Source: Dokdonia pacifica
GTDB lineage: Bacteria; Bacteroidota; Bacteroidia; Flavobacteriales; Flavobacteriaceae
NCBI RefSeq assembly: GCF_900188275.1
Contig: NZ_FZNY01000001.1
Span: 310,001 to 374,000 of the forward strand
Length of the DNA stretch: 64,000 nt
Direction of reading: 5' to 3'
Part shown: in pieces, positions 1 to 64,000 of the stretch
Layout: every line of letters begins with the position of its first letter
Position numbering within the stretch: the first letter of the stretch is position 1
Position numbers and translations under genes: made by a program
The notes under the pieces: model-generated
Databases searched by the model: none
What the model saw: the letters and a program-made list of their open reading frames with translations, nothing else
What the model was told of the DNA's origin: nothing

Positions 1-2
1 GT

Positions 3-920
3 ATTACAGGTGCTGCAGTAGTTTTTAGAATTCTGATTCTTATTGCAGACATGGGTATCATCATACTAGGGAAAAAACTCCTTCAACGTATGGGATTACC
101 CATTCATGCTATCTTTTGGTATGCGCTCAACCCATTTATTATCATAGAAATGACGGGCAATTTACACTTTGAATCGGTGATGCTCTTTTTTGTGATATGG
201 TCTCTCTATCTTTTGCATAAAGGAAAATGGATAGGAAGTGCTGTTTTATTAGCGCTTTCTATTTCTATTAAATTATTACCCTTATTATTCTTACCGTTAT
301 TATTTCAGTTTTTGCTTTCGCGAAAAGCTATACAAGGAAAAAACCTATTTCTATCATGGAAGGGTTGGAAACAAGCTGCGTTGTATTACTTAGTTGTTTT
401 AGGAACCGTAGCACTTACCTTTGCGCCTTTCCTTACGGGTGAGTTTGCCGAAAATTTCGGGGCTTCTATCGCACTTTGGTTTAAGAAATTTGAATTTAAT
501 GCAAGTATCTACTATGTAATACGCTGGATAGGTTTTAAAGTAGTGGGATGGAATATTATAGGAGATGTTGGTCCTTTGCTACCTCGCTATGTTGTTGGAC
601 TATTACTACTATTTGCATTCTTTAGAAAAAACAGAACCCTTAAAGCCACCATTACCGCCATACTCCTAGGGATTTCATTTTACTTTTTACTTTCTACCAC
701 AGTACATCCTTGGTATGTAGCAACGCCACTTATTTTATGTGTATTTACAAAGTATCGTTTCCCATTGGTATGGAGCTTTACGATTATACTCAGTTATTCG
801 GCATATGGCCCAGATGGTTTTAAAGAAAATTTATGGCTTGTCGCTACCGAATACCTGCTTGTATTAGGTGTATTCCTTTGGGAGGTTTTTAGAAAAAGTA
901 AGAAGCCTATTGTTGTATAA
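3..920 (+). CDS. Integral membrane glycosyltransferase-like protein (5' partial)
   Basis: The reading frame is open from base 3 to the ATG at 51, so the gene probably begins before the window and the first in-frame ATG is not necessarily its start. The visible 306 residues hold about eight hydrophobic segments with short polar loops and end in a basic tail. The pattern resembles GT-C fold polyprenyl-phosphate-sugar transferases of the GT87/DUF2029 or mannosyltransferase type, for example a conserved-looking HPWY motif in a late loop. I see no diagnostic catalytic motif because the N-terminal part, which normally carries the acidic catalytic residues, is missing. It converges with the operon that follows. 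Family-level function is inferred; substrate unknown. Confidence 0.6.
   Translation: MTGAAVVFRILILIADMGIIILGKKLLQRMGLPIHAIFWYALNPFIIIEMTGNLHFESVMLFFVIWSLYLLHKGKWIGSAVLLALSISIKLLPLLFLPLLFQFLLSRKAIQGKNLFLSWKGWKQAALYYLVVLGTVALTFAPFLTGEFAENFGASIALWFKKFEFNASIYYVIRWIGFKVVGWNIIGDVGPLLPRYVVGLLLLFAFFRKNRTLKATITAILLGISFYFLLSTTVHPWYVATPLILCVFTKYRFPLVWSFTIILSYSAYGPDGFKENLWLVATEYLLVLGVFLWEVFRKSKKPIVV
314..325. repeat. Dispersed palindrome GCTTTCGCGAAA
   Basis: Inside the first glycosyltransferase gene, read as LSRKA. Confidence 0.85.
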
Positions 921-940
921 CAGCTTTATGAAATATAAAA

Positions 941-1828
941 TCACTCATTCAAGCTATCAATGATTTGTTTTAATGCTCTTTTTGCTTCCTGCATTACGGG
1001 AAGGAATGGCCAAATATGAGGCATCTTTTCTCCTTCAATAATAGCTACCTGAGTATTCGTTTTTATTAATTTTTCAATAGTTAGTTTTTGATCCGGATAG
1101 GTAATATCATAGGTTGCCGCATATAAAATAGTATGAGGGAAATTTTCAAAGCTTCCATACAATGGGGAAATCATTGTGTTTTTTAGATCTTTATCTTCAG
1201 CACACATTTGCTTTGCGCTAAGTACCCCTTTTTTAGATAACATAGGATCACGAGGATCTATTTTTTCTATATCAGGATTTGATAAGGTAGCGTCCATTAC
1301 TGGAGAGACTAGAATAATTTTAGCGGGTAATTCCATGTCTTTTTGAACTAACCTTTGAACTAAAGCTGTAATCAATGTACCTCCTACAGAGTCCCCAATG
1401 CAAGAAATCTGATGTGCACTGTATGTTTTTAGAGCTATATTATATACCTCGTCTATATTTTGAGATATCAGTGAAATCTTATGTTCAGGTGCTTTTGGAT
1501 AATCACACATCCAGACAGTATGATTTGTTTGCTTAACGATAGTCTTTATAGTATCCCAATGATGTTTTGCTGGACCAGATATAAAAGCACCTCCGTGAAT
1601 AAATAATACTAATTTACCTGAAGCCTTGTTTGACGTAATCTCTGTAATCGAAGTATTTAGAATAGTAAATGTACGTGTTTGATGCTTCTTAAAGAACGTT
1701 CCTTTTACTTCACGTACATCTTCTTTCCGTATTTTTTTATAATCTATTGGATCTTGACTAAAGTCTTTTTTTAATCCTTTTAGTTTAATAATAAATAACG
1801 TAATATAATAGGTGAAGCTTTGTTTCAT
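941..1828 (-). CDS. Alpha/beta hydrolase, HSL-type esterase/lipase
   Basis: This 295-residue protein has the hormone-sensitive-lipase signature HGGAF at residues 78-82 (oxyanion hole), the nucleophile elbow GDSVGG at 145-150 with Ser147, a likely catalytic Asp241 in YAATYD and His271 in PHIWPF. The family hydrolyses short acyl esters; the true substrate is unknown. It has no clear cleavable signal peptide, although the N-terminus is hydrophobic for about 15 residues. Its ATG overlaps the stop codon of the preceding small membrane protein by one base, so it is the last gene of the minus-strand glycosyltransferase operon. A role in removing or adding an acyl group on the product made by that operon is only a guess from context. 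Confidence 0.8.
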   Translation of the reverse strand: MKQSFTYYITLFIIKLKGLKKDFSQDPIDYKKIRKEDVREVKGTFFKKHQTRTFTILNTSITEITSNKASGKLVLFIHGGAFISGPAKHHWDTIKTIVKQTNHTVWMCDYPKAPEHKISLISQNIDEVYNIALKTYSAHQISCIGDSVGGTLITALVQRLVQKDMELPAKIILVSPVMDATLSNPDIEKIDPRDPMLSKKGVLSAKQMCAEDKDLKNTMISPLYGSFENFPHTILYAATYDITYPDQKLTIEKLIKTNTQVAIIEGEKMPHIWPFLPVMQEAKRALKQIIDSLNE

Positions 1829-2208
1829 TATTTATTATTTTTAATAGCTACTTTAAGTTCGAATAGGGAAAGGATGACTATAAGTAATACCTCAACACAA
1901 ATATACACCCATCCTAAAATTGTGACCGTATCTATATGATACATTGCACATCCTATAGACATACAACAATACAGTAAATTAAGTATTGCAATTATTTTTA
2001 ACAGCTTACTCAAGTTAGCATTCTTTTTTTGAAAACAATAGAAATCAAAAATGGCAAAAAACACAGGAAATATGGCAAGTACATATAAGGTAGCAGAAGG
2101 GATTCCAAAAGCGCTTTCAAATTGAACAAGCACTATTCCTAGCATAAAAGCTGACAATATTGCTCCCAATCCATCTATTAAAAAAAGTCTCCTTGGGCTA
2201 AATATCAT
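1828..2208 (-). CDS. Small four-helix membrane protein
   Basis: The 126 residues form four hydrophobic segments (about 8-32, 40-58, 68-90 and 93-118) separated by short charged loops, with a polar KNNK end. I do not recognise the family. It lies 12 bases after the GT39 gene and overlaps the hydrolase start by one base, so it is almost certainly co-transcribed and translationally coupled. Members of similar flavobacterial operons are often annotated only as hypothetical membrane proteins. Confidence 0.7.
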   Translation of the reverse strand: MIFSPRRLFLIDGLGAILSAFMLGIVLVQFESAFGIPSATLYVLAIFPVFFAIFDFYCFQKKNANLSKLLKIIAILNLLYCCMSIGCAMYHIDTVTILGWVYICVEVLLIVILSLFELKVAIKNNK

Positions 2209-2220
2209 ACAAGTTTTTTA

Positions 2221-3858
2221 TTACTCTCTCTTAATTAATTTATAGACATACCCTACCTTTCGGTTTTTGTAATCTAATCCTTCATAATTCAAGTCAATAA
2301 GATAAGAGCCTGCGTTTTTAAAGGTATCAATGTATGGGTCATTTTCAATCAACTCCCCACACCATTCACAGTCAATAATATAAATAACATCATTTCCTTT
2401 TAATTCTTTTAAGCTATTAATAATAGGAATTTTAGCTCCTCTAGCCCAGATCATTTCTGGCGATGTTTTTTTATAAGCGTAAATAGGTGTTGATTTATCA
2501 ATATTCAATCCTTTAAAAAAACCATCAAATTCAAAATGATTTTTGCTAGCTATCTTATTTTCAGCATGTAAAGTTCCTAAACTATATATAAGTGCTATAA
2601 GTCCTATAGTGAGTAGCACAAAAACCTGTTCAATTGATTTTTGATACAACTTTTTTAGAAGTAAGATTCCTATTACACTTAGTGAGCCGTAAAAAACATA
2701 GGTTATTATGGGAACTTCAATAGGTTTTTCTGTAAATAAAAGATATAGTCCAAAAATAGAAGCACCAATAAAAACAATACCAATTATCCCGAAAGAGAAA
2801 TACACAGGAATGGTCTCTCGTTTATCTTTTAACTCCTTAAAGCGACGTATGAGATACTCAATATAAAAGCCTGTATTCATTGCCAATGGAATTAAAACAG
2901 GCATTAGGTATCTTGACTTTTTCTCTGGAATAACAGACAGTAATACAACGGCAACTAGCGTCCACAACAATGTAAACTGATATACTTTCAAGTTGGAAAC
3001 ACGTGTCTTTAAATAGGGATATAACAACCCTATAAAAGCAGGAACTGTCCAAAGACCACTTTGCACAAAGAAACTCCAATAGTAATAAAAAGGTCGCACA
3101 TTATAGCTGGTCCAATTTCCTGTTTCTTTAGATGTAATGGCTGCAAATGTTTCTGGGTCTGCATATCGTACATAGAGATACCAACTAAACCCAACAGCTA
3201 ATCCAACCAATAGAAGACCTACAAACAACAACCATTTTTTAGCAGTCGTAGATGTACGAAATATAATACCATAAGAAATCAAAAATGGTAATAATAATGC
3301 ATACGCAGACACAGGGCCTTTGCTTAATACAGAGCATCCTATTCCTACAATGGCAAGTAATCCGTATGCCCAAGAAATCGTGTCTTTTCTAAAAATCTGA
3401 ACAATACTATAGATCCCAACGAGCATGAATGCATGTGCATAAATGTCCCAAGGAGCTTCAAAGACAATAAGAATAACATAAAGAGAGGTAACTCCTATCA
3501 GACCATTATACAAACTATGAGATTTATCAAGGGTAAGCTTTCGCGAAAGCGTATACAACATACTCCCTAATAACATCACCATGAGTACTGCTGGTAATCG
3601 CAAAGCCCATGTACTCTTTATGCCAAATAACATTGCTGAAAGCGCTGTTAACCATGTAGGAAGTGGTGGTTTTTGATACCTAGCCTCACCATTCATGGTG
3701 GTAAGAATCCAGTTGTCATCAGTGAGCATTTCACGAGCTGTAATAAAATTACGTGCTTCCATGATAGTCACTTCCATCACATCTAAAAATGGCAGCAGCA
3801 ATAAAGCAACCACAGTAATGATGGTGAGTATCGGTCGTTTTTTTACTAAATCAATCAC
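2221..3858 (-). CDS. GT39/ArnT-like membrane glycosyltransferase
   Basis: The 545-residue protein resembles the ArnT/PMT superfamily, whose members move a sugar from a polyprenyl phosphate to a lipid or protein outside the inner membrane. The first periplasmic loop has EARNFITAREM at residues 34-44 followed by NGEARYQKPPLP, matching the ArnT pattern (acidic residue, ARxM, KPPL). The usual Asp-Glu pair reads Met-Glu here, so the first acidic residue may be displaced. About eleven membrane helices follow, then a soluble C-terminal domain. The start overlaps the end of the LAB_N gene by eight bases. A CTTTCGCGAAAG palindrome is read through near residue 105 as LSRK. Acceptor and donor are unknown. 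Confidence 0.82.
   Translation of the reverse strand: MIDLVKKRPILTIITVVALLLLPFLDVMEVTIMEARNFITAREMLTDDNWILTTMNGEARYQKPPLPTWLTALSAMLFGIKSTWALRLPAVLMVMLLGSMLYTLSRKLTLDKSHSLYNGLIGVTSLYVILIVFEAPWDIYAHAFMLVGIYSIVQIFRKDTISWAYGLLAIVGIGCSVLSKGPVSAYALLLPFLISYGIIFRTSTTAKKWLLFVGLLLVGLAVGFSWYLYVRYADPETFAAITSKETGNWTSYNVRPFYYYWSFFVQSGLWTVPAFIGLLYPYLKTRVSNLKVYQFTLLWTLVAVVLLSVIPEKKSRYLMPVLIPLAMNTGFYIEYLIRRFKELKDKRETIPVYFSFGIIGIVFIGASIFGLYLLFTEKPIEVPIITYVFYGSLSVIGILLLKKLYQKSIEQVFVLLTIGLIALIYSLGTLHAENKIASKNHFEFDGFFKGLNIDKSTPIYAYKKTSPEMIWARGAKIPIINSLKELKGNDVIYIIDCEWCGELIENDPYIDTFKNAGSYLIDLNYEGLDYKNRKVGYVYKLIKRE
3537..3550. repeat. Dispersed palindrome GCTTTCGCGAAAGC
   Basis: Inside the GT39 gene, read as LSRK. 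Confidence 0.9.
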
Positions 3859-4468
3859 GTTTTTTTCTATATAACATAATATTACGCATATAAATAATAG
3901 CGCCCATTACATTAGAAATAATCAATACAATATCTTGTCTAAAGATAAAATAAGTTAATGTCATAAGACCACCTACAAGACTAATCACCCAAAAACCTAA
4001 GGGCAAGATCGCTTCTTTATGCTGTTCGGCATACAACCATTGATATACAAATCGCAGTGTAAATACTATTTGAGCAATGATCCCTAAGATTAATAACCAT
4101 TGTGCAATCTCAGGATTATTTAAAAGATTTTTAATATCATAATCCCCATTATTATATCCATATATCACAATAGCTATGGGGATGAGAAAAAACAAAAGCC
4201 TACTCCATTTGGGTATTTTTGTCCATTGGTCTTGTATTTGTAAGTTTCGTATATATATAAAATAGGTGAGTACCTGTCCTAGCATTAATGCAAAATCAAC
4301 ACGCAAATACCCATAGATAAACAATAGAAAAGAACCCGAAAGACTTAACCACCAAAAGAAAAGTGGAGTTACTGATTTTTTTTGTTTTTCTGAAAGAATC
4401 CATTGTGAGTACATCCTTCCGCCAAAAAGGATTTGTGCAATAATAGCAAGTATGGAAAATTTATCCAC
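3851..4468 (-). CDS. Double LAB_N (lipid-A-disaccharide synthase N-terminal-like) membrane protein
   Basis: Two similar halves are visible in 205 residues. Each has a QI(L/V)F..R..YQW or SQW motif (about 12-26 and 131-146), then a positively charged turn, P.(G/F)FW, and two further hydrophobic helices. This is the LAB_N domain in duplicate, an integral membrane module found fused to or next to lipid A enzymes and polyprenyl-sugar transferases, with no settled activity. It overlaps both neighbours by eight bases, so GT2, LAB_N and GT39 form a tight unit. I infer a role in handling or flipping the polyprenyl-linked sugar made by the GT2 and used by the GT39; this is not demonstrated. Confidence 0.8.
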   Translation of the reverse strand: MDKFSILAIIAQILFGGRMYSQWILSEKQKKSVTPLFFWWLSLSGSFLLFIYGYLRVDFALMLGQVLTYFIYIRNLQIQDQWTKIPKWSRLLFFLIPIAIVIYGYNNGDYDIKNLLNNPEIAQWLLILGIIAQIVFTLRFVYQWLYAEQHKEAILPLGFWVISLVGGLMTLTYFIFRQDIVLIISNVMGAIIYMRNIMLYRKKRD

Positions 4469-5180
4469 GGCTTGTTTTTTCTACAGTATAATTAATATAC
4501 TTTTTTTTCATCCAGAGATAGGCAAAACAATCCATCAGTGGACCTAACAATCTGTTCCATAATCCAAACTTTGCTTCCCCTGCAATACGAGGAAAATGGC
4601 GTACGGGTACTTGTTTTACTTTCCCATTTTGCAATAAAATCATAGCAGGCAAAAAACGATGTAATCCTCTAAACATAGGAATACGTTTTGCATAATCTGA
4701 TTTTATGATTTTAAGAGGGCACCCAGTGTCATCCATCCCATCATGTGTAAATGCACGACGAATCCCATTAGCAATTTTGGAAGACATATTCTTGACAAAA
4801 CTATCCTTACGATCTGCGCGCACTCCAGTGACTAGCGCACAATCATCCATTTCATCTAATAATTTATTAAAATCGTCTGGAGTAGTTTGAAGATCGGCAT
4901 CTATATATCCTACCAGTGCTGTATCTGCATAATCAAAACCTGCTTTTATAGCGGCACTTAGTCCAGCATTATGTGCAAATGAAATATAGGTAAAATTATC
5001 ACTGCGAGAACAGATGTCTTCTATAAGTGCCTGACTACCATCCTTAGAACCATCATTTACGAAGAGCACTTTACTTTTTACAGCCGCATTCTCAAAATAT
5101 GCGAGAAACTCTTTTTCTACACGTTGAAGATTATCTTCCTCGTTGTAAACAGGGACTACAATGGTAAGTCGGTACGACAT
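4461..5180 (-). CDS. GT2 family glycosyltransferase (polyprenyl-phosphate sugar synthase-like)
   Basis: The 239-residue protein opens with VVPVYNEE at about residues 8-15, typical of the GT-A fold, and has the nucleotide-binding FVNDGSKDGS and the metal-binding region YIDADLQTTPDD near residues 91-102. This is the dolichyl/undecaprenyl-phosphate mannose or 4-amino-4-deoxyarabinose synthase type (DPM1/ArnC-like). It lacks the two C-terminal membrane helices of ArnC, having only a hydrophobic patch near residues 215-225. It is the first gene of the minus-strand operon, 42 bases downstream of the pseudouridine synthase stop. The donor sugar cannot be read from the sequence. Confidence 0.85.
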   Translation of the reverse strand: MSYRLTIVVPVYNEEDNLQRVEKEFLAYFENAAVKSKVLFVNDGSKDGSQALIEDICSRSDNFTYISFAHNAGLSAAIKAGFDYADTALVGYIDADLQTTPDDFNKLLDEMDDCALVTGVRADRKDSFVKNMSSKIANGIRRAFTHDGMDDTGCPLKIIKSDYAKRIPMFRGLHRFLPAMILLQNGKVKQVPVRHFPRIAGEAKFGLWNRLLGPLMDCFAYLWMKKKYINYTVEKTSRG

Positions 5181-5222
5181 TAAAATAAAGTTAGTTTCTG
5201 CAATATAGTTTTTTCTTAAAAA

Positions 5223-6038
5223 CTATACCATTTTTAAATTAATGACTTCTTGTTTTGTAAGATGACGCCAATGACCTCTTGGTAAGTCTTTTTTAGTAAG
5301 ACCCGCGATGGTAACACAATCTATCTTTACAACCTCATAGTTTAAGTGTTCAAAAATAGTACGAATCACACTATTACCTGTATGTTTGATTTTAAGTCCT
5401 ACTTCTTTTTTAGGAGCTCCATCTACATAACTAATTTCTTCAATAGTTATTTTCTTACCTTCAATAGTTAAACCTTCATTGATACGCTCAATATCTGCCG
5501 CCTTTACATTTTTAGATAACTCTACATGATATAATTTAGCAACACCAGTTTTGGAATTTGTAAAACGCTGGTGTACTTCTTCATCATTTGTAAATAGTAA
5601 TAATCCTGTCGCATTACGCCCTAATCTCCCTATAGGTTTAATTCGAGAGCTTGTTGACTTTGCCACAAGATCCATCACTGTATTCCCTTTATCGTTACTG
5701 GTAGTGGTTGCAAACCCTTTAGGTTTATTTAAAAGTACATACGCCTTAGATTCTGGATTGATACGACGTCCATCAAAACGCACATCATCTCCTAGTTGCA
5801 CCTTATATCCCATCTCATTTACTACCTTTCCATTTACCGTTACATTTCCTATAGAGATATACATATCGGCTTCACGACGAGAACAAATACCAGCATTTGC
5901 TATGTATTTATTTAAACGCATAGTTCCGTCATCCTTCTTCTTTTGAGGTGTCGCCTGTTTTGGCTTTACCTGCTTCTGATAGCCTCCTCTAGTGGTCTTT
6001 TGTTTTCCTTTGTTACTTCGAGATGCTCCTTGACTCAT
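5223..6038 (-). CDS. RsuA/RluB-type RNA pseudouridine synthase with altered active-site motif
   Basis: A basic, low-complexity N-terminus of about 40 residues is followed by an S4 RNA-binding domain (MRLNKYIANAGICSRREAD, about 41-59) and a pseudouridine synthase domain, total 271 residues. These enzymes isomerise a uridine in rRNA. The motif that normally reads GRLDxxTxGLLLxTNDG, with the catalytic Asp, reads GRLGRNATGLLLFTND here; the codon at the Asp position is GGG. Whether the enzyme is inactive or typical of a flavobacterial subgroup cannot be judged without an alignment. The downstream neighbours on the same strand are the envelope glycosyltransferase genes; they may share a transcript. 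Confidence 0.85.
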   Translation of the reverse strand: MSQGASRSNKGKQKTTRGGYQKQVKPKQATPQKKKDDGTMRLNKYIANAGICSRREADMYISIGNVTVNGKVVNEMGYKVQLGDDVRFDGRRINPESKAYVLLNKPKGFATTTSNDKGNTVMDLVAKSTSSRIKPIGRLGRNATGLLLFTNDEEVHQRFTNSKTGVAKLYHVELSKNVKAADIERINEGLTIEGKKITIEEISYVDGAPKKEVGLKIKHTGNSVIRTIFEHLNYEVVKIDCVTIAGLTKKDLPRGHWRHLTKQEVINLKMV

Positions 6039-6158
6039 GATTCTTTCTATTTGGGTGCAAAGGTAGCTTTAAACTCTGAAATACAAACTACGAAAGCTTT
6101 ATGATTCTCTTTATGGCATATCTATTGATAGAAACTAAAACATCTAACATTCAAGCTC

Positions 6159-6800
6159 GTGAAAAAAATACTACCATTAAGCACATTCTTACTTCTTAGT
6201 CTCATTTTCATAGCGTGTTCTGATTATGAAGAATCTATAGTTAACACTGGTATTTCAGAAAAGAAAGTAACAATAGTTGACACTACAGCGTATAGTATAC
6301 AAGGGTTTAATAGTAGTATATCATTAGGGCTATTATCTAATAATACATTTTATTACCGAACCAGTTTTTTCTCTTGTTTTGGCAGTGGTGATATTAAACA
6401 TATTTCTGGCGATTATATAAAGGAAAACACCAAAATCATATTACAACCGACTCAAGTAAAAACAACTTCCTTTGAAGATTTTTATATACTAGAAGAAGAT
6501 GAAGAAGATTATTACGAAAACTCACCTAGAATCAAGACATATCCCTATAGTGAAGAGGAATTTAAAATTAAAAATGAATACTATATCGTAACCATTAACA
6601 ACAAATCATATGCACTATCTGAAGAAAAGAAGGATAATTTCTTTTCTGAAAAATCACCCTATAATGATTTTGAAAGACTAGCTTCCCTATTAAAAAAAGA
6701 AGATGAAGTATTAGGAAGTATTCTATCAAGACAAACTAACGATACCACATTATTTACAATAAAACAGATACCAACCAAATGGAGATTTTTATTTAAATAA
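6159..6800 (+). CDS. Uncharacterised lipoprotein
   Basis: The 213 residues start with a lipoprotein signal peptide, MKKILPLSTFLLLSLIFIAC, whose lipobox cysteine is residue 20. The mature part is acidic, with a DEEDYYEN stretch, and has no domain I recognise. It precedes the ExbD-like gene by 20 bases on the same strand, so the two may be co-transcribed. Function unknown. Confidence 0.75.
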   Translation: MKKILPLSTFLLLSLIFIACSDYEESIVNTGISEKKVTIVDTTAYSIQGFNSSISLGLLSNNTFYYRTSFFSCFGSGDIKHISGDYIKENTKIILQPTQVKTTSFEDFYILEEDEEDYYENSPRIKTYPYSEEEFKIKNEYYIVTINNKSYALSEEKKDNFFSEKSPYNDFERLASLLKKEDEVLGSILSRQTNDTTLFTIKQIPTKWRFLFK

Positions 6801-6820
6801 TTTTTTAAAACCATCACGTT

Positions 6821-7435
6821 ATGTCAAAACGAAGAGTACCCGAAGTTAATGCAGGATCCATGGCAGATATTGCCTTTTTATTGCTTATTTTTTTTCTAGT
6901 CACCACCACTATCGACAAGGATAAAGGAATTGCTAGATTTTTACCTATTACTCATGAAGAGCCTCAACCTATTCAAGAGCGAAACATCCTTCCTATTTTT
7001 ATAAATATTGAAGGGGAATTTCTTGTAGATGAAACTGTCACTCCTATCAATGAAATTTCAGAAATAGCTTTAAATTTTATCGATAATGGAGGCGCTCCAG
7101 TAGACCACGAATTTTATTGCAGTTATTGCCAAGGAGATCGTGATCCTAAATCATCAGATGGGCCTAAAAAAGCAGTCATTGCTATAGATGCCAATAGAAA
7201 ATCTACGTATAAATCATACATACTTTTGCAAAATGAATTAGCAAAGGCCTATAACACACTTCGCAATCGTGAGTCACAACGTTTATTTGGATATGACTTT
7301 ACCACTATTCATCAGGAAGTACAAGAAGGTCGTTACAAAGGAAATTTACAGAAGGTAAAAGCACAGTTAAAAGAAATTAAGGAGTTATATCCTCTTTTGA
7401 TTACTGATGCTCAAACAAAAAAGAGAGACCTTTAA
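6821..7435 (+). CDS. exbD: ExbD/TolR-type biopolymer transport protein
   Basis: The 204-residue protein has a short basic N-terminus, a single membrane helix containing the proton-pathway aspartate (SMADIAFLLLIFFLVTTT, about 13-30) and a periplasmic domain. ExbD works with ExbB and TonB to power outer-membrane receptors such as SusC-type transporters. No exbB or tonB lies in this window, and the preceding gene is a lipoprotein. The C-terminal domain is longer than in Escherichia coli ExbD (about 140 residues) and contains a CSYCQG cysteine pair at about 103-108. A hairpin terminator follows. Confidence 0.85.
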   Translation: MSKRRVPEVNAGSMADIAFLLLIFFLVTTTIDKDKGIARFLPITHEEPQPIQERNILPIFINIEGEFLVDETVTPINEISEIALNFIDNGGAPVDHEFYCSYCQGDRDPKSSDGPKKAVIAIDANRKSTYKSYILLQNELAKAYNTLRNRESQRLFGYDFTTIHQEVQEGRYKGNLQKVKAQLKEIKELYPLLITDAQTKKRDL

Positions 7436-7462
7436 AAGTAATACACTAATCATCAAGTGTAC

Positions 7463-7512
7463 AACACCCGCCATTGAGAAACCATCACTCTATGAACGGG
7501 TGTTTGTTTTTT
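7463..7512 (+). terminator. Hairpin terminator after exbD
   Basis: AACACCCG (7463-7470) pairs with CGGGTGTT (7497-7504) and is followed by a T run. It lies between converging genes and serves the plus-strand exbD gene. Confidence 0.65.
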
Positions 7513-7554
7513 AATACAGTCGGTAGTTTCGACACTTACAAAAGGATTCCCTCT

Positions 7555-7600
7555 TAAAAAGTCCCTTCTCCTTCTGGGAGAATGTTAGGATGAGGGTGAC
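7555..7600. repeat. Dispersed CCTTCTCC...GGAGAA repeat
   Basis: This copy of a CCTTCTCCxTxGGGAGAA-TGTTAGGATGAGGG repeat is also seen at about 50171-50201 and 51969-52001. Its right part encodes the last residues and stop codon of the nitrilase gene. Confidence 0.6.
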
Positions 7601-8553
7601 AACTTCACCGTACTCTGACGTTCCCTATTCACATGTAATTGCGTCACATCTGGACGCGAGTAATGTCCTACAGCATCAAAATTTTGTCGCTCTTCATACA
7701 CGCGGTTAAAATCAATAGTATGATATATATTCCCTTCTGTAGTAATATCTGGATGTACTATAAATTCTCCATCAGGCCCAGCAATACAAGAACCTCCATT
7801 AGACAAGAGTTCTGGAGCGTTTTTAACTAACTCCTCATAATGTGGTGTATCTTTTGGAAAGTCTGATATATGCATTCTACTAGATACAGACACCACAAAA
7901 GAACGTGATTCTCTAGCTATAAATCGGGTAATATCTTTGGTATTGTAATCACTTCCTGGCCACACAGCAATGTGTAAATTCTCCCCTTGACCATATAAAG
8001 CTGCTCGTGGTAAAGGCATCCAGTTTTCCCAACAATTTAATCCGCCTACTGTAAATTGTTTTAAAGGATGTACTTGTAACCCATGGCCATCTCCGGGTGA
8101 CCACGTTAAGCGTTCATCATAGGTAGGTTGTAATTTACGATGTACTGACTGTATCTCTCCTTCTTGATTTATATAAACTAAAGAAGCATATAAACTATGC
8201 CCCCCTCTATCTTGTGGACGTTCTATGATCCCTAGGTAAATTGCTATGTTATGCTTTCGCGAAAGCGTACATACCTCTTCTAAATCTCCTGCATCAATAT
8301 CAACACAATTACGAGCGTAATGTGCATGCAATTCTTTCACCACATCTTTATTCCACTCGGCTCCACCAGTGAGTGCTAACCAGTAAGGATAGCCAGGCAA
8401 CACCCCTTCTCCAAATACAATAAGCTCTGCACCTTCCTGAGCAGCTTCAATTATTGCTTTTTTAATTTTCTCTAAGGTAGCTTGTTTATTTAGCCATACA
8501 GGAGCAATTTGTGCCATGGCTATTTTAAGATGATTTTCCGGTATTGCTGTCAT
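7585..8553 (-). CDS. Nitrilase-family carbon-nitrogen hydrolase
   Basis: The 322-residue protein carries the complete nitrilase-superfamily triad: Glu49 in FGEG, Lys140 in HRKLQPTYDE and Cys174 in NCWENWMP. The NCWENxMPL context and overall length match branch 1, the true nitrilases and cyanide hydratases, which turn nitriles into carboxylic acids and ammonia. Substrate is not predictable. It lies 9 bases downstream of the UbiA gene on the same strand. A GCTTTCGCGAAAGC palindrome is read as TLSRK at residues 96-100. The C-terminal LSPSS and stop codon come from a dispersed repeat, so the original end may have been replaced. Confidence 0.9.
   Translation of the reverse strand: MTAIPENHLKIAMAQIAPVWLNKQATLEKIKKAIIEAAQEGAELIVFGEGVLPGYPYWLALTGGAEWNKDVVKELHAHYARNCVDIDAGDLEEVCTLSRKHNIAIYLGIIERPQDRGGHSLYASLVYINQEGEIQSVHRKLQPTYDERLTWSPGDGHGLQVHPLKQFTVGGLNCWENWMPLPRAALYGQGENLHIAVWPGSDYNTKDITRFIARESRSFVVSVSSRMHISDFPKDTPHYEELVKNAPELLSNGGSCIAGPDGEFIVHPDITTEGNIYHTIDFNRVYEERQNFDAVGHYSRPDVTQLHVNRERQSTVKLSPSS
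8253..8266. repeat. Dispersed palindrome GCTTTCGCGAAAGC
   Basis: Inside the nitrilase gene, read as TLSRK. Confidence 0.9.
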
Positions 8554-8562
8554 AAAACGTAA

Positions 8563-9465
8563 TTATATATGATCTAATAAAACACGTATGTCTAGCAGTA
8601 AAATACTAAACACACCTGCTACAATTATAAATTTCAAAATAGTATGAAGTACAAGGTAATGTAGCTTTTCTTTTGAACGCCATAAAACTAGTAGGAAAAG
8701 AAGCAATAAAATTACACTTGCATAAAAATAAAAGTGCATATATCCCATTGCAAAATCATTTACTAAAAAATAAGTAGGAATAATGGTAAGCCCTGCTAAA
8801 GCGGTTAACAACCATTTTGAAGTCTTTGTCCCATACACTATTGGGATTGTTTTATAGTTTTGAGCTAGATCTCCTTTTATATTTTCTAAGTCTTTTACTA
8901 ACTCACGCATCACAATAATTAAAAATAAAAAGCTCGCATGAATAAAAATGACGGTATCTAAGTTTTTATAATACACAAAAACCGCAAAAAAGGGAGTTAT
9001 TGCAAGTATTGCCGCTGTTAGGTTTCCAATAAATGAAATCTTTTTAAGCTTATGGGAGTACAACCAGATACCAAAAATATAAATCGCAAAAAACACCACA
9101 GCTCTAAACGAAACATAACTTGCTGCAATAACCGCTAAAAAATTAAGCACAAAGTAAAAAGAGAGCTTGGTATTTTGACTTACCAGTCGATCTAACATCG
9201 TTTTGCGAGGTCTATTAATGAGGTCTTTTTCTGAATCGTAAAAATTATTAATGATATAACCACCCGCTATAGTAGCCGCAGAAGCAATAACAAGCATAAA
9301 AAGATTAAGATCTAGTACAACTTCTCTTAAGGTCTTGCCTGATGACATAATAAATATAGAGGCAAGGTATTGTGCAAGTACAATCACTAGAATATTATAT
9401 CCTCTCACTACAGAAAACAAACTGAACATCTTAAGAAGTGTTCGTTTATTTTTTCGCGAAAGCAT
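8563..9465 (-). CDS. UbiA-family prenyltransferase
   Basis: The 300-residue membrane protein has the two Asp-rich motifs of UbiA enzymes: NNFYDSEKDLINRP at about 73-86 and DLENIKGD at 192-199, with eight or nine membrane helices. In Bacteroidota this position beside mevalonate-pathway genes is usually a geranylgeranylglycerol-phosphate or similar isoprenoid transferase; that assignment is inferred from context. The annotated first residues MLSRK come from a TTTCGCGAAAGC palindrome that overlaps the ATG at 9465. Met13 at 9429, just before FSLFSVVRGYN, is a plausible alternative start. The gene follows the mevalonate kinase by 26 bases. Confidence 0.85.
   Translation of the reverse strand: MLSRKNKRTLLKMFSLFSVVRGYNILVIVLAQYLASIFIMSSGKTLREVVLDLNLFMLVIASAATIAGGYIINNFYDSEKDLINRPRKTMLDRLVSQNTKLSFYFVLNFLAVIAASYVSFRAVVFFAIYIFGIWLYSHKLKKISFIGNLTAAILAITPFFAVFVYYKNLDTVIFIHASFLFLIIVMRELVKDLENIKGDLAQNYKTIPIVYGTKTSKWLLTALAGLTIIPTYFLVNDFAMGYMHFYFYASVILLLLFLLVLWRSKEKLHYLVLHTILKFIIVAGVFSILLLDIRVLLDHI
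9452..9463. repeat. Dispersed palindrome TTTCGCGAAAGC
   Basis: Overlaps the annotated ATG of the UbiA gene and supplies MLSRK. Confidence 0.85.
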
Positions 9466-9491
9466 ATAGAAAACTCTTGTAAAAGAAATAG

Positions 9492-10430
9492 TTAAAAATT
9501 ATACACAACTTCTAGCTTATGAGCGTGTAACGCTTTACGAGCCTTGTCTATATCTTGGGTAAATCCTAAGATATAACCACCTCCGCCAGAACCACAAAGT
9601 TTTAGATAGTAATCATTACTTTCTATCCCTTGTTTCCATAAGCTATGAAAAGCTTTAGGAATCATAGGTTTAAAGTTACTTAAGACTACTTTAGAAAGTT
9701 GTTTTACATTTCCAAAAAGAGATTTCACATCTCCTTTTAAGAAATCGTCTACACAAGCATCTGTGTGTTTTACAAACTGGTCTTTAAGCATATTTCGAAA
9801 ACCTTCCTGCTTCATGTTTTCCATAAAGATATTTACCATAGGAGCTGTTTCTCCTACAATACCGCTATCTAATAAAAACACAGCACCTTTCCCTTCTTGT
9901 TCTTGAGAAGGAATACCTGCAGGTTCTATATTATCTTTACTATTAATTAGAATCGGTAAACTCAAATAACTATTTAAAGGATCTAATCCAGAAGATTTTC
10001 CATGGAAGAAAGATTCCATAGCTCCAAAAACAGCTTTCAATTTTAAAAGCTTCTCTCTTGTTAGGTTTTCTAATACTGTAATTTTTTCAGTAGCATATTT
10101 ATCATAAATAGCTGCTACTAATGCCCCACTACTTCCTACTCCATATCCTTGAGGAATACTAGAATCAAAATACATTCCCTTCTCTAAATCTTGAGATAAA
10201 CGCTCTGTATCAAATTGAACAAGCACATCTTCAGATTGTGATAATTCTGATAAGTGTATCGCAAATTGCTTTAACTTAACATTAGAATCTAATGCTTCTG
10301 GTGATGTATTACCATCGCACTTTAGAGCTCCGTTGTAAAAGTTATAAGGGATTGAGAGTCCTTTTGAATCTTTAATGATTCCGTATTCTCCGAAAAGAAG
10401 AATTTTAGAATAAAATAAGGGGCCTTTCAT
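9492..10430 (-). CDS. GHMP kinase, probable mevalonate kinase
   Basis: The 312-residue protein has the GHMP kinase ATP-binding motif PQGYGVGSSGAL (93-104), a SSGLD segment with probable catalytic Asp150, and the C-terminal glycine-rich motif CGSGGGG (279-285). The neighbouring diphosphomevalonate decarboxylase and prenyltransferase make mevalonate kinase the best assignment: phosphorylation of mevalonate with ATP in the cytoplasm, on the route to isopentenyl diphosphate. Length and motif spacing fit the family. Phosphomevalonate kinase is not in the window. Confidence 0.85.
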   Translation of the reverse strand: MKGPLFYSKILLFGEYGIIKDSKGLSIPYNFYNGALKCDGNTSPEALDSNVKLKQFAIHLSELSQSEDVLVQFDTERLSQDLEKGMYFDSSIPQGYGVGSSGALVAAIYDKYATEKITVLENLTREKLLKLKAVFGAMESFFHGKSSGLDPLNSYLSLPILINSKDNIEPAGIPSQEQEGKGAVFLLDSGIVGETAPMVNIFMENMKQEGFRNMLKDQFVKHTDACVDDFLKGDVKSLFGNVKQLSKVVLSNFKPMIPKAFHSLWKQGIESNDYYLKLCGSGGGGYILGFTQDIDKARKALHAHKLEVVYNF

Positions 10431-10459
10431 AGTTGTAGGTTAACTTAGTATATACAAAT

Positions 10460-11536
10460 TTACAATTTTTTTGCTCCATTTCCCACGCAATCATTAATAT
10501 AGTGGTTGTTTTGGCAAAAACTTGACAATTCATTTTCTATAAAAAGGTGTATTTCTTTGGTTTCTTTTTTAGGATACAACACATGTACATTGGCACCTGC
10601 ATCTAGTGTAAAGCATACTTTCGAACCTGTTTTTTCTCTATACGCCCATATGCGATTTATGATCTCTAGAGTATTAGGTTTCATCAAAATAAAATAAGGA
10701 TGGCTTGTCATCATCATCGCATGTAAGGTGAGTGCTTCACTCTCTACAATGGCTATAAAAGCATCCAAATCTCCAGATTGCAACACCGTTTTTAATTGAA
10801 CTAAATTACCGTAAGCCTGATCAAATCTCGCTTTCGCGAAAGCGTGCCCATGCATTAACCCATGTCCAACAGTACTACTCACTTGTTTCTCTCCCTTATC
10901 TACTAATAAGATTGAATCCTGAAAATCTTGAAAATTAGCATGTACTTCATAAGGGTATGCTGTTCCATATAAATCACTACTATTTGAGATATCCTGATGT
11001 GCTCCCCAAACAATAAGAGGTCCTTCCAAACTTCGGCAAGCACTTCCAGATCCTAGACGAGATAAGAAAGAGGCTTTTTGCATAAAATAATCATCTGTCA
11101 TTTCAGGAGAAAGTTGTCGTTCTATATCCATCACACATAAAGACAATGCGCTCATCCCTGATGCCGAAGAAGCAATTCCTGAACTATGCGGAAAAGAATT
11201 TGATGTTTCTATCTTAAAACGATACTTCGTAATAAATGGAACATACTTTTCTATGCGTTTAAAAAAACTGGCTATCTTAGGTTCAAACCCTTCCTCTTTA
11301 TGTCCATCAAGATATACTTCAAAATCAAATCCATCAGATTCTTTTGGCGTATAATGTAATGTTGTAGCTGTATGACAATTACTTAACGTAAAGCTTATAC
11401 TAGCATTTTGAGGCAATTGCTCTCCATGTTTTCCCCAATACTTCACTAAAGCGATATTACTAGGAGATTGCCAAGACACAGATCCAGCTGAAAGTATAGC
11501 TGTATTTGAATTTAAAACAAAAGAATCTTCAGACAT
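10460..11536 (-). CDS. mvaD: Diphosphomevalonate decarboxylase
   Basis: I place the start at the ATG at 11536, giving 358 residues beginning MSEDSFVL; the frame can be extended to 11659, but that extra 41-residue segment is unlike the family. Diagnostic features are NIALVKYWGK near residues 28-37, the ATP-binding GIASSASGMSAL, the SGSACRS loop and a C-terminal DAGANVH containing the expected catalytic Asp. The enzyme uses ATP to decarboxylate mevalonate diphosphate to isopentenyl diphosphate. It is the first gene of the mvaD-mevalonate kinase-UbiA run, with a 29-base gap to the kinase. A full CGCTTTCGCGAAAGCG palindrome is read as AFAKA. Confidence 0.92.
   Translation of the reverse strand: MSEDSFVLNSNTAILSAGSVSWQSPSNIALVKYWGKHGEQLPQNASISFTLSNCHTATTLHYTPKESDGFDFEVYLDGHKEEGFEPKIASFFKRIEKYVPFITKYRFKIETSNSFPHSSGIASSASGMSALSLCVMDIERQLSPEMTDDYFMQKASFLSRLGSGSACRSLEGPLIVWGAHQDISNSSDLYGTAYPYEVHANFQDFQDSILLVDKGEKQVSSTVGHGLMHGHAFAKARFDQAYGNLVQLKTVLQSGDLDAFIAIVESEALTLHAMMMTSHPYFILMKPNTLEIINRIWAYREKTGSKVCFTLDAGANVHVLYPKKETKEIHLFIENELSSFCQNNHYINDCVGNGAKKL
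10829..10844. repeat. Dispersed palindrome CGCTTTCGCGAAAGCG
   Basis: Inside mvaD, read as HAFAKAR. Confidence 0.9.
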
Positions 11537-11802
11537 ATAAGAATTATAAGTTTTGGCAAAGATAACTGTTGTCTTTCTATTATTTGTATGGAAGTTTTTA
11601 ATCCAGATTATGCAATAGAACTTTGTGATGAGAATTGAAACAGCAATAAAATATGACATATTCTTAGTTTTAGCATAGCATCGCTATGATTAAACTCAAA
11701 AATGTAGCGCAGCGATATATTTTGCAGCAGGTTCAAAACGGAATAGATTTTCTATTACATAATCTGGATTTAAGAGTTTTTTCATAAATTGGTAGTACCA
11801 TT

Positions 11803-12279
11803 ATGAAGAAACGCCTACTACTTAAAATTTTAATTTCTGTTATTTTCTGCCTATCCATAGGTGGTATAGGTGCTATTGCCACACAATCTAGTATTGCAGA
11901 TTGGTATATGACACTCAACAAACCTAGTTTTAATCCCCCAAATTGGATTTTTGCTCCCGTTTGGACTGTCTTATATATTATGATGGGAATTGCTGTTGCT
12001 CTTGTATGGCATAAAGGCTTTTATCACAAATGGGTACAAACCGCCTTATATCATTTTGGATTTCAACTCATCTTAAATGCGATGTGGAGTATTTTGTTTT
12101 TTGGAATGAAGAGACCCGCATGGGCACTTATCAATATTGGCATTCTATTTATATTAATCTTACTTACTATTAAATGGTTTAAAGTAGTAGATAAACGTGC
12201 TGCCTATTTACTCATCCCATATGCTTGCTGGGTAGCTTTTGCTACTATACTCAACTTTGAGATTTGGAGATTAAATTAA
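11803..12279 (+). CDS. tspO: TspO/MBR-family membrane protein
   Basis: The 158-residue protein has five membrane helices and the TspO signature after the first helix: W...L.KPSFNPPNW.F.PVWT.LY at about residues 36-60. TspO proteins bind porphyrins and, in some bacteria, modulate tetrapyrrole and stress responses. In marine flavobacteria they often sit near isoprenoid or carotenoid genes, as here beside the divergent mvaD. A palindrome-ended composite repeat follows the stop codon. Confidence 0.9.
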   Translation: MKKRLLLKILISVIFCLSIGGIGAIATQSSIADWYMTLNKPSFNPPNWIFAPVWTVLYIMMGIAVALVWHKGFYHKWVQTALYHFGFQLILNAMWSILFFGMKRPAWALINIGILFILILLTIKWFKVVDKRAAYLLIPYACWVAFATILNFEIWRLN

Positions 12280-12288
12280 ATTTCCGTG

Positions 12289-12353
12289 TACGCTTTCGCG
12301 AAAGCGAACTTGTGAGATTCACGACTAAAAGGAGAGCGAAGCGTTAAAGCGTA
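12289..12353. repeat. Short palindrome-ended composite element
   Basis: The element starts TACGCTTTCGCGAAAGCG and ends AAAGCGTA, so its outer 8 bp are inverted copies. The interior (GATTCACGACTAAAAGGAGAGCG...) recurs in longer form at 56119-56240 and 63188-63362. It separates convergent tspO and the flavoprotein gene. Confidence 0.6.
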
Positions 12354-12363
12354 TAATAGCTAA

Positions 12364-13608
12364 TTATTTATTGGCAATAGCTGCTGCTATCATATGACCA
12401 CCCGTCCATGCATTTTGAAAATTAAACCCTCCTGTAATAGCATCTATATTGAGCACTTCTCCTGCAAAGTATAAATTCTCATGAATTTTACTTTCAAAGG
12501 TTTTAAAATTAACTTCTTTGAGATTGATACCACCAGCTGTTACAAATTCTTCTTTAAAAGTGCTTTTTCCTTTTATTTCATACAAACCACCGGTAAGCTC
12601 TTTACTTAAAGACTGTAATTGATTTTTTGTAAGATTCGCCCATTTCTCACCCTCTTTAATCCCTGAAGCAGTAAGTAAACTTTGCCAAAGTCTTTTAGGT
12701 AAATCAAATTGTGTATATGTATAAGGAGACTGTTTAGCTAATGTATGTTTATAGTTCATTAATACATCCATTACATCTTCTTGAGATTCATATACTAACC
12801 AATTAACTTTAATCGTAAAGTGATAATTCATCGCAGCTAGGTCTCTAGCTCCCCAAGCAGAAAGTTTTAAAACGCCTGGACCACTCAATCCCCAATGTGT
12901 AATAAGCAGAGGTCCTTCTGACTGTAGTTTTGTGCCTAGGATCTCTACAGATGCTTCTGATGATAGTCCCATCAAATCTTTAATACGTATATCCTTACTA
13001 TTAAATGTAAATAAAGAAGGAACTGCTTGGGTTATCGTATGCCCCAAGCTTTCTAGTTGTTTCCACATTTTAGGATTACTTCCTGTTGTGACAATTAAAG
13101 TGTCACATGTAAAATCATGTTGTGTGGTTGCTAAACTCCAATGGTTTTCAAGTTTTTCAATTTTTTGAACAGCATGATTTTTATAAATCTCAACACCCAG
13201 TTGTTTTGCTTCCTTTAAAAAGCACTCTATAATAGTAGCAGAAGAATCAGATACGGGAAACATACGACCATCATCTTCTATTTTAAGTGCCACTCCACGA
13301 TCTTCAAACCATGCAATGGTATCACCTGTCATAAATGTATGAAAAGGCCCTAAAAGTTCTTTTTCACCTCTAGGATAGTTTTTTGATAATTCTTTAGGAA
13401 CAAATTCTGCATGGGTTACATTACACCTACCGCCACCAGAAATACGAACTTTAGTTAAAACTTCTTTTCCTCTTTCTAAAATTAAAATAGAAGCATCTGG
13501 AACGTTAGAAGCAATATTTATAGCAGTAAAAAATCCTGCCGCACCACCTCCTATAATAATAACATCTTTATGTAGTAATCTAGTCTCCAAAAAATACTTT
13601 TTGCACAA
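12364..13608 (-). CDS. BaiN/HI0933-like FAD-dependent oxidoreductase
   Basis: The 414-residue protein has an N-terminal dinucleotide-binding motif VIIIGGGAAG (about 16-25), the family motif RISGGGRCNVTHA, and near the C-terminus ITGGFNFQNAWTGG preceded by a FAGEVL segment. These mark the HI0933/YhiN/BaiN flavoprotein family, soluble two-domain oxidoreductases whose physiological substrates are mostly unknown. The start at 13608 adds about 12 residues before the hydrophobic beta strand; a later in-frame start is possible. The gene is single, with convergent tspO downstream and the divergent susC promoter region upstream. Confidence 0.85.
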   Translation of the reverse strand: MCKKYFLETRLLHKDVIIIGGGAAGFFTAINIASNVPDASILILERGKEVLTKVRISGGGRCNVTHAEFVPKELSKNYPRGEKELLGPFHTFMTGDTIAWFEDRGVALKIEDDGRMFPVSDSSATIIECFLKEAKQLGVEIYKNHAVQKIEKLENHWSLATTQHDFTCDTLIVTTGSNPKMWKQLESLGHTITQAVPSLFTFNSKDIRIKDLMGLSSEASVEILGTKLQSEGPLLITHWGLSGPGVLKLSAWGARDLAAMNYHFTIKVNWLVYESQEDVMDVLMNYKHTLAKQSPYTYTQFDLPKRLWQSLLTASGIKEGEKWANLTKNQLQSLSKELTGGLYEIKGKSTFKEEFVTAGGINLKEVNFKTFESKIHENLYFAGEVLNIDAITGGFNFQNAWTGGHMIAAAIANK

Positions 13609-13821
13609 ATATACTCTTCAAATATTGAAGACAAGATCAAATTATTTTTTTAAAAAAATCAAATTTACTTTAACGAAAATTATGTTACTACAATTTCTCT
13701 TAATTCAGGTATAAAATTATAACTCATTATGTATTTGACAGTATGAGCTATTTCTTTTTATGAACTTGCCAAAAAATTGATCAAAATTTTCACATAAATC
13801 CATACAAAAAGGCTTTTAAAC

Positions 13822-13837
13822 ACGAAAACGTTTTCGT
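13822..13837. promoter_or_regulatory. LacI-family operator, perfect 16-bp palindrome
   Basis: ACGAAAACGTTTTCGT is a perfect palindrome with the central CG of LacI/GalR-family operators. It lies about 14 bp upstream of the -7 element of susC, where bound protein would overlap the -33 region. A related sequence, ACGAAAACGTTGTAA, lies at 45256-45270 beside the LacI regulator gene, which suggests that this regulator may act here; regulators outside the window are possible. Confidence 0.65.
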
Positions 13838-13850
13838 AACTTTAACGATG

Positions 13851-13858
13851 TATTTTTG
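13851..13858 (+). promoter_or_regulatory. Bacteroidota -7 promoter element for susC
   Basis: TATTTTTG fits the TAnnTTTG -7 consensus of the Bacteroidota primary sigma factor. The -33 region would fall within the operator palindrome, giving a 5' leader of about 90 bases before the ATG at 13955. Confidence 0.5.
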
Positions 13859-13954
13859 TTGCGTTAACGTAAATTTTACATAAATTAGGCGCTTATAAAG
13901 TGATTAAACGCTAAAATTTTTAAACTAAGCAAACTAATTTTAAACAAGAATCTT

Positions 13955-16900
13955 ATGAAGAAAGTATTACTTAAAAGTATGCTGCTGTTTGTCGCGGTTC
14001 TCTTTGCGGGAATTTCAACTGCCCAGACAGTTTCTGGAACAGTGACAGAGGAGAATGGTCCTTTGCCGGGTGCAAACGTAATTGTAAAAGGCACCCAGAA
14101 TGGTGCTACTACCGACTTTGACGGTAACTACACTCTCAATAATGTAGCAAGTGATGCTATACTCGTATTTAGTTATGTAGGATATTCTACGCAAGAAATT
14201 GCAGTAGATGGAAGAAGCACTGTAAATGCATCATTATCTTTAGATAATGCGCTTGATGAAGTGGTATTAATTGGATATGGAACAACAACTATAAAAGATG
14301 CTACAGGTTCTGTTGCAGCGGTTACTTCCGAAGAATTTAACCAAGGGGTTATCCAATCTCCTGAGCAATTAATTCAAGGTAAAACTGCCGGTGTTCAAAT
14401 TTCTGAAGCGTCTGGTGAGCCAGGAGGTAGTGTTGTAGTGCGTATTAGAGGTTCGAACTCTATTCGTTCTGGAAACAATCCTTTATTTGTTGTTGATGGT
14501 GTTCCATTAACTTCAGCAGGAGCTCCAACAGCAAACACTCCAGGTATTGGAGGTGGTAACTCAAGAAACCCACTTAGTTTCTTAAACCCTAATGATATTG
14601 AAAGCATCTCTATTCTTAAAGATGCATCAGCTACAGCGATCTATGGATCTCGTGGTGCGAATGGTGTAATCATCATTCAAACTAAAGGAGGTAGAGGCGC
14701 TAGTAAAGGTAGATGGGAAATAAACACATCTGTAAGTGCATCAAACGCTGCCGATGAGTATGACCTTTTAAATAGAGAGCAATTCCTTTCTGCAGTAGAG
14801 TCTATAGGTAATGACCCTGTAGCTGCTGATTTTGGAGGAGCAGATACAGATTGGCAAGATTTCCTTACGCGTACTGCTTATTCTAGAAATACAGATTTAA
14901 GTTATTCTAAAAGCTACCAAGGAGGAAATGTAAGAGCATCTTTTGGATATAGTAATACAAATGGTGTTATTGAAACACAATCACAAGAGCGTATTGCTGG
15001 TCGTTTAAATGCTCAACATAAATTCTTTGATGATAAGTTAACATTAGCCTTCCAAGGATCTATGTCTAGAGTAAATGATAATCTAGCACCTATTTCAGGT
15101 AATGCTGGTTCAACAGGAGATTTAATTGGTGCTTCTATATCAGGAAATCCAACAATTCCTGCAGATGCTGATTTTAATCCAGGAAATAATGTATTAAACC
15201 CTGCTAGTTTATTAGCTACGTTTAGAGGTCTTTCTAATACAGACAGAATCTTATTAAACTTATCTGCTGATTATAAAATCACTGATGAGTTTAGTGCTAA
15301 AGTTACTGTTGGTTATGATCAACTTGAATCTACTACAGTATCTGCTTTCTCAGCAGATGTACTTGGATTAAACGGAGTGTCTGGTATTGGTAGAGGTAAC
15401 TATAATACATTTGAACAAGACAACTCACTTTTGGAAGCTACACTTTCTTATAATAAAGAATTCGAAAATTCTAATTTAAGCGTAGTTGGAGGTTATTCAT
15501 ACCAAGAATTTGATAGAAGTGGTGTATTTGCAAACGGAGCTGGATTCTCAACAAATAATTTAGGAACTATCTTAAATCAATTAGAAAGCACGTATAATGC
15601 TGTAAGTGGAAGTATCCAAGGATCTTTCCAAAACTTCGGATATGGTGAAAATGGTTCTTTTGTAAACCGTTTATTCCCTGAAATTAATGACACTGATATT
15701 TTACCTTCAGGATTTAACAGAAGCATTAGAGCTTTTGTTGGAGATACATTTGATAATGTAGACGAGCTTCAATCATTCTTTGTAAGAGCTAACTATACAA
15801 TTGCAGATAAATATTTATTTACTGGAACATTCAGAGCAGATGGTTCTTCAACGTTTGGATCTGAAAACCAATATGGTTACTTCCCTTCTGGAGCATTTGC
15901 ATGGCAAATACACGAAGAAGATTTTGTAGGAGATAATGTATCTACTTTAAAGTTACGTTTAGGAGCTGGTATCGTGGGTAGTCAAGAAGGACTAGGACAC
16001 GCACAGTTTATTAGAAGAGAGCGTTTCGGTGGAGCAGGTATCACAAATGATCTTACTGTAAACCGTCCAGGAACAGTAGTAATTGGTAATACGAACCCAG
16101 ATCTTAAATGGGAGGAAACATTAGACTTTAACGTAGGTATTGATTTTGGATTTAATAACGATCGTTTCAATGGTAGCTTTAACGTATACCGTAAAGAAAC
16201 TTCTGATTTATTATTAAACAGTGCTCTTGCAGCTCCATCATCGGCTAATGTTCCTACTATATTCAGAAACCTTGATGATGGTATTGTAGTGAATCAAGGG
16301 GTTGAACTTGCATTAAATTATGATTTTATAGATACTGACGATTGGGGATTCTCTGCAGCATTCAACATTGCATATAACCAAAATGAAGTACAAGATACTG
16401 ATCAAGTTATTGATACAGGAGCTATTAATGGTAATGGTTTAACAGGAGCGTTTGCACAACGTCTTCAAGCTGGTGAGCCATTATTCTCTTTCTTCCTTGC
16501 TGAATTTACAGGATTTGATGACAACGGTTTCCCAACATATAGAGATGTAAACGGAGATGGTGTTGGTGATCCAGATTCAGATAAGACGTTTGTAGGAGAA
16601 AATGCAGTTCCAGAAATTACTTCTGGTTTATCATTAAACTTCCGTTACAAGAGATTTGATCTTGCAACATATTTCACAGGACAATTCGGATTCTCAGTAT
16701 ATAATGCAACAGATAACGCATTCTTTACTGCAGGTGGATTAGCAATTAGTAAAAACGTAACTCAAGATGTTCTTACTAGTGGTGAAGATGGTGCTGCTAC
16801 AACAGCAGTATCAACAAGATTCTTAGAGTCAGGAGACTTTGTACGTTTACAAACATTATCATTAGGATATAACTTCCCTGTAAGCGGTGAAGGATTCTTT

Positions 16901-17086
16901 GATTCTTTAAGACTTTCTTTAACAGGACAAAACTTATTCTTAATCACTGACTATAGTGGTTTAGATCCAGAAGTTTCGGTAAGCACTGGACAGATTAATG
17001 CATCAAATATCCCAACAGCGGGTATTGATTATGCAGCTGTTCCTAGAGCTAGAACATTTACATTAGGTGTTAATGCACGATTTTAA
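13955..17086 (+). CDS. SusC/RagA-type TonB-dependent outer membrane transporter
   Basis: The 1043-residue protein has a signal peptide ending near residue 23 (GISTAQ), a carboxypeptidase-regulatory-like domain (about 25-105, with VSGTVTEENGPLPGANV), a TonB-dependent plug (about 115-230, with DATGSVAAVTSEEF and RIRGSNSIRSGNNPLFVVDGVP split by a variable loop) and a 22-strand barrel domain ending in LGVNARF. SusC proteins import oligosaccharides across the outer membrane with TonB/ExbBD energy. SusD follows after 18 bases. Codon use is clean and the CGCGAAA palindrome is absent from susC and susD. The upstream LacI-type operator points to sugar-responsive control. Substrate cannot be read directly. 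Confidence 0.97.
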   Translation: MKKVLLKSMLLFVAVLFAGISTAQTVSGTVTEENGPLPGANVIVKGTQNGATTDFDGNYTLNNVASDAILVFSYVGYSTQEIAVDGRSTVNASLSLDNALDEVVLIGYGTTTIKDATGSVAAVTSEEFNQGVIQSPEQLIQGKTAGVQISEASGEPGGSVVVRIRGSNSIRSGNNPLFVVDGVPLTSAGAPTANTPGIGGGNSRNPLSFLNPNDIESISILKDASATAIYGSRGANGVIIIQTKGGRGASKGRWEINTSVSASNAADEYDLLNREQFLSAVESIGNDPVAADFGGADTDWQDFLTRTAYSRNTDLSYSKSYQGGNVRASFGYSNTNGVIETQSQERIAGRLNAQHKFFDDKLTLAFQGSMSRVNDNLAPISGNAGSTGDLIGASISGNPTIPADADFNPGNNVLNPASLLATFRGLSNTDRILLNLSADYKITDEFSAKVTVGYDQLESTTVSAFSADVLGLNGVSGIGRGNYNTFEQDNSLLEATLSYNKEFENSNLSVVGGYSYQEFDRSGVFANGAGFSTNNLGTILNQLESTYNAVSGSIQGSFQNFGYGENGSFVNRLFPEINDTDILPSGFNRSIRAFVGDTFDNVDELQSFFVRANYTIADKYLFTGTFRADGSSTFGSENQYGYFPSGAFAWQIHEEDFVGDNVSTLKLRLGAGIVGSQEGLGHAQFIRRERFGGAGITNDLTVNRPGTVVIGNTNPDLKWEETLDFNVGIDFGFNNDRFNGSFNVYRKETSDLLLNSALAAPSSANVPTIFRNLDDGIVVNQGVELALNYDFIDTDDWGFSAAFNIAYNQNEVQDTDQVIDTGAINGNGLTGAFAQRLQAGEPLFSFFLAEFTGFDDNGFPTYRDVNGDGVGDPDSDKTFVGENAVPEITSGLSLNFRYKRFDLATYFTGQFGFSVYNATDNAFFTAGGLAISKNVTQDVLTSGEDGAATTAVSTRFLESGDFVRLQTLSLGYNFPVSGEGFFDSLRLSLTGQNLFLITDYSGLDPEVSVSTGQINASNIPTAGIDYAAVPRARTFTLGVNARF

Positions 17087-17104
17087 TTAAAAAAAACAGA
17101 AACT

Positions 17105-18727
17105 ATGAAACACACATTTAAACTTAGAGTATTACTACTCGGTATGTTAGCACTTGGTGTTATCACATCTTGTACTGATCTAGAAGTAGAAGAGACAGAT
17201 TCTCTTATTACTGCTGCTGGTTTTGAAGGAGTTGAAGATCCAGACTCTTTCATCCAGGGAATATACAACAGCCTTAATGGTCAAGTTGGAGATCAAGCAA
17301 ACTTATTTGCCTTGAGTGAAGTTACTACAGACGCAGCCCTTATCCCAACTCGTGGATCTGACTGGGGAGATAACGGTATCTGGAGACAGTTACACCAGCA
17401 CAACTGGACAACTGAGCATGCATTTATTCTTAATGTATGGAACCAGTGGAACCAAACTCACTTTGCTGCAACACAAGTAATTTCTCCACTTTCTAATGCT
17501 TCTCCTGCTCAGTTAGGAGATGCACATTTCTTAAGAGCGTTAGGAACATTTGTAATTTTAGATAACTACGGACAAGTTCCTTTCCGTGATCCAGAAGCAT
17601 CTTTATTAGAAGATCCTGCTGTACTTAGAGGACAAGAAGCTGTAGACTTAATTGTATCTGATCTTAACACAGCAATTGCTAATTTACCTTCACTTGCTCC
17701 AGGTGCTGGAGTAGGAGATAATAACTCTGCTCATGCTAGAGGTTCTAAAGCTGCTGCTCGTTATTTATTAGCTAAAGTGCTTTTAAATAAGCATATCTAC
17801 CTTGGTACTTCGCCTGATAGTGCAGACATGAACCAAGTAGTTTCTTTAGTAAATGAAATTGAAGGTGAAGGATACGGTCTTGTAGACGGATATTTTGACA
17901 TCTTTAGAAATGAATTAGATGCAGAAACAATCTGGTTCTTACCTACTGGTGTAGGAAATAGAATTTGGAATGGATTACACTACAACATGGCTCCAGAAAT
18001 TGCTGGAGGTGGATGGAATGGATTCTCTACACTTGCAGAATATTATGATCTATTTGAAGGAGATCCTAATATCAATGTTCCTGGAAGTGGACAAGAAGAG
18101 CGTCGTGGATTTGTACCTACAATGGGTGTGCCTTTTACAGGTGATGCTGGAACTGAAGAGTCTGGGGATTTTCCAGGATTTGAAAGAGGTTCTAACATAG
18201 GGTTTGGATTCTTAATTGGTCAACAATATGAGATCGATGGAACTCCATTAACAGATCGTCCAGGTGCACCATTAACATTCAAAAGAGATTTTGTAGATGG
18301 TGATGGAAATAGCAACTTAATTAACAATGATGAAACTACTGGTATACGCCTTCAGAAGTACAACCCACGTTACGGAGGGTTTACTGAGCACGAAATATTC
18401 TTTAGATTCTCAGATGCTCACTTAATGAGAGCAGAAGCAATGTTACGTGGTGGTGGTGATGCTACTTCAGAAGTTAACACATTACGTATACTAAGAGGAG
18501 CTGCACCATTAGGAGCAGTAACTGAGCAAGATTTATTAGATGAAAGAGGACGTGAATTATATGCTGAAATATGGAGAAGAAATGATATGATTCGTTTTGG
18601 TCAATATACTAGAGACTGGGAGCTTAAAAGCCCAGGAGCTGTAGGTGATGCCAACTTGAATTTATTCCCAATTCCAGCAAGTCAGGTTATTCTTAACCCT
18701 AATTTGACACAGAATCCAGGTTACTAA
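17105..18727 (+). CDS. SusD/RagB-type glycan-binding lipoprotein
   Basis: The 540-residue protein has a lipoprotein signal with lipobox Cys23 (ALGVITSC), an acidic region after the cysteine, and SusD-like features: TPR-type helices around HFLRALGTFVILDNYGQVPF and the C-terminal ERGRELYAEIWRRNDMIRFG motif. It forms the lid of the SusC transporter and binds the incoming glycan at the cell surface. It lies 18 bases after susC and is followed by a strong hairpin, so part of the transcription probably ends here. Confidence 0.97.
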   Translation: MKHTFKLRVLLLGMLALGVITSCTDLEVEETDSLITAAGFEGVEDPDSFIQGIYNSLNGQVGDQANLFALSEVTTDAALIPTRGSDWGDNGIWRQLHQHNWTTEHAFILNVWNQWNQTHFAATQVISPLSNASPAQLGDAHFLRALGTFVILDNYGQVPFRDPEASLLEDPAVLRGQEAVDLIVSDLNTAIANLPSLAPGAGVGDNNSAHARGSKAAARYLLAKVLLNKHIYLGTSPDSADMNQVVSLVNEIEGEGYGLVDGYFDIFRNELDAETIWFLPTGVGNRIWNGLHYNMAPEIAGGGWNGFSTLAEYYDLFEGDPNINVPGSGQEERRGFVPTMGVPFTGDAGTEESGDFPGFERGSNIGFGFLIGQQYEIDGTPLTDRPGAPLTFKRDFVDGDGNSNLINNDETTGIRLQKYNPRYGGFTEHEIFFRFSDAHLMRAEAMLRGGGDATSEVNTLRILRGAAPLGAVTEQDLLDERGRELYAEIWRRNDMIRFGQYTRDWELKSPGAVGDANLNLFPIPASQVILNPNLTQNPGY

Positions 18728-18749
18728 ACCTAAATTTTGAATTAAGCTT

Positions 18750-18778
18750 AAAAAGAGGGTTGTTTCAACCCTCTTTTT
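18750..18778 (+). terminator. Hairpin terminator after susD
   Basis: AAAAAGAGGGTTG (18750-18762) and CAACCCTCTTTTT (18766-18778) form a 13-bp stem with a 3-base loop and a T-rich end. It should attenuate transcription into the three lipoprotein genes. It also overlaps the longest reading frame of the next gene, which argues for a later start there. Confidence 0.8.
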
Positions 18779-18819
18779 TATTCACTTTTCTTTTAGTAAA
18801 ATTGCATTTTAGATTTACA

Positions 18820-21800
18820 TTGAAACCCCTATTTTTCATATTAATCATTTCCTTTTTCTTCGTCTCTTGTAAAGAAAAAACAATACTTCAGCCTAAATTT
18901 ATTGAAGTAGCTGATTCTGGCATTTCATTTTCAAATACTGTTCAAAATACACCTGAACTTAATATTTTAAATTATCTCTATTTCTATAATGGAGCAGGTA
19001 CTGCTATTGCCGATTTTAATAATGACGGGTTAGATGACATTTATTTTACTTCAAATCAACAAGCAGATCAACTCTATATAAATAAAGGAAAACTACAGTT
19101 TACAAATACTACTTCTTTATCAGGCATACAGAATGATCAAGGCTGGACAACTGGAGTTACTACAGTAGATATTAATAACGACGGACGTATGGACATATAC
19201 GTTTCTAAGATAAACGGGCACCTAGAAATAGAAGGATCCAATCTGTTATTTATCAATCAAGGAAATACCCCAGATGGTATTCCGCAATTTAAAGAACAAG
19301 CTACTACATATAACCTAGCTTTAAAAGGTCTAACCACACAAGCATCATTTTTTGATTATGATGTAGATGGAGATTTAGATGTTTTTATTTTAAATCATTC
19401 ATTACACCCTAATAGCAACTACGGAAAAGGAGGACTACGAACTCAAAAAGATTCTATTTACGGAGACAAATTATTAGAAAATCAAAATGGGCGTTTCATA
19501 GATGTTACAGATACTTCTGGCATCTTCCAAAGCAGATTAGGATATGGATTAGGTATTTCTATATCTGATATCAATAACGATGGATACCCAGATATTTATT
19601 TAGGTAATGATTTCTTTGAAAATGATTACCTCTACATCAATCAAAAAAACAAAACATTTGTAGAAGTAAACTCTACACAGTCCGCACTTGGGCATAGTTC
19701 TCATTTTTCTATGGGAAATGCCATTACTGATGTTAATAATGATGGACATCCAGATATTATGTCATTAGACATGCTACCAGAAGATTTACACACACTAAAA
19801 GTCTCTGGAGCCGAATACAATTATCCCATATTTCAAAATCAGCTTCGTAATGGATATGAACCCCAATTCATGCAAAATACATTACACCTCAATCTAGGAA
19901 ATGGCAAATATGCAGAAACTGCTTTTTTAAGTGGTATCTCTGCTACAGAATGGTCATGGTCGCCTCTTATTGCCGATTTTGATAATGATGGCCATAAGGA
20001 TATTTATATTACCAATGGAATACAAGGAGCAACCAACGATATGGATTTTGTTAACTTTATCTCTAATGAAAGTATCCAAAAAAAACTAGGCCAAGGAATG
20101 AGTTCTGAAGAACTCAAATTCATTGATGAATTACCCGAAAAGAAAACTGTCAATTACTTCTATAAGAATATAGGCAACGCTCAATTTGAAGATGTCAGTA
20201 ATCATTGGCAAATAGAACAAGCATCTTTTAGTAATGGCGCTAGCTATGCAGATCTTGATAACGATGGAGATGTAGATCTTGTAGTAAATAATGTAAATCA
20301 AAATGCATTCATTTTAGAAAACACAACACAAGTAGACAGTAGCAATACAAACTATATAAAAATACATTTTGAAGGGAGTCCTACAAACACAAAAGGCATA
20401 GGAGCAAAAGTGATTGTATATGCTGGCAAACAAAAACAATTTTTCGAAAATTATACTACGCAAGGATACCTATCTGCAACACCTCCTAGTATACTCGTTG
20501 GATTAGGAAACCAAGAAACTATAGATTCGCTTCAAGTTATCTGGCCAGATGGAAAATATCAAACCCTCCAAAACACAAAAGCAAATCAACGTATTATCTT
20601 GAACTACAACAATACATCAGAAAACACATATCCATACACAAAGCAATCACAAACCTCTTTTATTACAAACACAACAGCTCCCATAGATTTTAATCATCGT
20701 GACGGTACTTCCATAGAGTTTAGTCGTTCTCCCTTAATTCCGTACGCGAGTACCAATTTAGGGCCTCATATCGCTATAGGTGACCTTACAAATGATCAAA
20801 GAGAAGATATCCTTACTCTAGGAGCAAAAGGACAATCAACTCAACTATGGATTCAGGATGCATCCGGCAACTTTCAAGTGCAAGAACTACCAGATGCCAA
20901 AAACACGCAAATTCATGAGGATACACATGCACTTATCTTTGATGCCAATGGAGATCAAATAAATGATGTACTTATTGTAAGCGGAGGTAATGAATTTAAA
21001 CAAGGAAAACCACTCACACCAAGATTATACCTTACATCTCAAAACACATTACAAAGAGATGAAACCCAATTTAAAGACCTTTTTGTAAATGCATCTAAAG
21101 TTACTGCTATCGATATAGACAATGATGGAGATATGGATGTTTGTATTACTGCCAATGTAGTACCACATCAATTTGGCAAAACCCCGACACAATATCTATT
21201 TAAAAATGATGGTAAGGGACATTTTGAAGAGATTACAAATACCTATGCAAAAGATTTTCAAAACATAGGAAATGTATATGATATTACTTGGCAGGATCTT
21301 AATGGTAATGGATATCCTGATGCCATTGTAGCTGGCCACTGGATGCCTATTTCTATTTTTATAAACGATGGCACTTCCCTAACCCTTCAAAAAACAACTG
21401 GGTTAAAAAACACGCATGGATGGTGGAATAGCATTAAAGTAGCCGATTTTGATAATGATGGGGATCAAGATATCATCGCTGGGAATTGGGGACTCAATAC
21501 CCGTTTAAAACCTACCCTAGAAGAACCAGTGACCTTATATCGCAATGATTTTGATAACAACAATCAAATTGACCCGATTGTTACCTATTATTATCAAGGA
21601 ACAGAAACCACAATTGCCACTAAAGATGAACTCGTAAAGCAGATTCCGTTGCTTAATAAAAAGTATCTGTCTTATAACGCTTTCGCGAAAGCGGATATAG
21701 AACAATTACTAGACAAAAAGAAATTACAAGAATCGGAAAAGAAAGAAGCATACCTATTTGCTTCTACCTATTTTGAAAACAAAGGAAACAACACTTTTCA

Positions 21801-22119
21801 AGCACATGAATTACCTTTCTTAGCACAAGTTTCTACAGTAGAAGACATCCTTATTGAAGATTTTGATCAAGATGGCTTTCTAGATGCGCTTTTAGTAGGT
21901 AATAACTATGAAATAAGTACCCAATTAGGTAGGCTAGATGGCTCTCATGGCGTATTTTTGAAAAATGATACTAAAGGCAATTTTATAGTCCTTTCAAATC
22001 AAGATTATGATATTAGTGGGGCTTCCCGTAGTATTCAAAAAATTAAAATAACAGATCGTATTTTTTATGTCGTAGGACGTAATAACGATACTCCTATATT
22101 TCTAAAACAAGAGAAGTAA
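18820..22119 (+). CDS. FG-GAP/VCBS and ASPIC/UnbV repeat lipoprotein, copy 1
   Basis: I choose the TTG at 18820, which gives a short lipoprotein signal ending FFFVSC; the frame extends to a TTG at 18760, but that lies in the terminator hairpin, and no ATG occurs in the N-terminal part. About 1099 residues contain many calcium-binding DxNxDGxxD repeats (for example DFNNDGLDDIYF and DINNDGRMDIYV), an ASPIC/UnbV domain in the middle (KGIGAKVIVYAG ... VIWPDG) and more FG-GAP repeats after it. The fold is an integrin-like beta propeller, probably on the cell surface. Two paralogues follow directly. Role is unknown; in marine Bacteroidota such proteins often accompany SusCD pairs. Confidence 0.9.
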   Translation: MKPLFFILIISFFFVSCKEKTILQPKFIEVADSGISFSNTVQNTPELNILNYLYFYNGAGTAIADFNNDGLDDIYFTSNQQADQLYINKGKLQFTNTTSLSGIQNDQGWTTGVTTVDINNDGRMDIYVSKINGHLEIEGSNLLFINQGNTPDGIPQFKEQATTYNLALKGLTTQASFFDYDVDGDLDVFILNHSLHPNSNYGKGGLRTQKDSIYGDKLLENQNGRFIDVTDTSGIFQSRLGYGLGISISDINNDGYPDIYLGNDFFENDYLYINQKNKTFVEVNSTQSALGHSSHFSMGNAITDVNNDGHPDIMSLDMLPEDLHTLKVSGAEYNYPIFQNQLRNGYEPQFMQNTLHLNLGNGKYAETAFLSGISATEWSWSPLIADFDNDGHKDIYITNGIQGATNDMDFVNFISNESIQKKLGQGMSSEELKFIDELPEKKTVNYFYKNIGNAQFEDVSNHWQIEQASFSNGASYADLDNDGDVDLVVNNVNQNAFILENTTQVDSSNTNYIKIHFEGSPTNTKGIGAKVIVYAGKQKQFFENYTTQGYLSATPPSILVGLGNQETIDSLQVIWPDGKYQTLQNTKANQRIILNYNNTSENTYPYTKQSQTSFITNTTAPIDFNHRDGTSIEFSRSPLIPYASTNLGPHIAIGDLTNDQREDILTLGAKGQSTQLWIQDASGNFQVQELPDAKNTQIHEDTHALIFDANGDQINDVLIVSGGNEFKQGKPLTPRLYLTSQNTLQRDETQFKDLFVNASKVTAIDIDNDGDMDVCITANVVPHQFGKTPTQYLFKNDGKGHFEEITNTYAKDFQNIGNVYDITWQDLNGNGYPDAIVAGHWMPISIFINDGTSLTLQKTTGLKNTHGWWNSIKVADFDNDGDQDIIAGNWGLNTRLKPTLEEPVTLYRNDFDNNNQIDPIVTYYYQGTETTIATKDELVKQIPLLNKKYLSYNAFAKADIEQLLDKKKLQESEKKEAYLFASTYFENKGNNTFQAHELPFLAQVSTVEDILIEDFDQDGFLDALLVGNNYEISTQLGRLDGSHGVFLKNDTKGNFIVLSNQDYDISGASRSIQKIKITDRIFYVVGRNNDTPIFLKQEK
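21678..21693. repeat. Dispersed palindrome CGCTTTCGCGAAAGCG
   Basis: Inside FG-GAP lipoprotein copy 1, read as NAFAKAD. Confidence 0.9.
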
Positions 22120-22125
22120 TAGCAT

Positions 22126-25100
22126 ATGCAAATTAAATTCACATACCAAACCGTTATTGGAGCTTTCTTAGCTCTATGCATCATAGGGTGTACTTCGACT
22201 ACCAAAGAAAAAGAAGACGAAAAACAAAAAACAACAGAAGGAAATCCACTATTTACACTCCTTTCTAAAGAAGAAACCGGTATTGACTTTGTAAATAACA
22301 TAAAAAACCAAAAGGATTTTAATATTTTCAAATACCGCAACTTCTATAATGGTGGTGGTGTGGCTATAGGTGATATTAATAACGATGGACTTCCTGATAT
22401 TTTTCTCACGGCAAATATGGAGAAGAATAAACTGTATCTAAACAAAGGAGATTTTACGTTTGAAGACATTTCAGAAAAAGCGGGAATTGAAGGTAACAAA
22501 GCTTGGTCTACAGGAGTTACTATGGCAGATATCAATGCAGATGGACTATTAGATATCTATGTAAGTAATGCAGGAAATTTAGAAGCAGATAACCATGACA
22601 ATGATTTATATATCAATAATGGAGATCTTACATTTTCAGAAAAAGCAAAAGAATACAATCTTGCAACTTCTGGATTTTCTACACATGCCTCTTTCTTTGA
22701 CTATGATAAAGATGGTGATCTAGATGTATATATTTTAAATAACAGCAATGTCCCTGTAAGCAGTCTAGGAAATAAAGGACAACGAGATAAACGTGCTCAG
22801 GATTGGGAGAATGTAGATAGCCAATTTAGAGGTGTTGGAGATTTATTAATGCGTAATGACGATGGTGTTTTTACAGACGTAAGTGACGAAGCGGGTATAT
22901 ATGGGTCACTTATCGGTTTTGGATTAGGTGTAATGGTTACAGATATTAATCACGATTTATATCCTGATATTTATATCTCTAATGACTTTTTTGAGCGTGA
23001 CTACCTTTATATCAATAATCAAGATGGCACCTTTACTGAAGAAATAAAAAAATGGACTTCTCACCTATCACTCTCTGCGATGGGCGTTGATATTTCAGAT
23101 ATTAATAATGACGGACTACAGGATATTTTTATTACAGATATGCTTCCTGATGGAGAAGAACGTGTAAAATCTGTCATGGAGTTTGACGGATACAATGTAT
23201 ACAAGAGAAAACAGCGTAATGATTTCTACCAGCAGTTTATCCAAAACACCTTACAGGTTAATAATGGAAATGGCACCTTCTCAGAAGTAGCCTACCACAG
23301 TGGTGTAGAAGCGACAGATTGGAGTTGGTCTGGACTTGTATTTGACATGGATAATGATGGCTATAGAGATATTTATGTTACCAATGGTATTAACCATGAC
23401 CTTACCGATTTAGATTTTGTAGACTTTTTTGCTAATGAAATTATTCAAAGTAAGGCCACAGGAGAAACAAGAGTTTTAGACACCATTATTAATAAAATGC
23501 CCGTAAAACCTTTGTCTAATTATGCCTATCATAACCAAGGAGACATCACTTTTGAAAACAAAGCCAACGATTGGGGACTTGAAATTTTAAGTATGTCTAA
23601 TGGTGCTGCTTATGGCGATTTAGATAATGATGGCGATTTAGACCTTGTTGTAAATAATGTAAACATGCCTTCTTTTGTATTTAGAAATAATACCGATAAA
23701 GAAAGAGATAACAACTACATCAAATTAAAATTTAAAGGAGCAGAAAAAAACCCTTTCGCTATTGGTACTTCTGTACGCTTATATCACGGAGGTCAAACTT
23801 ATATTCAAGAGCTTGTCCCATCAAGAGGATTTCAATCTTCTATGGAACATGCAATGACTATAGGATTAGGAACTTCTCAAAAAATAGATTCTCTTCGTGT
23901 GATTTGGCCTAATGACAAGACACAGGTTTTTGAAAACCTAACGGTCAACCAAACACTTCAATTACAGATTACCGATGCTACAAGTACGTATAAAGCACCG
24001 GCTCCTAAAAAAGCCAAAACACTTTTTAATGAGGTTGCAAACACATCATTAGACGCCCATAAAGAAAATGAATACAGCGACTTTGATTATGAAGGCCTCA
24101 TTGCAAAAAAACTATCTCAAGAAGGACCTTCTCTAGCTATTGGAGATGTAAATGGTGATGGACATGAAGACATATTTATTGGAGGCGCTAAAAAACAAGC
24201 AGGAACTCTTTATTTACATAAAGGAAATGGAAAATTAGTTAAAGCACCTAACAATGCCATCTTTAAAAAAGAAGCCAATTATGAAGATTCGGCCGCGGCA
24301 TTTTTTGATGCAGATAATGATGGTGATTTAGATTTGATGGTAGGCTCAGGCGGTAATGAGGTAACTACCAAAACCGATTATAGTCTTCGTTTATATTTGA
24401 ATGATGGTAAAGGCGCTTTCGCGAAAGCGGACTACACCATCCCTTCTGCATACCAAAACATGTCTGTAATCGCTCCATATGATTTTGATGACGATGGCGA
24501 TATGGATGTATTTGTAGGGTCTCGAAGTGTGATTGCAGTATATGGAATTGACCCTGAACATCTTTTCCTTGAAAATAGAGGAAACGGCGAATTCTCTAAC
24601 GCAACAGAGCGTATTGCCTACCCTATTAAAAATGCAGGAATGATTACCGATGCACTTTGGGCAGATATGGATCAAGATGGCAAAAAAGATCTTGTCGTTA
24701 CTTCAGAATGGGGAACCACAAAAATCTTTAAAAATAACGGAAGACGTCTTACGGCTATGAAAAGCTCATTAGATGAATTACATGGATGGTGGAATACAGT
24801 AGAAGCATCAGATCTTGATAATGATGGCGACCTTGATCTTGTATTAGGAAATGAAGGAACTAATATTCATTACAAACCTGAAGAAGGCGCCCCAATGAAA
24901 ATGTACATCAATGATTTTGATAACAATGGTACCATAGAACAAATAACGACCTTTCATAAAGATGGCAAAGACTATCCATTACATCAAAAGAAAGAGCTTA
25001 CGGGACAGTTAGTATCTCTTAAAAAGCAAAACATCAAAGCATCAGATTATGCAAAGCGATCTATCGATGAATTATTCCCAAAAGAAGTCATTGATGTATC

Positions 25101-25494
25101 TATCGTAAAGCAAGTACAAACCGCATCTTCTGTCATTGCGATTAATGAAGGCAATGGTACTTTTAAAATTCAAGATTTACCAGTTCGTGTGCAATTATCA
25201 TGTGTATGTGGTATTGCCTGTACAGATATTAATAATGATGGAAATCTTGATCTTGTGATGGGAGGTAATAATTTTGAATTCAAACCTCAGTACTCACAAC
25301 TAGATGCCAGCAGCGGGAATGTATTATTAGGCGATGGAAATCTTGGGTTTACTTGGCAAGATTATACCACCAGTGGTTTTGAAGTACGCGAAGAGATTAA
25401 ACACCTAGCAACATTTAAAGATAGCAAAGGCAACACCTTTTTAATTGCGGCTATTAATAACGAAAAACCAAGAGTATACAATGCCGGTAATTAG
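22126..25494 (+). CDS. FG-GAP/VCBS and ASPIC/UnbV repeat lipoprotein, copy 2
   Basis: The 1122-residue paralogue starts with a lipoprotein signal (IIGCTS, cysteine about residue 22) six bases after copy 1. DINNDGLPDIF, DYDKDGDLDVY and similar calcium-binding loops recur from about residue 80 to the end; the ASPIC/UnbV part is near 560-625 (AIGTSVRLYHGG ... VIWPND). A CGCTTTCGCGAAAGCG palindrome is read in frame as GAFAKADY. Probably surface-exposed and part of the same transcript as its neighbours. Ligand or enzymatic role unknown. Confidence 0.92.
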   Translation: MQIKFTYQTVIGAFLALCIIGCTSTTKEKEDEKQKTTEGNPLFTLLSKEETGIDFVNNIKNQKDFNIFKYRNFYNGGGVAIGDINNDGLPDIFLTANMEKNKLYLNKGDFTFEDISEKAGIEGNKAWSTGVTMADINADGLLDIYVSNAGNLEADNHDNDLYINNGDLTFSEKAKEYNLATSGFSTHASFFDYDKDGDLDVYILNNSNVPVSSLGNKGQRDKRAQDWENVDSQFRGVGDLLMRNDDGVFTDVSDEAGIYGSLIGFGLGVMVTDINHDLYPDIYISNDFFERDYLYINNQDGTFTEEIKKWTSHLSLSAMGVDISDINNDGLQDIFITDMLPDGEERVKSVMEFDGYNVYKRKQRNDFYQQFIQNTLQVNNGNGTFSEVAYHSGVEATDWSWSGLVFDMDNDGYRDIYVTNGINHDLTDLDFVDFFANEIIQSKATGETRVLDTIINKMPVKPLSNYAYHNQGDITFENKANDWGLEILSMSNGAAYGDLDNDGDLDLVVNNVNMPSFVFRNNTDKERDNNYIKLKFKGAEKNPFAIGTSVRLYHGGQTYIQELVPSRGFQSSMEHAMTIGLGTSQKIDSLRVIWPNDKTQVFENLTVNQTLQLQITDATSTYKAPAPKKAKTLFNEVANTSLDAHKENEYSDFDYEGLIAKKLSQEGPSLAIGDVNGDGHEDIFIGGAKKQAGTLYLHKGNGKLVKAPNNAIFKKEANYEDSAAAFFDADNDGDLDLMVGSGGNEVTTKTDYSLRLYLNDGKGAFAKADYTIPSAYQNMSVIAPYDFDDDGDMDVFVGSRSVIAVYGIDPEHLFLENRGNGEFSNATERIAYPIKNAGMITDALWADMDQDGKKDLVVTSEWGTTKIFKNNGRRLTAMKSSLDELHGWWNTVEASDLDNDGDLDLVLGNEGTNIHYKPEEGAPMKMYINDFDNNGTIEQITTFHKDGKDYPLHQKKELTGQLVSLKKQNIKASDYAKRSIDELFPKEVIDVSIVKQVQTASSVIAINEGNGTFKIQDLPVRVQLSCVCGIACTDINNDGNLDLVMGGNNFEFKPQYSQLDASSGNVLLGDGNLGFTWQDYTTSGFEVREEIKHLATFKDSKGNTFLIAAINNEKPRVYNAGN
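24414..24429. repeat. Dispersed palindrome CGCTTTCGCGAAAGCG
   Basis: Inside FG-GAP lipoprotein copy 2, read as GAFAKAD. Confidence 0.9.
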
Positions 25495-28400
25495 AAATAT
25501 CATATTTCTTAGTCTACTCTTTATACTCATAGGTTGTAAAGAGAAAGACACCTTATTTAAAAACCCTTCGGCGGCAGATACAGGGCTTACCTTTGTAAAC
25601 ACCCTTACAGAGAGTGACGATTTTAATATTATTGATTACCTCTACTTTTATAATGGTGGGGGCCTTGCCATAGGCGATATCAATGGTGATCATCTTCCTG
25701 ATATTTTTATTTCGGGCAATCAAGTAAAGAATAAATTATACCTCAACAAAGGAAATCTTCAATTTGAAGATATTAGTGATAAAGCAGGTATCGCAGGCAA
25801 TAGTACATGGAATACGGGTGCTGTGATGGGCGATGTAAATGGTGATGGTTTATTAGATATTTACGTGTGTGCTGTCGTAGGCATTAATGGTTTTGATGGA
25901 TATAACGAATTATACATCAATAATGGAGATGCAACATTTACAGAAAGTGCCGCAAAGTACGGTCTAGATCTAGATACTTACAGCTCTAATGCTGCATTTT
26001 TAGATTATGATTTAGATGGCGATTTGGACATTTATATTCTTAATCATGCGGTACATACCCAAGAATCATACGGAAAGGCTTCTTTACGCTTTAAGCGAAA
26101 TTATGAGACGGGAGATCGACTCATGCGTAATGACGGCAACACATTTACAGATGTAAGTGAAGAAGCAGGTATTCTAGGAGGTATTAATAGTTACGGATTA
26201 GGAATTGCTATTGCCGATTTTAATCAAGACGGATGGCCTGATATTTACGTAGGAAATGATTTTCATGAAGATGATTATTATTATTTGAATACGGGAGAAG
26301 GAAGCTTTCGCGAAAGCTTAAAAGACTATTTTGGACACACTTCACGATTTTCTATGGGAAATGATGTGGCAGATATTAATAGCGATGGTTGGCCAGATAT
26401 GATCTCACTAGACATGCTTCCTGAAAATGAAAAAGTATTAAAATCGTCTGAAGGAGATGATAATATTCAAACGCAGAAGTTACGTATTGATCGCTTTGGA
26501 TATCATTATCAGTTTACACGCAATATGCTATATGTAAACCAAAAAGGATACGATTATCAAGAAACTGCATTGTTAAGTGGTATTGCTGCTACCGATTGGA
26601 GTTGGAGTGCTTTATTTGCCGATTTTGATCAAGATAGTTCACAAGATCTTTTTATCTCAAACGGAATTCCTAAACGTCCTAATGATCTAGATTATATTCG
26701 TTTTATCTCCAGTGAGCAAATTCAAAATAAAATAAGTAATACCAAGCTTATTGATCAGAAAGCATTAGAATTAATGCCTAAGGGAAATACGCACAATTAT
26801 ATATTTAAAGGGAAAGGGAAACTAGCTTTTGAAGACCTCTCTGGCACATGGACTCAAAAAGACACGCTTGTATCTGGTGCCACTGCCCTAGCCGATCTGG
26901 ATAATGATGGTGACTTAGATATTGTAACCAATACTATTAATAGCACGCCACAAGTATATCAAAATACAACGGATGCTGCTGCCAATTATTTAAAGATTCG
27001 TTTTGAATATCCAAAGGCAAATGCTTTCGGAATAGGCACAAAGGTTTTTGCATATCACAAAGGGCAATTACAGTATAAAGAACTATACACCGTACGTGGT
27101 TTTCAGGCATCATCAGAGCCGATACTTCATTTTGGATTTGGCACGACAGCTACGATAGATTCGCTTAGAGTTGTATGGCCTGATAAGACATCACAAGTAC
27201 TAACAGATGTAACCACAAACCAAACACTTACCATTTCGCCGAAAGGCAATACTCCATTTGATTACGGTACCTTACAACCCGTACACAAGCCTCTTTTCAA
27301 AAAAGTAGCCGATAATCTAGGGATTGATTTTACACATACAGAAGACCGATATATTGATTTTAACAGGCAAAAACTCATCCCGTACCAAGTATCCGATCGT
27401 GGTCCAGCTGTTGCTATTGGCGATATAAACGGAGATCAGAAAGACGATATTTATTTTGGGAGCTCAAAGTTTATGACGTCTAAAATTTACCTTAGTGATA
27501 GTACTGGATTTTCAGAAGCTACCTATCCAGAAATCACCAAAGAAACGATTACAGAAGATGTGGTAGCAACCCTTCAGGACTTTAATCAAGATGGACGTGC
27601 AGATCTGATCATCGGGACAGGAGGTGCCGATTTTGATAATAATGCCCAACCCCTTAAAGACCTTTATTACACAGCACAAGACACGACTTTTGTACAACAA
27701 CAGCTTCCAGAAAGCTTTCAGAACGCTTCTGTTCTTGCCGTACATGATTATGATGCCGATGGAGACCTCGATGTATTTGTAGGAAACCAAGCCATTGCAA
27801 ATGACTTTGGACGCCCATCACAATCACTATTACTTCGCAATAACAAAGGGACTTTTACTATAGATACTGCCATTTCTTTTGATAACATCGGAATGATTAC
27901 TGATGCGGTTTGGAGTGATTTTAATGCCGATGGCACAAAAGATCTTATCCTTATTGGAGAATGGATGGCTCCACAATTTTATACCAATACTAACGGCACA
28001 CTTCAAAAAGTAAGTATGTATGAAGATGCTCTTAATGGCCTATGGCAGACCCTACAACCATTTGATATGGATGCCGATGGAGACATGGATTATATCTTGG
28101 GAAATTGGGGAGAAAACAGCAAGTTTGCTGCCTCGCCAGAAGCACCCATGTATGCATATCTAGATGATTTTGATGATAACGGGCAATCAGAAACCATAGT
28201 CGCTACTCAAAAAAATGGAGCCTATTACCCCTTACTAGGATTAAATGAATTAGGAAGTCAGATGACACACCTCTTTAAAAAATATACGAGTTATAAAGAT
28301 TTTGGAGGCCAAACGGTTGAAGAGATCATGGGTAAAAAAGCCATCTCAGAAAGTACAAAACTCACGGTACACACCTTACAATCTGGGTATCTTAAAAATG

Positions 28401-28732
28401 AAGGAGGTCGTTTTTCTTTTGTGCCTTTCGGCGAAAACTTACAAACGGCACCCATCATGGCATTGACCGTATATGATTTTGATGGAGATGGAAAAGAAGA
28501 AGTACTCGCTGCTGGAAATTACTTTGGTGTAAAACCTTTTCACGGAAGACTTGATTCTTTCTCTGGAGCGTTGCTTAAAAGTGATGGAAGTAGTACATTA
28601 GGTCATCGATTAGGATTGGACCTTTCTCAAAAATCAGTAAGGCATCTCAACCTCCTAACCCTAGATACAAAAACATACCTTTTGGTTACTTTTAATAATG
28701 ACAAAGCACATGTATACCAATTACAAAAATAA
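25481..28732 (+). CDS. FG-GAP/VCBS and ASPIC/UnbV repeat lipoprotein, copy 3
   Basis: The ATG at 25481 (MPVIRNIIFLSLLFILIGC) gives a proper lipoprotein signal; the longer frame from 25445 adds 12 residues inside copy 2. The gene overlaps the end of copy 2 by 14 bases, so translation is probably coupled. About 1083 residues repeat the same architecture: FG-GAP loops (DINGDHLPDIF, DFNQDGWPDIY), ASPIC/UnbV (AFGIGTKVFAYH ... VVWPDK) and more FG-GAP loops. An 18-bp palindrome at 26302-26319 is read as SFRESL. The three copies are diverged, not recent duplicates. Confidence 0.92.
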   Translation: MPVIRNIIFLSLLFILIGCKEKDTLFKNPSAADTGLTFVNTLTESDDFNIIDYLYFYNGGGLAIGDINGDHLPDIFISGNQVKNKLYLNKGNLQFEDISDKAGIAGNSTWNTGAVMGDVNGDGLLDIYVCAVVGINGFDGYNELYINNGDATFTESAAKYGLDLDTYSSNAAFLDYDLDGDLDIYILNHAVHTQESYGKASLRFKRNYETGDRLMRNDGNTFTDVSEEAGILGGINSYGLGIAIADFNQDGWPDIYVGNDFHEDDYYYLNTGEGSFRESLKDYFGHTSRFSMGNDVADINSDGWPDMISLDMLPENEKVLKSSEGDDNIQTQKLRIDRFGYHYQFTRNMLYVNQKGYDYQETALLSGIAATDWSWSALFADFDQDSSQDLFISNGIPKRPNDLDYIRFISSEQIQNKISNTKLIDQKALELMPKGNTHNYIFKGKGKLAFEDLSGTWTQKDTLVSGATALADLDNDGDLDIVTNTINSTPQVYQNTTDAAANYLKIRFEYPKANAFGIGTKVFAYHKGQLQYKELYTVRGFQASSEPILHFGFGTTATIDSLRVVWPDKTSQVLTDVTTNQTLTISPKGNTPFDYGTLQPVHKPLFKKVADNLGIDFTHTEDRYIDFNRQKLIPYQVSDRGPAVAIGDINGDQKDDIYFGSSKFMTSKIYLSDSTGFSEATYPEITKETITEDVVATLQDFNQDGRADLIIGTGGADFDNNAQPLKDLYYTAQDTTFVQQQLPESFQNASVLAVHDYDADGDLDVFVGNQAIANDFGRPSQSLLLRNNKGTFTIDTAISFDNIGMITDAVWSDFNADGTKDLILIGEWMAPQFYTNTNGTLQKVSMYEDALNGLWQTLQPFDMDADGDMDYILGNWGENSKFAASPEAPMYAYLDDFDDNGQSETIVATQKNGAYYPLLGLNELGSQMTHLFKKYTSYKDFGGQTVEEIMGKKAISESTKLTVHTLQSGYLKNEGGRFSFVPFGENLQTAPIMALTVYDFDGDGKEEVLAAGNYFGVKPFHGRLDSFSGALLKSDGSSTLGHRLGLDLSQKSVRHLNLLTLDTKTYLLVTFNNDKAHVYQLQK
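26302..26319. repeat. Dispersed palindrome, 18 bp
   Basis: AAGCTTTCGCGAAAGCTT inside FG-GAP lipoprotein copy 3, read as SFRESL. Confidence 0.9.
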
Positions 28733-28739
28733 ACGCAAC

Positions 28740-30101
28740 ATGAATACCCTATTATCCCGTTATTTTGGAGTACTCCTACTTGTTTTTCTCTTTACCGCTT
28801 GTGAAGAAAAACCAGTAGAACCTATCACCATTACTGCTGAAGATTTTCACACATCTGTCAATAATGTAACAGAAGTGATGATACATGATATATTCTCTCC
28901 ACCACAAGCGAGTAGAATTTATGCCTATCCTAATGTAGCGGCCTATGAAATCTTAGCTAGTAAAGCTTCAGACTACAACTCTTTAGCAACTCAACTCACC
29001 GATTTTGAAGCTATTCCAGAGCCAGCAACTACAGAACATTTAAATTATGAACTCGCTGCATTAGTAGCGCATATGGATTTAAGTAGACGTTTGGTGTTTT
29101 CTGAAGATATGATCACCCCCTATAGAGATAGTTTATATCAATTATGGAATACCAAAAACCCTACAGAATACACAACTTCAAAAACATATGGTCTTGCCGT
29201 AGCAGAGCATGTTGCTGCGTGGATGGATAAAGATATGTACAAAGAAACACGTACGATGCCTAAGTTTTCTGTCATTACCGACGACCCTTCTAGATGGCAA
29301 CCTACTCCACCTGCCTATGCAGATGGGATTGAACCACACTGGAACAAAATACGCCCATTTGTAATTGACTCGGCAGCACAATTTAAACCGGTACCACCTC
29401 CTGCATTCTCTATGGATAAATCTTCAGATTTTTACAAAGAATTAAAAGAAGTATATGACATTAGTGAAAGTATTACAAAACAAGGAGATGATGCAGAAGA
29501 GATTGCGATTGCACAATTTTGGGACTGTAATCCTTATGTATCTGTTACAAGAGGACACTTGATGTTTGCTACAAAAAAAATCACTCCTGGTGCACATTGG
29601 ATTGGAATTGCTAAAATTGCCTCTAGAAATGCAGGGCATGATGTAATGGAAACTATGTATACCTACACAAAAACATCTATTGCCATTGCCGATGCTTTTA
29701 TAAGCTGTTGGGATGAAAAATACCGTAGTAATTTAGTGCGTCCAGAAACCTTGATTAATGAACATTTTAATGATAACTGGCAACCTATCTTACAGACTCC
29801 TCCATTTCCAGAATATGTAAGTGGTCACTCCGTAGTTTCTGGCGCTGCTTCTGAAGCATTAACCAGTATTTTTGGTGATGGCTTTTCATTTGTAGATGAT
29901 ACAGAGTTACCGTATGGACTTCCTGTACGTAGCTTCTCTTCCTTTAGAGCTGCTGCTAGTGAAGCTGCTGTGAGTAGATTGTACGGAGGGATTCATTACC
30001 GTGCAGCTGTAGATAATGGTCTAGTACAAGGAAAAAACATTGGTAGATTTATCAATGCTTCTTTAAAAATGAAAATCAATAATAGTCAAGCTTCAAATTA
30101 A
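28740..30101 (+). CDS. Vanadium-haloperoxidase-like PAP2-superfamily lipoprotein
   Basis: I place the start at 28740 (MNTLLSRYFGVLLLVFLFTAC), seven bases after copy 3; the longer frame from 28698 lies within that gene. The 453-residue lipoprotein has the acid phosphatase/vanadium haloperoxidase fold signature: an RPET segment in place of the first vanadate-binding motif, FPEYVSGHSVVSGAA (catalytic His) and RLYGGIHYRAAVDNG (Arg and His). Members oxidise halides with peroxide or hydrolyse phosphate esters; the first Lys-containing motif is atypical, so activity is uncertain. Extracytoplasmic, anchored beside the FG-GAP lipoproteins. Confidence 0.85.
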   Translation: MNTLLSRYFGVLLLVFLFTACEEKPVEPITITAEDFHTSVNNVTEVMIHDIFSPPQASRIYAYPNVAAYEILASKASDYNSLATQLTDFEAIPEPATTEHLNYELAALVAHMDLSRRLVFSEDMITPYRDSLYQLWNTKNPTEYTTSKTYGLAVAEHVAAWMDKDMYKETRTMPKFSVITDDPSRWQPTPPAYADGIEPHWNKIRPFVIDSAAQFKPVPPPAFSMDKSSDFYKELKEVYDISESITKQGDDAEEIAIAQFWDCNPYVSVTRGHLMFATKKITPGAHWIGIAKIASRNAGHDVMETMYTYTKTSIAIADAFISCWDEKYRSNLVRPETLINEHFNDNWQPILQTPPFPEYVSGHSVVSGAASEALTSIFGDGFSFVDDTELPYGLPVRSFSSFRAAASEAAVSRLYGGIHYRAAVDNGLVQGKNIGRFINASLKMKINNSQASN

Positions 30102-30107
30102 TACCTT

Positions 30108-30998
30108 ATGAAAAAGATAGTACGTCTTCTACTCATCCTAGTCATTCTTGTAGCAGTCTGGTATCTATTTATAAAACCTTATGATTATGTAGTACGGTTT
30201 CCTGCCAAAACAACCGTAGGAACCATTAATCAATCTATAAAATCATGGTATGCAGGTATAGAAGGTACTAAGATTATAGATCAGTCTCAATTTGATGAGT
30301 TGAAACAACAATTTAATTTTGGAGATTCTATACATACCTATACCTGGAAAATAGAGGCTTTAACAGACTCGACATCACGGGTAAAAGTATATGTAAAAGA
30401 TAATGACCATAGCTTTGCTAATAAACTTGCAATTCCGTTTTCAAAAACAGCCATCGAAAAACGCTCTGAAGCTACTGTCAAAGAATTCTATGACATTCTC
30501 AACGCACATCTTAAAAGAACAAGAGTCACCATAAACGGAGAGGATACTACAAGAGCTACCTATGTAGCCTACACACCGCTTAAAGGTTTACAGGATGAAA
30601 AAGCAAAAGGAATGATGTATAATTATTCTTTATTGACTCAAATCATGCTGAAAGGAAAGGTAGAACTTAACGGAACTCCTTTTGTAGAAGTGACCCATTG
30701 GGATACCAAAACAGATAGCATTGCATACAATTTCTGTTTTCCTATTAAGAAAAACGATAGCTTACCTGAGCATCCTCAAATCAAGTACAAGCAGTACCAT
30801 TCACAAAAGGCCATAAAAGCTACTTATAACGGCAACTATATTACCTCAGATCGTGCTTGGTATGCATTACAAACCTATGCCAAGAGCCACAACATCCCAA
30901 TAGACCTTACCCCTATTGAAGTATTCTATAACAATCCTAATATGGGTGGTAACGAACTCCAGTGGAAGGCTGAGATTTTTATGCCTATTAAAGAGTAA
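30108..30998 (+). CDS. Membrane-anchored GyrI-like/SRPBCC-type protein
   Basis: The 296 residues begin with one membrane helix (about 5-22), then a periplasmic or surface region with RFPAKTTVGTINQSIKSWY (polyketide-cyclase-like, about 33-51) and a C-terminal part (YNGNYITSDRAWYALQTYAKSHNIPI ... EVFYNNP, split here) that resembles the effector-binding fold of AraC/GyrI-type proteins. These domains usually bind small molecules. The gene follows the haloperoxidase-like gene by six bases and precedes the pentapeptide gene by six, so it belongs to the same operon. Function not established. Confidence 0.65.
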   Translation: MKKIVRLLLILVILVAVWYLFIKPYDYVVRFPAKTTVGTINQSIKSWYAGIEGTKIIDQSQFDELKQQFNFGDSIHTYTWKIEALTDSTSRVKVYVKDNDHSFANKLAIPFSKTAIEKRSEATVKEFYDILNAHLKRTRVTINGEDTTRATYVAYTPLKGLQDEKAKGMMYNYSLLTQIMLKGKVELNGTPFVEVTHWDTKTDSIAYNFCFPIKKNDSLPEHPQIKYKQYHSQKAIKATYNGNYITSDRAWYALQTYAKSHNIPIDLTPIEVFYNNPNMGGNELQWKAEIFMPIKE

Positions 30999-31004
30999 AC
31001 AGAC

Positions 31005-31574
31005 ATGTCCAAGCTATTCCTAGATGAAACTTATAAAGGTATTGATTATACGCTTCAGGAATTTACTGTTGGAGAGTATGACCACTGTACTTTTACGGAT
31101 TGCCTATTTCCAGAACTCCATATCTCAAACACAAACTTTCTAGAATGCACATTTATAGACTGTAATTTTACCAATACCAAGTTTGGTGGGACTACACTTA
31201 ACAATGTCCTATTTAAAGGATGTAAAATGGTGGGAGTAGATCTAAGTGTATGTAATGACTTTATGCTTTCTATACAGGCAGAAAATTGCGTTTTAGATCT
31301 TGCTAATTGTTACCAATGCACCCTTTCAAACACACATTTCAAAGACTGTTCATTAAAAGAAGCAGATTTTACAGAGAGTAATTTATCACAAGCTGTTTTT
31401 ACTACTTGCGATCTTAAAGGGACCATTTTTGACACCACAAATCTTCAAAAAGCAGATTTTAGAACAGCCGTAAACTATACCATTGATCTTGACAAGAATC
31501 AAGTAAAAGGTGCTCGTTTCTCTAAAGACGGAGTAGAAGGGCTAGTTCATAAATATGGAATTAAAATTTCTTAG
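31005..31574 (+). CDS. Qnr/MfpA-like pentapeptide-repeat protein
   Basis: The 189-residue protein consists mostly of five-residue repeats with central Phe or Leu (CTFTD CLFPE ... TNFLE CTFID CNFTN), interrupted near residues 80-90, as in Qnr proteins. The C-terminal FDTTNLQKADFRTAVNY and short helix are Qnr-like. Such right-handed quadrilateral beta helices mimic DNA and protect gyrase from quinolones or microcins. It is the last gene of the long plus-strand run, six bases after the GyrI-like gene. A small double-glycine peptide gene starts 180 bases later. Whether it protects gyrase is not testable from sequence. Confidence 0.85.
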   Translation: MSKLFLDETYKGIDYTLQEFTVGEYDHCTFTDCLFPELHISNTNFLECTFIDCNFTNTKFGGTTLNNVLFKGCKMVGVDLSVCNDFMLSIQAENCVLDLANCYQCTLSNTHFKDCSLKEADFTESNLSQAVFTTCDLKGTIFDTTNLQKADFRTAVNYTIDLDKNQVKGARFSKDGVEGLVHKYGIKIS

Positions 31575-31696
31575 CCTTTTCTTTATATAATTTCCTAAAA
31601 ACTAATAAATTAACTTCATTTTTTCAAAAATGGTATTCTAACGTATTACTATTTACGTTGTATTTATCTAAAATTACGATAAATTCATAACTAATT

Positions 31697-31734
31697 GATA
31701 ATCAGATATTTTTATTAAATTAGAGCTGATTATT
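31697..31734. promoter_or_regulatory. Inverted repeat around promoter of small peptide gene
   Basis: GATAATCAG (31697-31705) and CTGATTAT (31726-31733) are inverted copies flanking TATTTTTA (31707-31714), a near match to the TAnnTTTG -7 element. The ATG is at 31754, so this is a plausible regulated promoter. Confidence 0.4.
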
Positions 31735-31753
31735 AATTTTAAAAAACAATGCT

Positions 31754-31945
31754 ATGATTAAAAACATTTCAAGTTTAGGCACAGCACTAAACACGACAGA
31801 ACAAAAATCTATTCAAGGAGGATTAACACCTTATGTAAGTAGTTGCGGTCCAACATCAGATGGTTTAGCTTGCTTAACAGGCTTCCCACATTGCCCTACA
31901 GGCTTTTGCTCAGGAGGTGTTTGCTCTCCTACTACAAATGGCTAA
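31754..31945 (+). CDS. Orphan double-glycine leader peptide, bacteriocin/RiPP-like
   Basis: The 63-residue peptide starts with a typical Bacteroidota leader, ...TTEQKSIQGG ending at Gly23, the site cut by C39-peptidase ABC exporters. The predicted mature part has 40 residues with five cysteines at 31, 40, 47, 52 and 57 and many Gly, Ser, Thr and Pro. It has its own promoter-like inverted repeat and a strong terminator at 31980-32002. No modification enzyme, exporter or obvious immunity gene lies beside it, although a Qnr-like protein is just upstream. Antimicrobial, signalling and structural roles are all possible. Confidence 0.7.
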   Translation: MIKNISSLGTALNTTEQKSIQGGLTPYVSSCGPTSDGLACLTGFPHCPTGFCSGGVCSPTTNG

Positions 31946-31979
31946 TTTAAAGCCTTATCATACAACAATTCGTTATACT

Positions 31980-32002
31980 AAACCCCAATGACATTGGGGT
32001 TT
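31980..32002 (+). terminator. Hairpin terminator after peptide gene
   Basis: AAACCCCAATG and CATTGGGGTTT form an 11-bp stem with a single-base loop, followed by ACTTTTTT. Confidence 0.8.
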
Positions 32003-32033
32003 ACTTTTTTGTGACGTTATTCTTATATGTTCT

Positions 32034-32073
32034 TACTCTTGACGGCACTCGTTGCAAATGAGTGCTAGTGGAG
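32034..32073. repeat. Island hairpin repeat, copy a
   Basis: CTCTTGACGGCACTCG-TTGCAAA-TGAGTGCTAGTGG. The CACTC and GAGTG arms pair. The copy lies just after the stop of the minus-strand LRR lipoprotein gene. Confidence 0.7.
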
Positions 32074-32097
32074 AACTTTAAAATACCTATCCTTTAT

Positions 32098-32592
32098 CTA
32101 ATTACAAGGATAAGTAGATTTTGATGCCTCTTCTTTAATAAGATATATTGCTGATTTTTCTGGCATTGAACAAAGCATACTTTCAGCCTGACTATTTGTT
32201 AAGCTATTATCTAAATAAATTATATACTCTAGATTCTTTAATTCGTGAAAATTGGAAGGTAATTCTTTAATTTCGGTATTGTCCAACCCTATTTTTTCTA
32301 GCTTCTTTAATTTGACAATATCACTAGAGATATTAGATATCTTATTATTTTCTAGCCATAGAAATCTCAAATTCTCTAACTCATATACAAAGACAGGGAT
32401 TTCAGTTAAATTATTATTTGAAATATTGAGAGATACAATCTCGTTAGATCGGTTTTCAAAATCAAACTTAGACATATTAATTTTTTCTTTACTAAAATCA
32501 AGTAATAATCCATATCCTTTTTCCACTAACAATTTTTCAGAATTACATGAAAACATTAAGAATAAAGAAGCTATAAATACATACTTTTTCAT
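32098..32592 (-). CDS. Leucine-rich-repeat lipoprotein
   Basis: The 164-residue lipoprotein has a signal ending LFLMFSC (Cys16) followed by about four 23-residue leucine-rich repeats, for example LRFLWLENNKISNISSDIVK and LEKIGLDNTEIKELPSNFHE. LRRs usually bind other proteins; partner unknown. It is a single minus-strand gene bounded by two opposite copies of the island hairpin repeat (32034-32073 and 32628-32706). Low GC and phenylalanine-rich content resemble accessory genes. Confidence 0.75.
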   Translation of the reverse strand: MKKYVFIASLFLMFSCNSEKLLVEKGYGLLLDFSKEKINMSKFDFENRSNEIVSLNISNNNLTEIPVFVYELENLRFLWLENNKISNISSDIVKLKKLEKIGLDNTEIKELPSNFHELKNLEYIIYLDNSLTNSQAESMLCSMPEKSAIYLIKEEASKSTYPCN

Positions 32593-32627
32593 ACTACAAC
32601 CTATTGAGGAGGTACTTCTATTGGAGC

Positions 32628-32706
32628 TCCTGCTAGCGCTCGTTTGTAACGAGTGCTTGCAAACACCATTGTCAGTTTGATACCTGTCGCGTCATAAATA
32701 TACTTT
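32628..32706. repeat. Island hairpin repeat, copy b (inverted, long form)
   Basis: GCTAGCGCTCGTTTGTAACG pairs internally with the AACGAGTGC that overlaps it, then a further block CAGTTTGATACCTGTCGCGT and an AT-rich end. The block recurs at 34253-34331. It is inverted relative to copy a and lies upstream of the LRR gene. Confidence 0.7.
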
Positions 32707-32722
32707 TTAAAAATGTTTTTTA

Positions 32723-32735
32723 CGCTTTCGCGAAA
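32723..32735. repeat. Dispersed palindrome CGCTTTCGCGAAA
   Basis: Intergenic copy truncated on its right side, located between the LRR gene and the next lipoprotein gene. Confidence 0.85.
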
Positions 32736-32807
32736 TCGATACAACAACTCCTTAACAAACAAAAAGCTGTACCTAAAATAGATACCGCCTTTATTCTTGT
32801 ATTCTTT

Positions 32808-32845
32808 ACTCTTGACGGTACTCGTTGCAAATGAGCGCTAGGGGT
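32808..32845. repeat. Island hairpin repeat, copy c
   Basis: TACTCTTGACGGTACTCG-TTGCAAA-TGAGCGCTAGGGG, same orientation as copy a, located just after the stop of the 32866-33228 gene. Confidence 0.7.
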
Positions 32846-32865
32846 TGTAAAAAGTATGATTTCTT

Positions 32866-33228
32866 TTAATTTGATTCATTATTATTAGGTACTATTTCCC
32901 ATTTAGGATTTAATAATAACCTTCTAGTACCAACTGCTTGTTGCACAGGGACACCTAAGACCGTGTCATTTTTATCAAATTTTAATTTCTCTACAATTAA
33001 AGTTCCTGTTACTTTTATCAATTTACCTCTTATTTCTTCATCCCAATATGGAATTTCATCTAGTTCATATACTTTTCCATCTTTAATAGAGGTAACAGCA
33101 GCCCTAGCCTTTTTATCTTTAGCTATACCAATAACAGTTACAATTTCTGGGTTCTGATGTTGAACAGCACAACTAAAAAGAATTAATACAAAAACTAAAG
33201 TAAAAGTGTATTTCATACATGTATTCAT
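32866..33228 (-). CDS. Small uncharacterised lipoprotein
   Basis: The 120-residue product begins with a lipoprotein signal (LFSCAV, Cys20 if started at 33228; Met5 at 33216 is an equally good start). The mature part, with VTVIGIAKDKKARAAVT and GKLIKVTGTLIVEK, looks like a small beta-barrel, perhaps OB-like. No known family is recognised. Single gene within the island, with repeat copies c and d on either side. Confidence 0.65.
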   Translation of the reverse strand: MNTCMKYTFTLVFVLILFSCAVQHQNPEIVTVIGIAKDKKARAAVTSIKDGKVYELDEIPYWDEEIRGKLIKVTGTLIVEKLKFDKNDTVLGVPVQQAVGTRRLLLNPKWEIVPNNNESN

Positions 33229-33254
33229 CTGTATATTATTTAATCAGGAGAGTT

Positions 33255-33279
33255 ATTACAAACGAGTGCTAGCGACGAC
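33255..33279. repeat. Island hairpin repeat, copy d (shortened)
   Basis: Only the right part ACAAACGAGTGCTAGCGACG is kept, near the stop of the NTF2-like gene. Confidence 0.5.
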
Positions 33280-33324
33280 ATTTATACTATAGCATTCTAT
33301 TTCAGCTATATTTTAAACAAAAAT

Positions 33325-33720
33325 TCAATTGGGTTTTCTTCCTAAATGCTCTGTCAATAATTTCCATTGAGCATCTTCTTTTATTATGACAGAAGTACCT
33401 ACCCCATTTCCAGAAGCAGATTTTCCATGTATAATACCCGTCCAACTAAATTCAAATACATAGACCGCATACATTGTATCCTTTAGTAACCATTGCACAT
33501 TTTCAACAACATATTTTTCATTCTTAATGAGGGAGAAATTTTTCTCAAATGCTTTTTGAACATTTTCTTTTCCTATATGTACCGTTCCATTAGAAAAGGT
33601 AACACTTACATTTTCAGCGACCAAAGGCGCAACGACTTTCCAATCTTGAGTACCTAAAGCCGTTTCATAGGATATAATAAATTCTTCTGGATTCATAATC
33701 TCTTTATGCATTACTAACAC
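33325..33720 (-). CDS. NTF2/SnoaL-like protein
   Basis: About 123-131 residues of the SnoaL/DUF4440 type: an N-terminal helix with EEFIISYETALGTQDWKVVA, VTFSNGTVHIGKENVQKAFE, and a C-terminal strand pattern ending WKLLTEHLGR. The fold is a small cone with a hydrophobic pocket that can hold small ligands or act as isomerase or hydrolase. The start may be at 33720 (MLVMHKEIMN), 33711 or 33696; the last is closest to family length. Cytoplasmic, single gene in the island. Confidence 0.7.
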   Translation of the reverse strand: MLVMHKEIMNPEEFIISYETALGTQDWKVVAPLVAENVSVTFSNGTVHIGKENVQKAFEKNFSLIKNEKYVVENVQWLLKDTMYAVYVFEFSWTGIIHGKSASGNGVGTSVIIKEDAQWKLLTEHLGRKPN

Positions 33721-33771
33721 GTTAGCGATGATTCATTTACAGTTTCAAATGTTAGAATCAATGTATATTTT

Positions 33772-33811
33772 CTCTTGACGGCACTCGTCACAAATGAGCG
33801 CTAGCGGAGGA
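33772..33811. repeat. Island hairpin repeat, copy e
   Basis: CTCTTGACGGCACTCGTCAC-AAATGAGCGCTAGCGG, same orientation as copy a, upstream of the NTF2-like gene and after the stop of the next minus-strand gene. Confidence 0.7.
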
Positions 33812-33857
33812 CAATTAATAATAAATTTCAAAAGCAACATTTTTACCCATTACCCAC

Positions 33858-34217
33858 CTACTGTTTTGTCAATTTTGATATATCCTCTTCAATAAGAGAA
33901 TTATTATCAACAATATAATTTATCAAATTAAAAATATAACTCGATTTTATAATTTCATTAATATACTCTTCTATTTCATCTCCATAATCATTTTCATTAT
34001 TAGAATATCTTACTCCAATAGCTGGATATTTACTAATATAATTTACCATAATTACATCTAAGGCAATAATGTTATACTTTCTTATAATCTCCGTTTCTCT
34101 TATAATTGATAATATCCCATTTAATAGTAAAATTTTAAATTCAACTCTAATAATACCTCCAAATAGTTTATCTAAAGATTCAGGCTCTAATATCTGATAA
34201 CCAATATCATTTTTCAT
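33858..34217 (-). CDS. Unknown 119-residue protein
   Basis: The product is soluble, rich in Ile, Asn, Tyr and Glu, predicted mostly helical, with no signal peptide and no motif I recognise. Segments include IIRVEFKILLLNG and EIEEYINEIIKSSY. It is bounded by repeat copy e downstream and inverted copy f upstream. Its AT-rich codon use fits an accessory gene. A small immunity-type protein would look like this, but there is no direct support. Confidence 0.5.
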   Translation of the reverse strand: MKNDIGYQILEPESLDKLFGGIIRVEFKILLLNGILSIIRETEIIRKYNIIALDVIMVNYISKYPAIGVRYSNNENDYGDEIEEYINEIIKSSYIFNLINYIVDNNSLIEEDISKLTKQ

Positions 34218-34252
34218 AATTTATTAATTAAAATCATTAAACACAGGAATAC

Positions 34253-34331
34253 CCCCGCTAGCGCTCGTTTGCAACGAGTGCTTACAAACACTATTGTGAG
34301 TTTGATGCCTGTCGCATCATACATATACTTT
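34253..34331. repeat. Island hairpin repeat, copy f (inverted, long form)
   Basis: GCGCTCGTT-TGC-AACGAGTGC is a 9-bp hairpin, followed by the block TGAGTTTGATGCCTGTCGCA shared with copy b. It is inverted relative to copies a, c, e, g and i. Confidence 0.75.
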
Positions 34332-34346
34332 TTTCTTGATCTCCTT

Positions 34347-34463
34347 TTACGCTTTCACGAAAGTGAAGTTTATACTGAGCTAGTCGAAGTACGAAATCGA
34401 GCTAGCGAAACCTGTCTGCCGACAGACAGGTTTACAACCTAAAGGGAGAGCGTAGCGTTAAAA
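34347..34463. repeat. Composite palindrome-ended repeat with internal hairpin
   Basis: The element starts TACGCTTTCACGAAAGTG, includes GAGCTAGTCGAAGT, and then a long hairpin AAACCTGTCTG-CCGA-CAGACAGGTTT (34408-34433). It ends GGGAGAGCGTAGCGTTAAAA. It matches parts of 56119-56240 and 63188-63362. Confidence 0.6.
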
Positions 34464-34490
34464 CACATACCGCTACTACCTAACATACAA

Positions 34491-34519
34491 AAAGCTGCAC
34501 CCAAAATAGATACAGCTTT
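34491..34519 (-). terminator. Terminator hairpin after EreA-like gene
   Basis: AAAGCTG (34491-34497) and CAGCTTT (34513-34519) form a stem; on the minus strand it is followed by TTTTTGT. It lies downstream of the minus-strand gene at 34580-35773. Confidence 0.5.
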
Positions 34520-34534
34520 CAATTTTATATGTTC

Positions 34535-34573
34535 TCACTCGTAACGACACTCGTCACAGACGAGCGCTAGCGG
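34535..34573. repeat. Island hairpin repeat, copy g
   Basis: CTCACTCGTAACGACACTCG-TCACAGACGAGCGCTAGCGG; CTCGTC and GACGAG pair. It lies seven bases from the stop of the EreA-like gene. Confidence 0.65.
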
Positions 34574-34579
34574 CATTAG

Positions 34580-35773
34580 CTACTTCTTTTCAACAACAGC
34601 AGCCGTCACTTCTGGTATTATAATGACATAATCATATCCTTTAAGAATTCTTTTAATCATTGTGCTTTTAATCGTTAATTCTCCTCGTAAATAGGCTTTC
34701 CATATCGGTCTAGTATCAAAACAATGCCATTGATCTCCTTTTACAGCATTAAAAAATAGAGAGATGGGTTGTAGCATACCCTTTTCATAAGATACGTTCT
34801 GAGGTGGAAATCCTTTAAAAGGAGCTCCTGAAGTTCCTGTCATTCCTACAATCATGATATGTAAAGAGGTATCAAAATGACTGTCTGAAATATTATTTAC
34901 CAAATTACCTATATCATATATACGTAATAAACTTTCTCCTTTGGGCGCATGAACGGCCCCATATTTAAAAAGATTTTTCTTGCCTCTAACACCCCAATCG
35001 TCATAACGATTCATGAGTTGGTGTTTCATGACATCAATTCTAAATGAATGGTCATCCGTATTAAAAATCTTGACTGTTGTATAAAAAGCTGCTATGCATT
35101 TTTTTTCTTTTTCAGATAAATCTAAGCTAGAAAGTGCTTCTAAGTCGTTTAGGAATTCTTTGGTTTCAATGTAAAAATCTTTCGATGTGTCCTCTAAAAA
35201 TGCATCATAATACTTTGCAGATTTTGTTACTATCCGATTAAAAATAACCTTTGCTGTTTCATTTTTGGTCTCTGAAGCCAACTCACTAAAAATTAACCGA
35301 TCTCCAATTTTTATGATTTGATCTGTCCCAATAAAAGAAGTACCTGCTTTTGCTAATTGTTTTAAAAGTTCATATTCTGGTTTGGACGCATAAAAAGAAA
35401 AGTTTTCTCCATATGTTTTATAGTATGCTTCCAGACCGGATGCGTTAAGATTCTTTATTTTATCTTCTAAAATAGCTGCCGAAAATGGATCAATCTCAAA
35501 AATAAAATTGTCAAAAAAATGATGTGTTGCTATTTGCGAAGTGAAATAAGGAATCTCCTTCGTAAAATGAGATTCTCCTATCAACACATTACCCGATTTT
35601 TCTATCTCCTTAAGAAGTGTCGTCCATCCTTTCCCTTGAAATATAGAATCTTGTATACTAAATGTCTCCACATGTTGAGTCAGCTGTTTTATAAGAAGGC
35701 TATCTTGCGCTTGTACTGTGGAGAATGAACATAATGCGACAACGTAAATAATAATTGTTTTAGACATATTCAA
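34580..35773 (-). CDS. Secreted EreA/ChaN-like protein, copy 1
   Basis: The 397-residue protein has a signal peptide ending near residue 22 (VQAQ) and an early GESHF motif at 66-70 followed by FIFEIDPFSA; it also has a FIGTDQ segment near 147. The GExH motif and following acidic strand fit the EreA/ChaN/TIKI superfamily, whose members include macrolide esterases and haem-binding or protease-like proteins. It resembles a second copy at 52908-54116 (GEQHG, CIETD, WGIDQ). No residue pattern fixes an esterase function; a secreted role is likely. It is the largest minus-strand gene of the repeat-bounded island. Confidence 0.65.
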   Translation of the reverse strand: MNMSKTIIIYVVALCSFSTVQAQDSLLIKQLTQHVETFSIQDSIFQGKGWTTLLKEIEKSGNVLIGESHFTKEIPYFTSQIATHHFFDNFIFEIDPFSAAILEDKIKNLNASGLEAYYKTYGENFSFYASKPEYELLKQLAKAGTSFIGTDQIIKIGDRLIFSELASETKNETAKVIFNRIVTKSAKYYDAFLEDTSKDFYIETKEFLNDLEALSSLDLSEKEKKCIAAFYTTVKIFNTDDHSFRIDVMKHQLMNRYDDWGVRGKKNLFKYGAVHAPKGESLLRIYDIGNLVNNISDSHFDTSLHIMIVGMTGTSGAPFKGFPPQNVSYEKGMLQPISLFFNAVKGDQWHCFDTRPIWKAYLRGELTIKSTMIKRILKGYDYVIIIPEVTAAVVEKK

Positions 35774-36233
35774 TGATCAGGTATTACTGCTTTTAAAAAG
35801 GGTTTAAAAACGCTACTTGAAATTAAGAGCTTCACCGTTTACTTTATCCATTAATGATATTGGGAGCCTACTTTATGATATAAAGAAGCTATACTTTGAT
35901 ATTCATGTCATTATTCATGTCATTCTTCACTCAAAATAGAACCCAACACAGACAAGCGCTAACTGGAATTTACCAACGCAAAAGAAGTATAACTAGCGTA
36001 ATTAAAGATCTATACGAACTTATTACTTCAATCCAATTATTTGATTTACAGATAGTACCAATATAAAAGTCACGTATTATTACGCTATTGGAATTCATAA
36101 CATAGTCTGACATTTGTAAGGTATTCAAAACAAAATATCCGATTGATAAACCACAATCAGATTTTATTGATACAGGCAGTATCCGAAAAGCCCATTAAAA
36201 AAGAGTAGGAGTTATTAAATATTATAATCAATT
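35774..36233. other. Gap before the PSDC/PSD gene
   Basis: This 460-base gap has no gene. It contains a small direct repeat (ATTCATGTCATT twice near 35901-35925), a degenerate island repeat (35948-35966) and a possible promoter at 36088-36116: a TTG at 36088 and GACATTTG at 36109 with 18-base spacing. Confidence 0.5.
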
Positions 36234-37511
36234 ATGGAAGCACATAAAGCAATTGTTGAACAACTCAAAAGTATTTTGGACGGTAATCCAAAAATGGCAA
36301 AAGACTTAGAAAATTCACTTAAAACTGCGGTAGATTTATCGAAGAACGGTGATCCCAACAAAAACATCCCTCCTTTGAATGATTCTCTTTACAAAGCAAT
36401 AGACAAAGAATTCAATGGAAAAGGATGGCCAGAAACTGTAGAAGCTTATTATGACTATTTAGATATTTATGTGCGAATGATTCCAAATGAAAGTAGAGAT
36501 CCAGAATATCCTAATGCCTGGACAAGTGATGGAACAAAAAATGGATACAATCAAAAAGTCTATGATCTCCTTTGTCAATCGTATTGGTTAATTGATCAAA
36601 AAAATGCAGAGGGAGAAACCATGCAAAGTTATCCAGAATTTGCTAATTGGTTGGTAAATTTTGCAACAGCTTGGGGTACGTTCTTAGATACTGAAGCCTC
36701 CTTAACAAAAGAGAGTTTACAATCATTCAAAGACGATAAAAATGATCAAGGAGAAAGTGTTTATAATTTTCCTTTGTATGCAGACAATGAAAAAAGCTGG
36801 ACAACTTTTAATCAATTCTTTTACAGAGAATTTAATAATGCCCATTCAAAAACAGGAATCTCTCCTTTGCGTCCCATAGCATCTCCTGATGATAATACTG
36901 TTATTGTTTCTCCAGCAGATTGCACCTTTAAAGCGTATTACCCCATTGATAAAGATGGAAATGTAGATGAGATTACATTAAAAGGGACACACACTATTGG
37001 TACTGTAGATGAGTTATTACAGTTTAGTAAATATGGAGAGAAATTTTATGGAGGTACATTTATTCATTATTTCTTAAGCCCCTTTGATTACCATCGTTTT
37101 CACACACCCGTAAGCGGTAAGATTTTAGAAATCCTTCCCGTACAAGGCCAAGTCTATTTGAATGTTGAGACTGCTCCTAACGGACAGTTTGATGCGCCCG
37201 ACGGCGGTGGCAATGGATACGAATTTAATCAAGCTCGTGGATTGGTTATTATGGATGCTGGTCCTGAAGTTGGAAAGGTTGCTATTTTACCCATTGGAAT
37301 GTGCCAAGTATCAGGTGTAGATATGTATACTGAGTTACAGGGACAAGAAGTGGTCAAAGGACAAGAGTTTGGAAAATTTAGATTTGGAGGTTCAGATATC
37401 ATTATGTTATTTGAAAAACCCCCACAAGAACTCTATATGTTCCAAAATGACCCTTCCCTTAATCCTATTCATTTTCAATACGGACAAACGTCTGTTTATT
37501 GGAATAAATAA
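36234..37511 (+). CDS. PsiD-type phosphatidylserine-decarboxylase-family protein
   Basis: The 425-residue protein has an N-terminal helical region (about 60-200) like the PSDC domain that precedes the decarboxylase domain in fungal PsiD-type L-tryptophan decarboxylases (LLCQSYWLIDQ, FANWLVNFATAWGTFLDT, W.TFNQFFYREFN). The C-terminal half is a PSD domain with SPADC (226-230), DYHRFHTPVSGKI (285-297) and FGGSD (384-388), where Gly386-Ser387 would be the self-cleavage site forming the pyruvoyl group. The canonical PSD motif is LGST, so the site is atypical but like PsiD types. Substrate could be an aromatic amino acid or phosphatidylserine; no signal peptide. It stands alone in the island. Confidence 0.8.
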   Translation: MEAHKAIVEQLKSILDGNPKMAKDLENSLKTAVDLSKNGDPNKNIPPLNDSLYKAIDKEFNGKGWPETVEAYYDYLDIYVRMIPNESRDPEYPNAWTSDGTKNGYNQKVYDLLCQSYWLIDQKNAEGETMQSYPEFANWLVNFATAWGTFLDTEASLTKESLQSFKDDKNDQGESVYNFPLYADNEKSWTTFNQFFYREFNNAHSKTGISPLRPIASPDDNTVIVSPADCTFKAYYPIDKDGNVDEITLKGTHTIGTVDELLQFSKYGEKFYGGTFIHYFLSPFDYHRFHTPVSGKILEILPVQGQVYLNVETAPNGQFDAPDGGGNGYEFNQARGLVIMDAGPEVGKVAILPIGMCQVSGVDMYTELQGQEVVKGQEFGKFRFGGSDIIMLFEKPPQELYMFQNDPSLNPIHFQYGQTSVYWNK

Positions 37512-37524
37512 CTGTTTTTTTTTG

Positions 37525-37537
37525 CGCTTTCGCGAAA
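37525..37537. repeat. Dispersed palindrome CGCTTTCGCGAAA
   Basis: Intergenic copy 14 bases after the PSD-family stop codon, shortened on its right side. Confidence 0.85.
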
Positions 37538-37563
37538 AGTTATACAACAACTTCTTAAAATAC

Positions 37564-37595
37564 AAAAAGCTATACGTTACTTCGTATAGCTTTTT
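37564..37595. terminator. Bidirectional terminator between convergent genes
   Basis: AAAAAGCTATACG (37564-37576) and CGTATAGCTTTTT (37583-37595) form a 13-bp stem with A and T ends, so it can act on both the PSD-family gene and the PKD lipoprotein gene. Confidence 0.8.
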
Positions 37596-37608
37596 GTTCT
37601 TTCATGCG

Positions 37609-37650
37609 CTCACTCTTGACGGCACCCGTCAAAGACGAGCGCTAGCAGGC
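37609..37650. repeat. Island hairpin repeat, copy i
   Basis: CTCACTCTTGACGGCACCCG-TCAAAGACGAGCGCTAGCAG, in the same orientation as copy a, just after the stop of the minus-strand PKD lipoprotein gene. Confidence 0.65.
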
Positions 37651-37654
37651 AAAA

Positions 37655-38161
37655 TTATTTTTTAAATTTAAAGGTGTGAGTGATCGTGCCACTACATTCC
37701 CCTAAATCGGGTCCGCCACTAGCAAACGGGTCAAAAATGTCAAAAACTATATCTACAGTAACGATAGTACCCTCATCAGGGCAACTACCTCCATAGGGGT
37801 GTGTCACTGATAAAGCATCAAAACCTGTTCCTGTAAATCCAGTCCCATCCCCAAAATCCCAAGTTACACTTGTAGGAGTAAATATGGTGTTTGCACCTCC
37901 CGAAAATCCGCAATCTACTGGGTTATTAACTATAGAAACATCAAAGTCATAACTACACAATTTTATACCAAAAGTTTGTTCTAATGAGAAATCTAATTCT
38001 AAGCAGTCAGGACATTCACTGATTCCATTTGTGTTATTTTCCTTATTGTATTCTAAATGTTGGTTTTCAACTTCTAAAGGAGCATCAATCTCGTTAGTAG
38101 TACAAGCAGAAAAGAAGATAAAAGATGCAAACAAAATAATTGTATTTAGTGATTTTTTCAT
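37655..38161 (-). CDS. PKD-domain-like lipoprotein
   Basis: The 168-residue lipoprotein has a signal ending FFSAC (Cys20) and an incomplete PKD-like fold with SVTWDFGDGTGFTG near residues 98-111. Several cysteines (CPDC near 55-58, later C) could form disulfides. PKD modules usually bind glycans or act as spacers on the cell surface. No enzymatic domain is present. It is bounded by repeat copy i. Confidence 0.7.
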   Translation of the reverse strand: MKKSLNTIILFASFIFFSACTTNEIDAPLEVENQHLEYNKENNTNGISECPDCLELDFSLEQTFGIKLCSYDFDVSIVNNPVDCGFSGGANTIFTPTSVTWDFGDGTGFTGTGFDALSVTHPYGGSCPDEGTIVTVDIVFDIFDPFASGGPDLGECSGTITHTFKFKK

Positions 38162-38315
38162 AAATAGTTTTTAAGAATTAATAGTGAAGTAATTTCAATT
38201 TTAGAAATACAAATATGTACACAAATAGTACCCAAATCCAATAAGTCTATCCGTATTTTAAACAATTTGACGATATACTATTTTGCTTTTCTATAGCAAA
38301 ACTTTGTCTTATACT

Positions 38316-38349
38316 AAAAAAGCCATACGTGATTTACGTATGGCTTTTT
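38316..38349. terminator. Bidirectional terminator hairpin
   Basis: AAAAAGCCATACGT and ACGTATGGCTTTTT form a 14-bp stem with a short loop. It lies between the 38445 gene stop and the PKD lipoprotein start and probably ends the minus-strand T9SS gene. Confidence 0.75.
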
Positions 38350-38444
38350 AATTCATTCTTTAGTCGTTTTTATTACATCACAACTGTTCTATTTTCTCCA
38401 AGCCCAGGCATCTGGAATTTAACATCCCAAAAAGAAGTTTAAGT

Positions 38445-40688
38445 TTATTCCTTTATAATTTGTTTTGTTATTATTTCTGTGTCTGTTTTTATTACTAAGA
38501 AATAGACCCCTTTTGCTAAGTTTTCTAAGTTTAATTCATTCAATCGGTTTTTACCTTCAATAGGTTTAATATTCTTAATGAAAGACCCATTACTTCTTTG
38601 TAGGGAAATTGCTTTAATAACAGTCTCACTTTCTATAGTTAAGACATCAGTAACTGGGTTAGGATATAACTTAATGGTAGTTGTTTTTTGTTTAGGAATG
38701 TCAGGATTTGTTTCATTAATAATTGGCACCGTATTATAACAACTAATTAAATTTGGCTCAACCTCAACATTAGTAACATCATCTTCTTGGATATCTAAAC
38801 ACGCATTTCCTCCTCTAGTGATATCTAAAACATTATGATATACATTATCCGTTATTGATAAATTTCTGATCCCTGTAGCATTAACCCCTTGAAATGTCAC
38901 AAATGATTGACCTCCAATTTGACTATTTTCAGAAATGACTACATCATTAATCTTTGCAGGTATATTAGTGCCCGATGTGCAAACAAAATTTCCATCATTT
39001 ACCCATAACATTTCTGCATATCTTGGAACTTTTATCAATGTATTTCTTGATATAACAACATCATTTACAGCAGCAAGAGGATGAGAAGAATTTACTGAGA
39101 ACTCTATAAATCTTGGATGATGATTTGTTTCTATTCTTCTATTTGACAATCCATCAATACAATTATTGGTAATATCAATATTTGTTACAACAGGAGCAAC
39201 CAAAATAACAGATTTATTGTTAGTATTCGTCACAGTATTATTATGAAATACAATATTTTCTGGCAATTGACTATTATCACTAGTAGGAGTAAATGGATGC
39301 GAAATTCTTAATGCAAATGTTCTTAAGTTTAAATATTCATTATTCTCTATATTCACATTATGTGCTCTACTAATATTGATGATTCCTAGAACAGGGTTTC
39401 GTTTTATTATATTATCTCCTCCAAATTCTTCTGGAGGAAGCACTAATAAATCTGTATTAGATTGATCAAAAACATTATCTCTAATAGTCACAGTATATTC
39501 TAGAGATAATCCCTTATCGTGAATTGCTCCCGTACCTGAAGAAATGTCAAAGCAATGATTCCCTATAAAATTTAGATTTCCAGCTCTCCAATAAATAAAA
39601 TTTGCAGCCGCTGTCCCTTCAATATTTCTTATTGTATTATCTAAATAATCAATAGTAGTTGAGGCACTGGCTTGTAAAACACGCGCTACATCACCTGCAT
39701 TATTCCCTCTTAATCCATCAATATCATTTCTTTGAAATGATATATATCCTTGTTCCTCATCGGCTGATGATTCTGCTCTTAAAAGATATCTAAAACAATC
39801 ACGTATTACATTATCATTAAAAATAAGTTCATTTGAAGTAGTACCATCTAAAAATGCAACGGTTACTTGTTCAAAATGATTTCCTGTGATGATAAAGCTA
39901 TCTATATTTCTAGGGATATTATTATAATTCCTAATTACTGTTTTAGCATTTAGCGTTTCATTACTAACAATGTTATTTCTTAAAATAATAGAAGAAGCAT
40001 CGCTATTGAGTTCAAATAATCCATTTGTTTCTATCTCAACATTTTCAATACTTACATCTACATTTGCTTGTAATGTAAATACAAACGAGATCATGTTAGG
40101 GGTATCATAGATTATAAGAGTATGTGTAGGGTTTGCTGTAAAAGCACTATTAATGGTGGTGTTTTTTGTAATATTTATCGTGTCGGTTATGGTATACTCT
40201 TCACCCAAAAGTATATTCCCTCCCATAGAAACCGCTTTTTGTAAAGCCAACGTATCATCATCAGTACTATTTGGCATATCTGTGGCCCCAAACCACGATG
40301 GAAAAATAAAAGGAACATCCCAAGTACCACCCATCTCTCCTACAGTATCAAAAATTTGATTATCATTATTACTAGTCACAATTCTAGTATTATTACCCAC
40401 TAAAGCTCCATTATCTAAAAGCATTCCTGCCCCTTCAAATGAAAAAGTTACTCCTACGGGTATTGGTGTTACTACATTTACGTTTTCTAAAGAGTAAACT
40501 GCATCAATGATATAAACTGTATTTGCTACAAGATTTGCAAAATCATTTGCATCTTGAATTTCTACCTCACTCTGTTGCATTGAAAGATTCATTCTTTCAT
40601 CAATAGGTTTGATAGTGTTAGCTTTTGATGCAGGTATAAAACCCACAATAAGTAACATAATTAAATGCGATTTTAGATATTGTCTCAT
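38445..40688 (-). CDS. T9SS-secreted right-handed beta-helix protein
   Basis: The 747-residue protein has an N-terminal signal peptide (cleavage near KA at about 24) and a C-terminal type IX secretion sorting domain (about 672-747): LYPNPVTDVLTIE, GVYFLVIKT and a basic QIIKE end. Between them are many short repeats with Asn ladders, for example ITNNCIDG, ISRNTLIK and INISRAHNVNIENNEYLN, a pattern of parallel beta-helix carbohydrate-active or adhesive proteins. I see no certain catalytic signature, so lyase activity is unproven. It is probably exported and attached to or released from the cell surface. Confidence 0.8.
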   Translation of the reverse strand: MRQYLKSHLIMLLIVGFIPASKANTIKPIDERMNLSMQQSEVEIQDANDFANLVANTVYIIDAVYSLENVNVVTPIPVGVTFSFEGAGMLLDNGALVGNNTRIVTSNNDNQIFDTVGEMGGTWDVPFIFPSWFGATDMPNSTDDDTLALQKAVSMGGNILLGEEYTITDTINITKNTTINSAFTANPTHTLIIYDTPNMISFVFTLQANVDVSIENVEIETNGLFELNSDASSIILRNNIVSNETLNAKTVIRNYNNIPRNIDSFIITGNHFEQVTVAFLDGTTSNELIFNDNVIRDCFRYLLRAESSADEEQGYISFQRNDIDGLRGNNAGDVARVLQASASTTIDYLDNTIRNIEGTAAANFIYWRAGNLNFIGNHCFDISSGTGAIHDKGLSLEYTVTIRDNVFDQSNTDLLVLPPEEFGGDNIIKRNPVLGIINISRAHNVNIENNEYLNLRTFALRISHPFTPTSDNSQLPENIVFHNNTVTNTNNKSVILVAPVVTNIDITNNCIDGLSNRRIETNHHPRFIEFSVNSSHPLAAVNDVVISRNTLIKVPRYAEMLWVNDGNFVCTSGTNIPAKINDVVISENSQIGGQSFVTFQGVNATGIRNLSITDNVYHNVLDITRGGNACLDIQEDDVTNVEVEPNLISCYNTVPIINETNPDIPKQKTTTIKLYPNPVTDVLTIESETVIKAISLQRSNGSFIKNIKPIEGKNRLNELNLENLAKGVYFLVIKTDTEIITKQIIKE

Positions 40689-40857
40689 ACTATAAATACA
40701 TTAAGTGTTAGAATTAAAAAATGTAATAACCTTAAAATTAGAGGTTTTAAATGAATTATAAGATGTCAAAATTTCATTTATTTCAAATTAGCATATAGCT
40801 ATTTCAAATTTGTTGAAACCCATTTAATTCATAATAAAGCTTATCCTTACTTCATAT

Positions 40858-40883
40858 AAAAAGCCCTCATGAGAGGGCTTTTT
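40858..40883. terminator. Hairpin terminator of the sugar operon
   Basis: AAAAAGCCCTC and GAGGGCTTTTT form an 11-bp stem with loop ATGA. It follows the GH65 stop codon on the minus strand. Confidence 0.8.
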
Positions 40884-40906
40884 ATTTTTATAATATAGTG
40901 TTTGTT

Positions 40907-43252
40907 TTATACGACTACTGTACGGTCTTTACCTAATACAACAGCATTCCCATGTACTAAGATGTTTAAATCATTTCCTTGATCGATACTAAAGTGGGTA
41001 TTCTCTTTCGTAACTTCAACGGTAAGGATTTGCCCTCTATAGTTAATTTTAAACGAATAGCGCTCCCATGCATCTGGAATTTGAGGCTCAAAAGAAAGCA
41101 TTCCTTCATGCATACGCATTCCTCCAAATCCTTCTACCACACTCATCCATGTACCTGCCATACTTGTAATATGTAATCCTTCTTCTACTTCTTTGTTATA
41201 ATCATCTAGATCCAAACGAGACGTACGTAAATAGAAGGTATAGGCTTGCTCCATACGCCCTAGTTTTGCCGCTTGTATGGCATGTACACAAGGAGACAAC
41301 GAACTCTCATGTACCGTAAAAGGTTCATAGAAGTCAAAATGCTTCTCTAGTTGTTCTTGTGTAAAATGATCTTCAAAAAAGTAAAACCCTTGTAAGGTAT
41401 CTGCCTGTTTGATATACGGTGAACGTAAAATACGATCCCATGACCATTTTTGATTGATCGGGCGTTCAGACATGGGTAAATCGGCTACAGAAATGAGTTC
41501 TTTATCTAAGAAACCATCTTGCTGTAAGAATACATCATGCTTTTCTGAATATGGAAAAAATACCTGACTTGCTACACTTTGCCATTCGGTTATTTCGGCA
41601 TCGGTGAGTCCTGTTTTTGCTACAATACGATCATAGTCGGTGGCATGTTCTTGTTTTACTTCGTGCGCTTTCGCGAAAGCGTACTCCAGACACCACGTTG
41701 CTATATAATTAGTAAACCAATTGTTATTGACATTATTCTCATACTCATTAGGTCCTGTAACGCCTAACATCACATATTTTTCTTTGGCAGCAGACCAATT
41801 AAATCGCTGTTTCCAAAAACGTGCTACCCCAATAATCACTTCCAATCCCATTTCTGGAATATAGGAAGTATCGCCTGTAAAACGCTCATAGTTATGAATG
41901 GCAAAAACCATAGAACCATTACGGTGTATTTCTTCAAAGGTGATCTCCCATTCGTTATGACACTCTTCACCATTCATAGTCACCATAGGATACAAAGCTG
42001 CACCTTTTATAAAGCCTAATTTCTCCGCATTTTCGATGGCCTTATCCAATTGTTTATATCGATAAGTAAGTAAATTACGAGCTACGCCTTGATCTTTGGT
42101 CGCCATATAAAACGGGATACAATAAGCTTCGGTATCCCAATAGGTAGAGCCGCCATATTTCTCTCCCGTAAATCCTTTAGGACCAATATTGAGACGCGCA
42201 TCTTTTCCAGAATACGTCTGATTGAGCTGAAAAATATTAAAACGAATGCCTTGCTGTGCTTTGACATCGCCATCTATCGTAATATCTGCCATGGCCCAAA
42301 CCGCTGCCCAATCTTCTTTTTGTTGTTGTAATAAAGCTTCAAAACCTGTAGCTTCTGCTTTTTCAAGCACTGTTTTGGCTGCAGTTACTAAGGCTTCTCT
42401 ATCGTGATTTAAATCACTTACATACCCTCCAAACTTATGAATTGCTAAGGTCTCCCCCTGCTTAACATCTGTTTCATAATAATGTCCTATGTAGGTAATG
42501 GTTTCTTGCTTATTACCTACGGTACCTTGATAGGATGATTTTTCAGTACGCTTTCGCGAAAGCTGAAGCGGTCTTCCTTCCACAAATAACTGGTTACTCA
42601 TCATTGTGCATACGTGAAACTCCGTTTTCATGGTATGTGCCACAATAAAAGCATGTTGATCTTCATCTGCTATAGACAACGTATTCCAAAACTGATCATC
42701 CCAATTGGAGTCTTCATTGGTTATCCCACTATCCAAAAAGGGCTCATAGCTTATCGTAGCATCCTGATTGAATGGTGTCACTTCATATTTAATGGCACCT
42801 ATCTCATCCATGGCAAGACTTAAAAAACGAGTAACATTTACCGCTACTTTAATCCCATTTTTTAATGTCGCTTCAAAACTTCGATACAGCACCCCTTCTT
42901 TCATGTTGAGAGTTCTCTTAAAATTCTGAACAGAAGTGCAGGTATGTAAATCTAGTTTTTCTCCATTTATAGTCACCTTAATACCTATCCAACTTGGTGC
43001 ATTAAGCACCTTTGCAAAATATTCTGGATAGCCATTCTTCCACCATCCTACACGAGTTTTATCTGGATAATATACGCCACCAATATAACTACCTTGAAAA
43101 GTAGCGCCACTGTATTTTTCTTCAAAATTGGCACGTTGCCCCATGGTCCCATTTCCGAGACTCATCAAACTTTCTGATGATTTTACATGGTCTGGATTCC
43201 AGTTTTCTTCGATAATAGACCAAGCGTCGGGGATAATATATTCTATATGCAT
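40907..43252 (-). CDS. GH65 disaccharide phosphorylase
   Basis: The 781-residue protein has the GH65 layout: N-terminal beta-sandwich, then an (alpha/alpha)6 barrel with STYWDTEAYC and the catalytic-acid region VTGPNEYENNVNNNW near 500, and a C-terminal beta sheet. GH65 enzymes use phosphate to split maltose, trehalose, kojibiose or related alpha-glucosides to beta-glucose 1-phosphate and glucose. Which one cannot be read with certainty. It is cytoplasmic (no signal) and followed upstream by pgmB, the usual partner that converts beta-glucose 1-phosphate to glucose 6-phosphate. Two CTTTCGCGAAAG palindromes are read through as YAFAKAH and LSRKR. Confidence 0.93.
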   Translation of the reverse strand: MHIEYIIPDAWSIIEENWNPDHVKSSESLMSLGNGTMGQRANFEEKYSGATFQGSYIGGVYYPDKTRVGWWKNGYPEYFAKVLNAPSWIGIKVTINGEKLDLHTCTSVQNFKRTLNMKEGVLYRSFEATLKNGIKVAVNVTRFLSLAMDEIGAIKYEVTPFNQDATISYEPFLDSGITNEDSNWDDQFWNTLSIADEDQHAFIVAHTMKTEFHVCTMMSNQLFVEGRPLQLSRKRTEKSSYQGTVGNKQETITYIGHYYETDVKQGETLAIHKFGGYVSDLNHDREALVTAAKTVLEKAEATGFEALLQQQKEDWAAVWAMADITIDGDVKAQQGIRFNIFQLNQTYSGKDARLNIGPKGFTGEKYGGSTYWDTEAYCIPFYMATKDQGVARNLLTYRYKQLDKAIENAEKLGFIKGAALYPMVTMNGEECHNEWEITFEEIHRNGSMVFAIHNYERFTGDTSYIPEMGLEVIIGVARFWKQRFNWSAAKEKYVMLGVTGPNEYENNVNNNWFTNYIATWCLEYAFAKAHEVKQEHATDYDRIVAKTGLTDAEITEWQSVASQVFFPYSEKHDVFLQQDGFLDKELISVADLPMSERPINQKWSWDRILRSPYIKQADTLQGFYFFEDHFTQEQLEKHFDFYEPFTVHESSLSPCVHAIQAAKLGRMEQAYTFYLRTSRLDLDDYNKEVEEGLHITSMAGTWMSVVEGFGGMRMHEGMLSFEPQIPDAWERYSFKINYRGQILTVEVTKENTHFSIDQGNDLNILVHGNAVVLGKDRTVVV
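41666..41681. repeat. Dispersed palindrome CGCTTTCGCGAAAGCG
   Basis: Inside the GH65 gene, read as YAFAKAH. Confidence 0.9.
42549..42563. repeat. Dispersed palindrome CGCTTTCGCGAAAGC
   Basis: Inside the GH65 gene, read as LSRKR. Confidence 0.85.
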
Positions 43253-43393
43253 GTTTTATATTTTGAATCAAGAATCGGGATTGCTCGCTTTACTCACTGC
43301 TAGATACAAGACTTTGTAAGGTCTTTTATTTTATACTGATTCTTGAAAGACTATTAAGTAATTACTATTAATGGGTTCTGTATTTTATAAAAT

Positions 43394-44047
43394 CTATGAT
43401 GCTATTAATTCCTGTAAAAAGTCATTTGATAGCTCAGTGAAGTTTGTGAAAACATGAAATGCCTCGTGTAATACTGTTGGATCACCAATTCCTATACTGA
43501 TCATTCCTGCGGCATTTGCAGCTTGAATACCTGCAATGGAATCTTCAAATACAATACAGTCTTTTGCTTCCGTTTTTAGGGCTTGTGCTCCTTTGACAAA
43601 AACTTCTGGATCTGGCTTGGCCGCAGTAACATCATTTCCATCTACAATGGCTTGAAATTTATCTAGAAGTGAAACACGTTCTAAAATAGGACGCGCATTT
43701 TTACTAGCACTTCCTAAAGCAATCCCTTGTTGATTTTCGATTAAATAATCCAGCACACGAGGGACATCTGGTAAGATTTCGCTTTCATCCATTTTCTGAA
43801 TATACTTCAGATATTCCTCATTTTTCTGTACCAACCACACCTCTTTTTGTTCTTGTGTTGCCGTATACTTTGCCATGTCTAGTAAGATCTCTAAAGATCG
43901 TACACGACTTACGCCTTTAAATTGTTCATTTTGTTCTTCTGTAAAGTCAAAATCAATTCCTTTAGCAAGGTTTCTCCAGGCGAGATAATGAAATTTTGCA
44001 GTGTCTACAATCACACCGTCCAAATCAAATATAAATGCTTTCTTCAT
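43394..44047 (-). CDS. pgmB: Beta-phosphoglucomutase
   Basis: The 217-residue HAD-superfamily enzyme has the nucleophile motif FDLDGVIVDT (7-16), helical cap residues LAWRNLAKGIDF, ALGSASKNA and EDSIAGIQAA (family motif). Beta-phosphoglucomutase converts beta-glucose 1-phosphate to glucose 6-phosphate, which fits the GH65 gene 141 bases downstream and the LacI gene upstream. Cytoplasmic. Confidence 0.92.
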   Translation of the reverse strand: MKKAFIFDLDGVIVDTAKFHYLAWRNLAKGIDFDFTEEQNEQFKGVSRVRSLEILLDMAKYTATQEQKEVWLVQKNEEYLKYIQKMDESEILPDVPRVLDYLIENQQGIALGSASKNARPILERVSLLDKFQAIVDGNDVTAAKPDPEVFVKGAQALKTEAKDCIVFEDSIAGIQAANAAGMISIGIGDPTVLHEAFHVFTNFTELSNDFLQELIAS

Positions 44048-44062
44048 AGAATATTTAGTGTC

Positions 44063-44082
44063 ATTTCCGCGAAAGCGGAAAT
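44063..44082. repeat. Palindrome variant ATTTCCGC-GAAA-GCGGAAAT
   Basis: Imperfect relative of the CTTTCGCGAAAG family: 8-bp arms with a GAAA loop, upstream of pgmB. Confidence 0.55.
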
Positions 44083-44145
44083 CCTATTCCTCTCATCGCA
44101 AATCATATTTTAGCAATATGCCTCACGCTTTTAGTAGCGTTAAGA

Positions 44146-45189
44146 CTAGTTTTTTATCTTTTTTGTACTTTCTCTTTCTATAAGTGTGGTATCAATATAC
44201 GCAGTCGTATACTCCTCTACCTCATCTTCAGGACGTTCTAATTTATTAATCAATAATTCGGCAGCTTTACGTCCCATTAATTCTCCATGCTGACTTACCG
44301 TACTTAAACTAGGAATTAAATGCTTAGATAATTCGCCATCACTAAAGCTCACAATAGATACATCTGTAGGTACATTTTTACCCAATGCATTTAGATGCCT
44401 TGCTGCAGTAACTGCAAACATTTCATTAACTGTAAACACCGCATCAATATCATTGTCTTTTAAAAAGTGTTTAATTTTCGCAGAACATTCATCATCACAT
44501 CTATCAATATTATCCAGCTTAAGAATTAGTTCTTTTTGCACTCTAACCCCATAAGATTCTAATGCTTCTATATATCCTTTGGTACGCAATTTACCAATGG
44601 TCACATAATCTTTTGTTGTAATAATAGCAATCTTACGACACCCAGTTTTTAAGAGATGTCTTACTCCCATTTTTGCACCTTCGCGGTCATCTATAAGTAC
44701 CTTATCACATGGGATCTCATCTACAATACGGTCAAACATCACTACAGGCATTCCTTGATCTATGGCTTCAGTTACATGCCTAAAATCATCTTTATGCAAA
44801 GTCTCATTCGCTAGTGATACGATAAACCCATCGGTACTCCCATTAGCAAGCAGTTCCATGTTGAGTACTTCCTTGTCAAAATCGTTATTAGAAAGCGTGA
44901 TAATCACATTGTAGTTATGCTCTCTTGCCATTTGCTCAATCCCTTTAATCACTTTTGTGAAAAAGTGATGTACAATTTGAGGAATAATAATTCCTATGGT
45001 ACGTGTTTTACGATTTTTAAGACTTAATGCTATGTTATTAGGTTTGTAGTTATATAACTTAGCAAAGGCTTTAATCTTTTGGCGTGTATCTTCGCTTATT
45101 TCGGCACTATCACGTAATGCTTTTGATACTGTCGAAATAGACACATCAAGTTCTTTGGCGATGAGTTTAAGGGTGAGTTTTCGTTTCAT
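44146..45189 (-). CDS. LacI/GalR-family transcriptional regulator
   Basis: The 347-residue protein has a LacI helix-turn-helix at the N-terminus (LKLIAKELDVSISTVSKALR, about 5-24) with a hinge helix, and a periplasmic-binding-like effector domain (IGIIIPQIVHHFFTKVIKGI, VMFDRIVDEIPCDKV, TVNEMFAVTAARHL). It should repress sugar genes until a sugar is bound. It sits between the GH65/pgmB genes and the divergent GH32 gene; the palindrome-like operator at 45256-45270 is in the shared gap. The stronger operator before susC may be another target. Confidence 0.93.
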   Translation of the reverse strand: MKRKLTLKLIAKELDVSISTVSKALRDSAEISEDTRQKIKAFAKLYNYKPNNIALSLKNRKTRTIGIIIPQIVHHFFTKVIKGIEQMAREHNYNVIITLSNNDFDKEVLNMELLANGSTDGFIVSLANETLHKDDFRHVTEAIDQGMPVVMFDRIVDEIPCDKVLIDDREGAKMGVRHLLKTGCRKIAIITTKDYVTIGKLRTKGYIEALESYGVRVQKELILKLDNIDRCDDECSAKIKHFLKDNDIDAVFTVNEMFAVTAARHLNALGKNVPTDVSIVSFSDGELSKHLIPSLSTVSQHGELMGRKAAELLINKLERPEDEVEEYTTAYIDTTLIERESTKKIKN

Positions 45190-45255
45190 ACTACTATATC
45201 ATGTAAAAATAAGGGGTTCGCTATTGACTTACAATTTAGGCAAATCCTTTTTCCT

Positions 45256-45270
45256 ACGAAAACGTTGTAA
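45256..45270. promoter_or_regulatory. Half-symmetric LacI-type operator
   Basis: ACGAAAACGTTGTAA shares ten bases with the perfect palindrome before susC. It lies between the divergent lacI-type gene and GH32. Confidence 0.5.
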
Positions 45271-45347
45271 TCTTAATAACTAATTAAGAATAACACATAA
45301 ATCAAAAAAAATAGACCTAAAAACACATAATGAATGATTACACCATA

Positions 45348-45363
45348 CGCTTTCGCGAAAGCG
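45348..45363. repeat. Dispersed palindrome CGCTTTCGCGAAAGCG
   Basis: Full 16-bp copy upstream of the GH32 start. It is distinct from the nearby LacI-type operator. Confidence 0.9.
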
Positions 45364-45414
45364 AATTAACAAAAATTACAATTGGTATTATTATATTTAT
45401 GCAAACTAAAAACC

Positions 45415-46974
45415 ATGCGAATTGTCTCTTTTTTGTTTCTTTTTATAATCCTAACCGCTTGTAAAAAGGAAACAACTCCTGATGTAAAAGATGTAAAAAA
45501 AGAAATTACCGAAAAAAATGACGTCGTACGCTTTCGCGAAAGCTATAGACCGCAATACCATTTTACACCACCCGAAAAGTGGATGAATGATCCTAATGGG
45601 CTTCTATTCCATAATGGCACTTATCATTTATTTTATCAATATTACCCTGAAGATATTGTTTGGGGACCGATGCATTGGGGTCATGCTACTAGTAAAGATT
45701 TAGTTTCTTGGAAGCACCAACCCATTGCGTTATATCCTGACGAATTAGGGTATATTTTTTCTGGAAGTGCCGTCATGGATCTTGAGAATACTTCTGGACT
45801 AGGCTCCAAAGATAATCCGCCAATGATAGCCATTTTCACACATCACGAACCCAAAGGAGAAAAAGAAGGGAAGAATGATTTTCAATATCAAAGTATCGCA
45901 TACAGCCTAGACGAAGGGAATACATGGACCAAATACGAGGGGAATCCCGTGATAGGTAATCCAACAAGTATTCGTGATTTTAGAGACCCAAAAGTCATGT
46001 GGCATGAAGCTTCTCAAAAATGGATTCTCACCCTTGTCGCAGGAGATCATGCAAAGTTTTATAGTAGTCCGGATCTAAAATCATGGACCTATCTTAGTGA
46101 TTTTGGAAAAGACAAAGGCGCTCATGGTGGTGTTTGGGAATGCCCAGATTTATTTCCGCTTACCGTTGCGGGAAGTGATGAAACAAAATGGGTCTTACTC
46201 ATAAGCATAAATCCTGGCGCTCCCAATGGAGGTTCTGGTACACAATATTTTGTAGGAGATTTTGACGGTACTACGTTTACAACCTCTCAAAAAGACATCA
46301 AATGGATAGATTATGGTTCTGACAACTATGCTGGTGTCACGTATAACGGATTACCCGATAGTGATCGCACCTTCATAGGATGGATGAGTAACTGGAATTA
46401 TGCACAAAAAACCCCTACCGAAAATTGGAGAAGTGCGATGACGCTTTCGCGAAAGCTTACCCTGCATAAAAACGATACTTACTATTTAAAGAGTTATCCT
46501 GTAGCTGCTATAGATGAATACAGCTATGACTCAAAAACCTATGATAGTATTACAAATAAGTACTCCCTTACTTCTGAGAACTTTAATGAAATGCGCATTG
46601 ATTTTGAGATTGAAGGTGCTTTGGAAGATTTTGAAGTGAAGTTTTCAAATGTTGCTAATGATCAGTTATTTCTAGGATATCATAAAGAAGATCATTCCTT
46701 TTATGTAGATCGCAGAAAATCTGGAAAGATTGATTTTGAACCACGTTTTGCCGAAAAAATACACCTTGCTCCTGCACGTACAGATAAAAATGATCACACC
46801 AGATTTAGTATTTTTCTAGATGCATCTTCTGTTGAGTTTTTTGTAGATCAAGGTACTACTACCATGACCGAACAAATTTTCCCAACACAACCATATACGG
46901 TGATGACATTTACAAGTAAGGATCATAAAATGACGCAAGTACGTGTCTCAAAAATGAAACGAATATGGGAGTAA
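45415..46974 (+). CDS. GH32 levanase/fructosidase-type lipoprotein
   Basis: I place the start at ATG 45415, giving a lipoprotein signal ending ILTAC; the TTG at 45382 adds 11 residues and is less likely. About 519 residues. GH32 signatures are complete: WMNDPNGLLF (nucleophile Asp), FRDPKVMW (transition-state Asp), WECPDLFPL (acid/base Glu), then a beta-sandwich with DASSVEFFVD. The enzyme cleaves beta-fructosides such as sucrose, inulin or levan and is likely surface-bound. A CTTTCGCGAAAG palindrome just before the catalytic domain is read as RFRESYRP; another near 46442 gives TLSRKL. Fructokinase and porter follow. Confidence 0.95.
   Translation: MRIVSFLFLFIILTACKKETTPDVKDVKKEITEKNDVVRFRESYRPQYHFTPPEKWMNDPNGLLFHNGTYHLFYQYYPEDIVWGPMHWGHATSKDLVSWKHQPIALYPDELGYIFSGSAVMDLENTSGLGSKDNPPMIAIFTHHEPKGEKEGKNDFQYQSIAYSLDEGNTWTKYEGNPVIGNPTSIRDFRDPKVMWHEASQKWILTLVAGDHAKFYSSPDLKSWTYLSDFGKDKGAHGGVWECPDLFPLTVAGSDETKWVLLISINPGAPNGGSGTQYFVGDFDGTTFTTSQKDIKWIDYGSDNYAGVTYNGLPDSDRTFIGWMSNWNYAQKTPTENWRSAMTLSRKLTLHKNDTYYLKSYPVAAIDEYSYDSKTYDSITNKYSLTSENFNEMRIDFEIEGALEDFEVKFSNVANDQLFLGYHKEDHSFYVDRRKSGKIDFEPRFAEKIHLAPARTDKNDHTRFSIFLDASSVEFFVDQGTTTMTEQIFPTQPYTVMTFTSKDHKMTQVRVSKMKRIWE
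45529..45543. repeat. Dispersed palindrome CGCTTTCGCGAAAGC (in GH32)
   Basis: Read in frame as RFRES in the linker between lipoprotein signal and catalytic domain. Confidence 0.85.
46442..46456. repeat. Dispersed palindrome CGCTTTCGCGAAAGC (in GH32)
   Basis: Read in frame as TLSRKL, near the end of the catalytic domain. Confidence 0.85.
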
Positions 46975-47372
46975 CATCTACTCTTATTGATAAGATAGCG
47001 CTTATAGAAACAAAAGATCGCTCTATTCTAAGTACGCGTTCTAAAGGAAAAGAGAAATACTATATTCCTGGCGGAAAAAGAGAAGGTCAAGAAACCGATA
47101 CTGAAACGCTTATTCGAGAAATTAAAGAAGAGCTTTCTGTGACGATACATCCATCTTCTATAAACTACCTTGGTACATTTACCGCTCCCTCTGATGGAGC
47201 TCCTGAAGGGGTTCAAGTGCAAATGACATGCTATACAGCTACCTACTCAGGAACACTTGCTGCAAATAGCGAAATAGAAGAAGTGGTGTGGCTTACGTAT
47301 CAAGATATTGAGAAGGTCTCTGCCGTAGATAAAATTATTTTTAATTTTTTAAAAGACCGAGGTGAATTATAA
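46965..47372 (+). CDS. NUDIX hydrolase
   Basis: The 135-residue protein contains a NUDIX box with GGKREGQETDTETLIREIKE...EEL (about 37-58), matching Gx5Ex7REUxEExGU with a small departure at the end. The family cleaves nucleoside diphosphates linked to another moiety; substrate unknown. The start overlaps the GH32 end by ten bases, so it is translationally coupled to a sugar gene, an unusual partner. Cytoplasmic. Confidence 0.9.
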   Translation: MGVTSTLIDKIALIETKDRSILSTRSKGKEKYYIPGGKREGQETDTETLIREIKEELSVTIHPSSINYLGTFTAPSDGAPEGVQVQMTCYTATYSGTLAANSEIEEVVWLTYQDIEKVSAVDKIIFNFLKDRGEL

Positions 47373-47492
47373 CCATCTATCATATACTATTACATTTTCC
47401 ACATCTTACATATGATGTGAATTACACAAAAAATCACTAAGTTGAGCCTAATTCAAAAAATACCTAACCGACTATTTTAAAACTATACACTC

Positions 47493-48839
47493 ATGAAAGA
47501 AATTACAAAATGGAGTATCACCGTTGCCCTCGCTGGATTCTTATTTGGATTTGACACGGTTGTCATTAGTGGAGCTAATCAACCCATCAAAGATATTTGG
47601 GAACTCTCTCCGCTTTTTCACGGGACATTTATTATGAGTATGGCACTATGGGGAACTGTATTGGGTTCTTTAATGGGGGGGATTCCCACAAAAAAACTAG
47701 GACGTAAAAAAACTTTGTTTTGGATAGGAGTTCTTTTCTTTGCTTCTGCTTTGGGAAGTGCGATTGCACCAGACCCTTACTCGTTTTCTTTTTTCCGATT
47801 TATAGGCGGAGTAGGTGTTGGAATTTCATCGGTAGCGGCACCTATTTATATTTCAGAAATTACCACAAGTTCTAATAGAGGAAAACTTGGAGGACTGTAT
47901 CAGTTTTGCTTGGTATTTGGTATTTTGATTGCCTTTGTCTCCAATTGGTTACTCAAAGGTTTTGATGGTGCTAATGACTGGCGATGGATGCTAGGAGTAG
48001 AAGCAATTCCTGCTTTACTATACACACTCATGGTATTAAAAGTACCGAATAGCCCAAGATGGCTTGCTTTACAGAAAAAAGATGACCAAGGTGCTCTTGA
48101 GGTTTTAAATAAAATATATACTCCTGAAGATGCAGCAATACAGCTTAAAGAGATTAAAGCAGATTCTGACAATCAAAAAGGAAGCAATACCTTATTTCAA
48201 AAAAAATACAATCGTGTGTTATGGTTAGGGTTTTTAATTGCTTTTTTCAATCAGCTATCGGGAATCAATTTTGTATTGTATTATGCTCCAGAAATATTAG
48301 AACAAGCCGGACTTGGTGGTTCTGAATCGCTATTTAATTCGATTGCTATTGGGATTGTAAACTTAGTATTTACGATTATAGGAGTGCGATTATTGGATAA
48401 ACTAGGACGTAGACAGCTCATGATTATTGGATCGATAGGCTATATATTTAGTTTGATCATGGTGGGAATTTGTTTCCAGCAAGAGCTAAGTTCTACACTT
48501 ACGCTTTTATTTATTTGTCTTTTTGTGGCATCCCACGCCATAGGACAAGGTGCCGTAATTTGGGTATTTATTTCTGAAATTTTTCCGAATCGTGTGCGTG
48601 CGTATGGACAATCATGGGGAACAGGAACCCACTGGGTATTTGCAGCTATTATTACCTTAATTACGCCTTTCTTCTTAGATGGTCAAGAAGGAGTACTTAA
48701 AGATGCGGTTTGGTATATTTATTATTTCTTTGCAGCCATGATGGTTTTACAATTATTCTGGGCTATTTTTAAAATGCCAGAAACCAAAGGAGTTTCCTTG
48801 GAAGCACTTGAGAAAAAACTAATTCCTGAAGATGAGTAA
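47493..48839 (+). CDS. MFS sugar porter
   Basis: The 448-residue protein has 12 membrane helices and sugar-porter signatures: GRKKTLFW after helix 2, RFIGGVGVGISSVAAPIYISE, RWMLGVEAIPALLYTL, FNQLSGINFVLYYAPEI and PETKGVSLEALEK at the end. It imports a sugar with protons across the inner membrane; together with GH32 and the PfkB kinase, fructose is likely. It ends eight bases inside the kinase gene. Confidence 0.95.
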   Translation: MKEITKWSITVALAGFLFGFDTVVISGANQPIKDIWELSPLFHGTFIMSMALWGTVLGSLMGGIPTKKLGRKKTLFWIGVLFFASALGSAIAPDPYSFSFFRFIGGVGVGISSVAAPIYISEITTSSNRGKLGGLYQFCLVFGILIAFVSNWLLKGFDGANDWRWMLGVEAIPALLYTLMVLKVPNSPRWLALQKKDDQGALEVLNKIYTPEDAAIQLKEIKADSDNQKGSNTLFQKKYNRVLWLGFLIAFFNQLSGINFVLYYAPEILEQAGLGGSESLFNSIAIGIVNLVFTIIGVRLLDKLGRRQLMIIGSIGYIFSLIMVGICFQQELSSTLTLLFICLFVASHAIGQGAVIWVFISEIFPNRVRAYGQSWGTGTHWVFAAIITLITPFFLDGQEGVLKDAVWYIYYFFAAMMVLQLFWAIFKMPETKGVSLEALEKKLIPEDE

Positions 48840-49725
48840 ATTACCGCATATTGTTTGTTATGGTGAAATCCTCTGGGATGTATTTCCAGATGGGAAAAAA
48901 TTAGGGGGCGCGCCTTTAAACGTTGCATTACGACTACATTCGTTTGGTGCTAATACGAGTATTATTAGTGCGCTTGGAAAAGATGCACTTGGAAAAACAA
49001 CCCTAGAAGCCTTAAAAGAAAAAGACTTTCCTACAACATATATCCAACAGTCAAAACGTCCTACAGGGCAGGTGACTGTGACACTAGATGACTCGGGAAG
49101 TGCTCGTTATGATATCCAGAAAGATGCCGCTTGGGATCATATAGCGGCGACACCCGAAGCTATTGAAGAAGTCAAAAAAGCAGATGCCTTTGTTTTTGGC
49201 AGTTTAGCATTGCGCGAAACTTATAATCAGGCGCAATTTGAAGCCTTAGTAACTGAGGCGAAATACACCGTTTTTGATCTCAACTTGAGAGATCCTCATT
49301 ACGATTTGGATGTGGTGTTATCGCTCATGGAAATTGCCAATTGCATTAAACTCAATGACGAAGAGTTAGAGCTGATTGTTACCTTACTTGATCTTGAGAA
49401 GGAGAGCTTAGAAGAAGAGTTAAAAGCGGTTGCTAAAGCTACCAATACGGATACGGTTTGTGTCACGTTAGGCCCCGATGGTGCGATGTTATATCATAAC
49501 AAAACGATCTATACTCAGGTAGGATTCCCCACCAAGGTTGTTGATACCGTAGGTGCTGGTGATTCATTTTTAGCGGCCCTTATCTTTGGATTAATCTCTG
49601 GAGAAGCCCCTGAAGATTCCCTTGAGGTTGCTGCTGCTATGGGAAGTTTGGTTGCTGGAAAAGCTGGCGCCAATGCTGTAGTAACTAATGATGAGATTGA
49701 TGATTTGCTGGAAGGTGGTTATTAG
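48832..49725 (+). CDS. PfkB-family sugar kinase, probable fructokinase
   Basis: The 297-residue kinase has an N-terminal YGEILWDVFPDGKKLGGAPLN region, a DLNLRDPHYD segment and the C-terminal PfkB motif VVDTVGAGDSFLAALI (Asp catalytic base). It phosphorylates a sugar with ATP in the cytoplasm; the neighbours favour fructose. Overlaps the porter by eight bases, so porter and kinase are coupled. Confidence 0.93.
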   Translation: MSKLPHIVCYGEILWDVFPDGKKLGGAPLNVALRLHSFGANTSIISALGKDALGKTTLEALKEKDFPTTYIQQSKRPTGQVTVTLDDSGSARYDIQKDAAWDHIAATPEAIEEVKKADAFVFGSLALRETYNQAQFEALVTEAKYTVFDLNLRDPHYDLDVVLSLMEIANCIKLNDEELELIVTLLDLEKESLEEELKAVAKATNTDTVCVTLGPDGAMLYHNKTIYTQVGFPTKVVDTVGAGDSFLAALIFGLISGEAPEDSLEVAAAMGSLVAGKAGANAVVTNDEIDDLLEGGY

Positions 49726-50276
49726 TCGGTAGCTTTTAGTCGGTAGACGGTAGTTGTTAAATCTTATCTTTAGGGGTGTTGATAGTTCATGTCACCCTGA
49801 GCCTGTCGAAGGGCTTAGTGATAGCTTTTAGCTATTAGTCGGTAGTGCTTAGCTGTTCGCTTGTAGACGGTAGTTCTTAGATAAACTATAATATCACCCT
49901 GAGCCTGTCGAAGGACTTAGTGATAGCCTTCAGTTGTTAGTGCTTAACTAATAGTCAGTAGTTTTGGTATCATTTTCGCTTTCGCGAAAAGACACACCCC
50001 TTACTCCCCTCTTACTAGAGGGGAAACTCATACTCTTATTTTTAGTTATAAATATATTAGTCTTCCCTCCTAGAAAGGAGGGCTAGGGAGGTGTGAAAAA
50101 AAACAGAGTAACACTCTATTTTAGAGTAGTACTCTATTTTGCTTGTCAAAAACTTTTATCGCATATAGAGTTCCTTCTCCCTTGGGGAGAAGGTTAGGAC
50201 GGTAGGAAATAAACCACACAATCACAACACTTTATAAATTAATTCCTGTATTTTTATAGAGTTAACAGTGGTATAT
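49726..50276. repeat. Repeat island 1 (no gene)
   Basis: This 551-base gap holds no gene. It contains AGTCGGTAGACGGTAGT repeats (49736 and 49863), two CACCCTGAGCCTGTCGAAGG units (about 49793 and 49894), a palindrome (49977), nested hairpins CCCCTC/GAGGGG (50006-50023) and CCCTCCT/AGGAGGG (50065-50082), and a CCTTCTCCCTTGGGGAGAAGG unit split near 50171. Several of the same units recur at 51495-52018. Confidence 0.75.
49977..49989. repeat. Dispersed palindrome CGCTTTCGCGAAA
   Basis: Intergenic, in repeat island 1. Confidence 0.8.
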
Positions 50277-51494
50277 ATGGCAGAAGAATTACGAAAAATT
50301 ACGCAAGAAGAGTTAGATAATATTTTAGTAGAACATCAATTATGGTTTGAAAGTGATGGTAAAAAAGGTAAAAGGGCTAATCTTTTGAAGGCAGATCTTT
50401 ACAAAGCAAATCTTTTCAGAGCAAATCTTATGGAAGCAGATCTTAGAGGGACAAATCTACAAGAAGCAGATCTTTCCAAAGCAAATCTTGGAAGAGCAAA
50501 TCTTTTCAATGCAAATCTTGGAAGAGCAAATCTACAAGAAGCAGATCTTCAAAAAACAGATCTTAGTTTAGCAAACCTTCAAGAAACAAATCTTCAAGAA
50601 GTATATCTTTTTAGAGCATATCTTCAAGAAGCAAATCTTTTAGGAGCAAATCTTTTAGGAGCAAATCTTTTAGGAGCAAATCTTTTAGGAGCAAATCTTT
50701 TAGGAGCAAATCTTGAAGATGCTCTATATTTAGACTCACAATTAGAAAAAGCTATTAATGTACCCTCTAAATATCTTCTAAAAAAAGATATTATTCTAGA
50801 CACCGAGAGTCAAATAAAATCTTTACAAGACGAGAAAAAAGAACTTCAAGAAAAACTACAACAAGCATCTAGTGCTACCAAAGAAGAGAAAGAGCGTCTT
50901 AAACAAGTAGAAGCACAATTAGAACTAGCAGAACAAACCATACAACGAGAACAGGATGCTAAAAAGAAAACAAAGGCACAGATAGAAACAGCTGTGAAAT
51001 ATCTAAAAAACCCTAATGCATATATATCAAAGCAAATTACATTTCAATATATTTTAATGGGGCTTTACGTATTATTAAGCCTTTTGACTGTTTGGTTTTT
51101 TATGAATTATATAAATGACCATTATACTAATTTCAAACTCAATATGGATTCTGGAACGACCTTTATTAATTGGTTATTTTACGCCTCTCCTTTACTTATT
51201 TCTTTTTCTCTAATAATTACTTTTATTAATCAAATCAATAAGAGATTACAAAATATTGTTCGTCTCAATGAACGTAAACGGTATGTAGATTCTGTAGAGG
51301 GTGGTTTACAAGCCATTAATGCGCTTTCTATAAATAATGAAGATGCACGTAAAAAGATTCTAGATACTATGGAAAAAATCATAAATCATACGCTTCAAAG
51401 TTCTGAAAAAGCCAATGAGCCCATTATGTTAGAAGAAAAAGCAGTAGAAGATCCATTGGCTACGCTTTCTAAGATTAAAGATTTGGTGAAGTAG
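50277..51494 (+). CDS. Pentapeptide-repeat, coiled-coil membrane protein
   Basis: I choose ATG 50277 (MAEELRKITQEEL); a GTG at 50268 adds three residues. About 405 residues: pentapeptide repeats A(D/N)L at about 34-150, then a coiled coil (about 172-243, rich in Lys, Glu, Gln), two membrane helices (about 258-285 and 302-322) and a cytoplasmic tail. Five perfect 15-bp units CTTTTAGGAGCAAAT lie in a row at 50637-50711, giving five LLGAN repeats. The gene is alone and flanked by similar direct repeats. Function unknown; similar proteins in bacteria are usually annotated only by the repeat. Confidence 0.8.
   Translation: MAEELRKITQEELDNILVEHQLWFESDGKKGKRANLLKADLYKANLFRANLMEADLRGTNLQEADLSKANLGRANLFNANLGRANLQEADLQKTDLSLANLQETNLQEVYLFRAYLQEANLLGANLLGANLLGANLLGANLLGANLEDALYLDSQLEKAINVPSKYLLKKDIILDTESQIKSLQDEKKELQEKLQQASSATKEEKERLKQVEAQLELAEQTIQREQDAKKKTKAQIETAVKYLKNPNAYISKQITFQYILMGLYVLLSLLTVWFFMNYINDHYTNFKLNMDSGTTFINWLFYASPLLISFSLIITFINQINKRLQNIVRLNERKRYVDSVEGGLQAINALSINNEDARKKILDTMEKIINHTLQSSEKANEPIMLEEKAVEDPLATLSKIKDLVK
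50637..50711 (+). repeat. Five tandem 15-bp repeats in pentapeptide gene
   Basis: CTTTTAGGAGCAAAT occurs five times without change. Copy-number change would keep the frame and only lengthen or shorten the beta helix. Confidence 0.9.
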
Positions 51495-51604
51495 CTGTTA
51501 GTTACTAGATAGTAGTCGGTAGACGGTAGTTTTTAGATAAATTAAATGTCACCCTGAGCATGTCGAAGGGCTTAGAACTATGTATCTCGGTAGCTTCGGT
51601 ACAA

Positions 51605-51616
51605 TTTTCGCGAAAA
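51605..51616. repeat. Dispersed palindrome TTTTCGCGAAAA
   Basis: Intergenic, in repeat island 2. Confidence 0.8.
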
Positions 51617-51889
51617 GCGAAAATCACTCAACCACCTTGCGCTCTGTATACTTACAACAAAAGTCATCTCGATCCTTCGACAAGCTCAGGATAAACTTTA
51701 GGAGAGATCACACATCTGGCTCACTGTTATGCGATTTCTCATCGCTCATACTTTGCTCTTTCGAAATGACTGGTATTGTCATTTAAATCGTACTTCGACA
51801 GGTGTAACCCTGAGCACTTCGACAAGTGTCATGCTGAGCTGGTCGAAGTGCTCAGTGTGACATCTCATAAGATAAAGAAGATGTATTCC

Positions 51890-51903
51890 TTTTCGCGAAA
51901 GCG
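51890..51903. repeat. Dispersed palindrome TTTTCGCGAAAGCG
   Basis: Intergenic, in repeat island 2. Confidence 0.8.
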
Positions 51904-52018
51904 TAAAAAAAAAATAGAGTACTATTCTATTTTGAATCTACCCAAACTTTTATAACAGTTTCCATAACAGTTCCTTCTCCCTTGGGGAGAAGGTGAGGAT
52001 GAGGGGAAAATAAAGGAA

Positions 52019-52840
52019 TTAATGCTTTCTTTTATAACGTTTCCCACGCTTTAATACCTGACCTTCGTAGTCTTCAAAATAGATAGGTACTGCAATATCT
52101 CCTGGTTCACGTACTACAAAATGTAAATGAGGTCCTCCGCTATAGCCTGTGCTTCCTGAATACCCTATGTGTTGTCCTTTAGTCACTGTATCTCCTTTTT
52201 TAACAAGCGTGCCTTTGTGCATTAAATGGGCATAAGATGCTAGGGTTCCATCTGAGTGGGCAATGACAATTTTATTAGCCTTGTGTGTGAGCTCTTTTCG
52301 CTTACCACCTTCTGTAAAATGATCTATGGCAAACACGACTACACCTTCTCTGGCAGCATATACCCTATCTCCGGTTCGCATTCCAAAATCAATGGCATAT
52401 CGAGACGCAATATTTTTGTGGGAAGATTTCCCAAAAAAGGTTTGCTCGATTTCTACCTTTCTTCCTCTTTGATAGGGTAAAGTATACAAATATGTACTAT
52501 CGTGTTTTGCATTTCTGCGATCGCCATAATGGGCCTCGACAGTATAAATCTTTCGTTCTTTCCTAGCTTGTTTTAGGTTTTCAAAATCATTTATGTGAAC
52601 TCTTATAAAGCCGCGTACACTATCATTGGGGAATACTGTCGCTACTTCTTTATAGACAATCTTTGGAAAAATAGTATCTACTTGTTTGCTCACAATATCT
52701 ATAGGAATGATGGCAACACTTTTTACTTGAAAAATAATAGAATCGTTTTCCTGAATATATTCTAATGTTACCTCTTCATTTTGTGCATAGGTATAGCTAC
52801 CTATAAATAAAAACAAGAGTGCCGTAACAATCTTAGTCAT
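52019..52840 (-). CDS. M23-family peptidase-like secreted protein
   Basis: The 273-residue protein has a signal peptide (cleavage near YAQ at about 19), a beta-rich region and a C-terminal LytM/M23 domain (about 145-262) with DRVYAAREGVVVF, YAHLMHKGTLVKKGDTVTKG, GYSGSTGYSGG and HLHF. M23 enzymes cleave peptidoglycan cross-links using zinc held by His, Asp and the HxH motif. The first ligand position reads RYAID where HxGID is normal, so zinc binding may be altered. Likely periplasmic. Single gene on the minus strand. Confidence 0.8.
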   Translation of the reverse strand: MTKIVTALLFLFIGSYTYAQNEEVTLEYIQENDSIIFQVKSVAIIPIDIVSKQVDTIFPKIVYKEVATVFPNDSVRGFIRVHINDFENLKQARKERKIYTVEAHYGDRRNAKHDSTYLYTLPYQRGRKVEIEQTFFGKSSHKNIASRYAIDFGMRTGDRVYAAREGVVVFAIDHFTEGGKRKELTHKANKIVIAHSDGTLASYAHLMHKGTLVKKGDTVTKGQHIGYSGSTGYSGGPHLHFVVREPGDIAVPIYFEDYEGQVLKRGKRYKRKH

Positions 52841-52907
52841 GTGTTTGTAAATTATTATTTATAAAGATATTATTTGCTACATCTTTTTCTCAATTAAGAT
52901 GCCAAGC

Positions 52908-54116
52908 TTAAAATGAGGTTAATGGTTCTGCCTCTTTTATCAAAATTACAACATCATAGGCAAAGATCATTTTTTGCACTTCCTTAGAAAAGGTATGTGC
53001 TTTTGGACGTAATGCTTTTGTATCTATGATTTGATACTTATGTGCTCCTGCTAAGGTTTGGCCTATAAATTCTTTAGGGACAAAATCTGAAACATCAATA
53101 GGTTGTTTTGATTTTTCAGGTTCAAATGGATTGGCTACATTCTGAATTCCTGACACGCCCATCACCAATAGGTGTAATGATTCCATTTCATTCATTTCAG
53201 CGAGTTCGGCACCTAGATTAGCAATATCATATACTCGGGTTCGAGTGAGGCCTCTAGCGGCATGGTTTCCTCCTAGTTTAAATAGTACTTTAGGGGTTGC
53301 TTCTTTTTGAAGTGCGGCTTTATAGTAACGCATGAAATTTTGTTTCATGTGGCGAGCACGTACGTAATTATTCAGATAATACTCTCCACCAAAATTATAG
53401 GCATAAATCTCTTGTGTTTTTTTTAGTGCTTTTAAAACTTCTTTTTCTTCTGAAGTAGCCGTTAGTTCTAATAAGTCTTGATGTGTCTCATCATCATACG
53501 AAAAAATATAAGGCGCCATAAAATCTTTTTCGCGAACGGTTTTTTCGAAAGCGGCAATGGCTTTTTCTCGTAAGGGCATCAATGCCGATTTAAATTTGAC
53601 ACTTTGTGTGTTATTAATTAAATACTCAAAATTTAATCGAAACTGCGTCATTAGACTTTGATCAATTCCCCAAAGTGTACCATTAGTATCTAGTACATTT
53701 TTGAACATCATCATATCCTCTTCATTATTATAAAATGGAATCGAAAAGTCATATTTCGTATCCAATTCCTTTGCCGTTGCAAGAGGCTTTTTTGTATCAA
53801 AATAAGAAGTGATGGTCTTAGCAGCTATAGCATCTGTTTCTATACATAATGTGTGATAACCAAAAGGTTGACCTAATGTATACAATATATTCGTAGCCTC
53901 TCCCACTTCTATAATACCATGTTGTTCTCCTAAAAACACAAACTGACTTTCCTGTATACGGGGTTGTATAAAATTCTTAAATTGAGTATCTGATAGCTCC
54001 GAAACCGAAAAACTATGCTTCTGAATACCTTCTATGTTTTGTGCAAATAGGGTTAGGGATGAAAGGCTTATCCATAATGTGAGAATACAATATTTCATAT
54101 AAAATTGTTTTCTCAA
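52908..54116 (-). CDS. Secreted EreA/ChaN-like protein, copy 2
   Basis: The 402-residue protein has an early hydrophobic signal region (about 7-25), GEQHG at 63-67 with following TLCIETD, and WGIDQ near 148. It is related to the island copy at 34580-35773 (GESHF, FEID, GTDQ) and ends in a similar YDVVILIKEAE pattern. EreA/ChaN-like families include esterases and haem-binding proteins, so activity is uncertain. It is minus-strand and divergent from the histidine kinase gene. Confidence 0.65.
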   Translation of the reverse strand: MRKQFYMKYCILTLWISLSSLTLFAQNIEGIQKHSFSVSELSDTQFKNFIQPRIQESQFVFLGEQHGIIEVGEATNILYTLGQPFGYHTLCIETDAIAAKTITSYFDTKKPLATAKELDTKYDFSIPFYNNEEDMMMFKNVLDTNGTLWGIDQSLMTQFRLNFEYLINNTQSVKFKSALMPLREKAIAAFEKTVREKDFMAPYIFSYDDETHQDLLELTATSEEKEVLKALKKTQEIYAYNFGGEYYLNNYVRARHMKQNFMRYYKAALQKEATPKVLFKLGGNHAARGLTRTRVYDIANLGAELAEMNEMESLHLLVMGVSGIQNVANPFEPEKSKQPIDVSDFVPKEFIGQTLAGAHKYQIIDTKALRPKAHTFSKEVQKMIFAYDVVILIKEAEPLTSF

Positions 54117-54317
54117 AACTACATATTCAATAGGGGAAGTTTTTACCTTATTCTTATGAATATGTATAAAAAGAGCATGAATCTATATGATATGCTTCCC
54201 AACTAAAATAGCATGGTCATGAGTATCTGCTACATCTTGATTTTTTAAGTGATTTGACTACTTTTTTTAAAACTACACCTAAAAAAATACCCTACTTTTG
54301 GAATAACACATAGATTC

Positions 54318-55334
54318 ATGAAGCTTTTCTCTATATACAAAAGACTCCTTATTTCGCTTATCATTTCATTGATCTTAGTAGCAATGATTTGGATAACCTC
54401 ACAGTTTAAAGAACCACCTCAATTTGGTTTTTTAACTGTAGTTTGGATTTTAATGATCTATGCCACATTTGAAGTTATTTTTTCTTTCCAGAAAAGTAAA
54501 CGTATCAAAGCATGGTTTCAAAAAAACATGCCATTTCAGGTATTCATTTTATTTGGAAGCATCTTGATAGGAACTATTGTTTACACCCTATTATTTTATG
54601 GTTTCAAATGGTTTGATTACTGGTATTACCATAGTGAATCCCCAACAGTAAAACATATGATCATGGCGGCTCTTATTGGGCTGTGCATTTCTATTATTTT
54701 TTCACTTATAGAATATGTATCCAACTTAAAAACTACTCATTATAATACGCTACTTGAAAACGAAAAATACAAGCATGAGATTACAGAGGCCAACCTTTCT
54801 ATTTTAAAAAATCAACTAGATCCTCATTTCCTTTTTAATAATCTCAACACCCTATATTATCTTATAGATGAAGACACAACACTGGCTAAAAGTTTTTTAA
54901 AAAACATCTCTGATATTTACCGCCAGATCCTACAAAACAAGCATCATATTACGATTAGTGCTCCCAAAGAATATGAAATGGCGCAACAATACTTACAAAT
55001 TATTAAGCAGCGTTACCAAGAAGGCTTACAGGTAGAAAACACCATCTCCAAAGCTCAGTTACAAGACAAAAAAATGCCCCCATTAGTATTACAGCAACTT
55101 ATTGAAAATGCTATCAAGCACAATAAAATTGATATTCACACAACCCTAAAAATTGTATTTTCTGCAACAAAAGACACCCTTGTAATAACTACGATAGGGC
55201 AGAAAAAAACCAATACAAATACGCATGGTTCTGGTCTTGTAAATATCAAAAAACGCTATAGTTACCTCACAGATAAAAAAATCACTATTAGTTCAGAAAA
55301 TGATACCTTTAAAGTAACGGTACCTCTTTTATAA
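54318..55334 (+). CDS. LytS-type sensor histidine kinase
   Basis: The 338-residue protein has four membrane helices (about 8-28, 38-55, 72-95, 112-132), a short coiled region and a LytS/YehU-type kinase domain: QLDPHFLFNNLNTLYYL (phospho-His in the HFLFN motif), QLIENAIKHNK (N box) and HGSGLVNIKKRY (G box). It has no extracellular sensor domain beyond loops, so membrane or small-molecule stimuli are possible. It is followed two bases later by its LytTR response regulator. Confidence 0.93.
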   Translation: MKLFSIYKRLLISLIISLILVAMIWITSQFKEPPQFGFLTVVWILMIYATFEVIFSFQKSKRIKAWFQKNMPFQVFILFGSILIGTIVYTLLFYGFKWFDYWYYHSESPTVKHMIMAALIGLCISIIFSLIEYVSNLKTTHYNTLLENEKYKHEITEANLSILKNQLDPHFLFNNLNTLYYLIDEDTTLAKSFLKNISDIYRQILQNKHHITISAPKEYEMAQQYLQIIKQRYQEGLQVENTISKAQLQDKKMPPLVLQQLIENAIKHNKIDIHTTLKIVFSATKDTLVITTIGQKKTNTNTHGSGLVNIKKRYSYLTDKKITISSENDTFKVTVPLL

Positions 55335-55336
55335 TT

Positions 55337-56104
55337 ATGAAGATCAAAATACTTATTATCGAAGATGAAGTTATTGCAACCAAGCATCTCATAAAAATCC
55401 TACAAGGGTTACCCCAAGCATTTGATATTTTAGCCTCCTGTACCTCTATAAAAGATAGTCTTCATTGGTTAGCACATCATGAAACACCTGATCTCATTTT
55501 TATGGATATCCATCTTTCGGATGGGAATTCTTTTGAAATCATCACAGCTACGAGCATTACATGCCCTATAATTTTTATTACGGCCTATGATCAGTATGCT
55601 ATTGAAGCTTTTAAAACAACAGGAATCGGCTATCTATTAAAACCCATTTCAGAAGAAGATGTCTCTCAAGTCATTCAAAAATACAACGCTCAAAAAGAAG
55701 AAACTACCATTGACTGGATGATTAAAAATACGGATCTTTTACATCGCATCACTCCTAAAAATACAGCGAATTATAAGAAACAATTTCTTTTAAAAAATGG
55801 GAAACAATACGTGCCGGTTCAAATAGATCAAATCGCCTATTTCTATAGAGATGACTATGTATTTGTCACCCTTCTGGATGGCTCTACGTATATCATTGAT
55901 CAATCCTTAGATCAGATACACAAAAGCATTCATCCGGACGATTTTGTACGATTACACAGAAAAATCATTGCTCGCATCACTGCTATAAAAAGTTTGCAAC
56001 CTTATAAACCTGGACGATTTTCGGTGGTACTTACACCCCCTTATAAAGAGCCTATTCATTTAAGTCAGGAGCGCTCTAGTTGGCTCCGGTCATTATACTC
56101 GTAG
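55337..56104 (+). CDS. LytTR-type response regulator
   Basis: The 255-residue protein has a receiver domain with LIIED acidic pocket, phospho-Asp57 in LIFMDIHLSDG and Lys in LLKPI, followed by a LytTR DNA-binding domain (about 155-255, with FLLKNGKQYVPVQIDQIAYF and FVRLHRKIIARI). LytTR regulators bind imperfect direct repeats. It is the partner of the LytS-type kinase two bases upstream. Target genes cannot be told. Confidence 0.93.
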   Translation: MKIKILIIEDEVIATKHLIKILQGLPQAFDILASCTSIKDSLHWLAHHETPDLIFMDIHLSDGNSFEIITATSITCPIIFITAYDQYAIEAFKTTGIGYLLKPISEEDVSQVIQKYNAQKEETTIDWMIKNTDLLHRITPKNTANYKKQFLLKNGKQYVPVQIDQIAYFYRDDYVFVTLLDGSTYIIDQSLDQIHKSIHPDDFVRLHRKIIARITAIKSLQPYKPGRFSVVLTPPYKEPIHLSQERSSWLRSLYS

Positions 56105-56118
56105 GTATTCTTTTTGGG

Positions 56119-56240
56119 TACGCTTTCAAGGAACAAAGTGACGAAGAAGTTTATGCTGAGCTTGCCGAAGTGCGAAATCGAGCTAGCAAGATTCACGACC
56201 AAAAGGGAGAGCGTAGCGTTAAAGCGAGCTAGCAAGACAA
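56119..56240. repeat. Composite palindrome-half repeat, copy A
   Basis: Starts TACGCTTTCAAGGAACAAAG, contains ATGCTGAGCTTGCCGAAGTG, CGAGCTAGCAAGATTCACG and GGGAGAGCGTAGCGTTAAAG. Nearly the same sequence is at 63188-63362. Confidence 0.7.
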
Positions 56241-56360
56241 CCTTTAAAAAAACGCACTCCATATATACGATACTACACTAGTTGCTTTAATAGCAAGCCT
56301 TTATTACAAAAAACTGTATCTTTAAAACGCACTTGTTGTACCACACAAAATTATCATATT

Positions 56361-56873
56361 ATGGATGCATTTTTAACCTATTTAGAAAACCATGACAAAG
56401 GAATCATGATGCTTATTCTTTTGTCTGTTATTTTTGTGATCATCCTTAGATGGTTATTTCAGATATTTGGTGTAGGCAAATACAGCAACCGAAAAGCCGC
56501 AAAAGCTCAGAATAATAGTATCACCTTTATTTTAACACGCTCTCTGGTAAATATTGTAGATGATTTTAGGCATTTTTTAGCATTACTTATTGTGATCTTA
56601 TTTGTAGGATTAATTATTGCAGCAATGTGGTCTGGAGATAATTTTGACGATCGAATGGAAGCCATGCAGCTCGTGATTGCCTCTCTTGGCGGACTACTAG
56701 GTTCTATTATAGGATACTACTATGGAGAATCTGCCGCAAGAAATAAATTAAATCAAAATGGAGTGATTACTTCAGGAAGTGAAGAAATTACAAATGAAGC
56801 GGGCGCTCCAACCGCCGAAGAAGAAATAGTTGAGCCTCATATTGTTGAACCCCTTGTAGACGAAGACGAATAA
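56361..56873 (+). CDS. Three-helix membrane protein next to pYEATS gene
   Basis: The 170-residue protein has helices at about 14-36, 72-93 and 102-121, the last with the motif GGLLGSIIGYYYGESAARNK, followed by an acidic tail. I do not recognise a named family. It lies 17 bases before the pYEATS-domain gene on the same strand and may form a functional pair with it, for example as the channel-like or membrane part of a stress system. Confidence 0.65.
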   Translation: MDAFLTYLENHDKGIMMLILLSVIFVIILRWLFQIFGVGKYSNRKAAKAQNNSITFILTRSLVNIVDDFRHFLALLIVILFVGLIIAAMWSGDNFDDRMEAMQLVIASLGGLLGSIIGYYYGESAARNKLNQNGVITSGSEEITNEAGAPTAEEEIVEPHIVEPLVDEDE

Positions 56874-56890
56874 TATACAGCGATAACCCT

Positions 56891-57289
56891 ATGAATTTAG
56901 AAACATACAATCTTGAAATAAAAGATATCTTATTAGACTTAGAAGAATCTAATGACTCAAAAACTGTGTATTATAAAAAGAGTACTCGTAGTCAAAAGAA
57001 ATTGTATAAGGTGAAAATTTATATAGATGGATTAGACTTACCCTATATAAAACAAGTAACCTATAAACTACATAGCACCTTTGGTAAAAATAGAGTGAAT
57101 ATTATCAAGAGAACACCCAGTAATTTAAAATGTGGATTAACCATATGGACTTGGGGTATTTTTACTGTAAATGCTGAAATAGAAGACCTTAAAGGACGAA
57201 TCATACAATTAGAACACCGATTAACATTTGGAAACCAACTTCAGAATGATGAAGTTAAGATTAGAAATATTATCCATAAAAAAATGTAA
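56891..57289 (+). CDS. Prokaryotic YEATS-like (pYEATS) domain protein
   Basis: The 132-residue protein contains KLYKVKIYIDGLDLPYIKQV and TYKLHSTF...RVNIIKRTP, then CGLTIWTWGIFTVNAEI at about 81-97. This strand order matches the pYEATS immunoglobulin-like beta sandwich, related to the eukaryotic YEATS domain that reads acyl-lysine. No membrane segment; cytoplasmic. It follows the membrane protein after 17 bases. Ligand unknown. Confidence 0.65.
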   Translation: MNLETYNLEIKDILLDLEESNDSKTVYYKKSTRSQKKLYKVKIYIDGLDLPYIKQVTYKLHSTFGKNRVNIIKRTPSNLKCGLTIWTWGIFTVNAEIEDLKGRIIQLEHRLTFGNQLQNDEVKIRNIIHKKM

Positions 57290-57400
57290 ACCTCTTTATT
57301 TCTAAAACAAGAGACATTCTATTTTTCATCCACAAAAAAAGATAACTCCATACAAATTCAGACACCTATTTGTAAGGAGTTTTTATTTTTAAGACTATTA

Positions 57401-57418
57401 TACCGAACGTTAGTTAAC
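57401..57418. promoter_or_regulatory. TetR-type operator before tetR-like gene
   Basis: ACCGAACGTTAGTTAAC has the AACGTT core and imperfect dyad symmetry of a TetR-family operator, ending seven bases before the ATG. Autoregulation is likely. Confidence 0.45.
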
Positions 57419-57424
57419 ATTACT

Positions 57425-57991
57425 ATGAGACCTCAAAAAATTGATGATACCGCACTATTAGGAAGACTTATTGACGTATTCAGATCTAAAGGATATGAAG
57501 GCTCAAGTCTCAATGATCTTGCAACATCGGCAGGACTAAAAAAAGCAAGCTTGTACCACAGATTTCCTGGAGGAAAAGAAGAGATTGTCACTACTGTGCT
57601 TGAATATACAACGACATGGGGTAAAACACATGTAGAAGACACGCTAGCAAATCAAGCGATTCCAGCCCGACAGCGCTTAGAAAAAGTAATAGACCATATA
57701 GATGTCTTATACGCACAAGGAACAAAGACTTGTATTTTACGAGCACTGTCTATGGATACAGGCATTACTTCTCTGGATAGCCTTATTCAAGTGACGATGA
57801 ATAATTGGATTCAAGCCTTTAAAACCTTTGCGCAAGAAATAGGGTTTTCATCAGAAATAGCGCATCAAAAAGCATTGCAAACATTAATTAATATTCAAGG
57901 TTCTTTAATCATTACAAAAGGCCTTAACGACACGACTATTTTTAAAAATACATTAGAAACAATTCAAAATTTATATTACCCAACCACATAA
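57425..57991 (+). CDS. TetR-family transcriptional regulator
   Basis: The 188-residue protein has a TetR helix-turn-helix: GRLIDVFRSKGYEGSSLNDL followed by ATSAGLKKASLYHRFPGGKE. The ligand domain is typical of AcrR-type repressors. It is ten bases before the NTF2-like gene and probably heads the TetR-NTF2-gap operon, repressed through the palindrome just upstream. A similar palindrome lies at 63434-63453. Confidence 0.9.
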   Translation: MRPQKIDDTALLGRLIDVFRSKGYEGSSLNDLATSAGLKKASLYHRFPGGKEEIVTTVLEYTTTWGKTHVEDTLANQAIPARQRLEKVIDHIDVLYAQGTKTCILRALSMDTGITSLDSLIQVTMNNWIQAFKTFAQEIGFSSEIAHQKALQTLINIQGSLIITKGLNDTTIFKNTLETIQNLYYPTT

Positions 57992-58000
57992 TATAATATC

Positions 58001-58411
58001 ATGGAACAAAAACATCCTTTGCCACCATTTACATTAGAAACGGCAAAACAAAAAATACAACTAGCAGAAGACGCATGGAATAGCCAAAACCCTGAAAAAG
58101 TGGCAATGGCCTATTCTATAGATAGCGAATGGCGCAATAGATCTCAATTTATAAATGGACGTGAAGAAATACGTCAATTCCTCACAGGAAAATGGGATCA
58201 AGAACTCGATTACAAACTCAAAAAAGAATACTGGGCACATAGTGATAATCGCATAGCAGTTCGTTTTGAATATGAATATCACACGCCAGAAGGACAATGG
58301 TATCGAGCTTACGGAAATGAAAACTGGGAATTTGATGAAAACGGATTGATGAAAAAACGATATGCAAGTATTAATGATCTCGCTATTGAAGAGAAAGACA
58401 GAAAATTATAA
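58001..58411 (+). CDS. DUF1348 NTF2-like protein
   Basis: The 136-residue protein matches the DUF1348 family: [67 protein letters not shown]. The NTF2 fold can hold a small ligand; the substrate is unknown. It lies between the TetR gene (10 bases) and gap (24 bases), so the three are likely co-transcribed. Confidence 0.85.
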
Positions 58412-58434
58412 AACCAACCTCAAAAAATAAACCA

Positions 58435-59424
58435 ATGAAAAAAATAGCAATCAACGGAATGGGACGCATAGGACGTGCTGCTCTCAAAGTAATTTTAGAC
58501 ACCCCAGAACTCGATGTAGTAGCTGTAAATGACCTTGTACCAGTAGATAATATTGCGTACTTACTTAAATATGATTCTGTATACGGTATTTATGAAAAAG
58601 AAGTTACTCATGATGAGAATCACCTGATTATAGATGGCAAGAAAATCAACTATTATTCAAATCGTAATCCGGAAGAACTTCCTTGGAAAGAGGATAATAT
58701 CGAGATTGTGATAGAAAGCACAGGTTTTTTTACCAATAGTGAAGATGCTGCAAAACACATCACTGCAGGTGCAAAAACAGTTGTTATTTCGGCGCCTACT
58801 AAAAGTGAAGATACGCCTACAGTTGTGCATGGTGTAAACTCAGAAGAGGGAAAGACTTCTATCTTCTCTTGTGCGAGTTGTACTACTAACAATATAAGTC
58901 CCGTCGTAGAGGTATTAGGAAGACGTATTGGGATTAAAAAAGCCATTATGACGACTGTACACGCTTATACGGCTTCGCAAAATATGGTAGATTCCGTTTC
59001 TAAAAAGAACTACCGTATGGGACGTGCAGGCGCAGCAAATATTGTCCCTACCTCAACGGGTGCAGCTATTGCAACCACAAAAGCATTACCACAATACAAA
59101 GGAAAATTTGATGGGGTAGCTTTACGAGTTCCAATTCCAGTTGGCTCTATTTCTGATATGACGTTTGTAACAGAGAAGCCAGTAACTGTAGAAGAAATAA
59201 ATACAATACTCCAAGAAGAAGCACAAACGGCACGTTATACAAATGTATTAGCCACTACGCATGAACCTATTGTTTCTTCAGATATTGTAAAAAGCCCATA
59301 TGCATCTACCGTAGATTTAAGCATGACACGTGTGGTAGATGGCGATTTATTAAAAGTGATGACGTGGTATGATAATGAGTGGGGATTCACAAATCAAATG
59401 ATACGTCAGATTTTAGAATTATAA
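58435..59424 (+). CDS. gap: Glyceraldehyde-3-phosphate dehydrogenase
   Basis: The 329-residue enzyme has INGMGRIGRAAL at the start, VAVNDL with the NAD-selecting Asp33, catalytic Cys149 in SCASCTTNN and His176 in TVHAYTAS, and RVPIPVGSISDMTFV. It oxidises glyceraldehyde 3-phosphate in glycolysis or runs in reverse. The VGSISD segment differs from the common VSVVD form. Whether this is the main or an extra paralogue cannot be told from the window. A link to TetR and NTF2 genes is unusual. Confidence 0.95.
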   Translation: MKKIAINGMGRIGRAALKVILDTPELDVVAVNDLVPVDNIAYLLKYDSVYGIYEKEVTHDENHLIIDGKKINYYSNRNPEELPWKEDNIEIVIESTGFFTNSEDAAKHITAGAKTVVISAPTKSEDTPTVVHGVNSEEGKTSIFSCASCTTNNISPVVEVLGRRIGIKKAIMTTVHAYTASQNMVDSVSKKNYRMGRAGAANIVPTSTGAAIATTKALPQYKGKFDGVALRVPIPVGSISDMTFVTEKPVTVEEINTILQEEAQTARYTNVLATTHEPIVSSDIVKSPYASTVDLSMTRVVDGDLLKVMTWYDNEWGFTNQMIRQILEL

Positions 59425-59452
59425 TATGAAGTTTCTGTATATGCTTTCGCGA

Positions 59453-59466
59453 AAGCGTATACAAAA
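59453..59466. repeat. Dispersed palindrome GCTTTCGCGAAAGC
   Basis: Located 29 bases after gap; its surroundings (TAT...GTATA) extend the dyad. Confidence 0.85.
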
Positions 59467-59484
59467 ATTTTAAAACCATAAGAC

Positions 59485-59619
59485 AAAGAGACTGTCTAAA
59501 AGATATAGTTTTCGTCAAACTGAACGTGTTTCAGTTTCTCAATAGCGTAACAACTAATTATGATGAGATTCTGAAATAAATTCAGAATGATGTTTACCCA
59601 ATCTTTAGACAGTCTCTTT
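59485..59619. repeat. Three-way-junction-like structured element
   Basis: Outer arms AAAGAGACTGTCTAAAAGAT (59485-59504) and ATCTTTAGACAGTCTCTTT (59601-59619) pair with one bulge. Two inner hairpins follow: AAACTGAA/TTCAGTTT (59517-59537) and ATTCTGAA/TTCAGAAT (59568-59588). The element ends with a T-rich stretch and could end transcription after gap or be a small mobile repeat. It has no gene. Confidence 0.75.
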
Positions 59620-59681
59620 CTATTGTAACCAACTTTAATAGTTTATACGTACATTACAGATCAGTAGAAAATTAAACGATA

Positions 59682-60971
59682 TTGCGTACAAAGAAAATCG
59701 GGTTTTGGTCTAGTACCTCTCTTGTGGTAGGAAACATGATTGGATCTGGTGTATTCTTATTACCAGCTTCATTAGCAGCCTATGGCGCCATTAGCATTAT
59801 TGGATGGATTTGTGCTTCTATAGGAGCGATATTATTAGCGTTAATTTTTGGATATTTAGGCAAATTAGCTCCCGATACAACAGGGGGTCCTTATGCATAT
59901 ACGCGATTAGGGTTAGGTAGATTTCCAGCCTATTTAGTCGCTTGGGGTTATTGGATTTCTATCTGGTGTACAAATGCAGCCATTGCAGTGGCATTAGTAG
60001 GATACCTCGAAGTATTCTTTCCTATACTGGGGCACAATCAACTACTTTCAGTATCCACTGGATTAGGCTTTATTTGGTTATTTACCTGGGTAAATTCTAA
60101 ACCTATAAAAACAGTTGCCTTTGTACAATTAATCACCACCATTCTTAAAGTAGTTCCTATTATGCTCATAGGTTTTATTGGGATTGCTTATATAAAAATG
60201 GATCATTTTACGCCATTCAATCTTAGTGGTACTTCTAGTCTTTCTGCAATTACAGCTACTACAATGCTTACACTCTTTGCTTTTTTAGGAATGGAAACTG
60301 CAACGATTCCTAGCTCCTCCATTAAAAATGCAGCAAGTACTATAAAAAAAGCAACTGTTTTTGGCACATTCATCACCATTATCGTATATATTCTTAGCTC
60401 TGTAGCTATCATGGGAATTGTTCCGCCAGATGTACTTGTTACTTCAAATGCCCCATTTGCAGATGCGGCGGCTCTATTTTGGGGAGAGTCTGCTAAATAC
60501 ATTGTAGCAGCAGGTGCTGTTATAGCAACATTAGGAGCGTTAAACGGATGGATTTTAATACAAGGACAAATTCCAATGGCCGCAGCTCAAGATCAGCTTT
60601 TTCCTAAAATATTTGGCAAAACAAATCATCATACATCACCTATTACTGGGATTATTATCTCAAGTATTTTAGCATCCATATTGATGGGATTAAATTATAC
60701 CAAAAGCCTCGTAGATGCTTTTACATTTATGATGAAACTCTCGACACTATCTGTATTAACGCCCTATGTATTATCAGCTATAAGTTTATTGATATTGATC
60801 TATAGAAAAGAAAAGAAAATCCCACTAAGCAAGACAATCATATCAGGCGTAAGTATACTATTTTGTATTTGGGTGATTATAGGTTGTGGCGCCGAAACTG
60901 TACTGTGGGGATTTGCATTATTAGTCCTTGGAATTCCGTTTTATCTATATCTAACCAAAAAAAGTTCTTAA
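59682..60971 (+). CDS. APC-family amino acid permease
   Basis: The 429-residue protein starts at a TTG (59682) and has 12 membrane helices. IGFWSSTSLVVGNMIGSGVF near the start is the APC substrate-binding helix 1; GGPYAYTRLGLG and FLGMETATIPSSSIKNA follow. The family moves amino acids or amines with protons. It lies just before the Rieske oxygenase (11 bases) and may bring in its substrate. Substrate unknown. Confidence 0.88.
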   Translation: MRTKKIGFWSSTSLVVGNMIGSGVFLLPASLAAYGAISIIGWICASIGAILLALIFGYLGKLAPDTTGGPYAYTRLGLGRFPAYLVAWGYWISIWCTNAAIAVALVGYLEVFFPILGHNQLLSVSTGLGFIWLFTWVNSKPIKTVAFVQLITTILKVVPIMLIGFIGIAYIKMDHFTPFNLSGTSSLSAITATTMLTLFAFLGMETATIPSSSIKNAASTIKKATVFGTFITIIVYILSSVAIMGIVPPDVLVTSNAPFADAAALFWGESAKYIVAAGAVIATLGALNGWILIQGQIPMAAAQDQLFPKIFGKTNHHTSPITGIIISSILASILMGLNYTKSLVDAFTFMMKLSTLSVLTPYVLSAISLLILIYRKEKKIPLSKTIISGVSILFCIWVIIGCGAETVLWGFALLVLGIPFYLYLTKKSS

Positions 60972-60981
60972 ATTTAGGGAT

Positions 60982-62070
60982 ATGGAACCATTCTACATTC
61001 ATCCAGACATTACACAAGCCGAAACCTTACCTGCCTCTTTTTATCGTAGTCAAGATGTTTTTGATGCGATAAAAGAACGCGTTTTTGAAACCACTTGGCA
61101 ATGGATTGGTGATGCAAATTCCTGCATCCCATTAACAGAAAGTGTATTTCCCTTTGTCTTGTTAGACAATTACCTTACAGAGCCTATGATGGTGGTAAGA
61201 GACAAAGAAAATAAGATTACGTGTCTCAGTAATGTATGTACACATCGTGGAAATATTGTGGCGCATCATCCTGGAAAAATAAAGAATTTCACCTGTATGT
61301 ATCACGGAAGGCGTTTTGACTTGCAAGGCACTTTTAAATCGATGCCTGAATTTGAAGAAGCAAAAGATTTTCCAAGACCCTGTGACAGCTTGCACAAATT
61401 TGAATTACGGGAATGGGGCTCACATTTATTTGTTGGACTCAAGCCTGTATTTGATTTTTCTGAGGTGATCAATGTGATGAAAGAACGTGTTGGTTTTTTA
61501 CCACTCAACGAATTCAAACTAGATACTAGTCTCAACAAAGACTATATCATTAATTGTCATTGGGCATTGTACTGTGATAATTACCTAGAAGGATTTCACA
61601 TCCCATTTGTACATGCAGATTTAAACGATGCATTAGATTATGGGCAATATAAAACAGAGATTTATGAGCATGTAAACCTACAAATTGGATATACCGATGG
61701 AGGCGACGAAGTTTTTGAACTCCCAGAGGGTCATCCCGATCAAGGAAAACATGTAGCTGCCTATTATTACTGGGTATTTCCTAATATGATGTTTAACTTT
61801 TACCCTTGGGGATTATCCATAAATATTGTAAAACCCTTTAGTCTCAATAAAACAAAGGTCTCCTTTATCACGTATGTATATGATGAAACAAAACTACATA
61901 CGGGTGCTGGCGCTTTACTAGACAAAGTAGAACGCGAAGATGAGTTTGTGGTAGAAGGCGTTCATAAAGGACTACAATCTAAATTCTATAAAGCAGGAAG
62001 ATTCTCTCCTACGCGTGAAAAGGGCGTTCACCATTTCCATAGTTTATTAGCAAAGTATCTTAACTCCTAA
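60982..62070 (+). CDS. Rieske non-haem iron oxygenase (alpha subunit type)
   Basis: The 362-residue protein has a Rieske [2Fe-2S] motif (Cys86, His88, Cys105, His108 in CTHRG and CMYHG) and the mononuclear iron motif NYLEGFHIPFVH (about 200-211, His206 and His211). It resembles choline, carnitine or glycine-betaine-type ring-hydroxylating oxygenases. No reductase gene is in the window. It may act on the substrate imported by the APC permease, as the genes are 11 bases apart. Confidence 0.88.
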   Translation: MEPFYIHPDITQAETLPASFYRSQDVFDAIKERVFETTWQWIGDANSCIPLTESVFPFVLLDNYLTEPMMVVRDKENKITCLSNVCTHRGNIVAHHPGKIKNFTCMYHGRRFDLQGTFKSMPEFEEAKDFPRPCDSLHKFELREWGSHLFVGLKPVFDFSEVINVMKERVGFLPLNEFKLDTSLNKDYIINCHWALYCDNYLEGFHIPFVHADLNDALDYGQYKTEIYEHVNLQIGYTDGGDEVFELPEGHPDQGKHVAAYYYWVFPNMMFNFYPWGLSINIVKPFSLNKTKVSFITYVYDETKLHTGAGALLDKVEREDEFVVEGVHKGLQSKFYKAGRFSPTREKGVHHFHSLLAKYLNS

Positions 62071-62097
62071 AAGCGTATTCTAGTACTTATGTTGCTG

Positions 62098-62121
62098 TAT
62101 ATGCTTTCGCGAAAGCATATA
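62098..62121. repeat. Longest dispersed palindrome (24 bp)
   Basis: A perfect 24-bp palindrome: TATATGCTTTCG plus its inverted copy. It lies 20 bases upstream of the GH5-like ATG. Confidence 0.9.
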
Positions 62122-62141
62122 AGAGAATAGTTTAAAAATAA

Positions 62142-63158
62142 ATGATTATGAAGTATCCTAAACACCTCCAGCCTCCACATGATATTGATTTTGTACACGG
62201 AATTAATATTGCTTGGTTGGACTTTGGAAAAGATGTTGGCATTCATCCAATCACACAAGAAGAATACCATCCTGATTGGGATACACTAGATGAGATCATG
62301 GAACTTACTGTTGCCAATGGAGGGAATGTGATACGATGGTGGTATCATACCGACGGATCTACAAATCCAAGGCTTGATGACACTAAAAAAGCGCTACCAA
62401 ATCCTGATTTTTTCCATCAAGATGTGATGCAACTACTAGCCATGGCAGCTTCTAAAGGCCTGAAAATCCAAATCTGCTTATGGTCTTTTGATATGCTCAA
62501 AACAAAAGAAGGCGTAGATGCACAGGCTAATAAAAAACTATTAACTGAAGTTGCTCATTATACCGCTTATATTGAAAATGCACTACTCCCGCTTGTCAAC
62601 TATATAGGAGCTCATCCTGGGCTTTTTGCTTGGGAAATTTTTAATGAACCCGAAGGTATGACTCATGAATATGCAAGCCATTGGGAAGGATTTGCAGAAC
62701 GTGTTACCATGGAAGATATTCAACGTTTTATTAATAGAACTGCTGCTTATATACGTAATGCGCAGCCAGACGTTAAAATTACAAGTGGAGCATTGGGTTT
62801 CTTATCTTCTATAGATGATCCAAAACACGGATATCAAAATCGATATTCGGATCAGGTATTGGAAGATATTGGTGGAGAAATTACAGGCTACTTAGACTTT
62901 TATAATATTCATTATTATACATGGGCAAAAAAAGAAGGATCTCCTTTTCATACTCGTTATGACGCTAAAAAATTAGACAAAAGAGCCATTATTGCCGAAT
63001 ATTACCCCGATCCCATTTTTGAAATTCCTTCAGAAAATCTTGTCAATACATTAAAACATCATGGATGGCACGGCTCTATCGTTTGGTCATGGACCGATAA
63101 GTCATGGGAGCTTATAGAAAAAGTACTACAAGGAGGCTCGGATACAGATATTACATAG
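62142..63158 (+). CDS. GH5-like (cellulase-fold) glycoside hydrolase
   Basis: The 338-residue protein looks like a clan GH-A TIM barrel: WEIFNEPEG with acid/base Glu169 and IIAEYYPD with likely nucleophile Glu286, plus NVIRWWYHTDG and FYNIHYYTW. It has no signal peptide, so it is probably cytoplasmic, which is unusual for endo-acting beta-glycanases. The start is ATG 62142 or 62148. The specific family within clan GH-A is inferred. Confidence 0.8.
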   Translation: MIMKYPKHLQPPHDIDFVHGINIAWLDFGKDVGIHPITQEEYHPDWDTLDEIMELTVANGGNVIRWWYHTDGSTNPRLDDTKKALPNPDFFHQDVMQLLAMAASKGLKIQICLWSFDMLKTKEGVDAQANKKLLTEVAHYTAYIENALLPLVNYIGAHPGLFAWEIFNEPEGMTHEYASHWEGFAERVTMEDIQRFINRTAAYIRNAQPDVKITSGALGFLSSIDDPKHGYQNRYSDQVLEDIGGEITGYLDFYNIHYYTWAKKEGSPFHTRYDAKKLDKRAIIAEYYPDPIFEIPSENLVNTLKHHGWHGSIVWSWTDKSWELIEKVLQGGSDTDIT

Positions 63159-63187
63159 CATTTATAGTAAAATAAATACTTTTAGAG

Positions 63188-63362
63188 TACGCTTTCAAGG
63201 AACAAAGTGACGAAGAAGTTTATGCTGAGCTTGTCGAAGTGCGAAATCGAGCGAGCGAGATTCACGACCAAAGGGAGAGTGCAACGTTAAAGCGAGCGAG
63301 CGAGACCTGCCTGCCGGCAGGCAGGTTCACGACCAAAAGGGAGATCGTAGCGTTAAAACGTA
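63188..63362. repeat. Composite palindrome-ended repeat, copy B
   Basis: Starts TACGCTTTCAAGGAACAAAG and ends GTTAAAACGTA, with an inverted 8-bp end pair (one mismatch). Inside it duplicates the ATTCACGACCAAA-GGGAGA block and carries a perfect 22-bp palindrome at 63305-63326, ACCTGCCTGCC and its inverse. Confidence 0.75.
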
Positions 63363-63433
63363 TACAGTACAAATCCATAATTTTTCAAAAAATATAATTC
63401 AATAATGTAAGGAGTGAAAAGTGTTTCGACTTA

Positions 63434-63453
63434 TTTACCGAACGATCGGTAAA
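63434..63453. promoter_or_regulatory. TetR-type operator
   Basis: TTTACCGA-ACGA-TCGGTAAA has 8-bp arms. It resembles the half-site ACCGAAC upstream of the TetR gene at 57425. It sits 22 bases before the hydrolase ATG, so it can block its promoter; another TetR outside the window is equally possible. Confidence 0.5.
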
Positions 63454-63475
63454 ATATTAATTTAAAACAACATCA

Positions 63476-64000
63476 ATGAAACCAATTATTAAAATTTCGC
63501 TCATTACCTTTTTAGCTATTATCTCTTTCTTTACATTTTCTTCTTATACTGTAAAAGATACTAGCCATTCATTAACTGAAGATACAATCTCAAAGTATCC
63601 AACTATGTATCGCTCTTTAGAAGTAAATGGCGTAAACATAGCTTACAGAGAAGCTGGAAATCCGAAAGATCCAACGATTGTATTATTGCACGGCTTTCCT
63701 TCTTCATCACATCAATATCGTAAAGTTTTAGATCAACTTTCTGATGAATACCATTTGATTGCTCCTGATTACCCAGGGTTTGGGAATAGTGATTTTCCTT
63801 CTCAAGATGTATATACCTATACATTTGATAATCTGGCTACCTCTATAGATGGTTTATTAGAAAAGTTAGGTCTTAATTCCTATGCGCTGATGATACAAGA
63901 TTATGGAGCTCCTGTAGGATTTAGAATTGCAACAGCACATCCAGAAAGAGTAACCGCCATCATTAATCAAAATGGAAATGCATATAAAGAAGGATTAGGC
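63476..64000 (+). CDS. Alpha/beta hydrolase, haloalkane-dehalogenase-like (3' partial)
   Basis: The frame runs open from ATG 63476 to the window end, so the C-terminus is missing. The 175 visible residues have a hydrophobic N-terminus (about 4-24, a signal or anchor), VLLHGFPSSSHQYR (oxyanion loop) and MIQDYGAPVGFR, whose Asp in the nucleophile elbow replaces Ser, as in haloalkane dehalogenases and epoxide hydrolases. The catalytic His is beyond the window. Likely extracytoplasmic. A TetR-type operator precedes it. Confidence 0.85.
   Translation, partial: MKPIIKISLITFLAIISFFTFSSYTVKDTSHSLTEDTISKYPTMYRSLEVNGVNIAYREAGNPKDPTIVLLHGFPSSSHQYRKVLDQLSDEYHLIAPDYPGFGNSDFPSQDVYTYTFDNLATSIDGLLEKLGLNSYALMIQDYGAPVGFRIATAHPERVTAIINQNGNAYKEGLG

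Follow-up and report, generated by a model that had tools for sequence, protein, structure and literature searches.

Sites in the window and across the genome

The window analysed here is a 64,000-nt stretch of the Dokdonia pacifica genome, with ORFs for a PMT_2 glycosyltransferase, a CN_hydrolase, UbiA, mevalonate diphosphate decarboxylase, susC and susD, FG-GAP/ASPIC proteins, GH65 and GH32 proteins and GAPDH. Both within and between these ORFs it contains the palindromic 10-mer TTTCGCGAAA, the core word counted here as exact matches. The preliminary description reported at least 21 cores and roughly estimated that less than one would be expected in 64 kb. Exactly 21 are found, against a mean of 0.03 and a largest value of 1 in 100 dinucleotide-preserving shuffles, and the zero-order expectation is 0.07. 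The coordinates given for them were 0–8 bp off the exact core starts, some perhaps being starts of the extended motif. The sites, listed without strand, are as follows.

314–325 (core 316–325): core with GC on the left, exact word; in ORF 51–920
3537–3550 (core from 3539): 14-bp GC-core-GC; in PMT_2 glycosyltransferase ORF 2221–3858, also in loci L005 and L012
8253–8266 (core from 8255): 14-bp site; in CN_hydrolase ORF 7585–8553
9452–9463 (core from 9452): core with GC on the right; at start of UbiA ORF 8563–9465
10829–10844 (core from 10832): 16-bp CGC-core-GCG; in mevalonate diphosphate decarboxylase ORF 10460–11659
12291–12306 (core from 12294): 16-bp site; intergenic, convergent ORFs on either side
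21678–21693 (core from 21681): 16-bp site; in FG-GAP/ASPIC ORF 18760–22119
24414–24429 (core from 24417): 16-bp site; in FG-GAP/ASPIC ORF 22126–25494
26304–26317 (core from 26306): 14-bp site; in FG-GAP/ASPIC ORF 25445–28732
32724–32735 (core from 32726): core with GC on the left; intergenic
37526–37537 (core from 37528): core with GC on the left; intergenic, 17 bp past the 3' end of ORF 36234–37511
41666–41681 (core from 41669): 16-bp site; in GH65 ORF 40907–43252
42550–42563 (core from 42552): 14-bp site; in GH65 ORF 40907–43252
45348–45363 (core from 45351): 16-bp site; intergenic, upstream of GH32 ORF 45382–46974
45530–45543 (core from 45532): 14-bp site; in GH32 ORF 45382–46974
46443–46456 (core from 46445): 14-bp site; in GH32 ORF 45382–46974
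49978–49989 (core from 49980): core with GC on the left; intergenic
51606–51615 (core from 51606): core only; intergenic
51891–51902 (core from 51891): core with GC on the right; intergenic
59443–59456 (core from 59445): 14-bp site; intergenic, core 21 bp past GAPDH ORF 58435–59424
62098–62121 (core from 62105): 24-bp perfect palindrome; intergenic, between ORFs 60982–62070 and 62142–63158

The 24-bp perfect palindrome had been described correctly, but the statement that most cores extend to CGCTTTCGCGAAAGCG does not hold: GC stands on both sides in 14/21 cases, CGC...GCG in only 6/21. A core-free interval around susC and susD is real (9.4 kb, from 12294 to 21681, with the ORFs at 13955–18727) but not exceptional, as the same contig has other gaps of 9.7, 9.8, 11.7, 13.2 and 33 kb, and no core occurs from 385.3 kb to 454 kb, where the stretch analysed stops (at least 68 kb). 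The iteration is no local cluster. The whole 5.52-Mb genome holds 1,195 copies of TTTCGCGAAA and 15 of the reversed-word control, and 454 kb of the window's contig hold 92, where the prediction is ~0.4 from word models of length 2–4 and 2.2 from a length-5 model, whose words themselves include parts of the motif.

The full site is a palindrome, GC-TTTCGCGAAA-GC, often extending to TACGC...GCGTA. Whichever strand is read, the 15 nt on the 5' side of the palindrome are rich in G/T and poor in C, with a GC skew of +0.5 to +0.6. Flanks included, the footprint is ~50 bp. About 60% of sites lie inside genes, in all three frames. Intergenic sites are in excess (35/92, 37/92 and 41/105 vs 7–9 expected) and often lie just 3' of genes.

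Taxonomic range, conservation and spacing

Dokdonia and Nonlabens genomes carry ~300 to 1,200 copies of the palindrome each, spread along the chromosome. In the genus of the window's genome, 18/18 genomes searched have 481–1,195 copies; counts are 481–1,094 in 9/9 named Dokdonia, 319–730 in 10/10 Nonlabens-group genomes and ~480 (12-mer count) in one genome of a further flavobacterial genus. No more than 23 copies (12-mer) were counted in any of the remaining 391 genomes searched from the family, and no more than 6 (14-mer) in any of 394 other genomes taken from the phylum. The overrepresentation is therefore genome-wide and confined to a clade, as with uptake sequences, and the characterization as a highly iterated palindrome is supported. 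Among the 13 genomes of the genus that are at least 90% complete, nine of 3.3–5.5 Mb have 1,012–1,195 copies and the other four have 832 (2.9 Mb), 821 (3.0 Mb), 700 (3.1 Mb) and 663 (4.3 Mb), so that copies increase less than genome size. A scan for alternative "dialect" 10-mers, covering loci of at least 11 kb from a 72-locus set, found none comparably enriched outside Dokdonia/Nonlabens. The best foreign word reached a log10 p of −7.9 in a single Croceivirga locus and one other word −9.5 in a single Dokdonia locus; the motif's best word reached about −10 to −20 where detected, the threshold of 4 copies meaning that it was missed in the shorter loci L007, L013, L014 and L051. Our literature search found no description of this motif, and the papers with the exact 10-mer have, judged by title, unrelated subjects.

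Individual sites are conserved far better than control words. Between the window's genome and G440, 30/39 sites are exact at 72.7% overall identity, vs 6.6% of control 10-mers; with G436 the figures are 50/61 at 84.6% identity, vs 23%. These counts are lower bounds, since a few sites scored as "lost" still have the word unchanged where the alignment is displaced. Conservation is confined to the 14 bp, and exact conservation beyond the surroundings is again what uptake sequences display. Within the window, the core of the UbiA site is retained in 4/7 aligned Dokdonia loci, and that of the CN_hydrolase site is present in L005 and L006 and altered in L012. Between Dokdonia and Nonlabens only 4 sites of the window's genome can be aligned, of which at least 2 are kept, too few for a comparison.

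The mevalonate diphosphate decarboxylase gene records how one site arose. The core is present in 8/9 named Dokdonia and 9/12 Nonlabens-group genes, and an alignment of 52 of the 72 loci plus the window places its origin in substitutions that altered the protein, with no indel relative to other genera. The tree of this gene gives no resolution on a sister relationship of Dokdonia and Nonlabens, and is compatible with one origin, two origins or transfer. Around sites there is no clear recombination footprint, identity being nearly flat at 83–85%. Site density is 0.27 per kb where at least 2/3 relatives align vs 0.15 elsewhere (p = 0.011), a comparison in which the relatives were read in part and unaligned does not equal newly acquired.

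In most genomes examined the sites are also evenly spaced. The coefficient of variation (CV) of the gaps is 0.37–0.68 in 6/7 genomes, where no more than 1 in 2,000 random placements was equally even, and no control word was as even as the motif in G440 (0/960), G436 (0/1,305) or G443 (0/1,790). The index of dispersion of counts is 0.37 around one chromosome and 0.76 around another. This spacing, evener than chance as in uptake sequences, fails to appear in the window's own contig, where the gap CV is no different from chance (821/2,000 simulations and 319/1,494 control words were as even) and where the 33-kb empty stretch weighs heavily.

The preliminary description proposed plotting sites relative to origin and terminus. 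On G016, a complete chromosome of the window's genus read in 20 stretches, counts show no trend from parB (Spearman −0.10, p = 0.69) or along any other axis (272/300 permutations as strong), and on the complete chromosome G230 (20 stretches) they fall weakly and non-significantly from parB (Spearman −0.34, p = 0.15). Terminus exclusion is likewise absent in G016, and weak and non-significant in G230.

In viral DNA, three IMG/VR contigs with integrase or Mu-like transposase genes have 4–5 spaced copies each, and 3/10 IMG/VR contigs have a single copy in 36–60 kb. Viral contigs were retrieved by motif search, so that only copy number and spacing, not presence, are independent observations. Nonlabens phage P12024S, the only motif-free phage examined, has 0 copies in 35.7 kb.

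A candidate self-recognition site and its alternatives

It is close to an even call, on its lower side, that a palindromic, double-stranded "self" site of ~50 bp, read by some cell machine, tags cell-resident DNA in Dokdonia, Nonlabens and one more flavobacterial genus, serving either uptake or a bidirectional Chi-like stop. The tagged DNA would comprise the chromosome, temperate phages and perhaps conjugative islands. More specifically, and with somewhat less than even confidence, we favour a lineage-specific self-DNA recognition site that is most likely a DNA uptake sequence, functionally like the USS of Haemophilus or the DUS of Neisseria. Uptake, like an architectural role, was among the functions suggested in the preliminary description. 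By analogy it appears to be the best-fitting known pattern, because it accounts best for the even spacing and the site-level conservation, and perhaps for the phage pattern, although the site here is palindromic and the function remains a proposal.

Like DUS and USS, the site occurs in hundreds to thousands of copies, is clade-restricted and lies both within genes and between them; the known sequences belong to the core genome, stand at intervals of about one to a few kb, are much better conserved than the DNA around them and are sparse in recent DNA, according to the features reported for DUS (PMC2397512) and in PMC6776037. For USS, the latter source also describes accumulation in temperate phages and scarcity in those that are likely lytic. 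The Dokdonia site is sparser, at 1 per 2.4–5.7 kb in the stretches read, stands in Bacteroidota and has symmetric, strand-skewed flanks around a palindrome; its uptake role is putative. Known USS and DUS are non-palindromic, oriented words. Because its consensus is palindromic we do not class the site with them; orientation is, however, a trait of the known cases and not of the functional definition.

Under the uptake reading, a symmetric, presumably dimeric, surface or periplasmic DNA receptor would bind the double-stranded 14-bp core and its strand-skewed flanks. Site-carrying DNA would be imported via the ComEC route and then recombined, and alleles with the site would therefore be copied over alleles without it. 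Such drive, perhaps together with selection for safe recombination, could create sites by point substitution, keep them exact and space them at roughly one per imported fragment. Over time resident DNA and temperate prophages would accumulate sites, but DNA that had recently arrived would not. An open-frame ComEC match occurs in 24/24 genomes of our panel; as this includes all 9 motif-poor genomes, ComEC presence does not discriminate. A relative, Riemerella columbina (placed under Flavobacteriaceae in PMC7965970), favours its own DNA in transformation, and the candidate words listed there are A/T-rich only. We found no paper combining Dokdonia, DNA uptake and competence.

Chi-like or architectural sites could also be conserved and spaced, and both are weighed here as unlikely alternatives. 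A bidirectional Chi-like site would be read on either strand by a RecBCD/AddAB-type helicase-nuclease, which would stop degrading and start RecA loading, so that site-bearing DNA is repaired and site-less DNA destroyed. RecA prefers G/T-rich DNA, and the G/T-rich, C-poor 15 nt 5' of the palindrome on each strand would suit its loading. The several spaced copies on motif-bearing temperate phage contigs, and the lack of any in the one Nonlabens phage examined, fit a mark of self DNA of this kind, and the half-site may resemble Firmicute AddAB Chi sequences. Chi sites, however, are short, oriented, non-palindromic words read as single strands, whereas a palindrome of 14–20 bp points to double-strand recognition by a dimer, and we know of no Chi-type sites conserved site by site at such a level.

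The other alternative, judged improbable to a like degree, is a chromosome-architecture site at which a dimeric nucleoid protein, bound about every 3 kb, folds or protects the chromosome. The palindromic consensus with little arm covariation, the ~50-bp footprint, the even spacing and the strong conservation agree with it, and the tendency of G230 counts to drop away from parB, though weak, is not contrary. The flat profile of G016, on the other hand, and the motif-free stretches of 33 kb and at least 68 kb in the window's contig speak against it. Noc sites and parS, of the ParB-CTPase family, are perfect palindromes with TTTC...GAAA half-sites, a form that the present site shares; its half-site spacing differs, and so do its ~1,000 copies and the lack of terminus exclusion in G016. 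A Noc-like ParB paralogue as reader was rejected: no extra paralogue follows the motif, a single ParB_N match being found in 13/15 motif-rich vs 7/9 motif-poor genomes.

The density had also been likened to that of HIP1 of cyanobacteria (GCGATCGC), and the site is indeed a short palindrome that recurs across the genome, inside genes and between them, and is restricted to a clade. It is nonetheless longer (14–20 bp vs 8), of another sequence, and some 2–6 times sparser than HIP1, given as once per kb (PMC4390886). It is very doubtful that an orphan DNA methyltransferase, together with biased mismatch repair, generates the site as a by-product, or that the site protects against restriction. A D12 family match occurs in all 6 Dokdonia of the panel, but no C5, N6/N4 or D12 family is common to the motif-rich genomes: of 15 (one reached twice, as G281 and G461), 10 are without C5, 12 without N6_N4 over the cut-off and 7 without D12, and Nonlabens xylanidelens (G461, 700 copies) is without all three. 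On this test, which covered these three methyltransferase families, the site is not HIP1-like. Nor are the shorter words enriched by themselves. In 454 kb, TCGCGA occurs 116 times, 92 of them inside the 10-mer (22–27 expected, word models 2 to 4), and TTCGCGAA 95 times, again 92 inside it (~3 expected, same models). PMC9516812 mentions TCGCGA among a viral group as a word that is methylated.

A dispersed mobile repeat (REP or MITE type) or terminator hairpin, though it would suit the intergenic excess past gene ends, is the least credible alternative and largely refuted by the sites within genes in all frames, the origin by substitution at the decarboxylase locus, averaged flanks with no T-run, and palindrome-arm covariation that is nil in G440 and limited to positions 4–6 in two genomes.

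Implications of a possible self-tag

If the self-tag reading is true, the tag is powerful enough to change the amino-acid sequence of a core enzyme. To our knowledge no sequence-specific self-recognition system has been reported from Bacteroidota, nor a palindromic one from any group, and this would be the first of each. PMC7811141 describes uptake sequences from Pasteurellaceae and Neisseriaceae; a strongly maintained site behaving in the same way among marine Flavobacteriaceae would point to a renewed origin of the phenomenon, and its symmetry would imply another kind of receptor. The 14-bp site offers a probe, with ~1,000 genomic positions, for fishing out the reader protein, and the motif may mark host history in the phages and islands of these bacteria. 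In the relative G443 the sites are decaying, possibly a case of natural loss.

Copy number and taxonomic distribution

The preliminary description had claimed at least 21 copies of the palindromic core in the window, far above expectation, and this count holds: exact TTTCGCGAAA occurs 21 times, against 0.03 per dinucleotide shuffle. The genome-wide count carried out as a check bears the claim out, with 1,195 copies in the 5.52 Mb genome versus 15 of the reversed word used as the control. Counts in related genomes extend the enrichment. All 18 searched genomes of the window's genus, its own included, carry 481–1,195 copies, and of 41 genomes outside the genus in the same search, one has 595 and 40 have 0–12. 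Among named genomes, 9/9 Dokdonia (481–1,094 copies; a set that apparently overlaps the 18, since the counts are equal) and 10/10 of the Nonlabens group (319–730 copies; nine named Nonlabens plus strain BBFL7, placed among them in the decarboxylase tree) are rich in the motif. The 15 other named genomes have 0–21 copies, the highest being two Prolixibacter with a control count of their own of 15–18. Copy counts in the other genomes of the window's genus are the same as in named Dokdonia; the decarboxylase gene of the window clusters with named Dokdonia in the gene tree, and its nearest relative is from an uncultured Dokdonia (92%). Together these findings point to Dokdonia as the window's genus.

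The 12-mer TTTCGCGAAAGC is abundant in six of 397 genomes of the family (two of the window's genus, three of genus g11 with 585–683 copies, and one of genus g210 with 476 and 482 on its two strands), and the remaining 391 have at most 23. The 14-bp site, which is the core with GC on either side, is present in 22 of 395 genomes across the phylum, with 903 copies in the window's genome and 6 in the runner-up. The g210 genome, a complete chromosome (G230) with ∼480 copies of the 12-mer, represents a third motif-rich genus.

Placement in genes and along the chromosome

With genes assigned by a simple ORF caller, 35/92, 37/92 and 41/105 sites in three sets lie in gaps, where 7–9 are expected; the remaining sites are inside genes, in all three frames. 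The median spacing is 2.6–5.2 kb. Spacing and position relative to the origin were also checked. In six genomes (G436, G440, G443, G016, G457 and G230) the coefficient of variation of the inter-site gaps is 0.37–0.68, an evenness matched by at most 1 in 2,000 random placements in each, and control words of like abundance were never as even (0/960 in G440, 0/1,305 in G436, 0/1,790 in G443). The window's own contig, in contrast, has a coefficient of 0.96, with 821 of 2,000 random placements and 319 of 1,494 control words as even, although it too has a deficit of gaps shorter than 1 kb (9 versus 17; 23 of 2,000 simulations as few). Two stretches of this contig lack copies: 33 kb (57.3–90.3 kb) encoding a type IV secretion coupling-type protein, and from 385.3 kb to at least 454 kb, encoding a CusA-type pump, a multicopper oxidase and a P-type ATPase. 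We infer that both are foreign islands.

Sampling the two complete chromosomes at 160-kb intervals gave an index of dispersion of 0.37 for G016 and 0.76 for G230. In G016 the number of copies does not change systematically with distance from parB (Spearman −0.10, p = 0.69). In G230 it declines weakly and without significance (Spearman −0.34, p = 0.15), and the best axis there is reached by 38 of 300 permutations.

Site anatomy, candidate readers and conservation

The consensus was built from 327 distinct Dokdonia sites and 58 Nonlabens sites. In Dokdonia, GC adjoins the core on each side at 92–93%, followed outward by C/G at 76% and, at position five, by T/A at 75%. Beyond this, positions −6 to −20 on the 5′ side of each strand are G/T-rich and C-poor, ending sharply at −21; the strand skew reaches +0.5 to +0.6 at −20 to −11, while G+C content is barely altered. 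The Nonlabens flanks show the same pattern, overall more strongly. It does not differ between genic (204) and intergenic (133) sites, nor between the two sides relative to gene direction. Covariation between arm positions was looked for and is absent in the G440 sites and mild at positions 4–6 in two genomes (z up to 3.6), which makes the site look like the recognition consensus of a symmetric protein and not like a hairpin. Among cores with a single mismatch and supporting flanks, the innermost T or A is what deviates in 20/23 (G016), 13/16 (G440) and 27/39 (G230) cases, and such variants may be tolerated in these genomes. One-mismatch variants are relatively more numerous in G230.

Gene families that might include the protein recognizing the site were compared across 15 motif-rich genomes (G281 and G461 being one genome) and 9 motif-poor ones. 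Among the motif-rich genomes, C5 methyltransferases are absent from 10, N6_N4 methyltransferases above the cutoff from 12 and D12 matches from 7, and Nonlabens xylanidelens (G461) lacks all three. A single ParB_N match occurs in 13/15 motif-rich and 7/9 motif-poor genomes, and ComEC in all 24, motif-poor ones too. No reader therefore emerged from these five families. Methylation has little to recommend it as the explanation. G443, like most Nonlabens in the panel, has no counterpart to the 330–350-aa D12 match seen in the remaining five panel Dokdonia.

Aligned sites are kept far more often than control 10-mers. From the window's genome, 50/61 are kept in G436 at 84.6% identity (controls 23%) and 30/39 in G440 at 72.7% (6.6%), and from G436, 27/38 are kept in G440 at 72.5% (5.8%); these counts are lower bounds, since a few sites scored as "lost" prove to be intact and only shifted in the alignment. 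Outside the 14 bp, identity drops to background. The Dokdonia lineage G443, with 663 copies in 4.3 Mb, keeps 30/54 sites of the window's genome at 75.7% identity (control 10.5%); in the reverse count 30/40 G443 sites are kept in the window's genome. About 10 of 20 listed lost sites are one to three substitutions away from the core, and judging from such sequences site decay appears to be under way in G443, as though its reader had weakened or disappeared. At lost intergenic sites, G436 and G443 sometimes carry a repeat-like stretch (TACTTCGAC...GCTCAG...) where the window's genome has the motif, which might represent a further intergenic repeat family.

The window, 8/9 named Dokdonia and 9/12 Nonlabens-group genes share the decarboxylase core in the frame CAC GCT TTC GCG AAA, against 0/31 of the other genes. 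The core-bearing genes encode HA where 29 of the 31 others encode HP, with no gap in the alignment. We give little weight to the copies being a mobile repeat.

Phages, islands and likeness to uptake sequences

Among the matches listed, many viral contigs contain the exact 14-mer; some of these are G+C-rich and probably match by chance, so an 18-mer was also used, which found 19 stretches. Of 17 IMG/VR contigs counted whole, which were chosen by presence of the motif and partly overlap in content, 14 have 2–8 copies in 12–40 kb, mostly kilobases apart, and 3 have one copy in 36–60 kb. The loci examined encode, among other proteins, integrases (L191, L209), a tape measure protein, a head protease (L208) and Mu-like transposition proteins (L200); given the integrase and Mu-like genes, the phages are temperate where the lifestyle can be told. 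Nonlabens phage P12024S, whose record has no annotated integrase, has 0 copies in 35.7 kb. In Pasteurellaceae, the uptake sequences (USS) are reported to accumulate in temperate phages and not in large, likely lytic ones (PMC6776037).

The clade restriction, evenness, exact conservation, rewritten protein and spaced copies in temperate phages bring the site close to the reported uptake sequences of Haemophilus (USS) and Neisseria (DUS). From these shared traits we tentatively suggest that it could be a DNA uptake sequence, the likeliest single reading although at somewhat less than even odds; a Chi-like and an architectural role are each about half as likely. In Neisseria, as reported (PMC2397512), DUS spacing matches conversion tracts, 71% of DUS are exactly conserved across six genomes, and recently acquired genes lack them. 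The palindrome and skewed flanks of the Dokdonia/Nonlabens site are new relative to both. For Riemerella columbina, which the study concerned places under Flavobacteriaceae, a preference for own DNA in transformation has been described, no motif being identified there (PMC7965970).

Islands in otherwise motif-poor genera also carry motif clusters; a lineage that bears the motif may have been their source. A metal-efflux island (L077, L079, L080, L082) has two copies 933 bp apart in four Flavobacteriaceae genera otherwise nearly motif-free; L077 is annotated with a CusA-type pump, an outer-membrane efflux protein, a multicopper oxidase and P-type ATPases, and the other three are 78–95% alike by alignment. 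A fifth genome (G200) has the same 933-bp spacing. In one motif-poor genome, a conjugative element (L084) encoding a DUF5712 protein and a type IV secretion coupling protein lies within a stretch whose motif copies are 0.8–16 kb apart, and another genome has a stretch (L087) 91% alike. Finally, the window encodes, at 18760–28732, three consecutive giant FG-GAP/ASPIC-UnbV proteins (1,095–1,122 aa) directly behind a SusC/SusD pair.
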